DNA of 64,000 nt. Origin: Herbiconiux ginsengi (lineage in GTDB: Bacteria > Actinomycetota > Actinomycetes > Actinomycetales > Microbacteriaceae). A model generated the notes under the pieces. It was not told the origin of the DNA. It did not search any database and saw nothing but the letters and a program-made list of their open reading frames with translations. The DNA lies in NCBI RefSeq assembly GCF_900107435.1, contig NZ_FNPZ01000004.1:310001-374000 (forward strand). Reading direction: 5' to 3'. This document shows positions 1 to 64,000 of this stretch, piece by piece. The translations under genes were made by a program, and so were the position numbers. Each line of letters opens with the position of its first letter. The first letter of the stretch is position 1.

Positions 1-3000
1 CGGAATCGGCATGCGCGTGTGCGCCGACGCCGATGCCGTCGCCGACGCGTTCGACGCGGTGACGCGGCAGGCCCGGGCGAGCTTCGGGTCGGCGGGGGTG
101 TTCCTGGAGAAGTTCGTGCGCCCGGCCCGTCACGTCGAAGTGCAGCTCTTCGGCGACGGTGCCGGACGCGTGGCCGTGCTCGGCGATCGCGACTGCTCCC
201 TGCAGCGGCGCAACCAGAAGGTGGTCGAGGAGGCGCCGGCTCCCCGGCTCCCCGACGCGGTGCGCGCCGAGCTGCACTCCACCGCGGCCGCCCTCGCGGC
301 CCGCATCTCCTACCGCTCGGCCGGTACGGCGGAGTTCGTCTACGATCCGATCGAGGAGCGCGCCTACTTCCTGGAGGTGAACGCGCGGCTGCAGGTCGAG
401 CATCCGGTCACCGAAGCCGTGTTCGGCGTCGACCTCGTCGGACTCATGCTCGATCTCGCCTCGGGCGGCCCCGACGCGCTTCCCGCCGCCCTGTTCGCCG
501 GCCCTGCGCAGCCCGATGGGCACGCCGTCGAGGCCCGCATCTACGCCGAGGACCCCCACCGCAGCAACCTGCCGTCGACCGGGCTCGTCACCGCGGTGCG
601 GTTTCCCGTGGCGCCCGGGGTGCGCGTCGACTCCTGGATCGAGGCGGGCATGGAGGTGACCTCGTTCTACGATCCTCTGCTCGCCAAGGTGATCGCCCAC
701 GCGCCCACCCGCGACGGGGCTCTCGACCTGCTGCACTCGGCGCTCGCCGGTACACGCATCGACGGCATCGTGACGGGAACGGGGATGCTGCGGGAGCTGA
801 CCCGCGACCAGCGGGTGCGCGACGCCGTGCACGACACCGGAACCCTCGACGGCGCCACCGACCCCGACCCCCGGATCGACGTCGTGGAACCCGGCATGCT
901 GACCACCGTGCAAGACCTGCCCGGCCGCCTCGGCCACTGGCAGGTCGGTGTTCCACCCTCGGGGCCGATGGACGCCGTGTCGTTCCGGGAGGCGAACGCC
1001 GCGGTCGGCAACCCGCCCGATGCTCCCGGCCTCGAGGTCACGCTGACCGGACCGACGCTGCGTCTCACCGCGCCGGCCACCGTGTGTGTCACGGGCGCTC
1101 CGATCGAGGTCGTGCTCGACGGCGTCGCCGTGCCGATGTGGGAACCGATCGAGGTGCCGGCGGGCGGGATGCTCCGCCTCGGCACCGCGGCGGGGCCCGG
1201 CATCCGCTCCTATCTCGCGGTGCGCGGTGGCATCGACGTTCCCTCCTATCTCGGCAGCACCTCGACGTTCACGCTCGGCGGCTTCGGCGGACACGGCGGC
1301 CGGGCTCTCGTGGCCGGCGACGTGCTGCGCCCCGGCCCGGTCGTGTCCCTGCCTCCGCTGGGCGGCCCCACCCCACCGCGGCGACGGCCCGTGCTGACCG
1401 GGCAATGGCAGCTCGGCGTCACCGAAGGGCCCCATGCCGCTCCGGAGTTCTTCACGCGGGCCGACATCGACGAGCTCTATTCCGCCGAGTACACGGTGCA
1501 GGTCAACTCGGCCCGAACCGGGGTGCGGCTGAGTGGCCCGCAACCCGCGTGGGCGCGCGGCGACGGCGGTGAAGCGGGACTGCACCCCTCCAACATCCAC
1601 GACACGCCCTACGCGGTGGGCGCGCTCGACTTCACCGGGGACACCCCGATCATCCTGGGCCCTGACGGGCCGAGCCTCGGCGGATTCGTCTGCCCGGCGG
1701 TCGTCGCGAGCGGTGAGCTCTGGAAGCTGGGGCAGCTGCGCCCCGGTGACACCGTGCGCTTCGTGGCGGTGCGCGAAGAGGAGGCGGCGGGTCTGGACCC
1801 CGCCCGGGTCTTCGGGGCGCCGTTGCTCCTCGGAGGCGGCGGCGACGGGGACGACGGGATCATCGCCCGGGTCGAGCCCGAGATCGACGGCGACGTCGTG
1901 CGCCGCCCCGGGGTGACCTACCGCCGTGACGGCGACGACAACGTGCTCGTGGAGTTCGGCGAGCAGGTTCTCGACCTGGGACTCCGGATGCGCGTGCACG
2001 CCCTGCAGGAACGGCTGGCGGAGCACGCCCCGACGGGCATCGTCGACGTCACTCCGGGCATCCGTTCGCTGCAGGTGCACACCGACGCCTCGGTGCTGCG
2101 CGCCTCGCAGATCGTCGGGCTCCTGCGTGAACTCGACGATGACCTCCCGCCGACCCACGAGCTCGTGGTGCCCTCGCGCGAGGTGCGTCTGCCGTTGTCG
2201 TGGGACGACCCGGCCACCCGCCTCGCGATCGAGCGCTACATGGCCGGCGTGCGTGACGACGCGCCGTGGACGCCGTGGAACATCGAGTTCATCCGGCGCA
2301 TCAACGGGCTCGGCAGCGTCGACGACGTGTATCGCACAGTGTTCGACGCCGAGTATCTCGTGCTCGGCCTCGGCGACGTCTACCTCGGCGCCCCGGTGGC
2401 GACCCCGCTCGATCCGCGTCACCGGCTGGTGACCACGAAGTACAACCCCGCACGCACCTGGACCGCCGAGAACTCCGTCGGCATCGGCGGCGCCTACCTC
2501 TGCATCTACGGCATGGAGGGCCCGGGCGGCTACCAGTTCGTCGGGCGCACGGTTCAGATCTGGAACCGGTTCCGCCGGGGTGGGCTGTTCCAGGAGAACC
2601 CCTGGGCCCTCCGGTTCTTCGACCGCATCCGCTGGTATCCCGTGTCGGCGGAGGAGCTCCTCGAGCTCCGCGCCGAGACGGATGCCGGCCGCGGCGACTT
2701 CGAGACGACCGACGGTACGTTCGCACTCGCCGACCACGAGCGGTTCCTGGCCGAGAACGCGGCCGGCATCGAATCGTTCCGGGCGACCCAGCGCCGGGCC
2801 TTCGACGAGGAGCGCGAGCGCTGGCGCGCGTCGGGGGAGTTCGACCGGCGGGTGGACGCGGATGCCGTCGTGCCGGCCGCGACCGCGCCGGTGCTTCCGC
2901 CGGGGTGCGTCGCCGTGCGGGCGCCGTTCGCCGCGACCGTGTGGAAGGTGGAGGCGGCACCGGGCGCCGCCGTCTCGGAAGGAGAGCACGTGATGGTTCT

Positions 3001-3127
3001 GGAGGCGATGAAGATGGAGAGCGCGGTGCGAGCGCCGGAGACCGGAGTCGTGCGGGCGGTCTACGCGACGCCGGGCGAGAGCGTCGAGGCGGGGCAGCTG
3101 CTCGCGGCGGTCGAGGTGGCCGCGTGA
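1..3127 (+). CDS. uca: Urea carboxylase, 5'-truncated by the window edge
   Basis: ATP- and biotin-dependent carboxylation of urea to allophanate, first step of the urea amidolyase route. The reading frame is already open at base 2 (codons Gly-Ile-Gly before the first Met at 11), so the N-terminal part of the biotin carboxylase domain lies outside the window. Visible order: remainder of biotin carboxylase/ATP-grasp (to about residue 285, with the FLEVNARLQVEHPVTE motif), an AHS2/KipA-like domain (about 293-600, starting VVEPGMLTTVQDLPGRLG), an AHS1/KipI-like domain (about 640-850), and a C-terminal biotinyl domain with the biotin-accepting lysine in EAMKMES near residue 1001. This arrangement separates urea carboxylase from acyl-CoA carboxylases. 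The stop overlaps the GTG start of the allophanate hydrolase gene. Confidence 0.93.
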   Translation, partial: GIGMRVCADADAVADAFDAVTRQARASFGSAGVFLEKFVRPARHVEVQLFGDGAGRVAVLGDRDCSLQRRNQKVVEEAPAPRLPDAVRAELHSTAAALAARISYRSAGTAEFVYDPIEERAYFLEVNARLQVEHPVTEAVFGVDLVGLMLDLASGGPDALPAALFAGPAQPDGHAVEARIYAEDPHRSNLPSTGLVTAVRFPVAPGVRVDSWIEAGMEVTSFYDPLLAKVIAHAPTRDGALDLLHSALAGTRIDGIVTGTGMLRELTRDQRVRDAVHDTGTLDGATDPDPRIDVVEPGMLTTVQDLPGRLGHWQVGVPPSGPMDAVSFREANAAVGNPPDAPGLEVTLTGPTLRLTAPATVCVTGAPIEVVLDGVAVPMWEPIEVPAGGMLRLGTAAGPGIRSYLAVRGGIDVPSYLGSTSTFTLGGFGGHGGRALVAGDVLRPGPVVSLPPLGGPTPPRRRPVLTGQWQLGVTEGPHAAPEFFTRADIDELYSAEYTVQVNSARTGVRLSGPQPAWARGDGGEAGLHPSNIHDTPYAVGALDFTGDTPIILGPDGPSLGGFVCPAVVASGELWKLGQLRPGDTVRFVAVREEEAAGLDPARVFGAPLLLGGGGDGDDGIIARVEPEIDGDVVRRPGVTYRRDGDDNVLVEFGEQVLDLGLRMRVHALQERLAEHAPTGIVDVTPGIRSLQVHTDASVLRASQIVGLLRELDDDLPPTHELVVPSREVRLPLSWDDPATRLAIERYMAGVRDDAPWTPWNIEFIRRINGLGSVDDVYRTVFDAEYLVLGLGDVYLGAPVATPLDPRHRLVTTKYNPARTWTAENSVGIGGAYLCIYGMEGPGGYQFVGRTVQIWNRFRRGGLFQENPWALRFFDRIRWYPVSAEELLELRAETDAGRGDFETTDGTFALADHERFLAENAAGIESFRATQRRAFDEERERWRASGEFDRRVDADAVVPAATAPVLPPGCVAVRAPFAATVWKVEAAPGAAVSEGEHVMVLEAMKMESAVRAPETGVVRAVYATPGESVEAGQLLAAVEVAA

Positions 3128-4794
3128 GCGCGGTCGAGCGCGTTCGGGCCGCCTACGCCCGCAACGCCGAGGCCGGCCGGCCCGAAGCCTGGATCACACT
3201 CCGTCCCGAAGCCGAGGTGCTCGCCGAAGCGGCCGACGTGGATCGCCGTGTGCGAGCGGGGGAGCGTCTCCCGCTCGCGGGAACGGTCGTCGCGGTGAAG
3301 GACAACATCGACGTGGCGGGGCTGCCGACCACTGCGGGCAGCCCGGCCTACGCGTATTCCCCGGCGGAGGATGCACCCGCGGTGGCCAGACTCCGCGCTG
3401 CCGGCGGCATCGTGCTCGGCAAGACCAATCTCGACCAGTTCGCCACCGGACTGGTCGGCACGCGCAGTCCCTACGGCGCCGTCCGTTCCGCCTGGGACCC
3501 CACGCGTATCTCGGGCGGTTCGAGCTCGGGGTCGGCGGTTCTCACCGCCCTCGGCGTCGTGGACATCGCGCTGGGCACCGACACCGCCGGATCGGGGCGC
3601 GTGCCGGCGGCTCTCAACGGCATCGTCGGTGTGAAGCCCACCATCGGGCTCGTTCCGACCACGGGCGTGGTTCCGGCCTGCCGTACGCTCGACTGCGTGA
3701 CCGTGTTCGCCCGCGAGCTGAACCTGGCCCGCGAGGCCGTCGAGCTCATGAGCGGCCCTGACGGCGTCGACCCCCTCGCGCGGGCGGATGCCCCCGCGGC
3801 GCCGCTGGACGCCCGGCCCCTCGTCGCCGTTCCGACGGCCGAGCACCTGGAGGGTCTCGCCGACGGATGGGCGGAGGCCTTCCAGGGAGTCGTCTCCCGG
3901 CTCGCCGAATCCGGAGTCGACATCGTCGAGGTCGACATCGCTCCGCTGCTCGAGGCGGCGACCCTGCTCTACGGCGGGGCCTTCGTGGCCGAGCGCACCG
4001 CGGCCGTGGGTGACTTCATCCAGGAGCATCGCGACCTGATCGGAACCGAGATCGATCCCACGGTGGCCGGCATCGTGCTCGCCGGAACCGAGGCGCGCGC
4101 GGCGGACTATTTCCGCGACCGCGAGAAGCTCGACCGCCTCGGCCTCGAGGGGCTCGCCCGTCTCGGCGGCGCCGTCGCCCTGCTGACGCCGACCACCACG
4201 TGGCACCCGACCCTTGCCGAGGTCGCGGCCGATCCGCTCGGCGCGAACTCCCGGATGGGCCGCTTCACGAACTTCGCCAACCTGCTCGATCGCAGCGCGC
4301 TCGCCGTGCCGGCCGGTGTCGTCGACGGGAGGCCCTTCGGCGTCATGCTGACCGGCGCGCCGTTCGCCGACCGCACGCTCGCCCAGCTGGCGGAGCGGGT
4401 CGCGGCGCCGCCCGTCGAGCTCTTCGTCGTGGGTGCGCACCTGCGGGGCCAGCCGCTGAATCACCAGCTCGTCGCCGCGGGTGGCAGCTTCGTCGCCGAG
4501 GCGTCGACGGCATCCGACTACCGCCTCTTCGCGCTCGCCACGACGCCGCCCAAGCCCGGTCTCGTGCGGGTCGACGGCGACGGGTCCTCGATCGCCGGTG
4601 AGGTGTGGCGGCTGCCGGCGCGGGGTTTCGGGCGCTTCGTCGCGGCGTTGCCCGAGCCGATGGGGATCGGATCGGTGCGGCTCGCCAGCGGTTCGAGCGT
4701 CGCCGGCTTCCTCTGCGAGCGCGTGGCCCTCGAGGGCGCCGCCGACATCACCCGCTTCGGCGGGTGGCGCGCCTTCCGCGACTCGGTGGCCTGA
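3124..4794 (+). CDS. atzF: Allophanate hydrolase
   Basis: Splits allophanate into ammonia and CO2, completing urea breakdown after urea carboxylase. 556 residues. Amidase-signature catalytic triad is visible: Lys59 (VAVKDNIDVAG), Ser133 (ISGGSSSGSA) and nucleophile Ser157 (GTDTAGSGRVPA); the 24-residue spacing of the two serines is that of the family. A C-terminal domain (about 440-556, from LFVVGAHLRGQPLN) is the extension typical of allophanate hydrolases. I chose GTG 3124 because it overlaps the upstream stop as GTGA; the frame stays open further upstream, but that part is antiparallel noise inside uca. Clearly cotranscribed with uca. Confidence 0.93.
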   Translation: MSAVERVRAAYARNAEAGRPEAWITLRPEAEVLAEAADVDRRVRAGERLPLAGTVVAVKDNIDVAGLPTTAGSPAYAYSPAEDAPAVARLRAAGGIVLGKTNLDQFATGLVGTRSPYGAVRSAWDPTRISGGSSSGSAVLTALGVVDIALGTDTAGSGRVPAALNGIVGVKPTIGLVPTTGVVPACRTLDCVTVFARELNLAREAVELMSGPDGVDPLARADAPAAPLDARPLVAVPTAEHLEGLADGWAEAFQGVVSRLAESGVDIVEVDIAPLLEAATLLYGGAFVAERTAAVGDFIQEHRDLIGTEIDPTVAGIVLAGTEARAADYFRDREKLDRLGLEGLARLGGAVALLTPTTTWHPTLAEVAADPLGANSRMGRFTNFANLLDRSALAVPAGVVDGRPFGVMLTGAPFADRTLAQLAERVAAPPVELFVVGAHLRGQPLNHQLVAAGGSFVAEASTASDYRLFALATTPPKPGLVRVDGDGSSIAGEVWRLPARGFGRFVAALPEPMGIGSVRLASGSSVAGFLCERVALEGAADITRFGGWRAFRDSVA

Positions 4795-5672
4795 TGCCGG
4801 GCTCACGGGCGGAGGATGCGGTGAGCGGGTTCGATTCCGATGCGGTCGCAGTGACGACGTGGGCCGCGGTCGCTCCGCTCCGGCTCGGTGGGCGGCCGCA
4901 GCGCCTGGTGCCGCTCGTCGTGGGGTACGAGCCGATACCGGAGGGGGTGTCGCTCCGCGGGGGAAGCTGGTTCCGCTACCTCATGGAGCCGGTGACCGCG
5001 GTCGCGATCGTCTTCGACGAGGGCTGGTTCCTCGTCGACGGCGGCTTCGATCCGGTGCGCATCCGCGATCGCGACCTGCGGGTGGCGAGTTTCGACTACG
5101 AGAACTATCTCCCGATCGTACCGCCCGGCGACCCGCTCGTCGACCAGATCGCCGAGGCCGGGCTCGACTGGAACGATCTCGCGGCCGCCGCGATCACGCA
5201 CGCCCACTTCGACCACACGGGTGCGGCGCGGCTGCTCGCCCCCGACCAGCCCCTGCTGCTGCAACGCGCCGAGTGGGAGCACGTGGGCGCCACCGTCGAC
5301 GAGCGCGAGGCGTTCCTGTTCGCCGCGGATCTGCGCCGGGTGGGGCTCTCGATCGTGACGCTCGACCACGACACGCGGCTCGCGCCGGGGCTCACGGCGA
5401 TCGACACCGCGGGGCACACCCCGGGCCACCAGTCCTTCGTGATCGAGCTGGCCGATCGCACCATCGTGCTCGCGGGCGATGCCGCCGATCTCCGGCGCAA
5501 CATCACTCACGGTGTGGGCTGCGGCTCCACGGTCGGCGCCGACGGCCCCCGGCTCGCGGAGAGCGCCGCCGCCCGGCTCCACGCCCTCGACGAGACCCCG
5601 GGGGTCGAGGTGTGGCCGGCGCACGACCCCGACTGGGAACCGTGGCGCACGATCATCGAATCGCGCTCGTGA
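4794..5672 (+). CDS. MBL-fold metallohydrolase (AHL-lactonase-like)
   Basis: 292-residue metallo-beta-lactamase-fold protein. The zinc motif HAHFDHTG and a second site TAGHTPGHQSFVIE with downstream GDAAD match the N-acyl-homoserine-lactonase-like branch of the superfamily; this branch includes enzymes with quite different substrates, so the true substrate is unknown. ATG 4794 shares its A with the stop of atzF (TGATG), which shows translational coupling and fixes the start. Its position in a urea operon suggests an accessory hydrolytic role rather than quorum quenching, but this is inference. Confidence 0.85.
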   Translation: MPGSRAEDAVSGFDSDAVAVTTWAAVAPLRLGGRPQRLVPLVVGYEPIPEGVSLRGGSWFRYLMEPVTAVAIVFDEGWFLVDGGFDPVRIRDRDLRVASFDYENYLPIVPPGDPLVDQIAEAGLDWNDLAAAAITHAHFDHTGAARLLAPDQPLLLQRAEWEHVGATVDEREAFLFAADLRRVGLSIVTLDHDTRLAPGLTAIDTAGHTPGHQSFVIELADRTIVLAGDAADLRRNITHGVGCGSTVGADGPRLAESAAARLHALDETPGVEVWPAHDPDWEPWRTIIESRS

Positions 5673-6037
5673 GGCTGCGCCGCCGTCGCAGCGGGACGAC
5701 GTTGCTCGTGCTGCCCACCCCGTCGGTCGCCGTCGGCGAACTCTACGGGCTGCTCGCCGAGGAGCCGGGCCGTCGACTCCTCGAAGCCGTCGGCATCGTG
5801 GCGCAACCGGGTTCCGCCGTCGACCTGTCCACGGCGCTGACCCTCGCGCGCACCGAACGTGTCGCCGGGCACCCCGGTGCGACACTCGCCGTGAGCGGCG
5901 ACCATGAGAGCGGCTACGCCTATCTCCGGGTGCTCGGCCCCGAGGCTCTCGTCAAGCGGGCCGTCCCGGCCCTCGACGCTCTCGAACGGCTCCTCTCCAC
6001 CCGGTACCCGGCGCTCCGCATCCGTCGCCGCCGCTGA
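5669..6037 (+). CDS. Small hypothetical protein of the urea operon
   Basis: 122 residues, function not recognised. GTG 5669 overlaps the stop of the preceding MBL gene (GTGA), the same coupling used throughout this operon, which is the main support for it being real. Both ends are arginine-rich (start VRLRRRRSG, end LRIRRRR); the core is alanine/leucine rich without predicted membrane segments. About 185 bp without a recognisable gene follow before the convergent USP gene. Confidence 0.55.
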   Translation: MRLRRRRSGTTLLVLPTPSVAVGELYGLLAEEPGRRLLEAVGIVAQPGSAVDLSTALTLARTERVAGHPGATLAVSGDHESGYAYLRVLGPEALVKRAVPALDALERLLSTRYPALRIRRRR

Positions 6038-6223
6038 TCCGAGCCGCCCGGTCGAACGCTCCGGCCCTCGTGGCCCGCGTCACGAACGAAAGAAATCGCT
6101 GGCGCGTCAAGGTCCGGGCGATGCCGGCCTCCACGAACAGGACCGGCGGTCGTTCGACGACGACGCCGCCGGGAGCATCGGGGCGAAGCAGCGAACGGCG
6201 CTCGTAGCCGGCAGGACCTGTCG

Positions 6224-7165
6224 TCACGCCGGGGAGTCCGTGGATCGCCGGCCGCCGTGTTCGATCGTGGGCGGTCGACCGGGCGCGGCATCGTGCACAC
6301 GGTCGCTCACGACGACCACGGGCACGTCGAGGTTCTGGATGAGTTCGCGGCTGGCCGAGCCGAGCAGCAAACGGCTCAAGGTGCTCCGGCTCCGGCATCC
6401 CACGACGACGAGTTCGGGAAGGGGCGACGCGAGAAGCAACGACCGGACCGTGTACCCGTGCACCGCCTGCGCGGTCACCGTGAGCAGGGGGAAGGCGTCG
6501 CGCACCACGGCTGCGGCGTCGGACGCGATCTGCTGGTGCTGCCGGGTGACCTCATCCAGGTAGTCGTCGTCGATGGTCTCGTCGTCGAAGACGTACGCCT
6601 CCTGCCACAGAGGCGGCTCCAGCCAGGCGTTGACGAGCCGGAGTTCCACGTCACGCAGCTGTGCCTCGGATGCGGCGAGAAGAGCCGCTCTGAGAGATGC
6701 CGGAGAACCGTCGACCCCGGCGACGACGCCGGAGCGGATGCCTGTCACCCGTCGCGGAATGATCGCGACAGGACCCAGCGCGCGTGCTGCGACCCTGCTG
6801 CCGACCGACCAGGAAAAGCGGAGGTGGGGCACGGTTCGGGCTTCGGTCCCGATGACCAGAAGAGTGTCGGGATCGGTGTACCGGCGAAGGGTCGTGACAG
6901 GATCCCCGATCACGGACCGGCTCGACACCGTCGCTCGTGGCAGCAGGCGCCGCACCCGGTCCACGTCGTCAGGGCTCGGTGCCGTCGCGGTGTCGTAGGC
7001 GCCGGGATCGCCGGGGTCACCCGAGACGTAGGTGATCTCGTCGATCACGTGCGCGAGCTCGAACTCGTGTCCGTCGTCTTCCCGTCGCGCGCGGTCGATC
7101 GCCCAGTCCACGGCGGCACGGCACGTCGCCGATCCGTCCCAGGCGACCACGGTCCGTTCGCTCAT
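6224..7165 (-). CDS. Universal stress protein, tandem-domain
   Basis: 313 residues with two Usp domains (about 4-145 and 152-300). N-terminus MSERTVVAWDGS is the strand-loop start of domain 1; a second start-like segment GVVAGVDGSPASLRAALLAA opens domain 2. The C-terminal nucleotide loop reads VVGCRSRSTLSRLLLGSAS, so the second glycine of the ATP-binding G-2X-G-9X-G(S/T) motif is serine. ATG 7165 has a GAGGGAGG ribosome site; longer in-frame starts lie in the promoter. It is a close paralogue of the USP genes at 27894 and 33152. First gene of the DevR-type island, preceded by a DevR-like box at 7229-7242. Confidence 0.9.
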   Translation of the reverse strand: MSERTVVAWDGSATCRAAVDWAIDRARREDDGHEFELAHVIDEITYVSGDPGDPGAYDTATAPSPDDVDRVRRLLPRATVSSRSVIGDPVTTLRRYTDPDTLLVIGTEARTVPHLRFSWSVGSRVAARALGPVAIIPRRVTGIRSGVVAGVDGSPASLRAALLAASEAQLRDVELRLVNAWLEPPLWQEAYVFDDETIDDDYLDEVTRQHQQIASDAAAVVRDAFPLLTVTAQAVHGYTVRSLLLASPLPELVVVGCRSRSTLSRLLLGSASRELIQNLDVPVVVVSDRVHDAAPGRPPTIEHGGRRSTDSPA

Positions 7166-7228
7166 CGCGCCTCCCTCGCCCTCCTCGTGGCCACGGGACA
7201 AGGGTGGCGCGGCACGTCGTGCGGTGCA

Positions 7229-7242
7229 GGGACGAAGGTCAC
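7229..7242 (-). promoter_or_regulatory. DevR/DosR-like box for usp (7165)
   Basis: Reading on the minus strand the site is GTGACCTTCGTCCC, one half-site of the island consensus GGGACCTTCGGCCC degenerate. A candidate -10 CACCCT lies 22 nt further downstream (7206-7201). The box is 63 nt from the ATG. Confidence 0.6.
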
Positions 7243-7255
7243 ACCGATCGCCGAC

Positions 7256-7269
7256 GGGACTTTCGACCC
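7256..7269 (+). promoter_or_regulatory. DevR/DosR-like box for adh-ATPase-antiporter operon
   Basis: GGGACTTTCGACCC, identical to the box at 13320 and close to the mycobacterial DosR consensus TTSGGGACTWWWGTCCCSAA. Candidate -10 AAATGT at 7292-7297 (22 nt spacing). Ninety nt before the ATG at 7360. Confidence 0.7.
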
Positions 7270-7359
7270 GAGACGACCCCGGTCGTCGTGGAAATGTCGA
7301 CGGTGACGAGGTCCGACCCGTCGTGAAACATCTTTCCGCGCACCGATCGAAGGAAGACC

Positions 7360-8370
7360 ATGAAAGCCGCTGTCGTCGCCTCATTCACCGCACCGCTGGA
7401 GATCCTCGAGCGGAGCATCCCGGAGCCGGCCGAAGGCGAGGTGCTCGTGCGGCTGGAGACCTGCGGACTGTGTCACACCGACATCCACGCCGCCCACGGC
7501 GACTGGCCGGTCAAGCCGACCGTGCCCTTCGTGCCCGGACACGAGGGTGTCGGGATCGTCGAGAAGCTCGGAGCGGGCGTGACCGATCGCACCGTGGGGG
7601 AACGCGTGGCGATCCCGTGGCTCGGGTATGCCTGCGGCGAATGCCGTTACTGCATCGACGGACGCGAGACCCTGTGCGAGCGTCAGCAGAACAGCGGATA
7701 CTCCATCGACGGCGCCTTCGCCGAGTACGCGGTGGCCAGTGCCCGCTACGTCGTTCCGGTGCCGGAGGGCATCACCTCGCTGGATGCCGCGCCCTTGACC
7801 TGTGCCGGGGTGACGACCTACAAGGCGCTGAAGGTCGCACACATCGTCCCCAGCGAGAAGGTCGCGGTGTTCGGCGTCGGCGGGCTCGGTCACCTGGCGG
7901 TGCAGTACGCACGCATCCTCGGCGGCTCCGTGATCGCCGTCGACATCGAGAACCCCAAGCTCGACCTGGCACGCGAGCTGGGCGCGGACCACGTGGTCAA
8001 CGCGGCCGAGGTCGACCCGGTCGACGCGATCAAGGCGATCGGAGGAGCGGATGTCGCGGTGGTGCTGGCCGCCTCGCCGCGCGTCTTCGAGCAGGCCTTC
8101 GCCTCGCTGAACCGTGGCGGCCGATTGATCTGCGTCGCCCTCCCGGCCGACCAGGAGATGAGCATCTCGATCTTCGAGACGGTGCTGAAGGGCATCTCGG
8201 TGATCGGATCGATCGTGGGCACCCGGCAGGACCTGTCCGAGGTGTTCGCGCTGCACGCGGCAGGCCGCACGAAGATCATCGCCGAGACCCGCACTCTCGA
8301 CCAAGTCAACGAGGCCATCGCCGAGGTGCTCTCCGGGCAGGTGCTCGCGCGACTGGTCTTCGAGTTCTGA
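7360..8370 (+). CDS. Zinc-dependent alcohol dehydrogenase (AdhP-like)
   Basis: 336-residue medium-chain NAD-dependent alcohol dehydrogenase, oxidising alcohols or reducing aldehydes. Catalytic zinc ligands Cys38 (CGLCHTD) and His61-Glu62 (GHEG), structural-zinc cluster CGECRYCIDGRETLC, and Rossmann motif GVGGLGHLA are all present; the short 336-residue length fits the bacterial AdhP/ADH-HT type. ATG follows GAAGGA. It is the first gene of an operon with the Mg-type P-ATPase (10-bp gap) and antiporter, under a DevR-like box. A role in fermentative NADH reoxidation during oxygen limitation would fit the context (inference). Confidence 0.92.
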   Translation: MKAAVVASFTAPLEILERSIPEPAEGEVLVRLETCGLCHTDIHAAHGDWPVKPTVPFVPGHEGVGIVEKLGAGVTDRTVGERVAIPWLGYACGECRYCIDGRETLCERQQNSGYSIDGAFAEYAVASARYVVPVPEGITSLDAAPLTCAGVTTYKALKVAHIVPSEKVAVFGVGGLGHLAVQYARILGGSVIAVDIENPKLDLARELGADHVVNAAEVDPVDAIKAIGGADVAVVLAASPRVFEQAFASLNRGGRLICVALPADQEMSISIFETVLKGISVIGSIVGTRQDLSEVFALHAAGRTKIIAETRTLDQVNEAIAEVLSGQVLARLVFEF

Positions 8371-8379
8371 CCGGGTTCC

Positions 8380-11019
8380 ATGACACGCGTCGACACGCCG
8401 CCGGCTCCGGTCGCGATGCTCCGTGCCGCGGCGCAGGTTTCCCCGGGTGAGGCACTGGGATTGATGCGCTCCGATCCGACGGGCCTGACGTCGGCCGAAG
8501 CCGCTCGGCGGCTGGCCTCGATCGGCCCGAACGCGCTCCGGACGCACCGGGTGCGGCCCTGGCGGGTTCTGGGCCGTCAACTGAAGAGCCCGATCCTGCT
8601 GCTCTTGTTCGTGACGGCCGGCATCTCGGTGTTCGTCGGCGAGAGCACCAACGCGGTCATCATCGGCGTGATCCTCGTGGCCAGCATCGGGTTGGGATTC
8701 GTCAACGAGTTCCGCGCCGAGCGTGCGGCCGACGCGCTGCACGACCAGGTCAGGCATCTGGTCGTCACCCTCCGTGACGGCGCGCCCGTGGAGGTCGACG
8801 TGACGCAGCTCGTGCCGGGGGACGTCGTGCGACTCTCGATCGGCGCGGTCGTTCCGGCGGACTGCCGCATCCTCGACAGCCGGGGCCTCTCCTGCGAGGA
8901 GGGCATCCTCACCGGGGAGTCGCTCCCCGTGGCGAAGTCCGCTGCGCCCACCACCCCGGATGCGGGCGTCGGCGACCTGACCTCGTGCGTGCTGATGGGA
9001 ACGGTGATCCAGTCCGGCAACGCCACGGTGGTCGTGGTGGACACCGGCCCGAGGACCGAGTTCGGGCGGATCGCTGTCGGCCTCGGGACGGTCCCGCCGC
9101 AGACCGAGTTCCAGCGCGGGCTCGGGCGCTTCTCCCTGCTGCTGCTCGAGGTGGCCGTCGTGCTGACCACGCTGATCTTCATCGCGAACGTCTTGCTGCA
9201 GCGGCCGGTGATCGATTCGCTCCTGTTCTCGCTGGCGATCGCGGTCGGTATCACCCCTCAACTGCTCCCCGCGATCGTCAGCGCGAGCCTCGCCACCGGC
9301 TCGCGGGCTCTGGCGAAGAAGAAGGTGCTCGTCAAACGGCTGGTCTGCATCGAAGACCTCGGTGACCTGGACATGCTCGTGACCGACAAGACCGGCACCC
9401 TCACCGAAGGGCGGATCCGCTTCGAATCGGCTGTGCCGACCGTCGGATGCAGCGCCGACGAGGTCTTCCGGCTCGGACTGCTCGCCACCGAGACCGACTA
9501 CTCCCGGATGCCGGTGTCGACCGTCGGCTTGAACGCACTCGATGCCGCGCTCTGGGAGGCTGTGGCGGGAGCGTCGGGACAGCCGCTATCGGAACTCGCG
9601 CGGCGGGTCGACCTGCTTCCGTTCGACCATGAGCGTCGTCGCACGAGCGCTCTGGTCGACGACCCGCGTTCCGGGCGCCTGATGGTGACGAAAGGTGCTC
9701 CGGAGGATCTCCTCCGTTGCTGCGCCGACGTGCCCGCATCGGCGCACGCGCTGCTCGAGGAGCAGTACGCGGCCGGCGCGCGGGTGGTGGCCGTCGCCCA
9801 CAAGCCCCTGCCGGGTGCGGCCACGCTGTCGGGCGACGACGAGGCAGGCCTCCACCTCGACGGCTTCCTGGTGTTCCTCGATCGGCCCAAGGCCGACGCC
9901 CGTCGATCGTTGGAGACGCTCGCCGCCCTCGGCGTCACCGTGAAGATCGCCACCGGCGACAGCGCCGTCGTGGCCGAGAAGGTGCTCGCCGACGTCGGGA
10001 TCGTATCCGGCGGAACCTTGACCGGGAGCGAGATCGACGCGCAGGACGACGACACGCTACGCACCGCGGCGGCGACCGTCACCGTCTTCGCCCGGGTCTC
10101 GCCCGAACAGAAGGCGCGCGTCATCCGGCTGCTGCGGCATTCCGGCCGTTCCGTCGGATTCCTGGGCGACGGCGTCAACGATGCTCTCGCCCTGCATCAG
10201 GCCGACATCGGCATCTCGGTGGAGTCCGCCGCCGACGTCGCCAAAGACGCGGCCGACGTGCTGCTCCTCGACAAGGACCTCGGCGTTCTGGCCGACGGGG
10301 TGACCGAAGGGCGCCGGATCTTCGCCAACACCATCAAGTACGTGCTGATGGGCACGTCGAGCAACTTCGGCAACATGTTCAGCGCCTCGGTCGCCTCGGT
10401 CGTGCTGCCCTTCCTCCCGATGCTGCCGGGCCAGATCCTGCTGAACAATCTGCTCTACGACGCCGGCCAGCTCGCGATCCCCGGCGACCGAGTCGATCGG
10501 GAGCAGTTGCTCGCACCCTCGCACTGGGACATCCGGTACATCCGTCGTTTCATGTTCGTGTTCGGACCGATCAGCTCGCTGTTCGACTTCGCCACCTTCG
10601 CGCTCATGATCGTCGTGTTCCACGCCGCCGAGAGCGAGTTCCAGGCCGGCTGGTTCATCGAGTCGATCGCCACTCAGACCCTCATCATCTTCGCCATCCG
10701 CACCCGGCGCGTGCCGTTCCTGCGCAGCCGTCCCTCGCTCGGGCTCCTCCTCGCCGCCGCGGGTGTCGTGGCGATCGGGGTCTGGCTTCCGTACTCGCCC
10801 GTCTCGGGGCTCCTGGGGTTCCAGCCCCTTCCGGCACCGTTCTTCCTGGCGCTGGTGGGGATGGTCGTGACGTATCTGGTGATGGTCGAGATCGCGAAGA
10901 AGTGGTTCTACGCCCGGCTGGCGCAGCAGCCGGTGCCTGGGCGCGTCACCCGGGTGCGGGGATACCGCCACCGCGTGAGCCGGCGTGCCGCACGATTCTC
11001 CGTCCGTTCCTCCGGCTGA
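8380..11019 (+). CDS. P-type cation ATPase, MgtA/CtpF-like
   Basis: 879-residue membrane pump of the P-type ATPase family. N-terminal cation-ATPase domain (about 20-90), actuator TGES (LTGESLPVAKS), phosphorylation site Asp336 in DKTGTLT, and hinge GDGVNDALALHQADIGISVE. The sequence LGDLDMLVTDKTGTLTEG and PFDHERRRTS resemble magnesium-translocating MgtA-type pumps; substrate could also be Ca2+. In M. tuberculosis a cation ATPase (CtpF) belongs to the DosR regulon, which agrees with the position here. Ten bp after adh and 30 bp before the antiporter. Confidence 0.88.
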   Translation: MTRVDTPPAPVAMLRAAAQVSPGEALGLMRSDPTGLTSAEAARRLASIGPNALRTHRVRPWRVLGRQLKSPILLLLFVTAGISVFVGESTNAVIIGVILVASIGLGFVNEFRAERAADALHDQVRHLVVTLRDGAPVEVDVTQLVPGDVVRLSIGAVVPADCRILDSRGLSCEEGILTGESLPVAKSAAPTTPDAGVGDLTSCVLMGTVIQSGNATVVVVDTGPRTEFGRIAVGLGTVPPQTEFQRGLGRFSLLLLEVAVVLTTLIFIANVLLQRPVIDSLLFSLAIAVGITPQLLPAIVSASLATGSRALAKKKVLVKRLVCIEDLGDLDMLVTDKTGTLTEGRIRFESAVPTVGCSADEVFRLGLLATETDYSRMPVSTVGLNALDAALWEAVAGASGQPLSELARRVDLLPFDHERRRTSALVDDPRSGRLMVTKGAPEDLLRCCADVPASAHALLEEQYAAGARVVAVAHKPLPGAATLSGDDEAGLHLDGFLVFLDRPKADARRSLETLAALGVTVKIATGDSAVVAEKVLADVGIVSGGTLTGSEIDAQDDDTLRTAAATVTVFARVSPEQKARVIRLLRHSGRSVGFLGDGVNDALALHQADIGISVESAADVAKDAADVLLLDKDLGVLADGVTEGRRIFANTIKYVLMGTSSNFGNMFSASVASVVLPFLPMLPGQILLNNLLYDAGQLAIPGDRVDREQLLAPSHWDIRYIRRFMFVFGPISSLFDFATFALMIVVFHAAESEFQAGWFIESIATQTLIIFAIRTRRVPFLRSRPSLGLLLAAAGVVAIGVWLPYSPVSGLLGFQPLPAPFFLALVGMVVTYLVMVEIAKKWFYARLAQQPVPGRVTRVRGYRHRVSRRAARFSVRSSG

Positions 11020-11049
11020 CCGGCAGGGTCCGTCTGTCACAATCATGCC

Positions 11050-12186
11050 GTGACCTTCTCCTTGCTGGCTCTCCTGGTGCTCGTGGGTCTCCTCGGCCCG
11101 CTGCTCGCCGCGCGCGCCGCATGGCGGATCCCGGTCGTGGTCGGAGAGCTGGCCGGCGGAATCGTCATCGGGGTGTCCGGATTCCAGCTGGTCGACCCGA
11201 CGGCCGACGATCTGCGCTTTCTGGCGAACATCGGATTCGGCCTGACCATGGTCGTCGTCGGGTCGCAGATCCCCGTTCGAGACCCGGCCGTACGGGCCGC
11301 CCTCGGCCGGGGCGCCGCGGGCGCGGCTCTCGTCGGCGTCGCCGCCGCGGTGCTCGGCACGCTGATCGCGGTCGGTTTCGGCACCGGGCACGCAGCGGTC
11401 TACGGAGTCGTCCTCGCATCGTCGTCGGCGGCCCTGGTGCTTCCCATGCTGCGATCGGTCGGGCTCAGGACGGTCTCGGTGACGCACCTGGTGGCGCAGA
11501 TCGCGATCGCCGACGTGGTGTGCATCATCGCCCTGCCCTTGCTCCTGGCTCCGGCGCGGGCGCCGCTCGCGGCGCTCGGCGCGACGGCGATCGTGGGCGT
11601 CGTCGTCGTTGTCGTGTTCGTGCTCGACAAGGTGGTGGGTACCCGCGTCCGGCGGCGACTGCACGAGTACTCGGAGCGGCGACGATTCGCCCTGGAACTG
11701 CGGTTCAGTCTGCTGACGCTGTTCGGACTGGCGGCGATCGCCCAGTTCGCCGGCCTGTCGATCATGATCGCCGGTTTCGCGCTCGGTCTGGCGCTCGCCG
11801 CGATCGGTGAGCCTCGACGATTGGCCCGGCAGTTGTTCGGCATCACGGAAGGGTTCTTCGGACCGCTGTTCTTCGTCTGGCTGGGTGCATCACTGAATCT
11901 TCAGGCCTTCGTGGCGCATCCGGAGATGATCCTGCTGGGTGTCGCCCTCGGCCTCTCGGCGGCGGTCGCCCACCTGCTCAGCCGGGTCGTCCGTCTTCCC
12001 GTTCTTCAAGCACTCGCCTCGGCCGGACAGCTCGGTGTGCCCGTCGCCGCCGTCACCCTGGGACTCCAGACCGGAGCTCTCGCGCCGGGAGAAGACGCTG
12101 CGATCCTCCTGGGTGCCCTCATCACCGTGGCGGTGGCCGCCGGCGCGACGGGCGCGCTCAGCCGTCGGATGCGCCCGACCGGGTAG
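11050..12186 (+). CDS. Cation:proton antiporter (CPA2 / KefB-type)
   Basis: 378-residue integral membrane protein with about 11-12 hydrophobic segments filling nearly the whole length; no C-terminal TrkA/RCK domain, so it is the bare exchanger domain. N-terminal segment WRIPVVVGELAGGIVIG is typical of Na+/H+ or K+/H+ exchangers of the CPA2 group. Starts at GTG 11050; the nearby ATG at 11045 is out of frame. Third gene of the adh-ATPase operon; it ends 4 bp from the convergent pyridoxamine-oxidase-like gene. Ion and pH homeostasis under non-growing conditions is the likely role. Confidence 0.85.
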   Translation: MTFSLLALLVLVGLLGPLLAARAAWRIPVVVGELAGGIVIGVSGFQLVDPTADDLRFLANIGFGLTMVVVGSQIPVRDPAVRAALGRGAAGAALVGVAAAVLGTLIAVGFGTGHAAVYGVVLASSSAALVLPMLRSVGLRTVSVTHLVAQIAIADVVCIIALPLLLAPARAPLAALGATAIVGVVVVVVFVLDKVVGTRVRRRLHEYSERRRFALELRFSLLTLFGLAAIAQFAGLSIMIAGFALGLALAAIGEPRRLARQLFGITEGFFGPLFFVWLGASLNLQAFVAHPEMILLGVALGLSAAVAHLLSRVVRLPVLQALASAGQLGVPVAAVTLGLQTGALAPGEDAAILLGALITVAVAAGATGALSRRMRPTG

Positions 12187-12189
12187 CCG

Positions 12190-12612
12190 TCAATACCGCT
12201 CCGGTTCGGGCCCACGGCGGAAATGGCGTCCTGACAACGAATCGGCTGTGATTCGCACGTACTCGTACTTGAGCGTGGGAATCCACGGGGTCAGCGGTTC
12301 GGCGTCGGCTTCGTCGATCTCGCTTCGGCGCTCCAGCCGGTGCGCGGGGCCCTTGAGCACCACGCTCCACGCGTCGTCATCGGTGTAGCCGTCGATCTCG
12401 AAGGCAACCTCCTGCGCGATCACGAGTTCGAGCAGCTTCGTGCCCGGTGCCGTGCGGATCAGGATCGAGTCCGGCTCGGCCAGGTAGTTGACCGGGAAGA
12501 TGTCGATCTCACCGCCGGCGCTGATCGCGAGGCGGCCCAGCTGGTGCGAACGCAGATACTCCCAGCATTCCTCGACGCTCAGTTCGCGCACGTCGCCTTC
12601 GCCTTGCCACAT
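12190..12612 (-). CDS. Pyridoxamine 5'-phosphate oxidase-like flavin/F420 protein
   Basis: 140-residue split-barrel protein. The segment LGRLAISAGGEIDIFPVNYLA followed by ILIRTAPGTKLLEL is characteristic of small FMN/F420/haem-binding members of this fold. ATG 12612 has an AGAGGAG site 6 nt upstream; an in-frame Met 12 codons upstream lacks one and nearly touches the preceding gene. Cotranscribed with the flavodoxin-like gene 19 bp upstream. A paralogue is at 30426. Biochemical reaction not deducible. Confidence 0.85.
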   Translation of the reverse strand: MWQGEGDVRELSVEECWEYLRSHQLGRLAISAGGEIDIFPVNYLAEPDSILIRTAPGTKLLELVIAQEVAFEIDGYTDDDAWSVVLKGPAHRLERRSEIDEADAEPLTPWIPTLKYEYVRITADSLSGRHFRRGPEPERY

Positions 12613-12631
12613 GATCGTCTCCTCTGCTCGT

Positions 12632-13195
12632 TCAGCCCTCGTCGGCACCGCGGTCGACGGTTGTCAGGAGCTGCGACGCCTGCACGGCCAGCGACTCACC
12701 CCAGGCGCGGGCCCGGGCGAGTTCGTCGTCCTCCAGGTGGTTGTCCTTGGTGACGAGGAAGTTCTCGCTCTCGGTGACCCGGCGGCTTCCGCGATGGCGG
12801 AGGGCGCGGTCGATCTGGGCGGCGGCGTTGCCGCTCAGAAGGACCGGCACGTCGGCGCGGGTCGCGAAGGCCGCGAACATCGGGGCCACGACCGTCATCG
12901 GGTCGTCGGACCAGTCGCGGATCCCGCGGCCCGGCGCATCCGGTTCGAGGGTGAGATGCTTGCTCGGGTCCGTGGTCCAGGCGACGGCTTCCTCTCGCGT
13001 GCGAGCACGGGTCATTCCGTGCACATGGGTGGGGCCACCCACCACCATGAGGTCGGCGTGACCGGCGTCGTCCATGCTGAGCTGATTGACGTTGGCCAGG
13101 TCCGCGGTCGCGTGGGCGGCCAATCCGTCACGGATCGCCTCGGCGACGGCTCGCGTGTTTCCGAACATCGATTCGTAGATCACCAGTGCCCTCAT
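12632..13195 (-). CDS. Flavodoxin-domain protein
   Basis: 187 residues. N-terminus RALVIYESMFGNTRAVAEAI is the phosphate-binding loop of flavodoxins, and VVGGPTHVHGMT corresponds to the second FMN loop. Likely FMN-binding electron carrier or regulator acting in the cytoplasm. First gene of a two-gene operon with the pyridoxamine-oxidase-like protein, suggesting a flavin-based redox pair. A DevR-like box lies 56 nt upstream at 13252-13265. A fused relative occurs at 21439. Confidence 0.88.
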   Translation of the reverse strand: MRALVIYESMFGNTRAVAEAIRDGLAAHATADLANVNQLSMDDAGHADLMVVGGPTHVHGMTRARTREEAVAWTTDPSKHLTLEPDAPGRGIRDWSDDPMTVVAPMFAAFATRADVPVLLSGNAAAQIDRALRHRGSRRVTESENFLVTKDNHLEDDELARARAWGESLAVQASQLLTTVDRGADEG

Positions 13196-13251
13196 GGCTG
13201 CTCCGTTCTCTCCTGTACCGCCAGACTCCCGAAACCCGGAGGCGATGAGTA

Positions 13252-13265
13252 GGGCATTTGGTCCC
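13252..13265 (-). promoter_or_regulatory. DevR/DosR-like box for flavodoxin operon
   Basis: On the minus strand GGGACCAAATGCCC; -10 candidate GAGTCT at 13228-13223, exactly 23 nt downstream of the box. Start codon is at 13195. Confidence 0.65.
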
Positions 13266-13319
13266 GTCGATTCCCGGGAGCTCGTGGCCGGCCGACATCG
13301 GCCGAGCGACTCGCGATTC

Positions 13320-13333
13320 GGGACTTTCGACCC
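13320..13333 (+). promoter_or_regulatory. DevR/DosR-like box for ALDH-like gene
   Basis: GGGACTTTCGACCC with flanks TTC and TGA, the best match in the window to the 20-bp mycobacterial DosR consensus. -10 candidate CACGCT at 13357-13362, 23 nt downstream. Divergent from the box at 13252. Confidence 0.75.
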
Positions 13334-13385
13334 TGATCCCGCGGACCGGCGTCCGGCACGCTGGCCGGAAAGGGAGGGAACCTCT

Positions 13386-14063
13386 ATGTCATCGACAGCC
13401 ACCGCAACACCAGTCTCCCGCCGGGTCTCACGCGATCTGGCGACGATCGAACTCGAATTCCGGGCACATCGCACCGCGATGCACTCCGATCCGTGGGTGA
13501 AGCGTCGATCGGAGGCGCTCGGCCGCGCGGCGGCGAGAATCGATGAGGCCGTTCCGGGTACGGGCGCAGCAGCCCATCTTCACGGCCTCTCTGAAGCCGT
13601 GCTCGAGAACCGCGACGGCGTGATCACCTATTCGCCCGGCGAAGCGGTGGTGCACGTCGACGCGCCTCTCGGGACGGTCGTGATGATGATCTCTCCCGAC
13701 TGCACGTCGGGCGAGGCGGCGGCGAACCTGGGTGCGGCGCTGGCGGTGGGCAACCGTGTCGCGGTCGGGTTGTTCGACGAACCGGACCGCCCCACCACCG
13801 AGGTGTTGTCGGCGTTGCTCGGCGAATTCGGCGACGACGATCTCTGGCTTCTGGATGCTCCGGCCTCCTGGTCGCACATCGGTTCCGACCGCGATCTGGC
13901 GGTCGTGGTGCCCGGGCACGTGACCGTCGGCGAGACACGGCCGCGCCGGTACCCGTCGGAGGCGCGCTCCGCCGAATCCCGTCGGCTCCTACTGGACCTC
14001 TACACGCGGCCGATCACGATCGTCGTTCCGATCAGGCTCGCCGGTGCCACCGCGCCGTTGTGA
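13386..14063 (+). CDS. Short aldehyde-dehydrogenase-like protein lacking the catalytic half
   Basis: 225 residues. A central stretch (APLGTVVMMISPDC followed by GAALAVGNRVAVGL, about residues 97-135) resembles the NAD-binding beginning of aldehyde dehydrogenases, but the protein is less than half the usual ~480 residues and the region that should carry the catalytic cysteine is absent. The ATG at 13386 has a GGGAGGG site. It sits alone behind a strong DevR-like box, so it is probably an expressed, repurposed protein rather than a random remnant, though decay cannot be excluded. The family assignment itself is tentative. Confidence 0.6.
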   Translation: MSSTATATPVSRRVSRDLATIELEFRAHRTAMHSDPWVKRRSEALGRAAARIDEAVPGTGAAAHLHGLSEAVLENRDGVITYSPGEAVVHVDAPLGTVVMMISPDCTSGEAAANLGAALAVGNRVAVGLFDEPDRPTTEVLSALLGEFGDDDLWLLDAPASWSHIGSDRDLAVVVPGHVTVGETRPRRYPSEARSAESRRLLLDLYTRPITIVVPIRLAGATAPL

Positions 14064-14075
14064 CGGGCTCGCCGG

Positions 14076-14711
14076 TCAGGGCGTGTGGCGGCGCTCGGAT
14101 TGGAAGACGGCCGCCTGCGTGCGGCGCTCGAGACCGAGCTTGCTGAGCATGCTCGAGACGTAGTTCTTCACCGTCTTCTCCGCGAGGGAGAGATGGTCGC
14201 CGATCTGCCGATTCGTCAGCCCCTCACCGATCAGGGCGAGGATCTGCCGCTCCCGGAGGCTGAGGGATTCGAATCGCGGGTCGTCGTCGACGGCTGATTT
14301 CATGTGCTCCGACGCCCGGCGGGTGAGGGCCGGATCCATGAGGGTGCGGCCGGCCGCCACGGCGCGCACCGCGTCGATCAGACCGGCCCCGCGCACGTCT
14401 TTGAGCACGTATCCGGCGGCGCCGGCGACCACGGCGGCGAACAGGGCCTGGTCGTCGTCGTAGCCGGTGAGGATCAGGCAGTGCACGTCGGGGTGGTGGG
14501 AGCGGATGTCGCGGCACAGGTCGATCCCGCTCCCGTCGGGCAGCCGCACGTCGAGCACCGCGACGTCGGGAACGGTCGCGGCGATCCGTCCGATCGCCTG
14601 GCTGACCGATCCGGCCTCGCCGACGATCTCGATGTCGTTCTCGGCCCCGAGCAGGTCGCCGATGCCGCGGCGCACGATCTCGTGGTCGTCGACCAGGAAG
14701 ACGCGGATCAT
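14076..14711 (-). CDS. devR: DevR/DosR-type NarL-family response regulator
   Basis: 211-residue cytoplasmic response regulator. Receiver domain with acidic pocket Asp8/Asp9, phospho-acceptor Asp54 (VAVLDVRLPDGSG), Thr82 and Lys104; C-terminal LuxR/NarL helix-turn-helix from about 150. The recognition region LAEKTVKNYVS has Lys179, Lys182 and Asn183 at the same residue numbers as the DNA-contacting residues known from M. tuberculosis DosR, and Thr198 in ERRTQAAVF is also kept. The start overlaps the stop of the sensor kinase gene by 4 nt (ATGA). It is the obvious candidate for binding the GGGAC-type boxes throughout 7.2-34.1 kb. Confidence 0.93.
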   Translation of the reverse strand: MIRVFLVDDHEIVRRGIGDLLGAENDIEIVGEAGSVSQAIGRIAATVPDVAVLDVRLPDGSGIDLCRDIRSHHPDVHCLILTGYDDDQALFAAVVAGAAGYVLKDVRGAGLIDAVRAVAAGRTLMDPALTRRASEHMKSAVDDDPRFESLSLRERQILALIGEGLTNRQIGDHLSLAEKTVKNYVSSMLSKLGLERRTQAAVFQSERRHTP

Positions 14712-16429
14712 GTGTTCTCCTTCTCATCGAGGCGGGGGAAGGGGACCGCCCAGCGCACCACCGTGTCACCCGGTTCTGATTCGATGTCGAATGTTCCGCC
14801 GCGTCGCGTGGCGCGTTCCTCGAGGTTTCTCAGTCCGCTCCGACGGCCCGTGGCGGGAATGCCGACGCCGTCGTCTCGAACCGTGAGGGTGACTGTTCCG
14901 TCGGCCGCGGTCAGCTCCAGGCTGGCCCGGGTCGCCGACGCGTGGCGCGCCACGTTGGCCAGGCACTCCCGCGCGACCGCGGCCACGTCGGCCGCCAGTT
15001 CGTCGGTGACGACCAGATCCACCGGGCCCGAGAAGCTCGTGGCCGTCGGCTGCGCGATTCCGGCCGACGCCTCCTTCGCGAGATCGAGGAGCGTGTGACG
15101 GACGGATGTGTCGGAGTGGGCTGAGCGGGAGAGGGCGAAGATCACCGTTCGTATCTGGGCGATGCTGTCGTCGATCCGCTCGACCGCGCCGGCGAGCTTG
15201 TCGGCGGTCGGGCCGGCGCCGGCGCGACCGATGAGACCTTGCAGTTCGAGACCGGTGCCGAACAGTTGCTGGATGACGTGGTCGTGGAGGTCGCGGGCGA
15301 TCCGTCCACGGTCTTCGAGGAGGAGCATCCGCTGCTGGTCCTCGCGGGCCGCCGCCAGTTCCAGGGCGACGCTCGCCCGGCTGACGAAATCGTCGGCGAT
15401 CTCCAACTCGAATTCGCTGAATCGTGGAGCCCCTGGTGCCCGCGCGATGACGGCCACGACCGAGGTCGTCTCACCGCTGTTCATCGGCACCGCCATCAGC
15501 GGCCCCGACGCGGTCTCGTTCTGGAGCGCCAGCGGGTCGGCCTCCGACAGGGTGGATTCCGGCACGGAACGCGCGCTGAGGGATTCGAACACGGCGCCGG
15601 CGATCGTGTTCGCCGCGGCGAGCCGCGACCCGATCCGGTCGTCGGTCAGGGTTCCGTTCACGACGGCGAGACTCAGGTGCACGCCGTCGTCGTCGCGTTC
15701 GACGATGTACACCCGATCCGCTTCCGCGAGCTGGGCCAGTCTCCCGGCGAGATCCTCCAGGCCCAGCCGGCGACTGGTCGACAGGATGGCGGCCGAGGTC
15801 TCGGCCGCGGCGGCCATCCAGCGTTCCCGCGCCTGCGCCTGGGCGAAGAGCCGCGCGTTCTCGATGGCGAACCCGGCGGTGGCGGCGAGCGAGGTGACGA
15901 GCTGTTCGTCCTCCGCCGAGAAGCGGCCACCGCGTTGGTTGGTGAGGTAGAGGTTTCCGAACACCGAGTCCCGCACCCGGATCGGGACGCCGAGAAAGCT
16001 CTCCATCGGGGGGTGGTGCGCGGGAAACCCGCTCGACCGGCCGTCGTCGGTGATGTGTTCGAGACGGATGGGATGTGGTTCGTCGATGAGCGCGCCGAGC
16101 AGGCCATGACCCTCCGGGAGGTGGCCGATCCGCTCCTCGTCGCGCGGCGTCATCCCCACGTAGATGAACTGCTCGAGGCCGCCCTGCGGGGCGATGACCC
16201 CGATGGCTCCGTATTCCGCGTCGACGAGTTCGACCGCCGCGTCGACGATGCGCTGCAAGACGACCGGCAGCTCGATCTGTTCGACGACGGCGCGGTTGGC
16301 ATGCAGCAGGGCCCGGAGTCGCCCCTGTGTCTTCATCACGTCGGCCGCACGGGCGACCAGGTCGCCGATCGCGCGATCGAGTTCGGCGCGTGGCGCATCG
16401 GGGAACGTGAGGGGGTCGTCGCCCACCAT
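14708..16429 (-). CDS. devS: DevS/DosS-type GAF sensor histidine kinase
   Basis: 573 residues, close to the 578 of M. tuberculosis DosS. Two GAF domains (about 55-195 and 220-360), HisKA_3 dimerisation domain with phospho-accepting His382 (ARDLHDHVIQQLF) and a HATPase domain to the end (DDGVGIPATG, SGLRNLEERA). In GAF-A, His139 (FPAHHPPM) and Tyr161 (GNLYLT) are 22 residues apart, exactly as the haem ligand His149 and distal Tyr171 of DosS, so haem-based O2/NO/CO sensing is likely. ATG 16429 follows GGAGG; longer starts run through the promoter. Overlaps devR by 4 nt and is divergent from a USP gene, sharing a box at 16522. Confidence 0.93.
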   Translation of the reverse strand: MVGDDPLTFPDAPRAELDRAIGDLVARAADVMKTQGRLRALLHANRAVVEQIELPVVLQRIVDAAVELVDAEYGAIGVIAPQGGLEQFIYVGMTPRDEERIGHLPEGHGLLGALIDEPHPIRLEHITDDGRSSGFPAHHPPMESFLGVPIRVRDSVFGNLYLTNQRGGRFSAEDEQLVTSLAATAGFAIENARLFAQAQARERWMAAAAETSAAILSTSRRLGLEDLAGRLAQLAEADRVYIVERDDDGVHLSLAVVNGTLTDDRIGSRLAAANTIAGAVFESLSARSVPESTLSEADPLALQNETASGPLMAVPMNSGETTSVVAVIARAPGAPRFSEFELEIADDFVSRASVALELAAAREDQQRMLLLEDRGRIARDLHDHVIQQLFGTGLELQGLIGRAGAGPTADKLAGAVERIDDSIAQIRTVIFALSRSAHSDTSVRHTLLDLAKEASAGIAQPTATSFSGPVDLVVTDELAADVAAVARECLANVARHASATRASLELTAADGTVTLTVRDDGVGIPATGRRSGLRNLEERATRRGGTFDIESEPGDTVVRWAVPFPRLDEKENT

Positions 16430-16521
16430 CGTTTCCTCCGTCGTGGTGCTCCGTCGTCGTGCTGGAACTGCCGAGTCCGGTCTCATGGCAACTCTATCGC
16501 TCGGGGCCGCGACCGTTCCAG

Positions 16522-16535
16522 GGGACCTTCGGCCC
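16522..16535. promoter_or_regulatory. Shared DevR/DosR-like box between devSR and usp
   Basis: GGGACCTTCGGCCC on the plus strand. For the rightward usp (ATG 16601) a -10 CATCGT lies 23 nt downstream at 16559-16564. For leftward devS (ATG 16429) the nearest good -10 is TAGAGT (16496-16491) at 25 nt, and the box is read with its degenerate half-site first, unlike all other promoters of the island. Autoregulation of devSR is therefore possible but weaker by this criterion. Confidence 0.72.
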
Positions 16536-16600
16536 TGCTGAGGGCCCTGTGGGCACGGCATCGTGGGGGGAGGCATTGGATTCACCCGAGGGAGCAGGCT

Positions 16601-17378
16601 ATGAGCGCGATCGTTGTCGGAGTCGACGGGTCGACCATCGGACGCGCCGCGGTGAGCTGGGCACTCGACCGCGCCGCCGAGCTGCACCACGAGATCGTGC
16701 TGGTGCACGTCGTCGACGACGAGTGGGGCACGGTGGGGCTGAGTGCGCGCCGGGAACTGCGCACGATGGGGGAGATCACCCTGGCCGACGCCCTCGAGTT
16801 CGCCCGGGTGACCCAGCCCGCCGTGTCGATCCGGGGCGAGATCGCGGAGGGAGTGCCCATGATGGTGCTCGCGGAGCGCTCGGAGAGCGCGGAGCTGGTC
16901 GCGGTCGGAACCCACAAGGCCGGGTTCGTGCGCGGTCAGGTCTTCGGCTCGCAATCCCTCCAGCTGGCGGCCACGTCGCGAGCCCCGCTCGCCGTCATCC
17001 CGCAGGTGCCGTATCGCAGCCGCCGCGGGGGGATCGCCGTGGGCGTCGACGACTCGGTCGCCTCCCTGCGTGCCCTCGAATTCGCGGCCCGGGAAGCGGC
17101 GAGAACGCGCGAGCAGCTCACCCTCTTCCGGTGCATCGGAGCGCGCGACCACGGGGCGGTCTCCGACGCCGTCATCGAGCGGGCGATGGACACCGCCGAG
17201 CTCATCGTCGGCGCCCGGCCGCGCGCCCGGATGGTGCAGCGGCCGCCGGCGGAGGCGCTCGTCGAGGCGACGCGCATGATGTCGCTCGTCGTGATCGGGC
17301 GGCCGACACGCGTCTGGGGCGGGCAGCGCGGCCTCGGTCACGTGGCGCACGACGTGCTGCTCAACATGGCCGGCCCGG

Positions 17379-17404
<26 letters not shown>
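16601..17404 (+). CDS. Universal stress protein, tandem-domain
   Basis: 267 residues with two Usp domains (about 1-143 and 148-267); starts MSAIVVGVDGSTIGRAAVSWAL. Domain 2 is shortened: only about 120 residues and its nucleotide loop (VVIGRPTRVWGGQRGLGH) lacks the normal G-2X-G-9X-G(S/T) pattern. ATG 16601 follows GGGAGCAGG. Divergent to devS behind the shared DevR-like box. It overlaps the 3' end of the convergent P-type ATPase gene by 26 nt. Likely a cytoplasmic nucleotide-binding or signalling stress protein. Confidence 0.88.
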
Positions 17405-19219
<1,815 letters not shown>

Positions 19220-19223
<4 letters not shown>

Positions 19224-20593
19224 CGGGGATCGCTCAGGTCGACGACCTGTTCCCGCTCGGGAACCCGGGCGGTCCATCCGAGTTCCCGCTTGATCCGCGC
19301 GCGGAGGGTGTCGGAGGCGTTCGGTTCGCCGTGGGTGACATAGGTCACCCGGGGCGCCGACGGGGCGCGCTTCATCCAGGCGATGAGCTCGTCGCCATCC
19401 GCATGGGCCGACATCGTCACGAGGTCGAGCACCTCGGCGCGGATGGGGATGTCGCGGCCGAAGACACGCAGGGTGGTCGCGCCCGCCGCCAGGGCGGCGC
19501 CGCGCGTTCCGGTCGCCTGGAATCCGGTGAGCACGATGGCGTTGCGGGGATCGGATCCGTAGGCGTCGAGGTGGTGCAGGATGCGACCACCGGTGAGCAT
19601 CCCGCTCGCCGAGATGATCACCATCGGGCCGCCGCGCAGATTGAGCAGCTTCGACTCGTCGACCGTGCGCACGGGTCGAGCGATGCTGTACATCCGTTCG
19701 ATGTCCGCGGGAGAGAGCCGGTGCTCCTCCGGATGGCGCTCGTACACGCGCGCCGCGTTGATCGCCATCGGACTGTTGAGGTAGATCGGCACCTCGGGGA
19801 TCTCGCCTCGGTCACGCAGCCGCGAGAGGTGCATCAGGACCGTCTCGGTGCGGCCGACCGCGAACGCCGGGATCAGCACCACGCCGCCCTTCCGTGTGAC
19901 CCGGGTGATCAGCTCGCCGAGAGCCTTCTCGGAATCGTCGTCGTCGTGCTTCCGATCGCCATAGGTCGATTCGGTGACCAGGACGTCCGTCGCCTCGAGT
20001 TCGGCGGGTGGCCGCATCAGCGGATCGTCGGGCCGGCCCAGGTCTCCGGTGAAATGCACCGTGGTGCCGTCATGACGGAGGCGGATCTGCGAGGCGCCGA
20101 GGATGTGCCCCGCCGGAACGAACTCCGCATCCATGCCGTCTCCGAGCGACATCGATGCGTCGAACTCGACCGTGTGGAGATGGGTGAGGGCGGCCAACGC
20201 GTCGGCGGCGGTGTAGACGGGAGTGGGGTGGGGGTGCACGGAGTAGCCGTGTGCTGCGGCGTGGGCCGCTTCCTCCTCCAAGAGGTACCCGCTGTCGGGC
20301 AGCAGGATCTGACACAGCTCGGCGGTGCCGGAGGTGCAATAGACGGGTCCGGTGAACCCGTCGCGCACCAGGGCCGGGAGGTACCCGGAGTGGTCGAGGT
20401 GCGCATGGGTCAGCAGCACCGCGTCGATCGACCCCGGGGCCACCCCGAGCGGCGCGCGGTTGCGGTCGCGGATGGTCTTGACGCCCTGGAACAGACCGCA
20501 GTCCACCAGGACACGCCGGTCATCGCTCTCGATCAGGTAGCGGGAACCCGTCACCGTGTCGGTCGCGCCGAGAAAGGTCATTCGCGTTGCCAT
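19220..20593 (-). CDS. MBL-fold/beta-CASP ribonuclease-like hydrolase
   Basis: 457 residues, CPSF73/YsiH-like group. Motif 2 HAHLDHSG (His63, His65, Asp67, His68), PAGHILGASQ, FTGDLGR, then a beta-CASP insertion with IPAFAVGRTE and ISASGMLTGGR, and the C-terminal MSAHADGDELIAW and YVTHGEP histidine motifs. Family members act on RNA or, in archaeal relatives, on tRNA/mRNA 3' ends. It is the first gene of a two-gene operon behind a DevR-like box, so RNA turnover or processing may be part of the dormancy response (inference). Confidence 0.9.
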
Positions 20594-20657
20594 GCGACAC
20601 CTCCGTCCAGTCGAACAGTCCTGCGTTCAGGATCGCGTGCGCGGCTCGTGCCCGGCA

Positions 20658-20671
20658 GTGCCTTTGGTCCC
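20658..20671 (-). promoter_or_regulatory. DevR/DosR-like box for beta-CASP/ATPase operon
   Basis: On the minus strand GGGACCAAAGGCAC; -10 candidate GATCCT at 20634-20629, 23 nt downstream; start codon at 20593. Confidence 0.65.
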
Positions 20672-20679
20672 ATCGTCTC

Positions 20680-20693
20680 GGGACCTTCGGCAC
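20680..20693 (+). promoter_or_regulatory. DevR/DosR-like box for BON/flavodoxin-USP operon
   Basis: GGGACCTTCGGCAC; -10 candidate TACCGT at 20717-20722, 23 nt downstream; start codon at 20760. Only 8 bp separate it from the divergent box. Confidence 0.7.
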
Positions 20694-20759
20694 TGCCGGC
20701 GGTGTGCGGCGGCCTCTACCGTCGGAAGTACCAGTCCACTGACGCGAATGGAGCCCACG

Positions 20760-21437
20760 ATGATGTTGTCAGAACTGTCCGAGCACAAGACGGACGCCCA
20801 GATCCAAGAGGCGGTGCGATCGGAACTGCAGTGGACCCCGGATCTCGACCATTCGGCGATCGGGGTCTCGGTCCGCGACGGCGTCGTCGAACTCTCCGGC
20901 AGCGTCGCCACGATGTCCGAACGCTACATCGCGGTGAAGGTCACGCAGCGGGTCACGGGCGTGACGACCGTGGTCGACGAGATCACGGTGCAAGGCGAAC
21001 CGGATGCCGCCGACACCGACGAGAAGATCGGTCAGCAGGTCAGCACGATGCTGAAATGGTATGAGACGCTGCCCGGCGTCGCGATCCGGGCCGAGGTGCA
21101 CGACGCGGTCGTGACCCTGACCGGCACCGCGGAGTGGGCCTACCAGCGCAAGGCCGCCCAGCGCTCGATGCAGATGCTTCCGAAGGTGCGCGGCGTCGTC
21201 AACCAGATCGTGCTGACGCCACGTCAGTTCCCCGCCGACACCGCCGATCGCATCCTCGATGCGCTCCACCGGCAGGCGAGCCTGGCCGGCACGGCCATCA
21301 CGGTGCACGCCGAGAGCGGCAAAGTGATCCTCCGCGGCACCGTCAGCACGCTCGTGCAGAAGCATGACGCCGAGCAGACCGCCTGGAAGCACCCGGGTGT
21401 GATGGAGCTGCACAACGACATCCATGTCGAGGACTGA
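20760..21437 (+). CDS. Triple-BON-domain protein
   Basis: 225 residues with three consecutive BON repeats (about 10-80, 86-155, 160-225), each showing the pattern I-x-V-x-V-x-(D/H)-G-x-V-x-L-x-G. BON domains bind phospholipid or other ligands and are found in OsmY-type stress proteins; no signal peptide is visible, so it is probably cytoplasmic or membrane-surface. ATG 20760 chosen because GGAG is 7 nt upstream; an alternative Met is four codons earlier. Paralogues at 29006 and 29718. First gene of an operon with the flavodoxin-USP fusion, 1 nt gap. Confidence 0.85.
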   Translation: MMLSELSEHKTDAQIQEAVRSELQWTPDLDHSAIGVSVRDGVVELSGSVATMSERYIAVKVTQRVTGVTTVVDEITVQGEPDAADTDEKIGQQVSTMLKWYETLPGVAIRAEVHDAVVTLTGTAEWAYQRKAAQRSMQMLPKVRGVVNQIVLTPRQFPADTADRILDALHRQASLAGTAITVHAESGKVILRGTVSTLVQKHDAEQTAWKHPGVMELHNDIHVED

Positions 21438-21438
21438 C

Positions 21439-22458
21439 ATGTCCACGCTGATCGTGTACGAATCGATGTTCGGCGCCACGCACGCCGTGGCGGAGGAGAT
21501 CGCGTCCGGGATCCGCCGCCGGAACGACGTGACCGTGGTCTCGGTGCACGACCTCGACCCGGAACAGGTGCCCGAGGCCGATCTGATCGTGCTCGGGGCG
21601 CCGACCCACGTGCACGGATTGAGCACGCCGGTCAGCAGGGAGAATGCCGCGCTGGTCGGTCTCGACAGCTATTCGGGTCTGCAACTCGAGCACGACCAGA
21701 ACCCGATCGGCATGGCGGAATGGCTCGAACGGGCGCAATTGCCCGCTGACGCCGGCTTCGCGGTCTTCGACACCCGCATCCGGGGCCCGCGCCTGCTGGT
21801 CGGATCGGCAGCGCACCACGTGGCGAGCCTTCTGCACACGCGCGGAATCGACCTGGTCGCGCCGCCCACGAGCTTCTTCGTGATGGACAACCATCGTCTC
21901 GAACCGGGGGAGCGCGAGCGGGCGAGCGCGTGGGGGGCGGAGCTCGGCCTGCCGCAGCCGAAACCGTTCGACGCGGTTCTCGATCCGACGCCGGCGACCC
22001 CGGCAAGTCTCGTCGTGGGGCACGACGGATCGGCCCAGGCGGATGACGCGCTGACGACGGCGCTCGACCTCGCGGCCGCTCTGTCGGCGCCGGTGATGAT
22101 CGTGCGCGCGTGGTCGATCGACACCGCACCTCGGGGTGCGCTGTTCCACGACGGGTACGCGTCGCCGTTCTCCGAGGTCGACGCCCGGGTGCGCGAGTTG
22201 CTGATCGAGGAGACGCGGGCGATCCGTGAGCGGCACCCCGGCGTCGCCGTGGAATTCCAAGGTGTACTCGGGCAGCCCGCGGAGGTGCTGATCGAGGTGT
22301 CGAGACGGGCGCGGATGCTCGTCGTCGGTTCCCGGGGCCGCGGCGGCTTCGCCGCGCTGATGCTCGGGTCGGTCAGCGAGCAGTGCGTGCGGCACGCCGC
22401 GTGCCCCGTGCTCGTGGTGCGTCCGTCAGGACGCGATCTCGATGACGAGCGATCCTGA
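21439..22458 (+). CDS. Flavodoxin-USP fusion protein
   Basis: 339 residues in two modules. Residues 1-165 are flavodoxin-like (STLIVYESMFGATHAVAEEI and VLGAPTHVHGLS, matching the separate flavodoxin at 12632). After a short PTPATPA linker, residues 180-335 form a complete Usp domain (SLVVGHDGSAQADDAL) ending in VVGSRGRGGFAALMLGSVS, a full G-2X-G-9X-G(S) ATP-binding motif. Start ATG 21439 lies 1 nt after the BON stop with GAGG upstream. It overlaps the convergent ADH by 33 nt. The combination of a flavin module and an ATP-binding stress module in one chain is unusual. Confidence 0.88.
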   Translation: MSTLIVYESMFGATHAVAEEIASGIRRRNDVTVVSVHDLDPEQVPEADLIVLGAPTHVHGLSTPVSRENAALVGLDSYSGLQLEHDQNPIGMAEWLERAQLPADAGFAVFDTRIRGPRLLVGSAAHHVASLLHTRGIDLVAPPTSFFVMDNHRLEPGERERASAWGAELGLPQPKPFDAVLDPTPATPASLVVGHDGSAQADDALTTALDLAAALSAPVMIVRAWSIDTAPRGALFHDGYASPFSEVDARVRELLIEETRAIRERHPGVAVEFQGVLGQPAEVLIEVSRRARMLVVGSRGRGGFAALMLGSVSEQCVRHAACPVLVVRPSGRDLDDERS

Positions 22459-23427
22459 CGCCCGTCCCGAACGCAGGTCGTCGAGCGCTTCGTCGACCTG
22501 ATCGAACCCGTAGCGGGTGACCGTGGGGAGCAGCGCGAGCGAGCGGGCCAGCCGGAGGAACTCGATCCCGTCGGCGCGGGTGTTCGCGGTGACGCTGCGG
22601 AGGTCGCGCTCGTGGAACAGGTGCTCCTCGTAGCTCAAGGTGGGGATGTCGCTGAGGTGGATGCCGGCGATGACGACCGTGCCGCCCGGCCGGGTCGCGC
22701 GCAGGGCTGCGGGCACGAGGGTGCCGGCGGGAGCGAACACGATCGCCGAATCGAGGGGCTCGGGTGGAGCCGCCATTTCTTCGCCGACGAATCGGAGCGG
22801 CATCGTGCGGGCGAGCGCCCGGTTGGCCTCGCCCCGCGTCATGGCCGAGACGGTCGCGCCGGCCGACAGGGCGAGGGCCGCGGTGATGTGAGCGCTCGAC
22901 CCGAAGCCGTAGAGGCCGAGGTGTCCGCCCGGTGGCAGCTGGGCGCGCGTGAGTGCCCGGTAGCCGATGATGCCGGCGCACAACAGGGGAGCCGTGGCAG
23001 CGGGATCGGTGTCCGGCGGCAGTCGATAGGCGAAGGGTTCCCGCACCAAGGCGTGACCGGCGAAGCCGCCGTCGGCGTCGTAGCCGGTGAACCGCGCGGA
23101 CTCGCACAGGTTCTCCCGGCCGGTGAGGCACCAATGACAGACCCCGCAGGTCTCGCGCAACCAGGCTATTCCGACGAGGTCGCCTGAGGCGAGGTTGCGC
23201 ACGCCCGGCCCTCGCGCGATGACGCGGCCGACGACCTGGTGGCCGGGCACGACATCGGGGCGATGGCGCGGGAGTTCCCCGTCCACCACATGGAGGTCGG
23301 TGCGGCAGACGCCGCAGGCGAGCACGGCGACGAGCACCTCGTCGCCGGCCGGCTCCGGAACCTCTCGACGGCGTAACTCGATGTGTCCGTCTCCGGAGGT
23401 CACCCACGCGTCATCGGCTCGGGTCAT
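22426..23427 (-). CDS. Zinc-dependent alcohol dehydrogenase (AdhA-like)
   Basis: 333 residues. Catalytic-zinc motif CGVCRTDLH and PGHQVVG (Gln replaces the usual Glu after His), structural-zinc cluster CGVCHWCLTGRENLC. The Rossmann glycines are variant (YGFGSSAH rather than GxGGxG), as in the AdhA-type branch. ATG 23427 overlaps the stop of the upstream USP gene (ATGA). Last gene of the five-gene leftward operon driven from the box at 26336. Confidence 0.88.
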   Translation of the reverse strand: MTRADDAWVTSGDGHIELRRREVPEPAGDEVLVAVLACGVCRTDLHVVDGELPRHRPDVVPGHQVVGRVIARGPGVRNLASGDLVGIAWLRETCGVCHWCLTGRENLCESARFTGYDADGGFAGHALVREPFAYRLPPDTDPAATAPLLCAGIIGYRALTRAQLPPGGHLGLYGFGSSAHITAALALSAGATVSAMTRGEANRALARTMPLRFVGEEMAAPPEPLDSAIVFAPAGTLVPAALRATRPGGTVVIAGIHLSDIPTLSYEEHLFHERDLRSVTANTRADGIEFLRLARSLALLPTVTRYGFDQVDEALDDLRSGRASGSLVIEIAS

Positions 23428-24266
23428 GAGCGCACGACGATGGTCGGCGCATACAGGTCGCGCAGCACGGCGTGACTGACCGATCCGAGCAGGAAGCGGC
23501 GTACACCGCGGCTGCTGTGATTCCCGACGACCAGTTCGGCGGCGCCTCGCGCGGCCTCGCTCACGGCGACGGCCGGCGGCTCGCTGATGAGCGACTCGCG
23601 GATGGCCAGACCGGAGATCTGGCTCGCCGCCGCGACCGCGTCGTCGAGCACTCCCTGGTGCACGTCTTCGAGAGAGTCCTCGAAACCGAGGTCGGGCACG
23701 TACACGTCCTGCCATTCGGGTGGCGGGGCCCAGGCGTGCACGAGACGCAGCTCCTCATGCAGTTCGAGGGCTTCGGCGATGGCCACCTCGAGCACGTCCG
23801 GTGTCTCGGCCGATCCGTCGACGCCGACCACGACGCCCGAGCGCACTCCGATGAAGACGTTGCTCGGCACCACGGCCACCGTTCCCGGAGTGCGTGCTCC
23901 GGCGATCCGGGTGGCGACCGACCAGCCGAAGAGTCCCCGCCGTTCCGAACGCGGTGTCGCGCCCACCACGAGCAGAGTTCCGGGCACGGAGGCGCGGGTC
24001 AACTCCTCGACGACGGCACCACGGACGACCTGGGTGTCGATGCGCGCATCCGGGTGGCGTTCGCGCATCCTGTCGGCCGCCTCCATGAGCTTCACCCGCG
24101 CTTGAGAGGTGGGCGAGGTGGGGCTGAGGTAGTCGCTGCCGGTCTCCTGCCCCGGCACGACGGTGACGATCTGCACCGGTGTCGTGCCGGCACGTTTCAG
24201 GGCCCAGTCGAGTGCGGCCGCTGCGGATTCGGATTCGTTCCATCCGACGACGATCCTGTCGACCAT
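23424..24266 (-). CDS. Universal stress protein, tandem-domain
   Basis: 280 residues, two Usp domains (about 3-138 and 145-280). Domain starts: DRIVVGWNESESAAAALDWAL and GVVVGVDGSAETPDVLEVAI. The second nucleotide loop is VVGNHSSRGVRRFLLGSVS, again with the middle glycine lost. Four bp downstream of the small membrane-protein gene and overlapping the ADH start, so translated as a unit with both. Confidence 0.9.
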   Translation of the reverse strand: MVDRIVVGWNESESAAAALDWALKRAGTTPVQIVTVVPGQETGSDYLSPTSPTSQARVKLMEAADRMRERHPDARIDTQVVRGAVVEELTRASVPGTLLVVGATPRSERRGLFGWSVATRIAGARTPGTVAVVPSNVFIGVRSGVVVGVDGSAETPDVLEVAIAEALELHEELRLVHAWAPPPEWQDVYVPDLGFEDSLEDVHQGVLDDAVAAASQISGLAIRESLISEPPAVAVSEAARGAAELVVGNHSSRGVRRFLLGSVSHAVLRDLYAPTIVVRS

Positions 24267-24270
24267 GTCG

Positions 24271-24711
24271 TCACCTGCTTTCTGTCGTTGCGCGGAGCCC
24301 TCTCGCGGGACGCGCGATCGAGGGGGTGATGCCGAGGAGGGCGAGCACGAGCACGAGTTCGGCGATGCCCACGGCGAGGTACGCCGTCTGCAACCACGAA
24401 TACTCGCGGATGACCGCGATCTCGACGAAGATCCAGATGATCATGCCGAATCCTGCGACGGCGGAGAGCACGATGCCGGCACGAGGGCGGAGCAGGAGGG
24501 TCACGGCGCCGGCGAGCTGCGTTCCACCGACGACGACGCCGAGCACGAGCCCGGGCACGAGGAAGGAGGTGAACGCGCTGCCCTCGAGGTACTCGTGGGG
24601 AACGCCGCCTCCGTCGAAGAAGATCGCCAGAACGGCGCCGCCGAACGACGAGACGGCGCCGAGGGCGAGAATGCCCACCAGCACGGGGCGGGTCACGGTG
24701 TCACTGATCAT
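24271..24711 (-). CDS. Four-helix integral membrane protein
   Basis: 146 residues with four hydrophobic helices (about 10-32, 48-72, 80-98, 104-127) and an arginine-rich C-terminal tail. No family recognised with confidence; topology resembles small DoxX-like or DUF-type membrane proteins. ATG 24711 follows an AGGAGCACTG site. It lies in the middle of the USP-ADH operon (30 bp from the upstream ADH, 4 bp from the downstream USP). Confidence 0.75.
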   Translation of the reverse strand: MISDTVTRPVLVGILALGAVSSFGGAVLAIFFDGGGVPHEYLEGSAFTSFLVPGLVLGVVVGGTQLAGAVTLLLRPRAGIVLSAVAGFGMIIWIFVEIAVIREYSWLQTAYLAVGIAELVLVLALLGITPSIARPARGLRATTESR

Positions 24712-24741
24712 CGCAGTGCTCCTGTTCGTGTCAGGGTCGTG

Positions 24742-25776
24742 TCACGGGATCACGACGGCTCGGCCGCGGATGGTGCCGTCGTGCAGGCGGCGGTAGGCCT
24801 CGGGCGCGTCGTCGAGGCTGAAGGTCTCGACATGCACCCGGAGGTGCCCGCTCAAGGCGAGCTGGAGCACCTCGATCAGCTCCGATCGGGTTCCCCAATA
24901 GGGCGCCCGGACGGTGGCCCCGAAGGGGGTGGAGAAGAACCCGGTCGGCAGCACACCGCCGCCGATTCCGACGATCTGGATGTCGCCATCCGTCGCCACG
25001 ACCGCCCGGGCGATCTCCAGGGTCGGTGTGGCGCCGACGAAGTCGAAGACCGCGTCGGCACCATGATCGTCGGTGAGCGAACGGATGCGTTCGATCGCCG
25101 AGGAATCGGAGACCAGCGCGTGGTGCGCTCCGACCTCGGAGGCGAGGGCGAGCTTCTCGGGGTCGGTGTCGAGCGCGATGACCGTCGCCGCCGAGACGGC
25201 GCGGAGGATCTGCACGGCGACATGTCCGAGCCCGCCGACGCCGATCACCACGGCGGTCGAGCCCGGACGCAGTTTGCCGAGACTGGACGCGATGGCGTGG
25301 TAGGGCGTGAGGCCGGCGTCGGTGAGGGAGACGCTCTCGACCGGGTCGAGGTCGCCGAGGGGAACGAGATGACGCGCGTCGTCGACGATCAGGTAGTCGG
25401 CCATCGCGCCGGGCGCCCCCAGCCCCGGAGGGGCGATGCCGAGCGCGGCGGCGTTGCGGCAGTAGTTCTCCCGGCCTTGGGCGCACTCGTGGCACCGGCC
25501 GCAGCCCCAGGGGCCGTAGACCGCGACGGAGTCGCCCACGGCGACACCGGTGACGCCCTCGCCGAGCTTGTCGACCACTCCGGCCCCTTCGTGGCCGAGG
25601 GTCAGCGGAAGGCCGTAGATGTACTGCTCCTCCGGCAAGCTCATCAAGAAGGAGTCGGAGTGGCAGAGGCCGGCCGCGGTGACCCGCAGTCGCACCTGGC
25701 CCGGTCCGGGTTCCGGCGTGTCGATCTCGACCACCTCGGGAGGCGCGCCGATGGAGCGGTACTGCAGCGCTCTCAT
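24742..25776 (-). CDS. Zinc-dependent alcohol dehydrogenase
   Basis: 344-residue medium-chain dehydrogenase. Catalytic zinc AGLCHSDSFL and LGHEGAG, structural zinc cluster GCGRCHECAQGRENYC, and NAD-binding GVGGLGHVA. ATG 25776 overlaps the upstream USP stop by 4 nt. Third zinc alcohol dehydrogenase of the island; sequence divergence among the three suggests different substrates rather than recent duplication. Confidence 0.9.
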   Translation of the reverse strand: MRALQYRSIGAPPEVVEIDTPEPGPGQVRLRVTAAGLCHSDSFLMSLPEEQYIYGLPLTLGHEGAGVVDKLGEGVTGVAVGDSVAVYGPWGCGRCHECAQGRENYCRNAAALGIAPPGLGAPGAMADYLIVDDARHLVPLGDLDPVESVSLTDAGLTPYHAIASSLGKLRPGSTAVVIGVGGLGHVAVQILRAVSAATVIALDTDPEKLALASEVGAHHALVSDSSAIERIRSLTDDHGADAVFDFVGATPTLEIARAVVATDGDIQIVGIGGGVLPTGFFSTPFGATVRAPYWGTRSELIEVLQLALSGHLRVHVETFSLDDAPEAYRRLHDGTIRGRAVVIP

Positions 25777-26249
25777 CGTTCCGGTCCGCGTTCTTCGGCG
25801 GCCTGATCGTGCACGACCAACACCGGGCAGTGGGCGTGTTCGGCGCACTGGGCGCTGACGGAACCGAGGAGGAGGCCGGCGAACCCGCCATGTCCGCGAC
25901 TGCCCACCACGAGCAGGTCGGCGGTCGTGCTCTCGTCGATCAGCACGAGGGCCGCTGAGCCCTCTCGAGTGGTGGTCGTGAACCAGTCGGGTCGCGCCGA
26001 CCCGAACACCGCGGTGGCGACCTGGGCGGCGATCTGTTCCGCATCCTTGTCGGGATAGTAGACGGCCGGCAGCGGGGTGTAGGAGATCGGGTAGCTCCAG
26101 ACGCAGAGGGCGTCGACCCGCGACCCGAACTTCTCCGCGATGCCGACGGCCCGGCGGAGGGCCTCGATCGAGGCGTCCGATCCGTCGACCCCGACCACGA
26201 TGCGCTCGTATCCGGTGGAACTGCGGGCGGTGGTGTCGTGATCGGTCAT
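25773..26249 (-). CDS. Universal stress protein, single-domain
   Basis: 158 residues, one Usp domain after a short polar N-terminus (YERIVVGVDGSDASIEAL). The ATP-binding loop VVGSRGHGGFAGLLLGSVS is a complete G-2X-G-9X-G(S) motif, so this is a likely ATP-binding USP. First gene of a five-gene leftward operon USP-ADH-membrane protein-USP-ADH. Box 86 nt upstream. Confidence 0.92.
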   Translation of the reverse strand: MTDHDTTARSSTGYERIVVGVDGSDASIEALRRAVGIAEKFGSRVDALCVWSYPISYTPLPAVYYPDKDAEQIAAQVATAVFGSARPDWFTTTTREGSAALVLIDESTTADLLVVGSRGHGGFAGLLLGSVSAQCAEHAHCPVLVVHDQAAEERGPER

Positions 26250-26335
26250 GCGCTTGTCTCCGTTCGAATCAGGGGTGGCCCGATGACGTGGGGGCTACCT
26301 CCTCCGACACTACGAAGCCCGTGCCCGGCCGATTA

Positions 26336-26349
26336 GAGCCGAAGGTCCC
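26336..26349 (-). promoter_or_regulatory. DevR/DosR-like box for the USP-ADH operon
   Basis: On the minus strand GGGACCTTCGGCTC; -10 candidate TAGTGT at 26312-26307, 23 nt downstream; first ATG at 26249. The box touches the stop region of the preceding membrane-protein gene. Confidence 0.72.
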
Positions 26350-26350
26350 G

Positions 26351-26965
26351 TCATCCGTCGGAGTGGTGCGGGAGGAACAGGCGGGCGGCCACCGGGGCCG
26401 TGGCAACGGCAACGGTGAGTGCCATCAGCGCTCCGGCGATCAGATAGAGCACGACGACCAGGGCGATCGGCGAACGCTCGTCGATGAACGGTGACGGCCC
26501 CAGCGTCCAGCACACCGCTGCCGCCCAGGCGAGCATGTTCCAGGGAATCCAGGCGGCGCTTCCGCCTCGATCACGGATGACCAGCCACTGCGCCACCGGG
26601 ATCACGGCCAGGAGGACGAGGCCGCCCAGCACGACGATGGGGATGAGCCACGCCGAGAAGTCCAGTTCGAGTGTGCTCGGCAGGAGCCCGATCGCCCATG
26701 CCGCTGCCGCTCCCGACGACGTGGCCACCAGCCACGGCAAGGATGCCGGCCGATTGCGGCCCAGACCGATGAGCTGACCCGCCCCCAGAGCCGCTCCCTC
26801 GACGGCGCCGCCGATGATCGTCACGGCGAATGCGACGAGGGCGTCCGGGTGCAGAACCGCCATCGTCACGGCGACACCCGCGGCGACGGCGAATCCCACG
26901 GCTTCCCCGCAACTCACCCAGGCGATCCAGCGAAGAGGGAAGCGTGCTCCCGCTTCACTCGTCAT
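26351..26965 (-). CDS. Multi-spanning membrane protein, unknown function
   Basis: 204 residues, about six hydrophobic helices from residue 10 to the end. No signature recognised. ATG 26965 (MTSEAGARFPLRW) was chosen because the sequence before it is arginine-rich and reads through the upstream gene's end. Last gene of the leftward operon USP-DUF805-GyrI-like-membrane protein. Confidence 0.7.
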   Translation of the reverse strand: MTSEAGARFPLRWIAWVSCGEAVGFAVAAGVAVTMAVLHPDALVAFAVTIIGGAVEGAALGAGQLIGLGRNRPASLPWLVATSSGAAAAWAIGLLPSTLELDFSAWLIPIVVLGGLVLLAVIPVAQWLVIRDRGGSAAWIPWNMLAWAAAVCWTLGPSPFIDERSPIALVVVLYLIAGALMALTVAVATAPVAARLFLPHHSDG

Positions 26966-26982
26966 GAGGTCGGCGAATCGAG

Positions 26983-27489
26983 TCAGCCGGCCGCACCGGC
27001 CGCAGCGGGCGGAACGGCGACGACTCGGTCTTCGGGGAGGTAGTAGGTGACGACGGTCTGCCATTCCGAAGGAGGGCTGCTGCTTCCAGGACCGACGAGG
27101 TACTGCTCCGTCATGGTGCCGGGTTCGCCGAGCCCGTGGGTGGTCATCCACGAGTGGAGTTCGTCGTAGGTGTCACCGAGGTCGTCGTACGCACCGTGGT
27201 GCACCGCGGTCACCGCGCGTCCCGCGGGCAGGGTGACCGACTGCACGGTCTCGTCGTGGGCGGCCGCCGGCTCGACGGGGAATCCGGCGAGCACGTCGAC
27301 AGCGTCGGGAGTGGCCGCGAAGTACACCGCGATGGGTGCGCCGGCAGGAACGGTGCCCCGCGAGCGGAGCGCATCCTGAGCGACCGGCAACGCTCGCGCG
27401 AAGAAGGCCTGCAGGTCGGTGAAGGGAACCCAGGATCTGCTCCCCGCGACCGTCACCGACGGCACGATCAGTTCCGTGATCGAGGTCAT
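26983..27489 (-). CDS. GyrI-like small-molecule-binding domain protein
   Basis: 168 residues resembling the effector-binding (GyrI/AraC-type) fold: N-terminal TVAGSRSWVPFTDLQAFFARAL, middle PIAVYFAATPDAVDVLAGFPV, VTAVHHGAYDDLGDTYDEL, and TEQYLVGP. No DNA-binding domain is attached, so it probably senses or sequesters a small molecule. ATG 27489; weak ribosome site. Between the DUF805 gene (14-bp gap) and the membrane protein gene. Confidence 0.75.
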   Translation of the reverse strand: MTSITELIVPSVTVAGSRSWVPFTDLQAFFARALPVAQDALRSRGTVPAGAPIAVYFAATPDAVDVLAGFPVEPAAAHDETVQSVTLPAGRAVTAVHHGAYDDLGDTYDELHSWMTTHGLGEPGTMTEQYLVGPGSSSPPSEWQTVVTYYLPEDRVVAVPPAAAGAAG

Positions 27490-27503
27490 GTGTCTGCTCG
27501 CTT

Positions 27504-27887
27504 TCAGATGACGGGGTCGGCGAGGGCGCCGTGCGGTGCGGTGCCCAGCACGGGCGGCCGCGGTGCGTCGCAGAGGTGCACGATCAACACGATGAGTCCG
27601 GCGATCGGGAGCAGCAGCCAGAACAGCTCGGCCCACGACCGTCCCGCGTCGCGCAGCCGGCGCACCGTGACTGCGAGTGTCGGAAGGAGTGCGGCGACCG
27701 ACCAGACCCCGGAGATGCTCGAGCCCACGAGGAACGTGCCCTCGGGAGTCGCGACGTTGAAGGAGTTGAGAGCGGCGCTCACGAGGGCGGTGAAGAGGAT
27801 CCACCACCAGAACTCCGGCCGGGATGCGCGCCCGGTGAAGGTGGCGTAGTTCGTGAATCCTGCGCGGATGGCGTCGGGGAAGTTCAT
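27504..27887 (-). CDS. DUF805 family membrane protein
   Basis: 127 residues. N-terminus with FTGRASRPEFWWWILF and central VTVRRLRDAGRSW are the conserved signatures of DUF805 inner-membrane proteins; three to four transmembrane helices. Function of the family is unknown. Six bp downstream of the USP gene, so cotranscribed. Confidence 0.85.
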   Translation of the reverse strand: MNFPDAIRAGFTNYATFTGRASRPEFWWWILFTALVSAALNSFNVATPEGTFLVGSSISGVWSVAALLPTLAVTVRRLRDAGRSWAELFWLLLPIAGLIVLIVHLCDAPRPPVLGTAPHGALADPVI

Positions 27888-27893
27888 GGCTCG

Positions 27894-28805
27894 TCACCCC
27901 ACCTGCTCGAACACACGTGCCGTGCGGTCGACGTCGATGTCGACGTCGCGCACCCGGTCGCTGACGACCACCACGGGCACGTCGAGATTGAGGATGAGTT
28001 CATGGCTGGCGGAGCCGAGCACGAAGCGGTTCATCGCGCTGCGGCTCCGACAGCCCACGACCACCAGCTCGGGCAGGGGCGAGAACTCGAGCAGTGCGTG
28101 GACGGCGTGGCCGCGCACGGTGCTGGCCGTCATCGCGAGGCCCGGATGGCGCCGCTTCACGACGACTTCGATGTCGCGCACCACCCCCTCGTGCTGGAGC
28201 GCGATCTCGTCGAGGATCTCTTCGTCGTACACGTACGCCTCCTGCCAGATCGCCGGCTCCATCCAGGCGTGCACCAGGTGCAGGGGGACGCCGCGGAGCT
28301 GGGCCTCCTCGGCGGCGAAGAGCGCTGCGCGGAGGGACGTCTCCGATCCGTCCACGCCGGCGACGATCCCCCGGCGGGCGCCGGTGATCTGGTGCGGGAC
28401 GATGGCGACCGGTCCGAGCGCCGAAGCCGCCAGCCGAGAACCGAGCGACCAGGCGAAGCGACGATGCGGAAAGTCTCTCGTGTGCGTGCCGACGACGAGG
28501 AGCGTCGTCGGGTCGGTGTAGCGACGAAGGGCGTTGAGCGTGTCCCCGATGACGATCTCGCCGGTGACACGATGCTCCGGGAGTTCCTGCCGGACACGAG
28601 CTGCCTCATCGGCGACCGCTGCACCTGCGGCATCGAATTCTTCGGGCCCTATCGTCTTGCCGGGAACCAGGCTGACTTCGTCGGTCACGCTCACCAGCAC
28701 CAGCTCAGCCGTGCTGTCCAGATGCCGGGAGCGCGCCACCGCCCAGTCGAGAGCGGAACGGCTCTCCGCCGTGCCGTCCCAGGCCACCACTGTGCGCTGA
28801 TTCAT
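27894..28805 (-). CDS. Universal stress protein, tandem-domain
   Basis: 303 residues, two Usp domains (about 3-140, 150-290). Begins MNQRTVVAWDGTAESRSALDWAV; second domain GIVAGVDGSETSLRAALFAA; loop VVGCRSRSAMNRFVLGSAS. Close paralogue of the USPs at 6224 and 33152 (same start motif, shared LRRYTDP and WQEAYVYD-type segments). ATG 28805 selected; an ATG 8 codons upstream lacks a better ribosome site. First gene of a four-gene leftward operon with box at 28883. Confidence 0.9.
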   Translation of the reverse strand: MNQRTVVAWDGTAESRSALDWAVARSRHLDSTAELVLVSVTDEVSLVPGKTIGPEEFDAAGAAVADEAARVRQELPEHRVTGEIVIGDTLNALRRYTDPTTLLVVGTHTRDFPHRRFAWSLGSRLAASALGPVAIVPHQITGARRGIVAGVDGSETSLRAALFAAEEAQLRGVPLHLVHAWMEPAIWQEAYVYDEEILDEIALQHEGVVRDIEVVVKRRHPGLAMTASTVRGHAVHALLEFSPLPELVVVGCRSRSAMNRFVLGSASHELILNLDVPVVVVSDRVRDVDIDVDRTARVFEQVG

Positions 28806-28882
28806 GATGTCTCCGCTCTGTCGGACCACGGATGTGATCGCGGTATTCCCCCCAGCGTCGCGCCCGATCGATTCCGCTCCCA

Positions 28883-28896
28883 GGGCCGAAGGTCCC
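28883..28896 (-). promoter_or_regulatory. DevR/DosR-like box for usp (28805) operon
   Basis: On the minus strand GGGACCTTCGGCCC, identical to the boxes at 16522 and 28919. -10 candidate GACGCT at 28859-28854, exactly 23 nt downstream. Confidence 0.75.
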
Positions 28897-28918
28897 GCGG
28901 CCCGGGCGCCCGGACGCC

Positions 28919-28932
28919 GGGACCTTCGGCCC
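28919..28932 (+). promoter_or_regulatory. DevR/DosR-like box for BON-BON-PNPOx operon
   Basis: GGGACCTTCGGCCC; -10 candidate CACCGT at 28957-28962, 24 nt downstream; first ATG at 29006. Together with 28883-28896 it forms a 50-bp near-perfect inverted repeat separated by a CG-only centre. Confidence 0.73.
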
Positions 28933-29005
28933 TACTCCGCCGCACCGCCGGGGGCGCACCGTTGTGGTGTCGGTGCCGAACGTGCACCCCGGTGAGGAGA
29001 TGATC

Positions 29006-29680
29006 ATGACGGCCACGCAGACGTCCACCTACACGGATGCTCAAGTGAAACAGATGGTGGAGGACGAACTCCGTTGGACGCCCCAGATCGACGCCGCCAC
29101 CATCGGGGTCAGCGTCAAGGATGGCGCGGTGACGCTCACCGGCGAGGTCGATTCGTTCCTCTGGCGGCACCTCGCCGCGAAGGCTGCTCTGCGGGTGCGG
29201 GGCGTGCGCTCGGTCGCGAACGACGTCACCGCGAAGAACGCGTTCTCGCCGATCGACGACACGGACATCGCCGAAGCGATCCAGCACACGCTCCGTTGGA
29301 CGGCCGGTCTGCCCGACGGATCGATCGATGCGGAGGTCACGAACGGCAATGTGATCCTGACCGGCAGCGTCGCCTGGGACAGCCAGCGGCGCGCCGCCGA
29401 GAAGCAGGTACGCCAGATCAAAGGCGTGCATTGGGTCGACGACCGGGTCACGCTCGCCCCGCGGGTCTCCTCGTTCGAAGCCCACAAGCACATCACGGAT
29501 GCGTTGAAACGGAACGCCCTCACCGACGCCGCTCGGATCGACGTCGTCGTCGACGGCACCCGCGTCACGCTGACCGGAACGGTCGCGTCCTACGACGAGT
29601 TCCGCCAGGCGGAACGCGCCGCCTGGTCGTCCCCGCATGTCACCGAGGTGAGGAACGACCTCACCGTCCAGCCGCGCTGA
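29006..29680 (+). CDS. Triple-BON-domain protein
   Basis: 224 residues with three BON repeats like the protein at 20760 (DAATIGVSVKDGAVTLTGEV, GSIDAEVTNGNVILTGSV, ARIDVVVDGTRVTLTGTV). No signal peptide seen. ATG 29006 has GAGGAG 6 nt upstream; an ATG two codons earlier is too close to that site. First gene of the rightward operon BON-BON-PNPOx-small membrane protein. Confidence 0.85.
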   Translation: MTATQTSTYTDAQVKQMVEDELRWTPQIDAATIGVSVKDGAVTLTGEVDSFLWRHLAAKAALRVRGVRSVANDVTAKNAFSPIDDTDIAEAIQHTLRWTAGLPDGSIDAEVTNGNVILTGSVAWDSQRRAAEKQVRQIKGVHWVDDRVTLAPRVSSFEAHKHITDALKRNALTDAARIDVVVDGTRVTLTGTVASYDEFRQAERAAWSSPHVTEVRNDLTVQPR

Positions 29681-29717
29681 CCGTGCGGCCGGCCCGCCGA
29701 ACCGAAGGAGAACGACC

Positions 29718-30401
29718 GTGTCTCTCACCGTAACGCCGACCAGGCACGACATCGCCGTGCAGGATGCGGTCGGGGCCGAGCTGGCTTGGCGACCGAATGT
29801 CGATGCCCGTCACGTGTCCGTGACCGTCTCCGACGGCATCGTCCTGCTCACCGGAACCGTGTCGACTCTGGGTGAACGCCGAGCCGCCGTCCGAGCCGCT
29901 CAGTCGGTGTCCGGTGTCGTCACCGTCATCGATGAGATCGTGGTGCAGCCACCCGGCACGACCACCCTCAGCGACGCCGAGCTCGCGAAACGGGTCGACG
30001 CCGCGCTGCGGTGGCACGCCGCTGCGATCGGCCAGAACATCCGGGCGGAAGTGGTGCACGGACGGGTCCTGCTGACGGGAATGGTCGAAGCGGACTGGCA
30101 ACGGCGCTCCGTCGAACGCTTCGTGGGATCTCTCGAGCATGTGGTCGGCGTCACCGACGAGATCGTCGTGACCCCGCGCCCGTGCCCGCCCGATCTTCAG
30201 GACCAGGTCGTCTCCGCGCTGCGGCGGCAGAGCGGGCTCGACGTGGGGAAGATCAGCGTCAACGTGCACGACGGGGAGGTGCGGCTCGGCGGCATCGTCT
30301 CGACGGTCGCCCAGCGGCTCACCGCGTCGCGCGTCGCCGCCGCGCACCCGGCCGTTCGCGCGGTCCGGAACAACATCCGCGTCATCCCCGACCTCATCTG
30401 A
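29718..30401 (+). CDS. Triple-BON-domain protein
   Basis: 227 residues, three BON repeats (DARHVSVTVSDGIVLLTGTV, QNIRAEVVHGRVLLTGMV, GKISVNVHDGEVRLGGIV). GTG 29718 follows GAAGGAGAACGACC. Located 37 bp after its paralogue, which suggests tandem duplication followed by divergence. Likely acts with its neighbour at the envelope or as a ligand-binding stress protein. Confidence 0.85.
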   Translation: MSLTVTPTRHDIAVQDAVGAELAWRPNVDARHVSVTVSDGIVLLTGTVSTLGERRAAVRAAQSVSGVVTVIDEIVVQPPGTTTLSDAELAKRVDAALRWHAAAIGQNIRAEVVHGRVLLTGMVEADWQRRSVERFVGSLEHVVGVTDEIVVTPRPCPPDLQDQVVSALRRQSGLDVGKISVNVHDGEVRLGGIVSTVAQRLTASRVAAAHPAVRAVRNNIRVIPDLI

Positions 30402-30425
30402 ACCGAGCAGAACGGACCCTCCACG

Positions 30426-30917
30426 ATGACCGACAACCCGTACTTCCTGACGCCCCGGCCGGAGGCCGCGCCCAGCACGGTCGAATCCCTCGACATGACC
30501 GAATGCTGGGAGCTCCTCCGTTCGAACGAGATCGCCCGGCTCGCCGTCGTCGACGACCGCGGAGCGGACATCTTCCCGATCAACTACCTCGTGAACGACG
30601 GGGCCGTCTTCTTCCGGAGCGCTCCAGGAACGAAGATCGTGAGTCTCACGGAGCACCCGGGCGTCGCCCTGGAGACCGACGGCACCGCCGCGCGGAAGCG
30701 GTGGAGCGTCGTCGTGCGGGGAGACGCGCGTCGACTCGACGTCGACACGGAGATCGAGGCTTCTGGAGTCCAGGACCTCCCGACCCTGACCGGCACGGAG
30801 AAGTGGAACTACTTCCGCATCACGCCCCGCACGGTGACCGGGATCCGATTCCGCGCTGTTCCGCACGCGGAGGCATCCGTTCGATCGGTTGCGTCGGTCG
30901 ACGAGGGAGACGACTGA
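30426..30917 (+). CDS. Pyridoxamine 5'-phosphate oxidase-like protein
   Basis: 163 residues, split-barrel flavin-binding fold: MTECWELLRSNEIARLAVVDDRGADIFPINYLV and FFRSAPGTKIVSL match the protein at 12190. Such proteins bind FMN, F420 or haem; a member (Rv3129) is a DosR-regulon gene in M. tuberculosis. Downstream of the two BON genes with a 24-bp gap; stop shares one base with the next ATG. Confidence 0.87.
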   Translation: MTDNPYFLTPRPEAAPSTVESLDMTECWELLRSNEIARLAVVDDRGADIFPINYLVNDGAVFFRSAPGTKIVSLTEHPGVALETDGTAARKRWSVVVRGDARRLDVDTEIEASGVQDLPTLTGTEKWNYFRITPRTVTGIRFRAVPHAEASVRSVASVDEGDD

Positions 30918-31117
30918 TGGCCACCGACGGCCGGGGCCGGGTGATCGTGCGCGACGGCTCCTGGGGATTCGTCTTCCTGATCGCCTACGTGGGAGCAGCG
31001 ATCTATTTCATCTCCACGTCGGACGGATCGTTCTGGGGAGTCATCCTGGGGCTCCTCCAAGCGATCGTCTGGCCGGCCTATGTCGTCTTCCACGTGCTGG
31101 GGGCGATCGGCGCCTGA
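30917..31117 (+). CDS. Small membrane protein
   Basis: 66 residues: short charged N-terminus (MATDGRGRVIVRDGS) and two closely spaced hydrophobic segments (about 17-33 and 40-63). Function unknown. ATG 30917 overlaps the upstream stop by one base (TGATG), supporting a real coupled gene. Ends the rightward BON operon; a convergent esterase gene begins 68 bp later. Confidence 0.7.
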   Translation: MATDGRGRVIVRDGSWGFVFLIAYVGAAIYFISTSDGSFWGVILGLLQAIVWPAYVVFHVLGAIGA

Positions 31118-31185
31118 GGCCCGGGGCGCGGCCGAAGATGCCGTCGAGCCAGTGGTAGACGACTTCGTTCCGAACCCAGGCCGGC

Positions 31186-32487
31186 TCAGAAGCCGCTCGG
31201 CGCGGTCTCGAACTCCGGTTCCACGGGTGGGGCTTCGTGGTGCAGAGGCCGGAGCGCGGAGGTCTTCTTGAACCACACCAGAGCGTCGTAGCGCTCGCCC
31301 ATCACGGTCGGCACGTAGTTGCCGAGCTCGGCCTCCGGCCGATAGACGACCCCGATGGCTCGGTGCCCGCGTCGTTCGCCGAGCCAGGGACCTGCTGGAT
31401 CATCGACGAACGACAACACGGCATCGCTCTGCAGAGCGCGGCCGAGGAGGTCCTCGTGGCTGTTCGGCCGGGCGACGGGCACGACTCGCACCGTCTCGGG
31501 CACCCCCCACGCGTCGGCCGCCAGAACGGTGCCGTAGCTGCACGCCTGGCCGATCAGGAACACCTCCGGCCCGGGATGACGCTGCCGCAGGAGTTGTCCC
31601 ACATTGACCAGACCGCCGGCCGCCATGTCGGTGGCCCGGGCATCGCCGACGTGGGTGTTGTGCTCCCACACGACACCGCGGGCACCCGTGCCGTGGTGTT
31701 GCCGGATGCGGTCGATGGTGTCGGTCATGTGGATGTCGCGCACGTTCCAGGAATCGCGGTCGCCGCGCATCATGGCCCGGTAGTACTCCTCCGCGCCGGC
31801 GGCGACGTGCGCGTTCTGCACCGCATCGAAGGCATCCTCGTCGGAGTCGCCGGCGGTGCTGAGGAGTACGGCGGTGAGCAGGGAGGTGACCTCGTCTTCG
31901 CAGGATTCCGGCACCAGCCGCGTCGCCCATCCGTACGCTTGCGGGTCCTGATGGAAGGGGAGGAAGCACGCCCAGGCCCGTTCCGCCTCCTCGAGGGCTT
32001 CGGGGGCGTTGCGGGAGAGCCAGTCCATGATCCGGGCGAGCGAGTCCCAGAGCGAGTACACGTCGAGGCCGTAGAACGACACCTTGTCCGCAGCGGACCG
32101 GGAGCGGTTGAGGTCACGGAGCCAGTCGAGGAAGTCGGCCACATCGGCGTTGGCCCACAGCCAGGTGGGCCACCGTTCGAAGGAGGCGAGTTCGGCGCGG
32201 GCGTCGCGATCGGTGCCATCGAGGTCGTGCAGCCACCGGTTGATGCGCGCGCAGTCGGGCCAGTCCCCTTCGACGCCGATCCAGCGGAATCCGTGATCGC
32301 GCACCAGGCTCTTCGTGAACTCGGCTCGCCACCGGTAGAACTCGTGGGTGCCGTGCGAGGCTTCGCCGATGCACACGAGGGTGCTCTGCGAGGCCTGCCG
32401 GAGGAGCCCGGGGTCCTCGAGCGGCCGAGCGCGGGAGCGGATGTCGGCGAGCAGGGCGTGGGTGTGGGTGTCGGGGTTGCCGGTCAT
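31186..32487 (-). CDS. Erythromycin-esterase-family protein
   Basis: 433 residues. Motifs IGEASHGTHEFYRWRAEFTKSLV, VEGDWPDCARINRWL, WEHNTHVGDARAT and GQACSYGTVLAA are those of the erythromycin esterase/succinoglycan-biosynthesis-like family (EreA fold, histidine/glutamate catalytic). Many members are not resistance enzymes, and nothing here implies macrolide resistance. Its start overlaps the phosphoribosyltransferase stop by 4 nt. In M. tuberculosis the DosR gene Rv2030c encodes these two domains in a single chain; here they are two coupled genes. Confidence 0.88.
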   Translation of the reverse strand: MTGNPDTHTHALLADIRSRARPLEDPGLLRQASQSTLVCIGEASHGTHEFYRWRAEFTKSLVRDHGFRWIGVEGDWPDCARINRWLHDLDGTDRDARAELASFERWPTWLWANADVADFLDWLRDLNRSRSAADKVSFYGLDVYSLWDSLARIMDWLSRNAPEALEEAERAWACFLPFHQDPQAYGWATRLVPESCEDEVTSLLTAVLLSTAGDSDEDAFDAVQNAHVAAGAEEYYRAMMRGDRDSWNVRDIHMTDTIDRIRQHHGTGARGVVWEHNTHVGDARATDMAAGGLVNVGQLLRQRHPGPEVFLIGQACSYGTVLAADAWGVPETVRVVPVARPNSHEDLLGRALQSDAVLSFVDDPAGPWLGERRGHRAIGVVYRPEAELGNYVPTVMGERYDALVWFKKTSALRPLHHEAPPVEPEFETAPSGF

Positions 32488-33155
32488 GGTCGTCTTCCTT
32501 CAGGGTGTCGTCCGGAGATTCTCGAGACCGCCTCGTCGAGGGCTGCCACGACTTCGGCGTCGGTGGTCTGCCCGAAGTGCTCGTAGTGCTCGCCGACCGC
32601 TCGGAAGACGGTGGGCGTGCTGACGCACACGATCTCGTCGGCCTCGACGATCGTGGCGAGGGTGTCGCCGGACGCGACCGGAGCTGCGAGCACGATGTGC
32701 GCCGCGCCGAGGTCGCGGGCGGCGCGGCACGCGACCCGCGCGGTCGCTCCGGTCGCGATGCCGTCGTCGACGATGATGACGGTGCGCCCGGCGAGGGCCA
32801 GTCGCCGACGGCCAGGTCGCAGCGCGGCCTCGCGGGCTTCGAGCACGCGCCACTCCGCGGCTTCGACCTCGGCGAGTTCCGGGTCGGTGACGCCGCAGTT
32901 GCGGATGAGGTCCTGGTCGAGGTAGCGGATGCCGCCCTCGGCGATGGCGCCCATGGCCACCTCGGGCTGGAACGGAAGCCCGAGCTTGCGCACGAGGATC
33001 ACGTCCAGCGGGGCGTCGAGCATCGCTGCGACCTCCGCGGCGACGGGGACTCCACCCCGCGGCAACCCCAGCACGATGACGTCGCGGCCACGGAAACGGT
33101 CCAGACGCGCACCGAGCCTCCGCCCGGCGTCCCGACGATCACGGAACCGGTTCAT
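32484..33155 (-). CDS. Phosphoribosyltransferase-domain protein
   Basis: 223 residues, type I PRTase fold: PRPP loop VIIVDDGIATGATARVA and N-terminal VIVLGLPRGGVPVAAEVA. Base specificity not deducible. ATG 33155 overlaps the USP stop by 4 nt and its own end overlaps the esterase start by 4 nt, so three proteins are made from one tightly coupled mRNA. Confidence 0.88.
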   Translation of the reverse strand: MNRFRDRRDAGRRLGARLDRFRGRDVIVLGLPRGGVPVAAEVAAMLDAPLDVILVRKLGLPFQPEVAMGAIAEGGIRYLDQDLIRNCGVTDPELAEVEAAEWRVLEAREAALRPGRRRLALAGRTVIIVDDGIATGATARVACRAARDLGAAHIVLAAPVASGDTLATIVEADEIVCVSTPTVFRAVGEHYEHFGQTTDAEVVAALDEAVSRISGRHPEGRRP

Positions 33156-34066
33156 GAGGGGCCCCCGGCCGTCTGCGCGGTGGCGGGTTCGTTCTCGACG
33201 GGGAAGTCGTGCACCCGGTCGCTGACCACGATGACAGGCACGTCGAGGTTGAGCACGAGTTCGTGGCTGGCCGATCCCAGCACGAGGCGGTTCATCGCGC
33301 TGCGGCTGCGGCATCCGACCACCACGAGCTCCGGCAGCGGAGAGGCGTCGAGAAGGGTTCGCGCGGTGGGGCCGCGCACCGTTTCCGCGGTGACCGCGAG
33401 ATCCGGGAAGTTCCGTTCCACCACGCGCGCGGTGTCGCGCACGATGGTCTCGTGGTCGCGGGAGAGGATCGTGAGGCTGTCGTCGTCATAGGCGTAGTCG
33501 GCCTGCCAGACCGGCGGCTCCAGCCAGACATGCAGGAGGTGGAGCGGAACACCGCGGAGTCGCGCTTCGGCTGCTGCGAACAGGGCCGCCCTGGTCGAGG
33601 TGGCGGAGCCGTCGATTCCGGCGACGACGGTCGAGCGGTCACCGGTGACGTGACGCGGAACGATGGCCACCGGGCCGAGGGCCGTGGCGGCGAGGCGGGC
33701 TCCGATCGACCAGGCGAAACGGAAATGCGGATACGTCCGCGCTTGGGTTCCGACGACGACGAGGGTCTCCGGATCGGTGTACCGGCGGAGCGCGTTGAGC
33801 ACGTCGCCGATCACGATCTGGCTCGAGACCCGGGCGTCAGGTCGTTCGCGAGCCATCAGCCGCGCCGCGTCGTCGACGTTCCGCCGGGCGGCGTCGAAGT
33901 CCTCGGGGCCGATCGTGGTGCCGGGAATCAGACTCACCTCGTCGAGCACGCGCACGAGCACGACTTCCTGTCCGGCCGGAGCGTGCCCCGCCCGGTCGGC
34001 CGCCCACGCCAGCGCGGTGCGACTCTCGACGGAGTCGTTCCAGGCGACCACCGTTCGTCGAGTCAT
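33152..34066 (-). CDS. Universal stress protein, tandem-domain
   Basis: 304 residues, two Usp domains; MTRRTVVAWNDSVESRTALAWAA start, second domain STVVAGIDGSATSTRAALFAA, loop VVGCRSRSAMNRLVLGSAS with serine in place of the second glycine. Very similar in plan to 27894 and 6224. ATG 34066 follows AGGTGGGAGCG. First gene of the USP-PRTase-esterase operon, box 68 nt upstream. Confidence 0.9.
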   Translation of the reverse strand: MTRRTVVAWNDSVESRTALAWAADRAGHAPAGQEVVLVRVLDEVSLIPGTTIGPEDFDAARRNVDDAARLMARERPDARVSSQIVIGDVLNALRRYTDPETLVVVGTQARTYPHFRFAWSIGARLAATALGPVAIVPRHVTGDRSTVVAGIDGSATSTRAALFAAAEARLRGVPLHLLHVWLEPPVWQADYAYDDDSLTILSRDHETIVRDTARVVERNFPDLAVTAETVRGPTARTLLDASPLPELVVVGCRSRSAMNRLVLGSASHELVLNLDVPVIVVSDRVHDFPVENEPATAQTAGGPS

Positions 34067-34134
34067 CGCTCCCACCTTCTCTCCGGATCGCTGCGTCTCC
34101 CGCACAGGTTCTCGCTGGTGGTCGGCAGCGGCAA

Positions 34135-34148
34135 GGGGCGAAGGTCCC
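34135..34148 (-). promoter_or_regulatory. DevR/DosR-like box for USP-PRTase-esterase operon
   Basis: On the minus strand GGGACCTTCGCCCC; -10 candidate GAACCT at 34111-34106, 23 nt downstream. The distal half-site is part of a perfect 11-bp inverted repeat spanning 34143-34170 (GGTCCCGTGGC / GCCACGGGACC). This is the last box on the right of the island. Confidence 0.68.
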
Positions 34149-34239
34149 GTGGCGGTTCCGCCACGGGACCTCATCCCGCGTTCTTCCGATCAGGGCCGAA
34201 GCGCGACCAGCTCCGTCTCAGCGCGACGGGCGCCCACGA

Positions 34240-34527
34240 TCACAGAACCGGATCGACCGTGTCCGCGTCTTCCGCGAGGGGAGCCGGTGCCGAGCGGTCG
34301 GAGGTGGCTGCGACCGTGATCACCGCACCGATCGCCGCGAAGGTGAAGGCGATGACCGCGATCCAGGAGGTGAGGGTCTCGAGCCCGCCCTCATCCGAGC
34401 CGTGGAACACCGAGGCGATGATCGCCGGGCCGCCGAACGCGAGCACCACGTCGAAGAGGAACAGACCCGCTCCCACCAGGTAGGCGATGCGGAGCGCGAG
34501 CACGAGATGGGCCAGACGGGCTGTCAC
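34240..34527 (-). CDS. Small membrane protein coupled to the MFS exporter
   Basis: 95 residues, two hydrophobic segments (about 8-32 and 48-70), acidic C-terminus. GTG 34527 overlaps the stop of the MFS gene (GTGA). No family recognised; context suggests an accessory of the transporter or a chance passenger of its operon. Confidence 0.65.
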   Translation of the reverse strand: MTARLAHLVLALRIAYLVGAGLFLFDVVLAFGGPAIIASVFHGSDEGGLETLTSWIAVIAFTFAAIGAVITVAATSDRSAPAPLAEDADTVDPVL

Positions 34528-35996
34528 CCCTCCACGGTAGTGCGTGCGAGCCGTTCCGGGCCAGCCTCGCGGATGAGGAGCACGGCGAGGCCGGCGGCGA
34601 CCGCGAGCACGGCCGCGCCGAGGAACACCCAGGAGAACCCGGCCGTCAACGCCTCCGGAGCTGCCATCCCGGAGCGTACGAGGCCCTCGGTGCGGGTGGC
34701 CGCGAGCGTCGAGAGCAGGGCAAGGCCGACGGCGCTGCCGATCTGCTGACTCGTGTTGACCAGTCCTCCAGCGAGTCCCGCATCCGCCGGCCGCACGCCG
34801 TGCACGGCGAGCTGGGTGCCCGAGACGAAGGCGCCGCCGAGGCCGATGCCGAGCAACACGGTGGGGCCGAGCAGATCGACCACGAAGACCGCGGATGCCG
34901 GGGCCGCCGCCAGCCAGACCAGGCCTCCCGCCACCACGGCGAGGGAACCGACGAGGGTGACCCGGGTGCCGATCCGGCCGATCACGGTGGGCACGACGCC
35001 CGCGACGGCCACCAGCGCGCCGGCGAGCGGCAGCTGGCTGAGCCCTGCCGTCAGCGCGTCGTAGTGCAGCACGGCCTGGGTGTAGACGGAGAACGCGAAG
35101 AACAGGGCCGTCATCGCGGCACCCATCAGGAGGATCGCGACGTTCCCCGCCGTCACCGAGCGATTCGAGAAGATCGAGAACGACACCAGCGGCGCGGGGG
35201 AGCGGCGTTCGATCAGCACGAACGCGACGATCAGAGCCACCGCGGCGCCCGCGAGCGCGATGGTGACCGGATGCGCGACTCCGAGCTGCTCGAAGGCGGT
35301 GAGCGCCCCGACCAGGGCCACGAGCCCGCCGGTGATGGTGGCCGCCCCCGGGTAGTCGAGACGTGTTCCCGTCGATTCGGGGTCGCGGGTGACCAGGCGC
35401 GGCACGAACAGGAGCACGGCGACGCCGATCGGCACGTTCACGAAGAACACGGCCTGCCAGCCGAACGCCGCGGTGAGCACCCCGCCGAGCAGCACGCCCG
35501 CCGCACTGCCGATGCCGGCGACCGCGCCCCAGATGCCGAGCGCCTTGGCGCGGTCCTGGGCGAGGGGGAAGAGCTGGGTGACGAGCGCGAGCGACGCCGG
35601 TGCGAGCAGGGCCGCGGAGGCGCCTTGCAGGGCGCGCGCCGCGAACAGCATCTCGCCCGAGAGCGCGAAGCCGGCCAGTGCCGATGCGCCCACGAATCCG
35701 GCCGATCCGATCAGGAACAACCGGCGATGACCGTAACGGTCGGCGAGCCGGCCGCCGAGCAGCAGCAGCCCGCCGAACGGCAGCACGTAGGCGGTGATCA
35801 CCCAGCTGAGGGCGGCCGTGTCCAGTGCGAGCTGCGCGCCGAGCGAGGGGAGGGCGATGTTGACGATGGAGGCGTCGAGCACGACGAGGAATTGCGCCAG
35901 TGCGAGCACGCCGAGGGCGAGCCAGCGCCGGCGGCTCCGGGAGGGAGCGCCGGATGAGGATCCGACGGGAGGTGCGGAGATCGAGGTGTCGGTCAT
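34524..35996 (-). CDS. MFS multidrug exporter (DHA2, 14-TM)
   Basis: 490-residue drug:H+ antiporter. Fourteen hydrophobic segments after a 25-residue basic N-terminus; signature VLDASIVNIALPSLG in helix 1, GRLADRYGHRRLFLIG between helices 2 and 3 and GGVLTAAFGWQAVFFVNVPIG in helix 5. Divergent to a TetR gene with a shared type of operator, so probably repressed by it and induced by a substrate. ATG 35996 has an AAGGACC site. Confidence 0.9.
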   Translation of the reverse strand: MTDTSISAPPVGSSSGAPSRSRRRWLALGVLALAQFLVVLDASIVNIALPSLGAQLALDTAALSWVITAYVLPFGGLLLLGGRLADRYGHRRLFLIGSAGFVGASALAGFALSGEMLFAARALQGASAALLAPASLALVTQLFPLAQDRAKALGIWGAVAGIGSAAGVLLGGVLTAAFGWQAVFFVNVPIGVAVLLFVPRLVTRDPESTGTRLDYPGAATITGGLVALVGALTAFEQLGVAHPVTIALAGAAVALIVAFVLIERRSPAPLVSFSIFSNRSVTAGNVAILLMGAAMTALFFAFSVYTQAVLHYDALTAGLSQLPLAGALVAVAGVVPTVIGRIGTRVTLVGSLAVVAGGLVWLAAAPASAVFVVDLLGPTVLLGIGLGGAFVSGTQLAVHGVRPADAGLAGGLVNTSQQIGSAVGLALLSTLAATRTEGLVRSGMAAPEALTAGFSWVFLGAAVLAVAAGLAVLLIREAGPERLARTTVEG

Positions 35997-36017
35997 GATG
36001 GTCCTTTCGTTGAGTGT

Positions 36018-36033
36018 GTGACTGATCAGTCAC
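36018..36033. promoter_or_regulatory. Candidate TetR operator upstream of MFS gene
   Basis: Perfect 16-bp palindrome GTGACTGATCAGTCAC, 22 nt before the MFS ATG. Its half-site GTGACT recurs in the palindrome at the TetR promoter. Confidence 0.7.
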
Positions 36034-36091
36034 TGATCTGGGCAGAAGAACTCGCCGAGCGGATGGGTTCTGCGCGGCGAGGGCGGTGGGG

Positions 36092-36652
36092 TCAGGGGTG
36101 CCGGATGCCCCGGTTCAGGATGGCCGCCCAGGCCGATCCGTCGTCTTCGATTCCGGTGGTCACGATCAGGTGGCAGAGCTGCCCGAAGGCGATGAACCGT
36201 TGCACGTCGTCATCGCTCGCGCCGGAGCGGGTCTTCGCGAAGAGCGTGATCTTCGCCAGACCCCGGCGGAGTGCGGCGCCGATCTCCGGCACCTCGGCCG
36301 CCGACTGGGCGTGCACCTGCAGCATGAGCAGGCGGCGGTCGGCGATCAAGTGGGCGTATGCGGCGCCCATCGCGTCGAGCACGCCGGCGGGGGTCTGCTC
36401 GTCGGCGGAAGCGGCACCTCCTTCCAGGGCTTCGACGATCTGCTCGAAGCACTCCTCGAGGGCGGCGACGAAGAGGGGCTCCTTGCCCGGGAACAGCTTG
36501 AAGACATAGGCCGGCGAGATGTCGGCGCGCTGGGCGATCGACGCGACGGTGGTTCCGAGATAGCCCGTGAGTGCGAATTCGCTGAGCGCGGCCGAGATGA
36601 CAGTCGTGCGTCGGGCGTCGGCCGTGGAGAGGACGGAAGGTCGAGGGGTCAT
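36092..36652 (-). CDS. TetR-family transcriptional regulator
   Basis: 186 residues. N-terminal helix-turn-helix LSEFALTGYLGTTVASIAQRADISPAYVFKLF; variable ligand domain. Lies between the MFS gene and its own promoter, transcribed in the same direction as the MFS gene. ATG 36652 is only 7 nt from the -10 TACAGT (36665-36660), so its mRNA is probably leaderless, and that -10 is inside the operator palindrome at 36655-36674, implying autorepression. Confidence 0.88.
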   Translation of the reverse strand: MTPRPSVLSTADARRTTVISAALSEFALTGYLGTTVASIAQRADISPAYVFKLFPGKEPLFVAALEECFEQIVEALEGGAASADEQTPAGVLDAMGAAYAHLIADRRLLMLQVHAQSAAEVPEIGAALRRGLAKITLFAKTRSGASDDDVQRFIAFGQLCHLIVTTGIEDDGSAWAAILNRGIRHP

Positions 36653-36654
36653 GT

Positions 36655-36674
36655 GAGTGACTGTACACTCACTC
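36655..36674. promoter_or_regulatory. Candidate TetR autoregulatory operator
   Basis: GAGTGACTGTACACTCACTC, a 20-bp palindrome with one mismatched pair, covering the predicted -10 of tetR. Shares the GTGACT/AGTCAC-type half-sites with 36018-36033. Confidence 0.7.
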
Positions 36675-36734
36675 CCGTCTCGAGGCAAATGGGCGGCTTG
36701 ACCGGGGCTCGCCGATGGCGCCGGACCCGCCCGG

Positions 36735-36814
36735 CTACGTATTGAGCGTCGTCGGACTACGTATTCCCGATCACGATCGCAAATTTCACCCCGATTAGTG
36801 AGTAAAACCTACTC
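36735..36814 (+). promoter_or_regulatory. Regulatory region of the LuxR-type gene
   Basis: Two direct copies of CTACGTATT at 36735-36743 and 36757-36765, 22 bp apart (two helical turns, same face), followed by an inverted repeat GAGTA-N5-TACTC at 36800-36814. Such layout fits binding of a dimeric regulator, possibly the encoded protein itself; identity of the binder is unknown. Confidence 0.45.
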
Positions 36815-36895
36815 ATGCCGTCTCGACCGGACGGCTCCGCTCTCGCCCCGAGATGCCGCGACCTGTCCTCACGGCGTGAAGAGAAAGCACCGATC

Positions 36896-39586
36896 ATGTC
36901 ACAGCGTAAGAACGTTCCCCAGATTCCCGGCGGCCACCTGCTCCGTGGCCGGGATCGCCTGTTCAACCAGGCCCGACTCGCACTCGAGCGCAGCGGGCCG
37001 CGGCCGTTCGTGGTCGTCGGTGGCGCGCCGGGCGTGGGGCGCACCGCCTTCGTCGACGCACTCGTCGCGGCGATCGATGCCGAGCGCACGGTTCACGTCG
37101 TGCGCGGGGATCCCGACCTCAGCGCGGTGTCGCTCGGAGCGCTCGCTCCCGTCCTGTCGGCGCTCCCGGCCGGCGGCGAGAGCAACGCCATTGTCGAGTT
37201 CCACCGCGCCGTCAACCGCCCGGAGGCGGTGGTGGTCGTCGACGACGCCGAGCACCTCGACCTCACCACTCTCGGCGTGCTGGAGCAGGTGGCACGCGCG
37301 GGGGTCGCCGCCATGGTCGTCGCTCGTGCGACGAAGCCGGCCGCCGACGGCCAGAACCTGCCGGCGGCGCGACTCATCCGCCACGCGAGCATCCAGATCG
37401 AACTCCCGTCGCTCGGTCGCGCAGACGCCTGCGCCATGGTGAAGGACCGACTGGGCACGAGCATCGGCGCCGCGGCGGCCGACGAGATGGTGCGTCTCGC
37501 CTCTGGGAGCACGCGCACCCTCTCCGAGCTGATCGAAGCATCCGTCGGCATCTGCGATCTCGCCGACGACTCCGGTGCCTGGAACGAGCGCTGGCCCGCG
37601 GTGTCCGAAGGGCTGATCGCCTCGTTGCCGGCGAATCCGCTGGTGGCCTCCCCTCCCGTGCTCGACGTCGTCACCCTCCTGGCCGTCGTGGGCGAGCTCC
37701 CGGTGGAGCAGGCGGGAACCTCCGGTGTCTCGGAACGCGGCGCTCAGCGCGCCGAGGCGGCAGGGTTCGTGGTCGCTCGCGTTCGAGACGGGCGGGCCTG
37801 GGTCGAGCTCGCGCATCCGCTCTACCGGTCGGTGCTGCTCCCGACCGTCTCGGACTACGCGCAAGACGGATTCCGGGCCGCGGGTATCGACATGCTCGAC
37901 GGCTATCCGGAGCACCGGGTGCGGCGTGCCTTGTTGCAGTTGAAAGTGGGGCACGCGCTCGCCCCGCAACCGCTCATCGATCTCGCGCACCGGGAGTTGA
38001 GCGAGCGTCGGTACACCACGGCGATCACGCTCGGGGAGCACGCGAGCCGAGCCGCCGGAGCCGATGCGGCGTTGCGCGCCGCCGGTGAATACGTCGCCGC
38101 GCAGGCGCTCTCGCAGATCGGGCGGGCCCGGGAGGCGTCGGAGCACTTCGCCGCGGCCTGGGCAGCCGTGAACAGCGAAGGTGAGGTGGCGGATCGCACG
38201 TTCATCGCCGCGCTCGCCCAGGCCGAGGGGAACCACCTCGCCTTCCGGGAACTCCGGCCGGACGTCGCCGTATCGCGCGGGGAGTCCGTTCTGCATCGGC
38301 TCGACGAGCGCGACCGCGCCCTCCTCGAATCCGACCTCGCGAAGTGGAGGCTGATGTCTGGGCAGGGGATCCCGCTCGGTGTCGAGCAACTGGCCCTGCT
38401 CGGGCCCGTCGAGACGCCGGGAGACCTCAACCTCCTGATCATGACCGCGACGCTCCAGACCATGGGCGGCAACCTCACGCTCGCGGGCGAGGCGGTCGCC
38501 AGAGGGCTCGCCGAATGCGACCGTTTCCGGGAGGTGCTGCCGAACGCTCGCGACCTGCTCGAACTCTCCGAGGTGCTCGTGCTCTCGTTCACCAGCCGTT
38601 TCACGGAGGCGCGCACGGCGGCCCGCCGCAACCTCGCCCGGGCGGAGAGGAGCAACCCGAGCGCCCGTGGCATCTGGAAGGTCGTGCTCGCGATCATCGA
38701 GCTGCACGGTGGCTCGCCGGCACGCGCCTGGAAGCTGATCACCGAGGGGCGCCGCGACCTGGTCTGGTGCGACATCGCAGGCCTCCTCCCCACGGCCGAC
38801 GCGCTCTCGGCGGCGGTGGCCGCGCGAACCGGGCGGTTCGCCATCGCGCGGAGCTGGCTCGACCAGCTGGCTGCGGCGGAGATCGTCGATCCGAAGGCCG
38901 AGGTGTACGCCGCACTCGCTCGCGCCTGGGTCTCTGCGGCGTCGGGGCGCCCGGGTTTCGCCATCCGGAGCATGGGCCCGGCACTGCACAAGGCGGTCGA
39001 CGGCGGTCACCTCTACCTCGCGGCCCTCGTGGCCTACGAGGCCGTCCGCATCGAGCCGGTTGTCGGCGCCACGGTGATGCTGCCGCATCTGCTCGCCGCG
39101 CGGCACGCCTTCCCGCTTGCCGAGTCGCATGCCCGCGCCGTGATCGCGCGCTACGACGTGCTGCCGATCGCCAAGGAACTCGCCGAAGCAGGGCTGCTCG
39201 GCCCGGCGATCGACGCCGCGCGCTGGGCGGCCGACAACTCGAACGGCGATCTGGTGCGCGCGTCTCTCGCCCATCGACTCGCTGATTCGTGGACCGTGCG
39301 GGCCGGGGTCGCGATGTCGAACCGTCGCTCCGCGCAGCCACGGGTCACTCCACTGACCGACCGCGAGTGGCAGCTGGCCTGCGGCGCGGCCGCTCATCGC
39401 ACGAGTGCGGAACTGGCCTCCGAGTTCGGCATCTCGGTGCGCACGGTCGACAACCACCTCGCCCGCATCTACCGCAAGCTCGGCATCACCGGGCGCCGTG
39501 AACTCTCGGCCGAACTGAGCGAACTCCGACTCGACGGCTCCTACGAGGGCTACGGCGTGGATGCAGCGGCATCCGGAAACAAGTAG
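36896..39586 (+). CDS. Large LuxR-family regulator with degenerate ATPase domain
   Basis: 896 residues, LAL/MalT-like plan: N-terminal STAND-type ATPase, long helical (TPR-like) middle and C-terminal LuxR helix-turn-helix (TDREWQLACGAAAHRTSAEL, VRTVDNHLARIYRKLGI). The Walker A loop is GAPGVGRT, with Arg49 in place of the invariant lysine, while Walker B (VVVVDDAEHLD) is intact; ATP binding may be altered. ATG 36896 chosen for length relative to the family and for AGAGAAAG upstream; an in-frame ATG at 36815 would put the start on the inverted repeat. Single gene, target unknown. Confidence 0.82.
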   Translation: MSQRKNVPQIPGGHLLRGRDRLFNQARLALERSGPRPFVVVGGAPGVGRTAFVDALVAAIDAERTVHVVRGDPDLSAVSLGALAPVLSALPAGGESNAIVEFHRAVNRPEAVVVVDDAEHLDLTTLGVLEQVARAGVAAMVVARATKPAADGQNLPAARLIRHASIQIELPSLGRADACAMVKDRLGTSIGAAAADEMVRLASGSTRTLSELIEASVGICDLADDSGAWNERWPAVSEGLIASLPANPLVASPPVLDVVTLLAVVGELPVEQAGTSGVSERGAQRAEAAGFVVARVRDGRAWVELAHPLYRSVLLPTVSDYAQDGFRAAGIDMLDGYPEHRVRRALLQLKVGHALAPQPLIDLAHRELSERRYTTAITLGEHASRAAGADAALRAAGEYVAAQALSQIGRAREASEHFAAAWAAVNSEGEVADRTFIAALAQAEGNHLAFRELRPDVAVSRGESVLHRLDERDRALLESDLAKWRLMSGQGIPLGVEQLALLGPVETPGDLNLLIMTATLQTMGGNLTLAGEAVARGLAECDRFREVLPNARDLLELSEVLVLSFTSRFTEARTAARRNLARAERSNPSARGIWKVVLAIIELHGGSPARAWKLITEGRRDLVWCDIAGLLPTADALSAAVAARTGRFAIARSWLDQLAAAEIVDPKAEVYAALARAWVSAASGRPGFAIRSMGPALHKAVDGGHLYLAALVAYEAVRIEPVVGATVMLPHLLAARHAFPLAESHARAVIARYDVLPIAKELAEAGLLGPAIDAARWAADNSNGDLVRASLAHRLADSWTVRAGVAMSNRRSAQPRVTPLTDREWQLACGAAAHRTSAELASEFGISVRTVDNHLARIYRKLGITGRRELSAELSELRLDGSYEGYGVDAAASGNK

Positions 39587-39727
39587 AAAATACTCACGGG
39601 AGGGTCGGTCTGGGGTGACGGACAATTGCTCATGGCGTAAGCCAGATCATCTGCAATGTGCGGCGCAGTTCCCTCGCCCGAGGTTCACTCGTCAGCTCCT
39701 CGCCGGCAGCGCCCGCGTGATGGTCTC

Positions 39728-39764
39728 GGAACAGGGGCGGCCTTCGGGTGGCCGCCTCTGTTCC
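39728..39764. terminator. Hairpin after the LuxR-type gene
   Basis: 15-bp stem (GGAACAGGGGCGGCC with one G-T wobble against its partner) and 7-nt loop. No T-run follows, so it may be a terminator of the GC-rich actinobacterial type or part of the leader upstream of zwf. It lies 140 bp after the LuxR stop. Confidence 0.5.
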
Positions 39765-39857
39765 AATCCAATTCGCTGCGCTCGGTCCAATCCAATTCGC
39801 TGCGCTGGGTCTAATCCGATTCGCTGCGCTGGGTCCGATCCGATTCGCTGCGCTGGG
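39762..39857 (+). repeat. Four 24-bp direct tandem repeats before the G6PDH gene
   Basis: Four consecutive copies at 39762-39785, 39786-39809, 39810-39833 and 39834-39857. The core ATTCGCTGCGCT is identical in all; the first half differs by C/T and A/G transitions (TCCAATCC, TCCAATCC, TCTAATCC, TCCGATCC). The array ends immediately before the -10 TACTGT of the downstream gene. Confidence 0.9.
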
Positions 39858-39871
39858 CTACTGTGACTGGT

Positions 39872-41248
39872 ATGACGCAACGGGTCGACACGCTCCTCAT
39901 CTTCGGCGCCAGCGGAGATCTCACCGCACGGCTCCTTCTTCCCGGACTCGGACAGTTGCTGTCCGATCAGCCGAACCGCCGGCTCGACCTGATCGGCGTC
40001 GGCAGTGCCGACTGGACGGATGAGGAGTGGCGCAAGCTCGTCACGAACTCCTTCGGCGAGGCGTCGGCCGACGGAGCCTGCGTCGACGCCCTCCTTGCGC
40101 AGACCCGCTATGTCAAGGCCGACGTGACGGATGTCGCCGACCTCACGAAGGTGCTCGGCATGGCCGGCGGCAACCCCGCCATCTACTTCGCCCTGCCGCC
40201 GGCCGTCGCGGCGCAGGTCGTCACGACGCTGCAGAAGGTGGAGTTCCCGCCGGGGCTGACGCTCGCCCTCGAGAAGCCCTTCGGCATGGACGTACCGACG
40301 GCCCAAGCGCTGAACGCCGAACTCGCGAAGCTCGTGCCGGAGAACCAGATCCACCGGGTCGACCACTTCCTCGGCCGCTCGACGGTGTTCAACATCCTCG
40401 GCCTGCGGTTCGCGAACCGCATCTTCGAGCCCGTCTGGAACTCGGAGCACATCGCCGAGATCGCCGTCGTCTACGACGAGCAGCTGGGCCTGGAGGGTCG
40501 CGCCGGGTACTACGACAAGGCCGGTGCGCTGATCGACATGATCCAGAGCCACCTGCTGCAGGTGATGGCCGTGCTCGCCATGGAGCCGCCGTCGACCCTC
40601 GGGCAAGACGACTTGCGTGACGCCAAGGAGCTGGTGCTCCGCGCCACCCGCCTCTGGGGCGACGATCCGAAGGCGTCGAGCCGTCGTGCCCGCTACACCG
40701 CCGGAAGTATCGACGGGCGCGAGATGCCGAGCTACGCCGCCGAGAACGGCGTCGATCCGGCTCGGGAGACCGAGACGCTCGCCGAGGTCGCGCTCGAGAT
40801 CTCCACCTGGCGCTGGAAGGGCGTGCCCATCACGCTGCGCTCCGGCAAGGCCATCGGCCAGCGCCGCCGTGAGATCGTGGTGACCTTCAAACCCGCGCAG
40901 CAGCTTCCGGTCGGTCTCACCGGCGCCAACCAGCCCACGGTGCTGCGCATCTACCTGGCGCCTGATGCGATGTCACTCGAACTCGACATCAACGGACCCG
41001 GCGATCCGTATGAACTCGAGCGCGTGAGCCTCGACGCCACCTTTGGCGACGGCCAGCTGCTGGCCTACCGCGAAGTGCTCGCGGGCATCCTCGACGGCGA
41101 TCCGACACTCAGCGTGCGCGGCGACTCCGCCGTGGAAGGCTGGCGCATCCTGGCCCCCGTGATCGCCGCCTGGCGCGCCGACGAGGTGCCGCTCGAGGAA
41201 TACGCGGCGGGCACCGAGGGGCCCGACGACTGGAAGCCGGTGGGCTGA
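39872..41248 (+). CDS. zwf: Glucose-6-phosphate dehydrogenase
   Basis: 458 residues, oxidises glucose-6-phosphate to 6-phosphogluconolactone producing NADPH. Dinucleotide loop FGASGDLTARLLLPGL, substrate lysine region ALEKPFGMD, and active-site RVDHFLGRSTVFNI, where the usual DHYLGKE is DHFLGRS. It is about 40-50 residues shorter than common G6PDH, so it may be an additional isoform. ATG 39872 was preferred: -10 TACTGT (39859-39864) is 7 nt before it, implying a leaderless mRNA; a GTG three codons upstream overlaps that -10. The 24-bp repeats upstream may regulate it. Confidence 0.88.
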   Translation: MTQRVDTLLIFGASGDLTARLLLPGLGQLLSDQPNRRLDLIGVGSADWTDEEWRKLVTNSFGEASADGACVDALLAQTRYVKADVTDVADLTKVLGMAGGNPAIYFALPPAVAAQVVTTLQKVEFPPGLTLALEKPFGMDVPTAQALNAELAKLVPENQIHRVDHFLGRSTVFNILGLRFANRIFEPVWNSEHIAEIAVVYDEQLGLEGRAGYYDKAGALIDMIQSHLLQVMAVLAMEPPSTLGQDDLRDAKELVLRATRLWGDDPKASSRRARYTAGSIDGREMPSYAAENGVDPARETETLAEVALEISTWRWKGVPITLRSGKAIGQRRREIVVTFKPAQQLPVGLTGANQPTVLRIYLAPDAMSLELDINGPGDPYELERVSLDATFGDGQLLAYREVLAGILDGDPTLSVRGDSAVEGWRILAPVIAAWRADEVPLEEYAAGTEGPDDWKPVG

Positions 41249-41299
41249 CCACCCGGTCGAGGGTGGTGCCGGCCGAGCAGGCCGCCCCCTCAGGCGACC

Positions 41300-41845
41300 T
41301 CAGATCGCGATGGAGCGGGCCTCGGCCTGACGCTGGGTGACCACGTCGGTGACCTCGGCATGATGGGCGACGAGGGCGCGGAGAGCGTCGTCGTCGCGCG
41401 GGTCGGGCCCGTCGATCATCGGCGCGGCGCCGATGGCGACGCCGGCGGCCACCGTCGGATAGGCAGGGACGGCCGGCGCGGCCGGCGCGGCCGGGGCGAG
41501 AGCGGCGACCGGAGCGACCCGGGCGGTGGCCGAAGCGACGGCGCGGGCCAGCTGACGGGGCACGGGAACGGTTTCGACAGGCGCGAGCGGTGCGATGGTT
41601 CCGTGCCCGTTCGACTTCATGGTGATGCCGTGCTCGGCGAGGTTGGCGACGATGTCGTGGGCGACCGACTTGGCCAGCGCGGTGTGGAAGATGTCGTCGG
41701 TGTCGGAGGCGCTCCGGCGGGTGATCGCGAACGATCCGAGCGGTCCGAAGTTCTCCATCAGGGTCTGGCTGACGAGTTCGTACTGGCGCTCCTGGCTGAT
41801 CGTGCTCTCCCGTGCCTCTTTCGCACGCCGTCTCCAGCCGATCAT
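41300..41845 (-). CDS. Hypothetical protein with Ala/Pro-rich segment
   Basis: 181 residues. N-terminal ~85 residues look folded (ISQERQYELVSQTLMENFGPLGSFAI... HDIVANLAEHGITMKSNG), followed by a low-complexity Ala/Pro stretch (about 115-140) and an acidic tail. Function not recognised. ATG 41845 has GGAGGGAG 6 nt upstream, which supports a real gene. Divergent to the MscS-type gene. Confidence 0.6.
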   Translation of the reverse strand: MIGWRRRAKEARESTISQERQYELVSQTLMENFGPLGSFAITRRSASDTDDIFHTALAKSVAHDIVANLAEHGITMKSNGHGTIAPLAPVETVPVPRQLARAVASATARVAPVAALAPAAPAAPAVPAYPTVAAGVAIGAAPMIDGPDPRDDDALRALVAHHAEVTDVVTQRQAEARSIAI

Positions 41846-42005
41846 CGCAACTCCCTCCGCAACCCCGTCGTGTGAACAGTGTGCGTGCTGGAGGTTGACC
41901 GGAGCCAATCGACACGCCGGGTTGCGGCATCCAATGGGCTGATTAGGGTGTAAATTCACCCAACCGCGAATCCATCCGTCGCGACCGCGGCGCGGGAAGG
42001 CACCC

Positions 42006-43175
42006 ATGTCCGTCGAAAGAACCTGGATCACGTTCGCGATAGCCGCCGTGCTCGCCCTCCTGGTCGCCATCGCGGTGACCGCGCTCGTCGCTCTCGTGGT
42101 GCGACTCGCGGGCCGTCGCAAGCAGTGGCCCGGTGCTCTCGTGCGCCGGGCGCGCATCCCGTTCCGCATCGTTCTGGTGGTGCTGCTGCTCTGGACCGGC
42201 GTGGCGATGACCCTTCCGGCCACCGACTGGTTGCCGGCCGTCGACCAGGCCTTCCTGATCCTGTCCATCGCTGCCGGCGCCTGGCTTCTGTGCGGCCTCG
42301 CGCTGTTCGCGGAAGACGTTGCGCTCGAGCGCTACCGCATCGACCGGCCCGACAATCGCATCGCGCGACGGGCGCGCACGCAGGTGCTGATCCTGCGGCG
42401 GCTCGCGATGGCCGCTGTGATCGTGCTCGCGATCGGCGCCATCCTGCTCACCTTCCCGGGTGCCCAGGCGGTGGGGGCGAGCGTGCTCGCCTCGGCCGGG
42501 ATCGTGTCGATCATCGCCGGCCTCGCCGCCCAGTCGACTCTCGCGAACGTGTTCGCCGGCATGCAGATCGCGTTCAGCGATGCCATCCGGGTCGACGACG
42601 TGGTGATCGTCGAGAACGAATGGGGGCGGATCGAGGAGATCACGCTCACCTACGTCGTGGTGCACATCTGGGACGACCGGCGGATGGTGCTGCCGAGCAC
42701 CTACTTCACCTCGCAGCCGTTCCAGAACTGGACCAGGCGCACCTCGGAGCTGCTCGGTTCGGTGGAGTTCGACCTCGACTGGCGGGTGACGCCGGGGGAG
42801 ATGCGGGCCGAGCTGGCGCGCATCCTCGCCCGCACCGAGCTCTGGGACGAGCGGGTCTCGGTGCTGCAGGTGACCGACGCCGTCGGCGGATTCGTGCGGG
42901 TGCGCATCCTCGTCACCGCGGTCGATGCACCGACGCTGTTCGACCTGCGTTGCTTCGTGCGGGAGGAGATGATCGCGTGGCTCTACCGTTCGAGTCCGCA
43001 GTCGATCCCGCGCACCCGGGTGCGCGTGGTGGAGGAGGAGAAGGACGTGTCGCATCCGCCGCGGGCCGGCGAACCGGATGCCTCGGGCCTGTTCCACGGC
43101 GACCGCGATGCGGAAGGGCGGGCGAGCATGTTCACCGGCCCGATCGAGACGCGCGGCGACGACGACGCCCGGTGA
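42006..43175 (+). CDS. MscS-family mechanosensitive ion channel
   Basis: 389 residues. Four hydrophobic segments in the first ~180 residues, the pore helix and beta-domain signature ASAGIVSIIAGLAAQSTLANVFAGMQIAFSDAIRVDDVV, then a soluble C-terminal domain with LPSTYFTSQPFQNWTR. Releases osmolytes after hypo-osmotic shock. Final ~50 residues are charged and unrelated to the family core. ATG has GGAAGG upstream. Converges with two small minus-strand membrane-protein genes. Confidence 0.9.
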   Translation: MSVERTWITFAIAAVLALLVAIAVTALVALVVRLAGRRKQWPGALVRRARIPFRIVLVVLLLWTGVAMTLPATDWLPAVDQAFLILSIAAGAWLLCGLALFAEDVALERYRIDRPDNRIARRARTQVLILRRLAMAAVIVLAIGAILLTFPGAQAVGASVLASAGIVSIIAGLAAQSTLANVFAGMQIAFSDAIRVDDVVIVENEWGRIEEITLTYVVVHIWDDRRMVLPSTYFTSQPFQNWTRRTSELLGSVEFDLDWRVTPGEMRAELARILARTELWDERVSVLQVTDAVGGFVRVRILVTAVDAPTLFDLRCFVREEMIAWLYRSSPQSIPRTRVRVVEEEKDVSHPPRAGEPDASGLFHGDRDAEGRASMFTGPIETRGDDDAR

Positions 43176-43556
43176 TCAGGAGACCGGCGGCGCCTTCGGC
43201 TTGCGCGGAGCCCGCGGCGGCACCGGGGCGGCGTTCTCGGGCAGGGGAGGGGTGGCAGCGGTGGCCGTGGGCGGCTCGGTGCCCGGTTCTGCCGGGGGTT
43301 GCGGCGGCGCCTCATCCGTCTCCGCCCGTGCCGACGCCGGATCGCCCACCGGGCGGATCGGCCAGGTGAAGCTCCCGGATTCCCCGTTCTTCACGAGGTA
43401 GACCTGCGCTGCCCGGGTGCCGAACCAGAGGAACCGCACGAGCAGGAAGAGCACCCCGAGCACCACGATGAAGACGATCGCGGCCGCGACGACGGAGATC
43501 ACGCTCGAGAGGATGCCGAACAGGATCGGCAGCAGACCGCCTCCGGGATGGAACAC
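43176..43556 (-). CDS. Membrane-anchored protein with Pro-rich tail
   Basis: 126 residues: one long hydrophobic region (about 8-45), then a charged segment (VYLVKNGESGSFTWPIRPV) and a Pro/Ala-rich tail (from about residue 78). Function unknown. Starts 1 nt before the stop of the 43557 gene's coding end, so both are probably one transcript. Confidence 0.65.
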   Translation of the reverse strand: MFHPGGGLLPILFGILSSVISVVAAAIVFIVVLGVLFLLVRFLWFGTRAAQVYLVKNGESGSFTWPIRPVGDPASARAETDEAPPQPPAEPGTEPPTATAATPPLPENAAPVPPRAPRKPKAPPVS

Positions 43557-43751
43557 CTAGGACTCCTCGAGCTCGCGGGCGTCTTCGTCTTGCTGCAGCA
43601 CGCTGCCGATCGCGAGCGCCACCGTGATGCCCCAACTGACCCACATCAGGATGAGGCGCCAGTCGCGCGGACCCTTGCGCGTGGCCTGGATGGCGGAGAA
43701 GGCGCCGATCGCCGCGCTGATGATGCTGCCGTTCAGGATGTACTTGCGCAC
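43557..43751 (-). CDS. Small two-helix membrane protein
   Basis: 64 residues from GTG 43751 (VRKYILNGSIISAAIGAF, second segment LILMWVSWGITVALAI). A longer frame from ATG 43859 exists, but its extra part overlaps a TAGCGT-type -10 (in the revcomp of GGTAGCGTAGAGG) and the otsA upstream region; the GAAGAGGACGGGG stretch before GTG can serve as ribosome site. I therefore prefer the short form; start is uncertain. Confidence 0.55.
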   Translation of the reverse strand: MRKYILNGSIISAAIGAFSAIQATRKGPRDWRLILMWVSWGITVALAIGSVLQQDEDARELEES

Positions 43752-43892
43752 ACTGTCCCCGTCCTCTTCGCTCGTTGCCTCTACGCTACCGCTCGCCGCC
43801 GCTTCGGCACCTGCCCTGATAGACTCGACCCTGGAATTCCGGGCTGTATTCGTTCCCATCCGATCCGCGGCCCGACTCAGCCGAACGGACTC

Positions 43893-45494
43893 ATGCCCTC
43901 CTCAGACAGCCCATCCACATCGCAGTTCGGCGAGTTCCCCTTCGTCGTCGTCTCGAACCGGCTCCCGGTCGACCGCGTGGTCGATGCGGACGGGAATTCG
44001 ACCTTCCGCACCTCGCCCGGTGGCCTGGTCACGGCGCTGGAACCGGTGATGCGCGATGCCGACGGAGCCTGGATCGGCTGGACGGGCACGGCCGACGACG
44101 AAGCCGATCCCTTCGAGAACGACGGCATCCACCTCATCCCGGTGGCCCTCTCGGGCGCCGAGATCGAGCTGTACTACGAGGGCTTCTCGAACGACACGCT
44201 CTGGCCGCTCTATCACGACGTCATCGCTCCTCCGGCATATCACCGGGAGTGGTGGGAGAGCTACGTGGTCGTGAACCAGCGCTTCGCCGATCGGGCCGCC
44301 GAGGTCTCGGCCGAGGGCGGCACCGTCTGGGTGCAGGACTACCAGCTCCAGCTGGTTCCGCGGATGCTCCGTGAACAGCGCCCCGATCTCACCATCGGCT
44401 TCTTCAATCACATTCCTTTTCCGGCATACGGCATCTACTCCCAGCTGCCGTGGCGCACGCAGATCATCGAGGGTCTGCTCGGCGCCGATGTCATCGGCTT
44501 CCAGCGCACCGCCGACGCGGGCAATTTCTCGCGCGCGGTGCGGCGGCTGCTGGGCTACCAGTCGAAGGGCACGGTCATCGACGTGCCGGTCGAGGCCGAG
44601 TCGGAGGTCGCGAGCGCGAAGCACCGCATCTCGACGGTTCGCGACGACAAGCTGGTGCGCACGGTGGTGGCCAAGGCCTTCCCGATCTCGATCGACGCCG
44701 CCAGCTACGAGGAGCTGGCTCACCGGCCCGACATCCAGGCCCGTGCGATCGAGATCCGGAATGGTCTCGGCAATCCCGACGTGGTCATGCTCGGCGTCGA
44801 CCGCCTCGACTACACCAAGGGCATCGGACACCGGCTCAAGGCCTTCGGCGAATTGCTGGCCGACGGCGACCTCGACGTCGAGGAGGTCACCCTCGTGCAG
44901 GTGGCGAGCCCCAGCCGCGAGCGCGTGCGCACCTACCAGAAGCTGCGCGACGAGATCGAGCTGACCGTCGGGCGCATCAACGGCGACTACTCCACCATCA
45001 GTCACACGGCGATCAGCTACCTGCACCACGGCTACCCGCGCGAGGAGATGGTGGCGCTGTACCTCGCGGCCGACGTCATGCTCGTCACGGCGCTCCGCGA
45101 CGGCATGAACCTCGTGGCGAAGGAGTACGTCGCCACCCGTTTCGACAACGACGGCGTGCTGGTGCTGAGCGAGTTCGCCGGCGCCTCCGACGAACTGAGA
45201 ACGGCCCTGCGCGTGAATCCGCACGACATCGAAGGGCTGAAAGAGGCCATCCTGCAGGCCAAGCAGATGCCGAGGAGCGAGCGGGCGCGGCGGATGCGAG
45301 CCATGCGCAAGCGGGTGCAGGAGAACGACGTGGCGCGCTGGTCGTCGTCGTTCCTGGCCGCCCTCGCCACGCCTTCGCACGACCTGGCGCTGCCGAAGGC
45401 CAACGCGCGACCGGGCCAGGGGCGCTCGCGTGACGATCGGGCGGCCCGTGCCGAAGCTCGCGCCGAAGAGCGCGCGACGGAGGAGGCTCGATGA
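43893..45494 (+). CDS. otsA: Trehalose-6-phosphate synthase
   Basis: 533 residues, GT20 glycosyltransferase condensing UDP- (or GDP-) glucose with glucose-6-phosphate. Motifs VVVSNRLPV, GWTG, VWVQDYQLQLVP, GFFNHIPFPA, MLGVDRLDYTKGI and DGMNLVAKEYVA cover both substrate sites. A charged Arg/Glu/Ala tail (from about 490) extends beyond the family core. ATG 43893 chosen; upstream frame crosses the opposite-strand gene. Overlaps otsB by 4 nt. Confidence 0.94.
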   Translation: MPSSDSPSTSQFGEFPFVVVSNRLPVDRVVDADGNSTFRTSPGGLVTALEPVMRDADGAWIGWTGTADDEADPFENDGIHLIPVALSGAEIELYYEGFSNDTLWPLYHDVIAPPAYHREWWESYVVVNQRFADRAAEVSAEGGTVWVQDYQLQLVPRMLREQRPDLTIGFFNHIPFPAYGIYSQLPWRTQIIEGLLGADVIGFQRTADAGNFSRAVRRLLGYQSKGTVIDVPVEAESEVASAKHRISTVRDDKLVRTVVAKAFPISIDAASYEELAHRPDIQARAIEIRNGLGNPDVVMLGVDRLDYTKGIGHRLKAFGELLADGDLDVEEVTLVQVASPSRERVRTYQKLRDEIELTVGRINGDYSTISHTAISYLHHGYPREEMVALYLAADVMLVTALRDGMNLVAKEYVATRFDNDGVLVLSEFAGASDELRTALRVNPHDIEGLKEAILQAKQMPRSERARRMRAMRKRVQENDVARWSSSFLAALATPSHDLALPKANARPGQGRSRDDRAARAEARAEERATEEAR

Positions 45495-46381
45495 GCATCA
45501 CGTCGCCGAATCCGACCGGACCGATCCGGCACGAGCGCGAGCACGCCGCTCCTGATGCGCGTGCCGACGCCGATCTGCTCGAGTCCACCAGCGGGCCGGT
45601 CGAGCGCGAACTGCTCGACGGCCTGCACCGGCTGGCCTCGGCCGAGCGGCTGCTGGTGGCCATCGACTTCGACGGAACACTCGCCCCCGAGGTCGACGAA
45701 CCGAGCCGCGCCCGTGCCCTGCCCGAGGCGCGGGAGGCCCTGTTGCGCCTGATCGCGCTGCCCGCCACCCGGGTCGCCCTGGTCTCCGGGCGGGCGATGG
45801 AGAGCCTCGAGCAGGTGAGTGACCTGCCCGACGAGGTGCTCCTCGTGGGGTCGCACGGGGTGGAGATCCGTCTCGACGGCCCGACCCAGCTCACCCTCGA
45901 CACCGTCGAGCTCGAACAAGTGGATGCGCTGAGCGAGGTGCTCGAGGGCGTCGCCGACTCGATCGAGAACGTCTGGATCGAGTCGAAGCCGGCCGGATTC
46001 GCCCTGCACACCCGGCTCGCGACCGAGGCCGACAGCCGCCTGGCGCACATGGTGGCGCTCGACGAGGCGCATTCCGAGGTGGAGGGGCTCACGGTGCGCG
46101 AGGGCAAGAACGTGCTGGAGTTCTCGGTGCGCAACACCACCAAAGGCGAGGCGCTGCTGCATCTGAAGGAGTACGTGCGGGCGACTTCGGTGTTCTACGC
46201 GGGCGACGACGTCACCGACGAAGACGCCTTCGCGGTGCTCGGCCCGAACGACTTCGGGCTGAAGAGCGGGTCGGGGCGCACGATCGCCGAACACCGCGTC
46301 GAAGGGCCGCGGGAGGTCGCATCCGTTCTCGCGCTGCTGGCCGACTTCCGCGGTGGCGACTCCTCCACAGCACGGCTCTGA
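45491..46381 (+). CDS. otsB: Trehalose-6-phosphate phosphatase
   Basis: 296 residues, HAD-superfamily phosphatase producing trehalose. Nucleophile motif AIDFDGTLAPE (Asp59, Asp61), SGR in LVSGRAMESL, and Mg-binding YAGDDVTDEDAF. A ~50-residue N-terminal extension without recognised domain precedes the core. ATGA overlap with otsA gives strict coupling of the two steps. Confidence 0.93.
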   Translation: MSITSPNPTGPIRHEREHAAPDARADADLLESTSGPVERELLDGLHRLASAERLLVAIDFDGTLAPEVDEPSRARALPEAREALLRLIALPATRVALVSGRAMESLEQVSDLPDEVLLVGSHGVEIRLDGPTQLTLDTVELEQVDALSEVLEGVADSIENVWIESKPAGFALHTRLATEADSRLAHMVALDEAHSEVEGLTVREGKNVLEFSVRNTTKGEALLHLKEYVRATSVFYAGDDVTDEDAFAVLGPNDFGLKSGSGRTIAEHRVEGPREVASVLALLADFRGGDSSTARL

Positions 46382-46447
46382 GCGTGCGCCGTCCACAGCC
46401 CGGCCCCGCGTGCCGGAGCACCCCTCCGCCGGTTCTAAACTCGTAAC

Positions 46448-48142
46448 ATGCCGGAAATAGACATCAAGCCACGGAGCCGCACCGTCACCGACGGAATCGA
46501 AGCCCTCACCTCGCGCGGAATGCTCCGCGGCGTCGGAATGGGCGACGGAGACTGGGAGAAGCCCCAGATCGGCATCGCGAGCTCGTGGAACGAGATCACG
46601 CCGTGCAACCTCTCGCTCGAGCGGCTCGCCCGGGCGTCGAAGGAGGGCGTGCACGCCGGTGGCGGCTACCCCCTGCAGTTCGGCACCATCTCGGTGTCCG
46701 ACGGCATCTCGATGGGCCACGAGGGCATGCACTTCTCTCTGGTGTCGCGCGAGGTCATCGCCGACTCGGTCGAGACCGTCATGATGGCCGAGCGCCTCGA
46801 CGGGTCGGTGCTGCTGGCCGGCTGCGACAAGTCGCTCCCCGGCATGCTGATGGCAGCGGCGCGCCTCGACCTCGCGTCGGTGTTCCTCTACGCCGGATCG
46901 ATCGCCCCCGGCTGGGTCAAGCTCTCCGACGGCACGGAGAAAGACATCACCATCATCGACTCCTTCGAGGCCGTCGGCGCCGTGCGGGCCGGCCGGATGT
47001 CGATGGAAGACGCGCACCGCATCGAGTGCGCCTTCGCGCCGGGTGAAGGTTCCTGCGGCGGCATGTACACCGCGAACACCATGGCCAGCGCGGCCGAAGC
47101 GATGGGCATGAGCCTCCCCGGCTCGGCGTCGCCGGCCGCAGCCGATCGTCGTCGCGACTACTTCGCGCACCGCTCGGGTGAGGCCGTGGTGAACATGCTG
47201 CGCCTCGGCCTCACGGCCCGCGACATCATCACCAAGAAGTCGCTCGAGAACGCGATCGCCGTGGGCATGGCCTTCGGCGGGTCGACCAACCTCGTGCTGC
47301 ACCTGCTCGCCATCGCGGCCGAGGCCGAGGTCGAGCTCACGCTGGCCGACTTCAACAAGATCGGCGACAAGGTGCCGCACATCGGCGACCTCAAGCCCTT
47401 CGGTCGCTTCGTGATGAACGACGTCGATCGCCACGGCGGTGTGCCGGCCGTCATGAAGGCGCTGCTCGACGAGGGACTCCTGCACGGCGACGCGATGACG
47501 GTCACCGGCAAGACCATCGAGGAGAACCTCGCCGAGATGGACATCGCGCCGCTCGACGGCGAGGTGCTGCGGCCGCTGTCGAACCCGATCCACAAGTCGG
47601 GCGGGCTCACCGTGCTCACCGGAACCATGGCCCCCGAGGGCGCCGTGGTGAAGTCGGCCGGCTTCGACGCCGACGTCTTCGAGGGCCCGGCGCGCGTCTT
47701 CGAGCGCGAGCGGGCGGCGATGGATGCGCTCACCGAGGGCCGCATCAACGCCGGCGACGTCGTGGTCATCCGCTACGAGGGTCCGAAGGGTGGTCCGGGA
47801 ATGCGCGAGATGCTCGCCATCACGGCGGCCATCAAGGGCGCAGGCCTCGGAAAGGATGTACTACTATTGACCGACGGCAGATTCTCAGGCGGCACAACCG
47901 GACTGTGTATCGGCCACATAGCACCCGAAGCGGTGGACGCAGGTCCCATCGCCTTCGTGCGCGATGGTGATCTAATACGGGTCGATATCGCAGCTCGCTC
48001 GCTCGACCTACTTGTCGAACCCGCTGAGCTAGCAGCTCGCCGAGATGGCTGGGCTCCACTTCCTCCGCGCTATACCCGTGGCGTTCTCGCGAAGTACTCC
48101 AAGCTCGTGCACTCCGCCGCGGAGGGCGCGATCACCGGGTAG
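46448..48142 (+). CDS. ilvD: Dihydroxy-acid dehydratase
   Basis: 564 residues, third common step of Ile/Val synthesis. Iron-sulphur cysteines are visible at [19 protein letters not shown] and [12 protein letters not shown]. The ATG is 6 nt after a -10 TAAACT (46436-46441), predicting a leaderless transcript. Codon use changes sharply in the last ~70 codons (47860-48075): CTA x5, ATA x2, AGA, TTG, CTT x2, unlike the rest of the gene; the protein sequence remains a normal IlvD C-terminus. Confidence 0.94.
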
Positions 48143-48182
48143 TTCGCGCATCCCTCACCCGCGCTCGAATTTAGGACACTAC

Positions 48183-51559
<3,377 letters not shown>

Positions 51560-51573
51560 CCTCTCCGCATCAC

Positions 51574-51607
51574 GAAGGGCCTCGGAACTCGCGTTCCGGG
51601 GCCCTTC
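51574..51607. terminator. Bidirectional terminator after ilvC
   Basis: 15-bp stem with a single G-T wobble (GAAGGGCCTCGGAAC against GTTCCGGGGCCCTTC), 4-nt loop. Sits 14 bp after the ilvC stop and 6 bp before the convergent MFS stop. Confidence 0.8.
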
Positions 51608-51613
51608 GGCGTT

Positions 51614-53047
51614 TCAGCTGCGAACAGTGTGCGCGGCGACATGAGGCACCGCGGCGGATGACGGTGTGCGCGGGTTTCGGATGCCGACGAACGACACGAT
51701 GCCGCCCGCCAGCATCAGCACCGCGGCCAGCCCCACCACGCGCCCGAAGCCCTGCTCGCCGAGCGAACCGCCCGCGACCACGCCCACCAGTGCAATGCTC
51801 ACCAGGCCGGCCACGCGCGACACGGCGTTGTTGACCGCCGACCCGATGCCGGCCCGCGCCGGGTCGATCGAACCGAGAATGCCGCTCGTGAGCGGCGCGA
51901 CCGTCACGGCGAGCCCGAGCCCGATCAGCAGGATGCCCGGGAACAGCTGGAGCCAGTAGTCCACTTCGGCGTCGGCGGTGGCCGTCAGCAGGAACCCGAG
52001 GCCCGCGATCACCGGACCGATGCTCATGAACGACCGCGGCCCGAAGCGGCCCGCCAGGCGGCCGAACAGCGGCGAGAGGGCGAGCATCACGAGCGTCGAC
52101 GGCAGCGTCGCGAGGCCCGCCGCCGTCGCGCTGAACCCCGCGATCTGCTGCACGAACACGGCGATCGAGAAGAACCCCACCGAGAGGGCGCCGTAGATGA
52201 ACAGGGTGGCGATGTTGCCGAAGCCGAAGTTGCGCACCCGGAACAGGCCCAGCGGAAGCATCGGATTCTCGTGCCGGTGCTCCCACCACACGAAGGCGGC
52301 GAGGGAGAGCAGCCCGACGACCAGGGGCGCCAGCAACGCCGGACTCGACCAGCCGTAGCGACCCTGCTCGATCAGGGCGAACACCGGGCCGCCGAGGCCG
52401 ACCGCGCCGAGCGTGGCGCCCACCACGTCGACCTTCGGTCGATGATCCCGGGCGGGCCGCTCATCGCCGCCGGCCCGGGACATCAGCCAGACGGTGACGA
52501 TGATCGGGACGACGTTGATCGCGAAGATCAGCCGCCACGACGCCGTGTCGACGAGGATGCCGCCGAGCAGCGGTCCGGTGATGCCGGCCGCTCCGGTCCA
52601 CGCCGTCCAGGTGCCGATGGCCCGGCCCTGCGCCGGGCCGCTGAAGGTCGAGATGATGATCGCCAGAGAGCTCGGAACGAGAAGTGCCGCGGCCCCGCCC
52701 TGCAGCAGGCGCGCGACGATGAGAGACTCCGCCGTGGGCGCCACCGCGCACAGCAGCGAGGCGACGCCGAAGCCGATGAGCCCGATGCGCAGGATGCGGA
52801 AGCGCCCGAACGCGTCGGACAGCGAGCCGGCGAGCAGGATGAGCGACCCGAGCGTGATGAGGTAGGCATCCACCACCCACTGCTGCACGCCGAGTCCGCC
52901 GCCGAGTTCGCCCGTCATGGCAGGCAGGGCGACGTTCACCACCGAACCGTCGAGGAACGCCACGAACGACGCGAGGATGGCGATGGCGAGCACGAGGCGC
53001 TGATGGCGGCTCATTCGACCGGCGCTGCGGATCTCTGGGGTGGGCAT
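51614..53047 (-). CDS. MFS multidrug exporter (DHA2-like)
   Basis: 477 residues, about 14 hydrophobic segments; FLDGSVVNVALPAM in helix 1, LLAGSLSDAFGRFRILRIGLIGFG and GGILVDTASWRLIFAINVVPIIV. Similar architecture to the exporter at 34524 but no adjacent regulator. ATG 53047 preferred because GGAAGG is at optimal distance (6 nt); the ATG two codons earlier touches it. Divergent to the alpha/beta hydrolase. Confidence 0.88.
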   Translation of the reverse strand: MPTPEIRSAGRMSRHQRLVLAIAILASFVAFLDGSVVNVALPAMTGELGGGLGVQQWVVDAYLITLGSLILLAGSLSDAFGRFRILRIGLIGFGVASLLCAVAPTAESLIVARLLQGGAAALLVPSSLAIIISTFSGPAQGRAIGTWTAWTGAAGITGPLLGGILVDTASWRLIFAINVVPIIVTVWLMSRAGGDERPARDHRPKVDVVGATLGAVGLGGPVFALIEQGRYGWSSPALLAPLVVGLLSLAAFVWWEHRHENPMLPLGLFRVRNFGFGNIATLFIYGALSVGFFSIAVFVQQIAGFSATAAGLATLPSTLVMLALSPLFGRLAGRFGPRSFMSIGPVIAGLGFLLTATADAEVDYWLQLFPGILLIGLGLAVTVAPLTSGILGSIDPARAGIGSAVNNAVSRVAGLVSIALVGVVAGGSLGEQGFGRVVGLAAVLMLAGGIVSFVGIRNPRTPSSAAVPHVAAHTVRS

Positions 53048-53200
53048 GGGCATCCTTCCGTCGTTCTTCGGAGTCGTCTCTGCAGCTCTGACCGGCCCGG
53101 CCGGCCGGCTGTGACGACGGAGGCGCCCTCGCGGTGGTCACAAGCCGGTGCGGTGGCCGGTCGTGGCTTGTATCGTTCCCCCAGGCAGACAGGCGAGACC

Positions 53201-54106
53201 ATGACGTCGACCGCTACCCTCCGCACCGTGCAGACGCGCACCCTCGACGTCTCCTATCTCGAGACGGGGCCCGACGACGGCGCCCCGGTCATCCTGCTGC
53301 ACGGCTTTCCCTACGACGTGGAGAGCTACCGCGAGGTCGCGCCGAGGCTGGCCGCTGAGGGCCGGCGCGTCATCGTTCCGTATCTGCGCGGTCACGGCCC
53401 GACCCGGTTCCTCGACCCCGAGACGCCTCGCTCGGGCCAGCAGGCCGCGCTGGGCGCCGACGTGGTCGAGGTGATGGACGCGCTCGACATCCCGCGAGCC
53501 GTGCTGGCGGGCTACGACTGGGGTGGCCGGGCCGCCTGCGTCGCCGCGGCACTCCAGCCCGATCGGGTGACCGGGTTGGTGTCGGTGAACGGATACCTCA
53601 TCCACGACATCCGTGCTGCGATGAAACCGCTTCCGCCGGCGCTCGAGGCCGGGTTCTGGTATTTCTTCTATTTCCTGACCGATCGCGGATACGCGGGACT
53701 CACGGCGAACCGCCGCGAGCTCGCCGAGGTGATCTGGCGGCGCAACTCACCGGAGTGGCCGTTCGACGACGCCACGCTCGACCGCACCGCGCGATCGTTC
53801 GAGAACCCCGACTATGTCGACGTCGTCATCCACTCCTACCGTCACCGACTGGGCGCCGCGCCCGGCGCTCCCGAGTACGAAGCCGCCGAGCAGGCGCTGG
53901 CCGCGTTGCCGGCGATCTCCGTACCCACGATCACGCTCGACGGCATGGCCGACGGCAACTTTCCCGCGACCGACGGGTCGGCGAGCGCCCCGCACTTCAG
54001 CGGTCCTCGCGAGCACCGCCAGGTGCCGCACGCCGGCCACAACCTGCCGCAGGAGGCGCCGGACGCCTTCGCCGCAGCGGTGCGCGACGTGGCCGCGCTC
54101 ACGTAA
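53201..54106 (+). CDS. Alpha/beta hydrolase
   Basis: 301 residues. HGFPYDVESYREVAPRL (oxyanion region), nucleophile elbow AGYDWGGRAA where the residue between Gly-Tyr and Trp is Asp, and late histidine PHAGHNLPQEAP. Asp nucleophile plus DWGG is typical of epoxide hydrolase/haloalkane dehalogenase-like members rather than serine esterases. ATG 53201; a TATCGT -10 candidate lies 24-30 nt upstream. Substrate unknown. Confidence 0.87.
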   Translation: MTSTATLRTVQTRTLDVSYLETGPDDGAPVILLHGFPYDVESYREVAPRLAAEGRRVIVPYLRGHGPTRFLDPETPRSGQQAALGADVVEVMDALDIPRAVLAGYDWGGRAACVAAALQPDRVTGLVSVNGYLIHDIRAAMKPLPPALEAGFWYFFYFLTDRGYAGLTANRRELAEVIWRRNSPEWPFDDATLDRTARSFENPDYVDVVIHSYRHRLGAAPGAPEYEAAEQALAALPAISVPTITLDGMADGNFPATDGSASAPHFSGPREHRQVPHAGHNLPQEAPDAFAAAVRDVAALT

Positions 54107-54119
54107 GCGGCTGGGCGTT

Positions 54120-54175
54120 GAGTCGCCAAGACACGCCGCAACCCCTGTGGGGTTTGCGGCGTGTCTTGGCGACTC
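54120..54175. terminator. Very long perfect hairpin after the hydrolase gene
   Basis: 22-bp perfect arms (start GAGTCGCCAAGACACGCC, end GGCGTGTCTTGGCGACTC), extended by CCCC/GGGG around a TGT loop. Starts 14 nt after the stop. Too regular for a mere chance structure; likely terminator and possibly a dispersed intergenic element. Confidence 0.75.
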
Positions 54176-54536
54176 GAGGGGTGGCGGCGGGGCGCTCAGT
54201 CGGCGCGAACGGCGTTCTGGAGCACGCCCGCCGCGGCGAGAGGCGTGCCCACGGCCTGATCCAGCTCCAGGAGGACGCTGTTCGAACGGCTGACGCCCCC
54301 GGCCCCACCCATGGCTCCCGTGCCGGACGGGCGGTGGAGGCGAGCCACCAAGGCGCCGTCGCATCCGTCACCCCCGCCTGACTGCCGTCGCCTGTCGCGT
54401 ACAGCGGGCTGTTCGTTCGAAATCGCAAACCTCGTGCCAACCGACCCCCTCCACACCCCGGTCGTGCGCAGGAGTGCGGTTTCGAACGCCCTACCCGTGA
54501 GGTGAGGCTCGGGAGGGTGCGCGATAGGGTGATGGC
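54176..54536. other. Gene-free interval with inverted repeat
   Basis: About 360 bp with no convincing gene. A minus-strand frame of 86 codons (54196-54456) has atypical composition and no recognised family. An imperfect inverted repeat TTCGAAATCGCA ... TGCGGTTTCGAA lies at about 54416-54488. The right end holds the -10 TAGGGT (54525-54530) of the next gene. Confidence 0.5.
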
Positions 54537-55232
54537 ATGAGTGATCGCCGGGATGACGACGCGCTCGCCTGGGCGGGCGACGACGACCCGACCCTTGCGC
54601 CCGTGGTGTCGCCGATCGCCGGCGACGCGCCGGACGACGAGATCACCGAGCTGCCCGAGGCATCCGCGGCCGCCGTATCCGCGCCGACCGAGCGCGCCAC
54701 GCCGCCAGCCGGCGGTTCCGCCGCCTCCGCCGCGCCCGCCTCCGCCTCGGATGGTTCTGCCGCGACCGCTCGCGCCGCTACCGTGCCGGATGCGATCGTG
54801 GCCGCTTCGACGTCCGCTGCAGCGCCCGCGGCCGCATCTGCTGCGCCTGCCACGGCGCCCGCCCGCCGCACCGTGCTCGACGAGGCGGAGGAGGCCGAAG
54901 ACCGCGCCGTCGACAAGGAGCTCGCCGAGGCCGAGGCCGCGTCGAAGCAGCTGAGCTCGCCCGCCCTGATCGGCATGGGCATCCTCGGCGGCGTGTACCT
55001 GCTCTACACGATCGGCTGGATCGTGAGCTTCTCGCGCTACCAGACACCGCTCACGGTCGACTTCTCGGTGGTGAGCTACCGCATCACGCTGGCGCTCGCC
55101 ATCGCGGCCACGCCGCTCTGGTTCGTGGGCACCTTGCTGCTCACGCAGGCGAAGGACATCCGGTTCCGGTTCCTCTGGCTCGTCATCGGCGTGCTCGTAC
55201 TCGTGCCCTGGCCGTTCCTGATGGGGGTGTGA
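54537..55232 (+). CDS. Membrane protein with long Ala-rich acidic N-terminus
   Basis: 231 residues: residues 1-110 are low-complexity Ala/Pro/Ser and acidic, 110-145 acidic helix (DEAEEAEDRAVDKELAEAEAA), then three hydrophobic helices (about 143-163, 178-200, 210-230). ATG 54537 is 6 nt after -10 TAGGGT, predicting a leaderless mRNA. One nt before the next membrane-protein gene; the two probably work together. Function unknown. Confidence 0.75.
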   Translation: MSDRRDDDALAWAGDDDPTLAPVVSPIAGDAPDDEITELPEASAAAVSAPTERATPPAGGSAASAAPASASDGSAATARAATVPDAIVAASTSAAAPAAASAAPATAPARRTVLDEAEEAEDRAVDKELAEAEAASKQLSSPALIGMGILGGVYLLYTIGWIVSFSRYQTPLTVDFSVVSYRITLALAIAATPLWFVGTLLLTQAKDIRFRFLWLVIGVLVLVPWPFLMGV

Positions 55233-55233
55233 G

Positions 55234-55593
55234 ATGAGCGACGCTATCGTGACCGCGCCGGTCAAGCCTGCGAAGCGCGGCTTCCGCACCTTCGGCCGCG
55301 CCGGCTGGGCCGTGGCCCTCGTCTTCGCGTTCCTGTTCGCCTACCACCTGTGGGGCGGCATCGCGAACCTCATCGCCGTGGTCTCGACCTTCTCGAGCTT
55401 CGGTGTGGCCGTGCCGGGCAATATCTGGGCGCTGGTGATCGCCTACGCCGTGGTGCCGATCGTGATCTACGCCGCAGCGCTGGTCATCGGCCGCCAGCTC
55501 TCGAACTTCGGGCGCATCGTGGTGTTCGTCGTGGGCTTCGCGGTGGTCTCGGTGATCTCGCTCGACATCCTGGTCATCGCCTCGGCCGCCTGA
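55234..55593 (+). CDS. Small membrane protein
   Basis: 119 residues with three hydrophobic helices (about 25-48, 62-85, 93-117). ATG 55234 follows directly after the upstream gene with GGGGGTG before it. No family recognised; conserved pairing with 54537 would be expected. Confidence 0.75.
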   Translation: MSDAIVTAPVKPAKRGFRTFGRAGWAVALVFAFLFAYHLWGGIANLIAVVSTFSSFGVAVPGNIWALVIAYAVVPIVIYAAALVIGRQLSNFGRIVVFVVGFAVVSVISLDILVIASAA

Positions 55594-55595
55594 CC

Positions 55596-55716
55596 CCGGC
55601 GGGATCATCGCCGCCATCGTGCGCGGCACGAAGTGGTTCAGGCCCCTGCCGACGAACACGACAGCGATCAGGATGCGCAGAACGCCGACGATGACGTCGA
55701 GCGTCACAGAGTCCAT
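55596..55716 (-). pseudogene. DoxX-like gene remnant (N-terminal part only)
   Basis: About 40 codons from ATG 55716 encode VIVGVLRILIAVVFVGRGLNHFVPRTMAAMIPPG, which resembles the first helix and the GxNHF...MIPP segment of DoxX-type membrane proteins. Beyond about 55596 the frame continues only as the antisense of the 55234 gene, so the remaining two-thirds of a normal DoxX (~130 residues) are missing. Likely a decayed gene truncated by rearrangement; alternatively a very short protein. Confidence 0.6.
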
Positions 55717-55779
55717 GGCCTCATTCCGCCTGCACTACAGTTGAGAGGCTCCCACCAGACCAACCGAAGGACCCGATCC

Positions 55780-57372
55780 GTGTCGAAGCCGGTCGTGCTG
55801 ATCGCCGAAGAACTGTCCCCTGCCACCGTCGACGCCCTCGGGCCCGACTTCGACGTGCGCAACGTCGACGGCACCGATCGCCCCGCTCTGCTGGCGGCGC
55901 TCGCCGACGCGAACGCGGTGCTCGTGCGCTCCGCCACGAAGGTCGACGCCGAGGCCATCGCCGCAGCGCCCAAGCTGCAGGTGGTCGCGCGTGCGGGCGT
56001 CGGGCTCGACAACGTCGACATCAAGGCGGCCACCACCGCCGGTGTCATGGTGGTGAACGCGCCCACCTCCAACATCATCTCGGCCGCCGAACTCACGGTC
56101 GGGCACATCCTGAGCCTGGCCCGGCACATCCCGGCCGCGCACGCCGCACTCGCGCAGGGACAGTGGAAGCGCTCCGCCTACACCGGCGTCGAGCTCTACG
56201 AGAAGACGGTCGGCATCATCGGCCTCGGCCGCATCGGCGCGCTCATCACCGCGCGCCTGCAGGCCTTCGGCGTGAACGTGATCGCCTACGACCCCTACGT
56301 CACGAGCGCCCGCGCGCAGCAGCTCGGCGTCACCCTGGTGACCCTCGACGAACTGCTCGAGCAGAGCGACTTCATCACCATCCACATGCCGAAGACGCCG
56401 GAGACCACCGGGATGATCTCCGATGAGCAGCTGGCGAAGATGAAGCCCACCGCGTTCATCGTGAACGTCGCCCGCGGCGGCCTGATCGACGAAGACGCGC
56501 TCTACCGCGCCCTGAGCTCGAACGTGATCGCCGGCGCCGGCCTCGACGTGTTCGTCTCCGAGCCCCCGAAGGAGTCGCCGCTGCTCGCGCTCCCGAACGT
56601 GATCGTCACCCCGCACCTCGGCGCCTCGACCGACGAGGCGCAGGAGAAGGCAGGAGTCTCGGTCGCCAAATCGGTGCGGCTGGCCCTTTCCGGTGAGCTG
56701 GTTCCGGACGCGGTCAACGTGGCCGGCGGGGTCATCGACCCTTACGTGCGCCCCGGCATCCCGCTGGTCGAGAAGCTCGGGCAGGTGTTCTCCGGCCTCG
56801 CCGAGAGCCCGCTCACGTCGATCGACGTCGTCGTCAAGGGCGAACTGGCCGACTATGACGTCAGCGTGCTGAAGCTCGCCGCCCTCAAGGGCGTGTTCAC
56901 CAACGTCGTGAGCGAGACCGTCTCCTACGTGAACGCGCCGCTCCTGGCCGAGCAGCGCGGCGTGACCGTGCGCCTCATCACCGAGCCCGTCTCGGAGGAG
57001 TACCGCAACGTCATCACGCTCTCCGGCGCCCTGAGCGACGGCTCGCAGATCTCGGTCTCCGGCACCCTCACGGGCACGAAGCAGATCGAGAAGATCGTCG
57101 AGATCAACGGCTACGACGTCGAGGTGCCGTTCGCGAAGCACCTGATCGTCATGCTCTACACCGATCGTCCGGGCATCGTGGCGGTCTACGGCAAGGAGTT
57201 CGGCGAGGCATCCGTCAACATCGCCGGCATGCAGATCGCCCGCCACGAGGCCGGCGGCCAGGCGTTGAGCGTGCTCACCGTCGACTCCCCGGTGCCCGAT
57301 GGTCTGCTCCAGAAGCTGCAAGGTGCGATCGAGGCCGACCTGATGCGCGAGATCGACATCACGGAAGAGTAG
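55780..57372 (+). CDS. serA: D-3-phosphoglycerate dehydrogenase
   Basis: 530 residues, first step of serine synthesis. GLGRIG NAD-binding motif, NVARGGLIDEDAL arginine loop, TPHLGAST histidine; C-terminal half has the intervening ASB domain and an ACT domain (LYTDRPGIVAVYGKEFGEASVNIAG), the long form found in M. tuberculosis (528 residues) that is regulated by serine. GTG 55780; TACAGT at 55735-55740 is a plausible -10. Followed by two tandem hairpins. Confidence 0.95.
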   Translation: MSKPVVLIAEELSPATVDALGPDFDVRNVDGTDRPALLAALADANAVLVRSATKVDAEAIAAAPKLQVVARAGVGLDNVDIKAATTAGVMVVNAPTSNIISAAELTVGHILSLARHIPAAHAALAQGQWKRSAYTGVELYEKTVGIIGLGRIGALITARLQAFGVNVIAYDPYVTSARAQQLGVTLVTLDELLEQSDFITIHMPKTPETTGMISDEQLAKMKPTAFIVNVARGGLIDEDALYRALSSNVIAGAGLDVFVSEPPKESPLLALPNVIVTPHLGASTDEAQEKAGVSVAKSVRLALSGELVPDAVNVAGGVIDPYVRPGIPLVEKLGQVFSGLAESPLTSIDVVVKGELADYDVSVLKLAALKGVFTNVVSETVSYVNAPLLAEQRGVTVRLITEPVSEEYRNVITLSGALSDGSQISVSGTLTGTKQIEKIVEINGYDVEVPFAKHLIVMLYTDRPGIVAVYGKEFGEASVNIAGMQIARHEAGGQALSVLTVDSPVPDGLLQKLQGAIEADLMREIDITEE

Positions 57373-57398
57373 GCGAGGGTACCGCGCCGCTGGTTCCC

Positions 57399-57429
57399 GC
57401 GATGCGCCGCCCAGCGGGTGGCGCATCGC
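57399..57429 (+). terminator. serA terminator 1
   Basis: 10-bp stem GCGATGCGCC / GGCGCATCGC with CCC/GGG extension, 26 bp after the serA stop. First of two tandem hairpins. Confidence 0.75.
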
Positions 57430-57435
57430 TCGTTG

Positions 57436-57462
57436 CCGGCGCCGCCGCTTCTGCGGCGCCGG
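57436..57462 (+). terminator. serA terminator 2
   Basis: Perfect 10-bp stem CCGGCGCCGC / GCGGCGCCGG with 7-nt loop, six bp after the first hairpin. Confidence 0.7.
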
Positions 57463-57582
57463 GCGACATGTTCGCGTGAGGTCGCTGGCGCGGCCTCGTG
57501 CTCACCCTGGGTCGTCGAGTGCGGCCCGCGGCTTGCCGTCTCGGACAGAGGCGGGTGGGTTCTCGAAGTTTTTCTTCTCGGC

Positions 57583-57609
57583 TGTCGAATCCGGCGGCTA
57601 GCGTTCGTC
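57583..57609 (+). promoter_or_regulatory. ECF42-type promoter of the DGPF-sigma operon
   Basis: TGTCGA at 57583-57588 and CGTC at 57606-57609 with 17-bp spacer. ECF42 sigma factors are known to use a TGTCGA -35 and a CGTC-like -10 in front of DGPF genes, so autoregulation of this operon is expected. Confidence 0.7.
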
Positions 57610-57658
57610 GTAAGGATGTCGGTTGACACCTTCCGACGGAACCGAAGGAGAAGACATC

Positions 57659-58024
57659 ATGACCAAGGAATACATCGTCCTCATCCGCGAACCCGAGTGG
57701 GACTCCTCAGCGGTGACCGAGGAGCAGTGGGCCGCCGCCATGCAGGAACACGGCGCGTTCGCCCAGGCCGTGGCCGCGGCCGGTGCGCAGATCCTGGGCG
57801 GCGACGCCCTCGAGTCCAGTGACCGAGCCGTGCGCATCACCCCGGCCCGTGACGGGGCGCCCGCCGTGTACACCGACGGCCCCTTCACGGAGACCAAGGA
57901 GATCATCTCCGGGTACTACAAGATCGCGGTCGAGAACGAGGCACAGGCCCGCGAGCTCGCCGCCCTCGTACCCACCGGCGGCTGGCTCGAGCTCTTCCCG
58001 GTGATGGAAACGAACGCGATGTGA
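57659..58024 (+). CDS. YCII/DGPF-domain protein
   Basis: 121 residues. TKEYIVLIREPEWDSS start and the family-defining YTDGPFTETKEIISGYYKI (DGPF motif). ATG 57659 with GAAGGAG 8 nt upstream. These proteins accompany ECF42 sigma factors and their molecular role is unresolved. ATG/GTGA overlap with the sigma gene. Confidence 0.88.
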   Translation: MTKEYIVLIREPEWDSSAVTEEQWAAAMQEHGAFAQAVAAAGAQILGGDALESSDRAVRITPARDGAPAVYTDGPFTETKEIISGYYKIAVENEAQARELAALVPTGGWLELFPVMETNAM

Positions 58025-59352
58025 CCACCGGTGCACTGGAGGTCGCCTTCCGCGAGGAGTGGCCTCGCATCCTCGGGAGCGTGCTGCGCTTCACGGGCGA
58101 CCTTCAGCTCGCCGAAGACGCGGTGCAGGAGGCATTCGCGCGGCTGGTGGTGTTGACGGCTACGGCGGCCACATCCGCACCGGGCGCATCGGGGCCGGAT
58201 GCCGCCACATCCGCCATGCCGCGCAATCCTGCCTCGTGGATCACCACCACCGCGAAGCACGTCGCCGTCGACTGGATGCGCCGCGAGGCCGGCTTCGTGC
58301 GCAACTTCGGCCGTCTCGCCGCGGAGGCCGCCGATCGCGAGGCCGCGGCGGCCGAACAGGCGGGCGCCGATCCGTTCGGCGTGTCGATCGACGACGACCG
58401 GCTGCAACTGCTCTTCATGGCCTGCCACCCCGAGCTCGCCGAGGAGGCGCGCCTCGCCATCGCCCTGCGCGCCGTCTGCGGGGTGCCCACCGAGGAGATC
58501 GCCGAGCTCTTCCTGGTGAAGCAGGCCACCATGGCGGCGCGGCTGACGCGGGCGAAGAAACGCATCCAGTCGTCGGGCATCCGCCTCGAGCAGCCGGATG
58601 CCACGGAGCTCGCCGCCCGCACCGACGACGTGCTCGCCATCGTCTACCTCCTGTACACCGCCGGTCACACGGCCCTCGCGGGCGACGCCATCAGCAGTGC
58701 GGTCACCACCGAGAGCGCACTGTCGCTCGCGCGCTCGATGGTGCGGTTGCGACCACGCCACCTCGAAGCCCGAGGCCTCCTCGCTCTGCTGCTGCTCACG
58801 GAGGCCCGGGCCCACGGGCGAACGGATGCCGCGGGGGAGGTGGTCAGCCTGGAAGACGCCGATCGCTCCCTCTGGAACACCGCGATGATCCAGGAGGGTC
58901 TCGGCCAGGCCACGATCGCCCTCGCCGGCCGTGGCCGCTTCGCGCTGCAGGCCGGCATCTCGGGCCTGCACTCCCAGGCGCCCACCTGGGAGGCCACCGA
59001 CTGGGTCTCGATCGTCTCCCTCTATGACGCCCTCGTCGCCTCCTGGCCGTCACCCGCCGCACGCCTGAACCGCCTGGTGGCCCGCAGTTTCCTCCCCGGC
59101 GCCGACCTCGGCGTCTCCCTGGGGGATCTCGACGAAATGACAGCCGACTCGACGCCCGGAGGCGCGGCCTTCGCTCGCCAGGTGTGGGCCGTGCGCGGCG
59201 ATCTGTTGCGTCGTGCCGCCAGGCCGATCGAGGCGGCCCACGCCTACGACCGCGCGCTGGAGGGCGAGTCGAACGACGCCGTGCGTTCTTTCCTGGCCAG
59301 GCGGGTGCGAGAAGTCCAGGGGAAGCGGATCGGACCCTTCGGGGACAAGTAA
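58021..59352 (+). CDS. ECF42-type RNA polymerase sigma factor with C-terminal extension
   Basis: 443 residues: sigma2 (about 5-85, GDLQLAEDAVQEAFARL), sigma4 (about 130-185, VPTEEIAELFLVKQATMAARLTRAKKRI) and a ~230-residue helical C-terminal extension (LARTDDVLAIVYLLYTAGH; RSLWNTAMIQEGLGQATIAL) typical of this group, where it takes the place of an anti-sigma factor in controlling activity. GTG 58021 overlaps the DGPF gene by 4 nt. Its stop codon TAA also belongs to the -10 of leuB. Confidence 0.9.
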   Translation: MTTGALEVAFREEWPRILGSVLRFTGDLQLAEDAVQEAFARLVVLTATAATSAPGASGPDAATSAMPRNPASWITTTAKHVAVDWMRREAGFVRNFGRLAAEAADREAAAAEQAGADPFGVSIDDDRLQLLFMACHPELAEEARLAIALRAVCGVPTEEIAELFLVKQATMAARLTRAKKRIQSSGIRLEQPDATELAARTDDVLAIVYLLYTAGHTALAGDAISSAVTTESALSLARSMVRLRPRHLEARGLLALLLLTEARAHGRTDAAGEVVSLEDADRSLWNTAMIQEGLGQATIALAGRGRFALQAGISGLHSQAPTWEATDWVSIVSLYDALVASWPSPAARLNRLVARSFLPGADLGVSLGDLDEMTADSTPGGAAFARQVWAVRGDLLRRAARPIEAAHAYDRALEGESNDAVRSFLARRVREVQGKRIGPFGDK

Positions 59353-59361
59353 TCTTGATCC

Positions 59362-60435
59362 ATGGCACGCACTCTCAAGCTCGCACTCATTCCCGGCGAC
59401 GGGATCGGCCCCGAGGTCGTCACCGAGGCCGTGAAGGTGCTCGACGCCGTCACTGCGGGCAGCGATGTCGCGTTCGAGAAGACGCACTTCTCGCTCGGCG
59501 CCGCGCGGTTCCTCGAGACGGGCGATGTGCTGACCGACGACGACCTGGCGGCGATCAGCGGCCACGACGCGATCCTCCTCGGCGCGGTCGGGGGAGTGCC
59601 CGGCGACCCGCGACTCAAGAACGCCAACATCGAGCGCGGCCTGCTGCTGAAGCTCCGCTTCGCACTCGACCACTACGTGAACCTCCGCCCCACCACGATC
59701 TACCCCGGCGTGCCGAGCCCCCTGGCCTCGCACGGCGACGTCGACTTCGTCGTGGTGCGCGAGGGCACAGAGGGGCCCTACGTCGGCAACGGCGGCGCCA
59801 TCCGCGTCGGCACGCCGCACGAGATCGCCAACGAGGTGTCGGTCAACACCGCCTACGGCGTGGAGCGCGTGGTGCGGTACGCCTTCGAGAAGGCGGCGAG
59901 CCGCCGCAAGAAGCTCACGCTCGTGCACAAGACGAACGTTCTCGTGTTCTCCGGCAGCCTGTGGCAGTCCACCGTCAACCGCGTGGCATCCGAATACCCC
60001 GAAATCGCCGTCGACTACCTCCATGTCGACGCCGCGACGATATTCTTCGTCACGGATCCTGCTAGATTCGACGTCATCGTCACGGACAACCTCTTCGGCG
60101 ACATCCTCACCGACCTGGCCGGCGCAATCAGCGGCGGGATCGGATTGGCGGCCTCGGGCAACATCAACCCCGACGGCACGTATCCCTCGATGTTCGAACC
60201 GGTGCACGGCTCCGCTCCCGACATCGCCGGGCAGCAGAAGGCCGATCCCACGGCCGCGATCCTCTCGGTCGCTCTGCTGCTCGACCACCTCGGCCTCGCC
60301 GACCAGGCGGCCCGCGTGCGTGAGGCCGTCGTCGCCGACATCGCGGCGCGCGACGGATCGCCGCGCACGACGACGCAGATCGGCGACGCGATCGTCTCGG
60401 CGATCACCACGCCGGCCCTCGAGAACTCCCACTGA
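59362..60435 (+). CDS. leuB: 3-isopropylmalate dehydrogenase
   Basis: 357 residues, leucine synthesis. [11 protein letters not shown], substrate region [34 protein letters not shown], Mg/NAD region [11 protein letters not shown] and [10 protein letters not shown]. -10 TAATCT (59350-59355) overlaps the sigma stop codon and lies 6 nt before the ATG, so mRNA is likely leaderless. Codons around 60040-60070 (ATA, CCT, GCT, AGA) are rarer than elsewhere. Confidence 0.94.
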
Positions 60436-60460
60436 CGACAGAACCGACGAAAGACGGACC

Positions 60461-61573
60461 ATGACTCTCGCACCGACCTCCACCTTCCCCCTCCAGTTCG
60501 AGCTCACGCCCTCGCAGGATGCGCGCGCAGAGGCGGAACGCGAGGTCATCCTGGCCGACCCCGGATTCGGCAAGCACTTCACCGACCACATGGTGCAGAT
60601 CGACTGGACGGTGACGGAGGGCTGGCACAACGCCAGCGTCATCCCCTACGGCCCACTGCTGCTCGACCCCTCGGCCGCCGTGCTGCACTACGCGCAGGAG
60701 ATCTTCGAGGGTCTCAAGGCCTACCGCCACGCCGACGGCTCGATCTGGACCTTCCGGCCCGAGAAGAACGCCGAGCGCCTGCAGCGCTCCGCTCGCCGCC
60801 TCGCGCTGCCGGAGCTCGCGGTCGAGGATTTCGTGGAGTCGCTCAAGCAGCTCATCGCGGTCGACGGATCGTGGGTGCCGTCGGCCCCCGAGACGAGCCT
60901 CTACATCCGGCCGTTCATGATCGCGAACGAGTCGTTCCTCGGGGTGCGGCCCTCGCAGAAGGTCGGCTACTACGTGATCGCGAGCCCCGCGGGCGCCTAC
61001 TTCTCGGGTGGCGTGGCTCCGGTCTCGATCTGGCTCTCGACCGAATACTCGCGGGCCGGCCGCGGCGGCACCGGTGCGGCCAAGTGCGGTGGCAACTACG
61101 CCGCCTCGCTGCTGCCCCAGCAGGAGGCTTACGAGCACGGCTGCGCGCAGGTGCTCTTCCTCGACGGCGAGACCGGCGAGCACGTCGACGAGCTCGGCGG
61201 CATGAACGTGTTCTTCGTGCACCAGGGTGGCAAGATCGTCACCCCGCGTCTGTCGGGCACCATCCTCGAGGGCATCACCCGCGACAGCATCATCCAGCTG
61301 GCACGGGATCGCGGACTCACCGTGGAGGAGCGCGACGTCACGATCGACGAGTGGCGCGACGGCGTGGCATCGGGTGACATCACCGAGGTCTTCGCCTGCG
61401 GAACCGCCGCGGTGATCACGCCCATCTCGGCCCTGAAGTCGCCCGACTTCACCATCGGCGATGAGAACGCACCTGCGGGAGAGCTCACCATGTCGCTCCG
61501 CCAAGAGCTCACCGACATCCAGTACGGCCGCCTCCCCGACCGCCACGGCTGGCTCACGAGGCTGGACGCCTGA
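60461..61573 (+). CDS. ilvE: Branched-chain amino acid aminotransferase
   Basis: 370 residues, PLP fold-type IV transaminase for the last step of Leu/Ile/Val synthesis. PLP-lysine in GTGAAKCGGNYAASLLPQ, YAQEIFEGLKAYRH, and EVFACGTAAVITPI. ATG 60461, 25 bp after leuB; a TGCTAGATT element inside leuB (about 60060-60068) might add an internal promoter. Confidence 0.94.
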   Translation: MTLAPTSTFPLQFELTPSQDARAEAEREVILADPGFGKHFTDHMVQIDWTVTEGWHNASVIPYGPLLLDPSAAVLHYAQEIFEGLKAYRHADGSIWTFRPEKNAERLQRSARRLALPELAVEDFVESLKQLIAVDGSWVPSAPETSLYIRPFMIANESFLGVRPSQKVGYYVIASPAGAYFSGGVAPVSIWLSTEYSRAGRGGTGAAKCGGNYAASLLPQQEAYEHGCAQVLFLDGETGEHVDELGGMNVFFVHQGGKIVTPRLSGTILEGITRDSIIQLARDRGLTVEERDVTIDEWRDGVASGDITEVFACGTAAVITPISALKSPDFTIGDENAPAGELTMSLRQELTDIQYGRLPDRHGWLTRLDA

Positions 61574-61583
61574 GGCGCCGCGC

Positions 61584-62360
61584 ATGAAGATCGCACGGTT
61601 CAGTCATGGGGGCGCCATCAACTTCGGGATCCTCGACGAGGCGGAGGGCGGAGGTACCGAGCTCGTCGTGTTGAACGGCGACCCGATGTTCGCCGGTTTC
61701 GACACCACGGGAGAACGCGTGCCGCTCGCGGATGCGACGCTGCTGGCCCCGGTCATTCCCCGCTCGAAGGTGGTGGCGGTGGGCAAGAACTACCAGGACC
61801 ACGTGGCCGAGATGAACACCGGGGAGGCCCCGAAGGAGCCGCTGCTGTTCTTGAAGCCCAACACCTCGGTGATCGGTCCGGGCGATCGGATCGTGCGACC
61901 GCCCCAGTCGAACCGCGTGGATTTCGAGGGCGAACTGGCGATCGTGATCGGCAGCGTGGCGAAGAACGTGCCCGCGGCCGACGCGGCGAGCGTGATCTTC
62001 GGTTACACCGTCGCCAACGACGTCACCGCGCGCGACCTGCAGGCCTCCGACGGCCAGTGGGCGAGGGCCAAGGGCTTCGACACCTTCTGCCCGCTCGGCC
62101 CCGTGATCGAGACCGAGTTCGACCTCGCCTCGGCGACCGTCGAGACGCGGCTGAACGGGGTGCTGAAGCAGAGCGCACCGCTCAGCGACATGATCCATTC
62201 CGTGCCGACGATCGTGGCCTACGCGTCGGCTGCGTTCACCCTGCTGCCGGGCGACGTCATCCTCACCGGCACCCCGGCGGGCGTCGGACCCATGGAGGCG
62301 GGCGACACCGTCGAGATCGAGATCTCGGGCCTCGGAGTGCTCAGCAACCCCGTGTTCTGA
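61584..62360 (+). CDS. Fumarylacetoacetate hydrolase-family protein
   Basis: 258 residues, FAH fold with metal ligands in RVDFEGELAIVIGSVAK, NDVTARDLQ and TGTPAGVGPMEAGD. Family members are hydrolases, isomerases or decarboxylases of beta-diketo acids (for example oxaloacetate decarboxylase-like). Precise substrate unknown. Ten bp after ilvE, so cotranscribed. Confidence 0.9.
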   Translation: MKIARFSHGGAINFGILDEAEGGGTELVVLNGDPMFAGFDTTGERVPLADATLLAPVIPRSKVVAVGKNYQDHVAEMNTGEAPKEPLLFLKPNTSVIGPGDRIVRPPQSNRVDFEGELAIVIGSVAKNVPAADAASVIFGYTVANDVTARDLQASDGQWARAKGFDTFCPLGPVIETEFDLASATVETRLNGVLKQSAPLSDMIHSVPTIVAYASAAFTLLPGDVILTGTPAGVGPMEAGDTVEIEISGLGVLSNPVF

Positions 62361-62373
62361 GCCACGCGTTCGC

Positions 62374-62430
62374 CGATCCGTCAGTTCGTGTCGCTTTGGA
62401 GGTTCCAGAGCGACAACAAGTGACGGATCG
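62374..62430. terminator. Compound hairpin between FAH and MarR genes
   Basis: Outer perfect 10-bp arms CGATCCGTCA / TGACGGATCG, a 5-nt internal loop, then inner arms TGTCGCTTTGGA / TCCAGAGCGACA (one mismatch). Lies between convergent genes and likely terminates both. Confidence 0.75.
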
Positions 62431-62438
62431 ACGCGGTA

Positions 62439-62882
62439 TCAGGGGTTCTGCGTGAGGCCCGCGGCCGTGTCGAGGGCGTCGAGGGCACCGGCCAGTTGAG
62501 CGATCTGCTCGTCGGTGAGCTCCTCGAAGAGCTCGAGCACGTGCTGCGCCCGTTCGGTGCGGGCGCGCAGGATGGCTTCGGCACCGGCATCCGTCGACCC
62601 CACGAAGAACGACCGCCCGTCGTCGGGGTCGGCCGTGCGGGTGACCAGCTTCTTGGTCTCGAGGTCGGCGAGCAGACGGGTGATGGTGGGAGCGGCGACG
62701 CGCTCCACACGGGCCAGGTCGCCGGGGCGGATCGGGCCGCACCGCACGATGGTCGAGAGGGCCGAGATCTGACCCGGGGTGAGGGTGTCGCTGGTCGCCC
62801 GGATGCGCCGGTTCAAGCGCCCCACGGAGAGCGCGAGGCGGGCGGCGATTTCGGCACGGTCCAGGCTGGATTCATTCGTCAT
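62439..62882 (-). CDS. MarR-family transcriptional regulator
   Basis: 147 residues with winged helix-turn-helix (LTPGQISALSTIVRCGPIRPGDLARVERVAAPTITRLLADLETKKLVTR, and wing DPDDGRSFFV). ATG 62882 overlaps the stop of the small upstream ORF by 4 nt. Target unknown; an AT-rich palindrome at 63051-63070 may be its operator. Confidence 0.9.
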   Translation of the reverse strand: MTNESSLDRAEIAARLALSVGRLNRRIRATSDTLTPGQISALSTIVRCGPIRPGDLARVERVAAPTITRLLADLETKKLVTRTADPDDGRSFFVGSTDAGAEAILRARTERAQHVLELFEELTDEQIAQLAGALDALDTAAGLTQNP

Positions 62883-63034
62883 CGAGTTTGACTTTCGGTC
62901 ACCGAGTGGGCGGGTTGCGACGAGTCTTTCACATGTACGTACTTCTTGCCCCGACTGAACCAGGCGATTGCCGCGATCACCGACAGGATGGCCGCCGCGT
63001 CGAACACGATGACGAGCCCTGATTGGTAGGGCAC
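62879..63034 (-). CDS. Small single-helix membrane ORF upstream of MarR gene
   Basis: 51 codons from GTG 63034: short N-terminus, one hydrophobic helix (GLVIVFDAAAILSVIAAIAWF), then a polar tail (RGKKYVHVKDSSQPAHS). It resembles the last helix and C-terminus of a transporter, so it could be a remnant of one. ATGA overlap with marR and position between operator and regulator favour expression. No strong ribosome site. Confidence 0.4.
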   Translation of the reverse strand: MPYQSGLVIVFDAAAILSVIAAIAWFSRGKKYVHVKDSSQPAHSVTESQTR

Positions 63035-63050
63035 GATGCGGTCGGAATTG

Positions 63051-63070
63051 GTTAATGTATATAAACTAAC
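63051..63070. promoter_or_regulatory. Candidate MarR operator
   Basis: GTTAATGTATATAAACTAAC, 16 of 20 positions symmetric, markedly AT-rich in a GC-rich genome and upstream of the MarR transcript; also supplies TATACA-type -10 hexamers on the minus strand. Confidence 0.55.
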
Positions 63071-63104
63071 AAGACGTCTACCGTGGTGCGTGGGCGCGCA
63101 AGGG

Positions 63105-63169
63105 AACGGGCGGAGGTCCGAGCGGCCGGCGCCGATGGCGTCGCCGGCGGGCTCGGACCTCCGCCCGTT
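63105..63169. terminator. Terminator downstream of the SDR gene
   Basis: Perfect 19-bp arms (begin AACGGGCGGAGGTCCGAGC, end GCTCGGACCTCCGCCCGTT) around a GC-rich 27-nt loop that itself folds (GCCGGCG / CGCCGGC). Thirty-five bp after the SDR stop. Confidence 0.8.
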
Positions 63170-63204
63170 TGCCGTGTCTCTGCGTGTCGGCCCCTAGGAG
63201 GAGC

Positions 63205-63954
63205 TCAGTCGGGCAGGCCGTCGTAGTCGGCGGGCCCGGCCAGCTGACCGCCGTCGACCGTGAGGTCGGCGCCGGTCACGAACCGCGATTCGTCGGAGGC
63301 GAGGTACAGCACGGCCTGTGCGATGTCCTCCGGCTCGCCGACGCGGCCGAGCGCGATGCCGCTGGTGTCGAAGACGACTCCTGCCGTCATGGGTGTTCTG
63401 ATCTGTCCGGGGTGCACTGCGTTGACCCGGATCCCGTACGGGCCGAGTTCCAGCGCGACGGTCTTCGTGAGTCCGCGCACGCCCCATTTGGCCGTCACGT
63501 AGCCGGACATCCGGGGCACGCCCTGGAAGCCGCCGACCGATCCGATGTTGACGATCGAGCCGTGCCCGGCCGCCCGCATGCTCGGGGACACCGCCTGGAT
63601 GCCGTTGAAGACGCCGATCAGGTTGACGTCGAGCATGCGCTGCAACCGTGTGACGTCCCACTCGTCAAGAGGCGCGGGATCGGCTATGCCGGCGTTGTTG
63701 ACCAGGATGTCGACCGTGCCGAACCGACGCTCGGTGTGCTCGATCACCTCGGCCCAGGACTCGGGTGACCGGACGTCGAGGGTGGCGGCCTGCACGCGCG
63801 GGCCCAGTTCGTCGGCGAGTGACTGTGTGCTGGTGATGTCGACGTCTGCCGCGACGACATTCGCCCCCTCGGCTGCCAGGAGGCGGACCGTGGCTGCGCC
63901 CATGCCCTTGGCGCCGCCGGTGACCACGGCGGTTCGTCCTTCAACTCGTCGCAT
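63205..63954 (-). CDS. Short-chain dehydrogenase/reductase
   Basis: 249 residues, classical SDR: TGGAKGMGAA (cofactor glycines), NNAG, catalytic Ser in NIGSVGG, YVTAK (Tyr-Lys) and HPGQIRTPM. Asp after the second strand (VVAADVD) favours NAD(H). Resembles 3-alpha/20-beta-hydroxysteroid dehydrogenase-type oxidoreductases, substrate not deducible. ATG 63954 with GGAAGGAAG upstream; only 46 bp of upstream DNA are in the window. Confidence 0.9.
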   Translation of the reverse strand: MRRVEGRTAVVTGGAKGMGAATVRLLAAEGANVVAADVDITSTQSLADELGPRVQAATLDVRSPESWAEVIEHTERRFGTVDILVNNAGIADPAPLDEWDVTRLQRMLDVNLIGVFNGIQAVSPSMRAAGHGSIVNIGSVGGFQGVPRMSGYVTAKWGVRGLTKTVALELGPYGIRVNAVHPGQIRTPMTAGVVFDTSGIALGRVGEPEDIAQAVLYLASDESRFVTGADLTVDGGQLAGPADYDGLPD

Positions 63955-64000
63955 GACGCTTCCTTCCCTCGGTCGCTACTTCTGCAGCGTCAACTGGATC

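What the first reader, a model, noticed from the sequence alone, without database searches (positions are those of the whole stretch)
6224..34175. A complete DosR/DevR-type regulon island with a box before every operon
Seen: eleven 14-bp sites of the form GGGAC(C/T)TTCGRCCC (7229, 7256, 13252, 13320, 16522, 20658, 20680, 26336, 28883, 28919, 34135) lie 52-92 nt before the first gene of all twelve transcription units of this stretch; I found none in the rest of the window. They match the DosR consensus TTSGGGACTWWWGTCCCSAA. In the middle sits a DevR with the DNA-contacting Lys179/Lys182/Asn183 unchanged. Known: in mycobacteria the DosR regulon contains USPs, a cation ATPase, PNPOx-like and PRTase/esterase proteins, but is scattered over the genome. 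Inference: here the whole regulon is one contiguous, self-contained hypoxia/dormancy module outside mycobacteria.
Basis: partly seen in the sequence, partly recalled or inferred. Interest (0 to 1): 0.88.

Follow-up and report, generated by a model that had tools for sequence, protein, structure and literature searches.

The report
DevR low-oxygen regulon island
A 28-kb block of stress genes in an actinobacterium carries the same switch sequence in front of its operons and encodes the matching gas-sensor-type kinase and regulator; this kind of island is already known from Streptomyces, so it is a well-supported new example rather than a new system.

Summary
All 11 boxes exist; with a matrix built from the other ten, each outranks every window position outside the island. 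They lie 52-92 nt before the first genes of 12 transcription units; 5 of 11 fit GGGACYTTCGRCCC exactly. The regulator is a DevR orthologue; its kinase keeps DosT/DevS GAF-A motifs. Of 199 family genomes, exact boxes occur in 53 of 73 with DevR and 13 of 126 without.

Added detail: the box is polar. It faces its gene in 11 of 11 window cases; in relatives 18 of 18 close pairs at 13 bits are back-to-back (two exceptions seen otherwise). A -10-like NANNNT lies 22-24 nt behind 11 of 11, and exactly 23 nt behind 83 of 200 boxes from relatives: class II activator geometry.

A contiguous DevR-type island outside mycobacteria was published for Streptomyces (OsdR, SCO0167-SCO0219) with the same box core (PMC5069765). 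It is not self-contained: three promoter-like boxes lie elsewhere in the genome. The box before devSR points away from devSR. Relatives carry similar islands, one on a plasmid. New member of a known kind.

The parts
14076..14711 (-). DevR/DosR/OsdR-type response regulator (211 aa)
   Evidence: phmmer best hit 3c3w DevR, 3.8e-73, aligned without gaps over 1-208; D8, D9, D54, T82, K104, K179, K182, N183 present; only one close copy in the genome, the next match being 40% identical
14708..16429 (-). DevS/DosT/OsdK-type sensor kinase (573 aa): two GAF domains, HisKA_3, HATPase
   Evidence: Pfam; GAF-A best hit 2vzw, 3.6e-45, with GFPxHHPPM and FGNLYLT kept; C-terminal part matches 3zxq DosT, 1.8e-17
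7229..7242 (-). box toward USP1
7256..7269 (+). box toward the ADH / P-type ATPase / Na+-H+ exchanger operon
13252..13265 (-). box toward the flavodoxin-PNPOx operon (AAA core)
13320..13333 (+). box toward a 225-aa protein without Pfam match
16522..16535 (+). box between devSR (-) and usp2 (+); oriented toward usp2
   Evidence: away from devS in 13 of 13 relatives in which a box was found there
20658..20671 (-). box toward the beta-CASP metallo-hydrolase / heavy-metal P-type ATPase operon (AAA core)
20680..20693 (+). box toward the BON / flavodoxin-USP operon
26336..26349 (-). box toward USP4 / ADH3 / 146-aa protein / USP3 / ADH2 operon
28883..28896 (-). box toward USP5 / DUF805 / GyrI-like / 204-aa protein operon
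28919..28932 (+). box toward BON2 / BON3 / PNPOx2 operon
34135..34148 (-). box toward USP6 / phosphoribosyltransferase / erythromycin-esterase-like operon
6224..7165 (-). tandem universal stress protein (USP1)
   Evidence: Pfam Usp 2.5e-27, two stretches; start
7360..12186 (+). operon: zinc alcohol dehydrogenase (7360-8370), P-type cation ATPase (8380-11019), Na+/H+ exchanger (11050-12186)
   Evidence: Pfam
12190..13195 (-). operon: flavodoxin (12632-13195), PNPOx-like (12190-12612)
   Evidence: Pfam
13386..14063 (+). 225-aa protein, no Pfam or NCBIfam match
16601..17404 (+). tandem USP2
   Evidence: Pfam, two stretches; start
17379..20593 (-). operon: beta-CASP metallo-hydrolase (19220-20593), heavy-metal P-type ATPase (17379-19277)
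   Evidence: Pfam, NCBIfam
20760..22458 (+). operon: BON-domain protein, flavodoxin-USP fusion (21424-22458)
   Evidence: Pfam; first start
22426..26249 (-). operon: USP4, zinc ADH3, 146-aa protein without Pfam match, USP3, zinc ADH2
   Evidence: Pfam
26351..28805 (-). operon: USP5, DUF805, GyrI-like, a protein without Pfam match
   Evidence: Pfam; first start
29000..30917 (+). operon: BON2, BON3, PNPOx2
   Evidence: Pfam; first start
31186..34066 (-). operon: USP6, phosphoribosyltransferase, erythromycin-esterase-like
   Evidence: Pfam; first start

Best explanation
This is a DevR/DosR/OsdR-type regulon island. Inferred: a haem-GAF kinase (DevS type) senses low O2, NO or CO and phosphorylates DevR at Asp54. 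Inferred from orthology: the DevR~P dimer binds the 14-bp box. Shown by sequence: the box is a polar imperfect palindrome (GGGAC half distal, GGCCC half proximal to the gene) and a NANNNT -10-like hexamer lies 22-24 nt behind it. Counting the hexamer as -12 to -7 puts the box at about -49 to -36, centre about -42.5. Inferred from that: DevR~P recruits RNA polymerase as a class II activator and stands in for a good -35 element. The units of the island would then be induced together: universal stress proteins, cation and metal P-type ATPases, Na+/H+ exchanger, zinc dehydrogenases, flavodoxins, PNPOx, BON proteins, a beta-CASP metallo-hydrolase. This would support survival without growth at low oxygen. 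The devSR operon itself may have its own promoter, because the neighbouring box points the other way.
For: Leave-one-out matrix test 11 of 11. DevR and kinase orthology with key residues and motifs. Exact box in 53 of 73 DevR+ and 13 of 126 DevR- family genomes, Fisher p 1.6e-19, uncorrected for relatedness. Box matrix in 80 DevR neighbourhoods: 90 sites at 16 bits or more in 46 of 80 loci, against a mean of 4.9 and a maximum of 19 for 40 column-permuted matrices. NANNNT at exactly 23 nt in 8 of 11 window boxes and within 22-24 nt in 11 of 11; in 20,000 shuffles the highest count at one offset was 5. In relatives (87 loci, 12 bits) 83 of 200 boxes have it at 23 nt, mean over offsets 6.2, no such peak on the other side. 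Polarity in relatives: 18 of 18 close pairs -/+, and 53 toward against 12 away in codirectional gaps. Published: OsdR~P binds such boxes (PMC5069765) and the proximal DevR site overlaps -35 at analysed target promoters (PMC3029386, passages).
Against: No expression or binding data for this organism. Only 38 of 103 exact boxes of the other DevR+ genomes lie within 30 kb of DevR, so contiguity is not the family rule. 54 of 179 matrix hits in relatives fall inside predicted genes, and 12 of 65 codirectional ones face away. At 10, 12 and 14 bits the real matrix counts (295, 180, 128) do not exceed the largest permuted control (1349, 577, 152), though they exceed the means. Two close pairs break the back-to-back rule: +/+ at L031 4790/4830 (seen at 12 bits) and -/- at L189 8983/9037. 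Sites from related species are not independent.
Confidence: 0.9

Rival explanations
1. The boxes belong to another regulator (another NarL/LuxR-type response regulator, or the LuxR-type AAA regulator at 36815), and DevR is only a neighbour.
For: The DevR search gives 40 matches in this genome, DevR itself and partial ones included; no binding data exist.
Against: Box and DevR co-occur across the family (53 of 73 against 13 of 126). The box core is in the published OsdR regulon table. Lys179, Lys182, Asn183 are kept.
Confidence: 0.05
2. The shared boxes are inherited with duplicated usp promoters rather than maintained for a common regulator.
For: Boxes stand before several usp genes, which are paralogues (12 of 16 Usp domain copies of the genome are in the island).
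Against: Boxes with the same -10 spacing stand before non-homologous genes (ADH, flavodoxin, beta-CASP protein, BON) and before three distant genes; apart from box and -10 the 11 promoters share little sequence.
Confidence: 0.04
3. The island is DevR-controlled but serves a broader general-stress or stationary-phase role, not chiefly hypoxia or NO.
For: No nitrate reductase family was among the Pfam hits of the scanned island ORFs; in S. coelicolor OsdR also controls development (PMC5069765).
Against: The kinase GAF-A keeps motifs of the DosT/DevS haem GAF; the osdR region of S. coelicolor is reported to be induced by low oxygen and an NO donor (PMC5069765 discussion).
Confidence: 0.25

Closest known systems
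OsdKR core regulon of Streptomyces coelicolor (SCO0167-SCO0219), PMC5069765
   Same: Contiguous island of usp, zinc dehydrogenase and PNPOx genes around a DevR/DevS-type pair; boxes before most units; AGGGACCTTCGGCCCC box before SCO0167 and SCO0216
   Different: Streptomyces island has nar2, a nitroreductase and a Crp-like gene, and a more symmetric consensus box (AGGGCCGATCGGCCCT). Here: flavodoxins, BON proteins, beta-CASP protein, Na+/H+ exchanger, kinase gene before regulator gene, box facing away from devSR. I did not test box polarity in S. coelicolor.
DevR/DosR-DevS/DosT regulon of Mycobacterium tuberculosis
   Same: Orthologous regulator and kinase sensor domain, 5-4-5 box layout, box at the -35 region, usp genes
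DevSR islands of Frondihabitans sp. PAMC 28766 (plasmid NZ_CP014514.1) and Leifsonia sp. 71-9 (L099)
   Same: devS-devR order; usp, BON, PNPOx and zinc ADH genes in both; boxes with NANNNT at 22-24 nt in 15 of 23 and 3 of 4 matrix hits
   Different: Gene content differs; the Frondihabitans copy is on a 213-kb plasmid and carries IS elements

Membership tests
DevR/OsdR-type response regulator | NarL-family receiver + GerE domains, orthologous to DevR, with Asp54 and Lys179/Lys182/Asn183 | tested here: met
DevS/DosT/OsdK kinase | GAF-A with haem-ligand motif, second GAF, HisKA_3/HATPase | tested here: met
   Pfam finds two GAF stretches, HisKA_3 and HATPase; GFPxHHPPM and FGNLYLT aligned to solved DosT/DevS GAF-A chains. 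That 2vzw is DosT and that the His is the haem ligand are recalled.
DevS/DosT/OsdK kinase | binds haem and responds to O2/NO/CO | not testable with these tools
   needs protein
DevR/OsdR regulon | DevR-type box before target units | tested here: met
DevR/OsdR regulon | box overlaps or abuts the -35 region of a promoter | tested here: met
   at sequence level only: -10-like hexamer 22-24 nt behind box, 11 of 11; starts not mapped
DevR/OsdR regulon | autoregulation through a box upstream of the regulator operon | tested here: inconclusive
   one shared box 92 nt upstream, oriented away; TAGAGT 25 nt behind it on the devS side. Of 25 named loci with devS-devR order, a box was found upstream of devS in 13, facing away in 13; none in 12. 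In 12 other loci, mostly Micromonosporaceae, a box about 36 nt before devR faces devR.
DevR/OsdR regulon | regulator binds the boxes; genes induced together | not testable with these tools
   needs experiment
Contiguous OsdR-type island | usp-rich gene cluster around devSR, boxes concentrated there | tested here: met
   5 of 7 exact boxes and 12 of 16 Usp domain copies of the genome
Complete, self-contained regulon | no target outside the island | tested here: not met
   at sequence level: three extra-island intergenic boxes with a -10-like hexamer at 22-24 nt

The most novel reading that the evidence does not exclude
DevR islands of actinobacteria are portable hypoxia/dormancy modules built on one polar promoter cassette (oriented box, 23 nt, -10). 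The cassette is placed back-to-back between divergent operons, the island moves between chromosome and plasmids, and where the gene order is devS-devR (as here) the regulator operon lies outside the directional control of the neighbouring box, so this lineage's module would work feed-forward rather than by self-amplification.
Probability: 0.3. Interest if true: 0.55.

Novelty: new member of a known kind. Interest (0 to 1): 0.4.

Why it matters
A compact regulon in a non-mycobacterial actinobacterium gives a handy model for DevR control. The polarity and fixed spacing give a sharper rule for finding true DevR targets: of six extra-island hits with the box model, the three intergenic ones have the -10-like hexamer at 22-24 nt and the three inside open frames do not. 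The recurrence of such islands in relatives, once on a plasmid, suggests that the response can move as a module.

Tried and rejected
Rejected: chance motif; box bound by an unrelated regulator; 'first contiguous DevR island' (PMC5069765). The idea that boxes cluster near DevR in relatives was tested and not met: 43 of 110 exact boxes in DevR+ genomes lie within 30 kb of DevR on the same contig, 38 of 103 without this genome; broken contigs may lower this count (inference).

Limits: the genome-wide model searches scored only 150 of 2,687 and 150 of 9,209 first-look candidates. The box model R1 found 9 of the 11 island boxes at E <= 10, so its counts are lower bounds; R2 was built from the 11 window promoters, so their top ranks mean nothing. 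DevR presence means E <= 1e-60. G009 was counted as DevR- although L161 shows DevR and DevS matches, each in two pieces, and G009 has 6 exact boxes. Gene calls in relatives are a GC-position heuristic. Searches used 87 loci and left out boxes whose two strands scored within 3 bits; L163 was left out because it gave the same gene pattern as L029.

Literature: eight paper searches ran. I saw no report of the polarity or the 23-nt rule in what they returned, but I read only parts of two papers and most subscription papers are not held.
Full report
Observation. Five match GGGACYTTCGRCCC exactly, three have one mismatch and 7229 has two; 13252 and 20658 carry AAA in place of TTC and lie beyond two mismatches. 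With a matrix built from ten sites and the eleventh held out, no position outside the island reached the score of any held-out site, 11 of 11. The boxes lie 52-92 nt before the start codons of the units they precede. By gene order I count 12 units: five divergent intergenic regions (7229/7256, 13252/13320, 16522, 20658/20680, 28883/28919) and two single ones (26336, 34135).

Genes. Pfam finds seven genes with Usp domains (one of them a flavodoxin-USP fusion), two P-type ATPases, a Na+/H+ exchanger, three zinc dehydrogenases, a flavodoxin, two PNPOx proteins, three BON proteins, a beta-CASP metallo-hydrolase, a DUF805 protein, a GyrI-like protein, a phosphoribosyltransferase and an erythromycin-esterase-like protein. 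Three proteins (13386-14063, 24271-24711, and the one ending at 26351) have no Pfam match. Twelve of the 16 Usp domain copies found in the genome lie in the island.

Regulator and kinase. The regulator aligns without gaps to DevR of M. tuberculosis (3c3w, 3.8e-73) and keeps D54, K179, K182 and N183. It is the only close copy in the genome; the next match is 40% identical. The kinase has two GAF domains and a HisKA_3/HATPase module. Its GAF-A is closest to 2vzw (3.6e-45; DosT by recall) and keeps the GFPxHHPPM and FGNLYLT motifs; that these hold the haem ligand and a distal residue is recalled. Its C-terminal part matches DosT and DevS.

Genome-wide distribution. Seven exact boxes exist in 4.85 Mb, five of them in the island. 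The box model gives 15 places at E <= 10, nine in the island, with 150 of 2,687 candidates scored. Of the six others, three are intergenic by my gene calls: before a short-chain dehydrogenase (C12:38255), before a 261-aa protein without Pfam match (C2:347044), and before a protein with a sub-cutoff bactofilin match (C2:461465). Three lie inside open frames: C2:456974 and C2:1728310 and C11:192188, inside a 1031-aa frame that the heuristic had not listed. The three intergenic ones have NANNNT at 22, 23 and 24 nt; for C2:461465 one search prints 25 because I gave the start one base early, and 24 is the corrected figure. The three inside frames have none at the offsets 20-26 that one search examined. 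The longer model R2 adds weaker places that I did not look into.

Promoter geometry. Reading each box in its GGGAC-to-CCC direction, 11 of 11 point to the gene named in the parts list; the devSR unit is the one behind a box that faces the other way. NANNNT stands exactly 23 nt behind 8 of 11 boxes and within 22-24 nt behind 11 of 11; in 20,000 shuffles the highest count at any one offset was 5. In boxes from 87 loci of relatives, found with the box matrix alone, 83 of 200 have NANNNT at 23 nt (mean over offsets 6.2) at 12 bits, and 41 of 79 at 18 bits; the opposite side shows no such peak. In the same loci, at 13 bits, 18 of 18 close pairs are back-to-back (-/+), and in codirectional gaps 53 boxes face the next gene and 12 face away. 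Five of the 18 pairs come from Micromonospora and are probably one orthologous pair. Two exceptions: a +/+ pair in L031 (4790/4830), one box of which appears only at the lower threshold, and a -/- pair on the Frondihabitans plasmid (L189 8983/9037), where four other close pairs are -/+. If the hexamer is the -10 element, the box lies at about -49 to -36, as expected for a class II activator. For M. tuberculosis it is stated that the proximal DevR site overlaps the -35 element at the promoters analysed (PMC3029386, passages), so the position is as known; polarity and fixed spacing are what I add.

devSR. In 25 named loci (of 67 with a kinase match, of 80) the order is kinase then regulator. In 13 of these a box of 10 bits or more was found upstream of the kinase, and it faces away from it in 13 of 13; in 12 none was found. 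In the window the 16522 box likewise faces usp2, with a TAGAGT 25 nt behind it on the devS side. This argues against simple self-activation through this box but does not exclude it. Against a general rule: in 12 of the 80 loci, mostly Micromonosporaceae, a box about 36 nt before devR faces devR, with a TAGAAA-like hexamer 22-24 nt behind it, so devR is probably self-activated there.

Link to DevR. Of 199 family genomes, 73 have a DevR match at E <= 1e-60. Exact boxes occur in 53 of these 73 and in 13 of 126 others (Fisher p 1.6e-19, uncorrected for relatedness). Six of the 19 boxes in DevR- genomes belong to G009, which does have DevR and DevS matches, each in two pieces. The reversed control pattern gives about 40 matches by my hand count of the table, against 129 for the box.

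Relatives. DevR relatives were taken from 80 named loci, the best of 578; the nearest include Agromyces, Microbacterium, Lacisediminihabitans and other Microbacteriaceae, so the host is probably of that family (inference; for the placement of Lacisediminihabitans). In column-permuted controls the box matrix is enriched in these loci at 16 bits (90 sites in 46 of 80 loci; permuted mean 4.9, maximum 19), not clearly at lower thresholds. Similar islands are seen in Leifsonia sp. 71-9 (L099) and in G009 (L161/L162). On the 213-kb plasmid of Frondihabitans sp. PAMC 28766 a stretch of about 33 kb has devSR, five usp genes, four BON genes, PNPOx and zinc dehydrogenase genes and IS elements, and 23 matrix hits at 11 bits or more in the 40.6 kb fetched, 15 of them with NANNNT at 22-24 nt. 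The Rhodococcus plasmid pDK1 region has devR-devS order, two usp genes, a flavodoxin gene and 5 matrix hits, 2 with NANNNT. In all, 35 of 72,556 plasmid records hold a DevR relative at E <= 1e-50; I looked at these two.

Known work. The OsdKR system of S. coelicolor (PMC5069765; outline, passages, and the sections on OsdKR, the predicted regulon and the discussion read) has a core regulon around SCO0167-SCO0219. Eight sites control 20 of 22 genes between SCO0198 and SCO0219; the box AGGGACCTTCGGCCCC stands before SCO0167 and SCO0216; OsdR also binds mycobacterial DevR targets. In S. coelicolor a DevS/DevR system is also described as NO-dependent (PMC10552308, start of abstract in the listing). 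The finding is therefore a new member of a known kind, with different gene content and a sharper promoter rule.

Noticed in passing
window 21424-22458 (+): A flavodoxin-like domain (about residues 6-175) fused to a universal stress domain; in 11 loci of relatives (L029 and L163 look alike) tblastn found the flavodoxin part, and in none of the loci searched a match longer than 250 residues, so the fusion looks unusual.
   Followed up: partly
L189 (NZ_CP014514.1 153741-194358): A plasmid-borne DevSR island with usp, BON, PNPOx and ADH genes, many boxes and IS elements in Frondihabitans sp. PAMC 28766.
   Followed up: partly
L161/L162 (G009): A similar island in another genus with six exact boxes; DevR and DevS matches each fall in two pieces in this 86%-complete assembly.
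   Followed up: partly
window 24271-24711 (-): A 146-aa protein without Pfam match whose relatives (44-51% identical) occur in several DevR neighbourhoods (L024, L034, L099, L162, L164).
   Followed up: no
window 19220-20593 (-): Beta-CASP metallo-hydrolase with sub-cutoff similarity to the type VII Cas14 and aCPSF1 models (341.8 of 800 and 251 of 580.2 bits).
   Followed up: no
window 31186-33314 (-): Adjacent phosphoribosyltransferase and erythromycin-esterase-like genes; from memory these are fused in one DosR-regulon protein of M. tuberculosis.
   Followed up: no
G000:C12:38255, C2:347044, C2:461465: Three promoter-like boxes outside the island, before a short-chain dehydrogenase, a 261-aa protein and a protein with a weak bactofilin match.
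   Followed up: partly
L058, L060, L069, L072, L076, L077, L080, L092, L093, L095, L096, L103: A box about 36 nt before devR faces devR, with TAGAAA-like hexamer 22-24 nt behind it, which puts the start of transcription close to the start codon (perhaps leaderless).
   Followed up: partly
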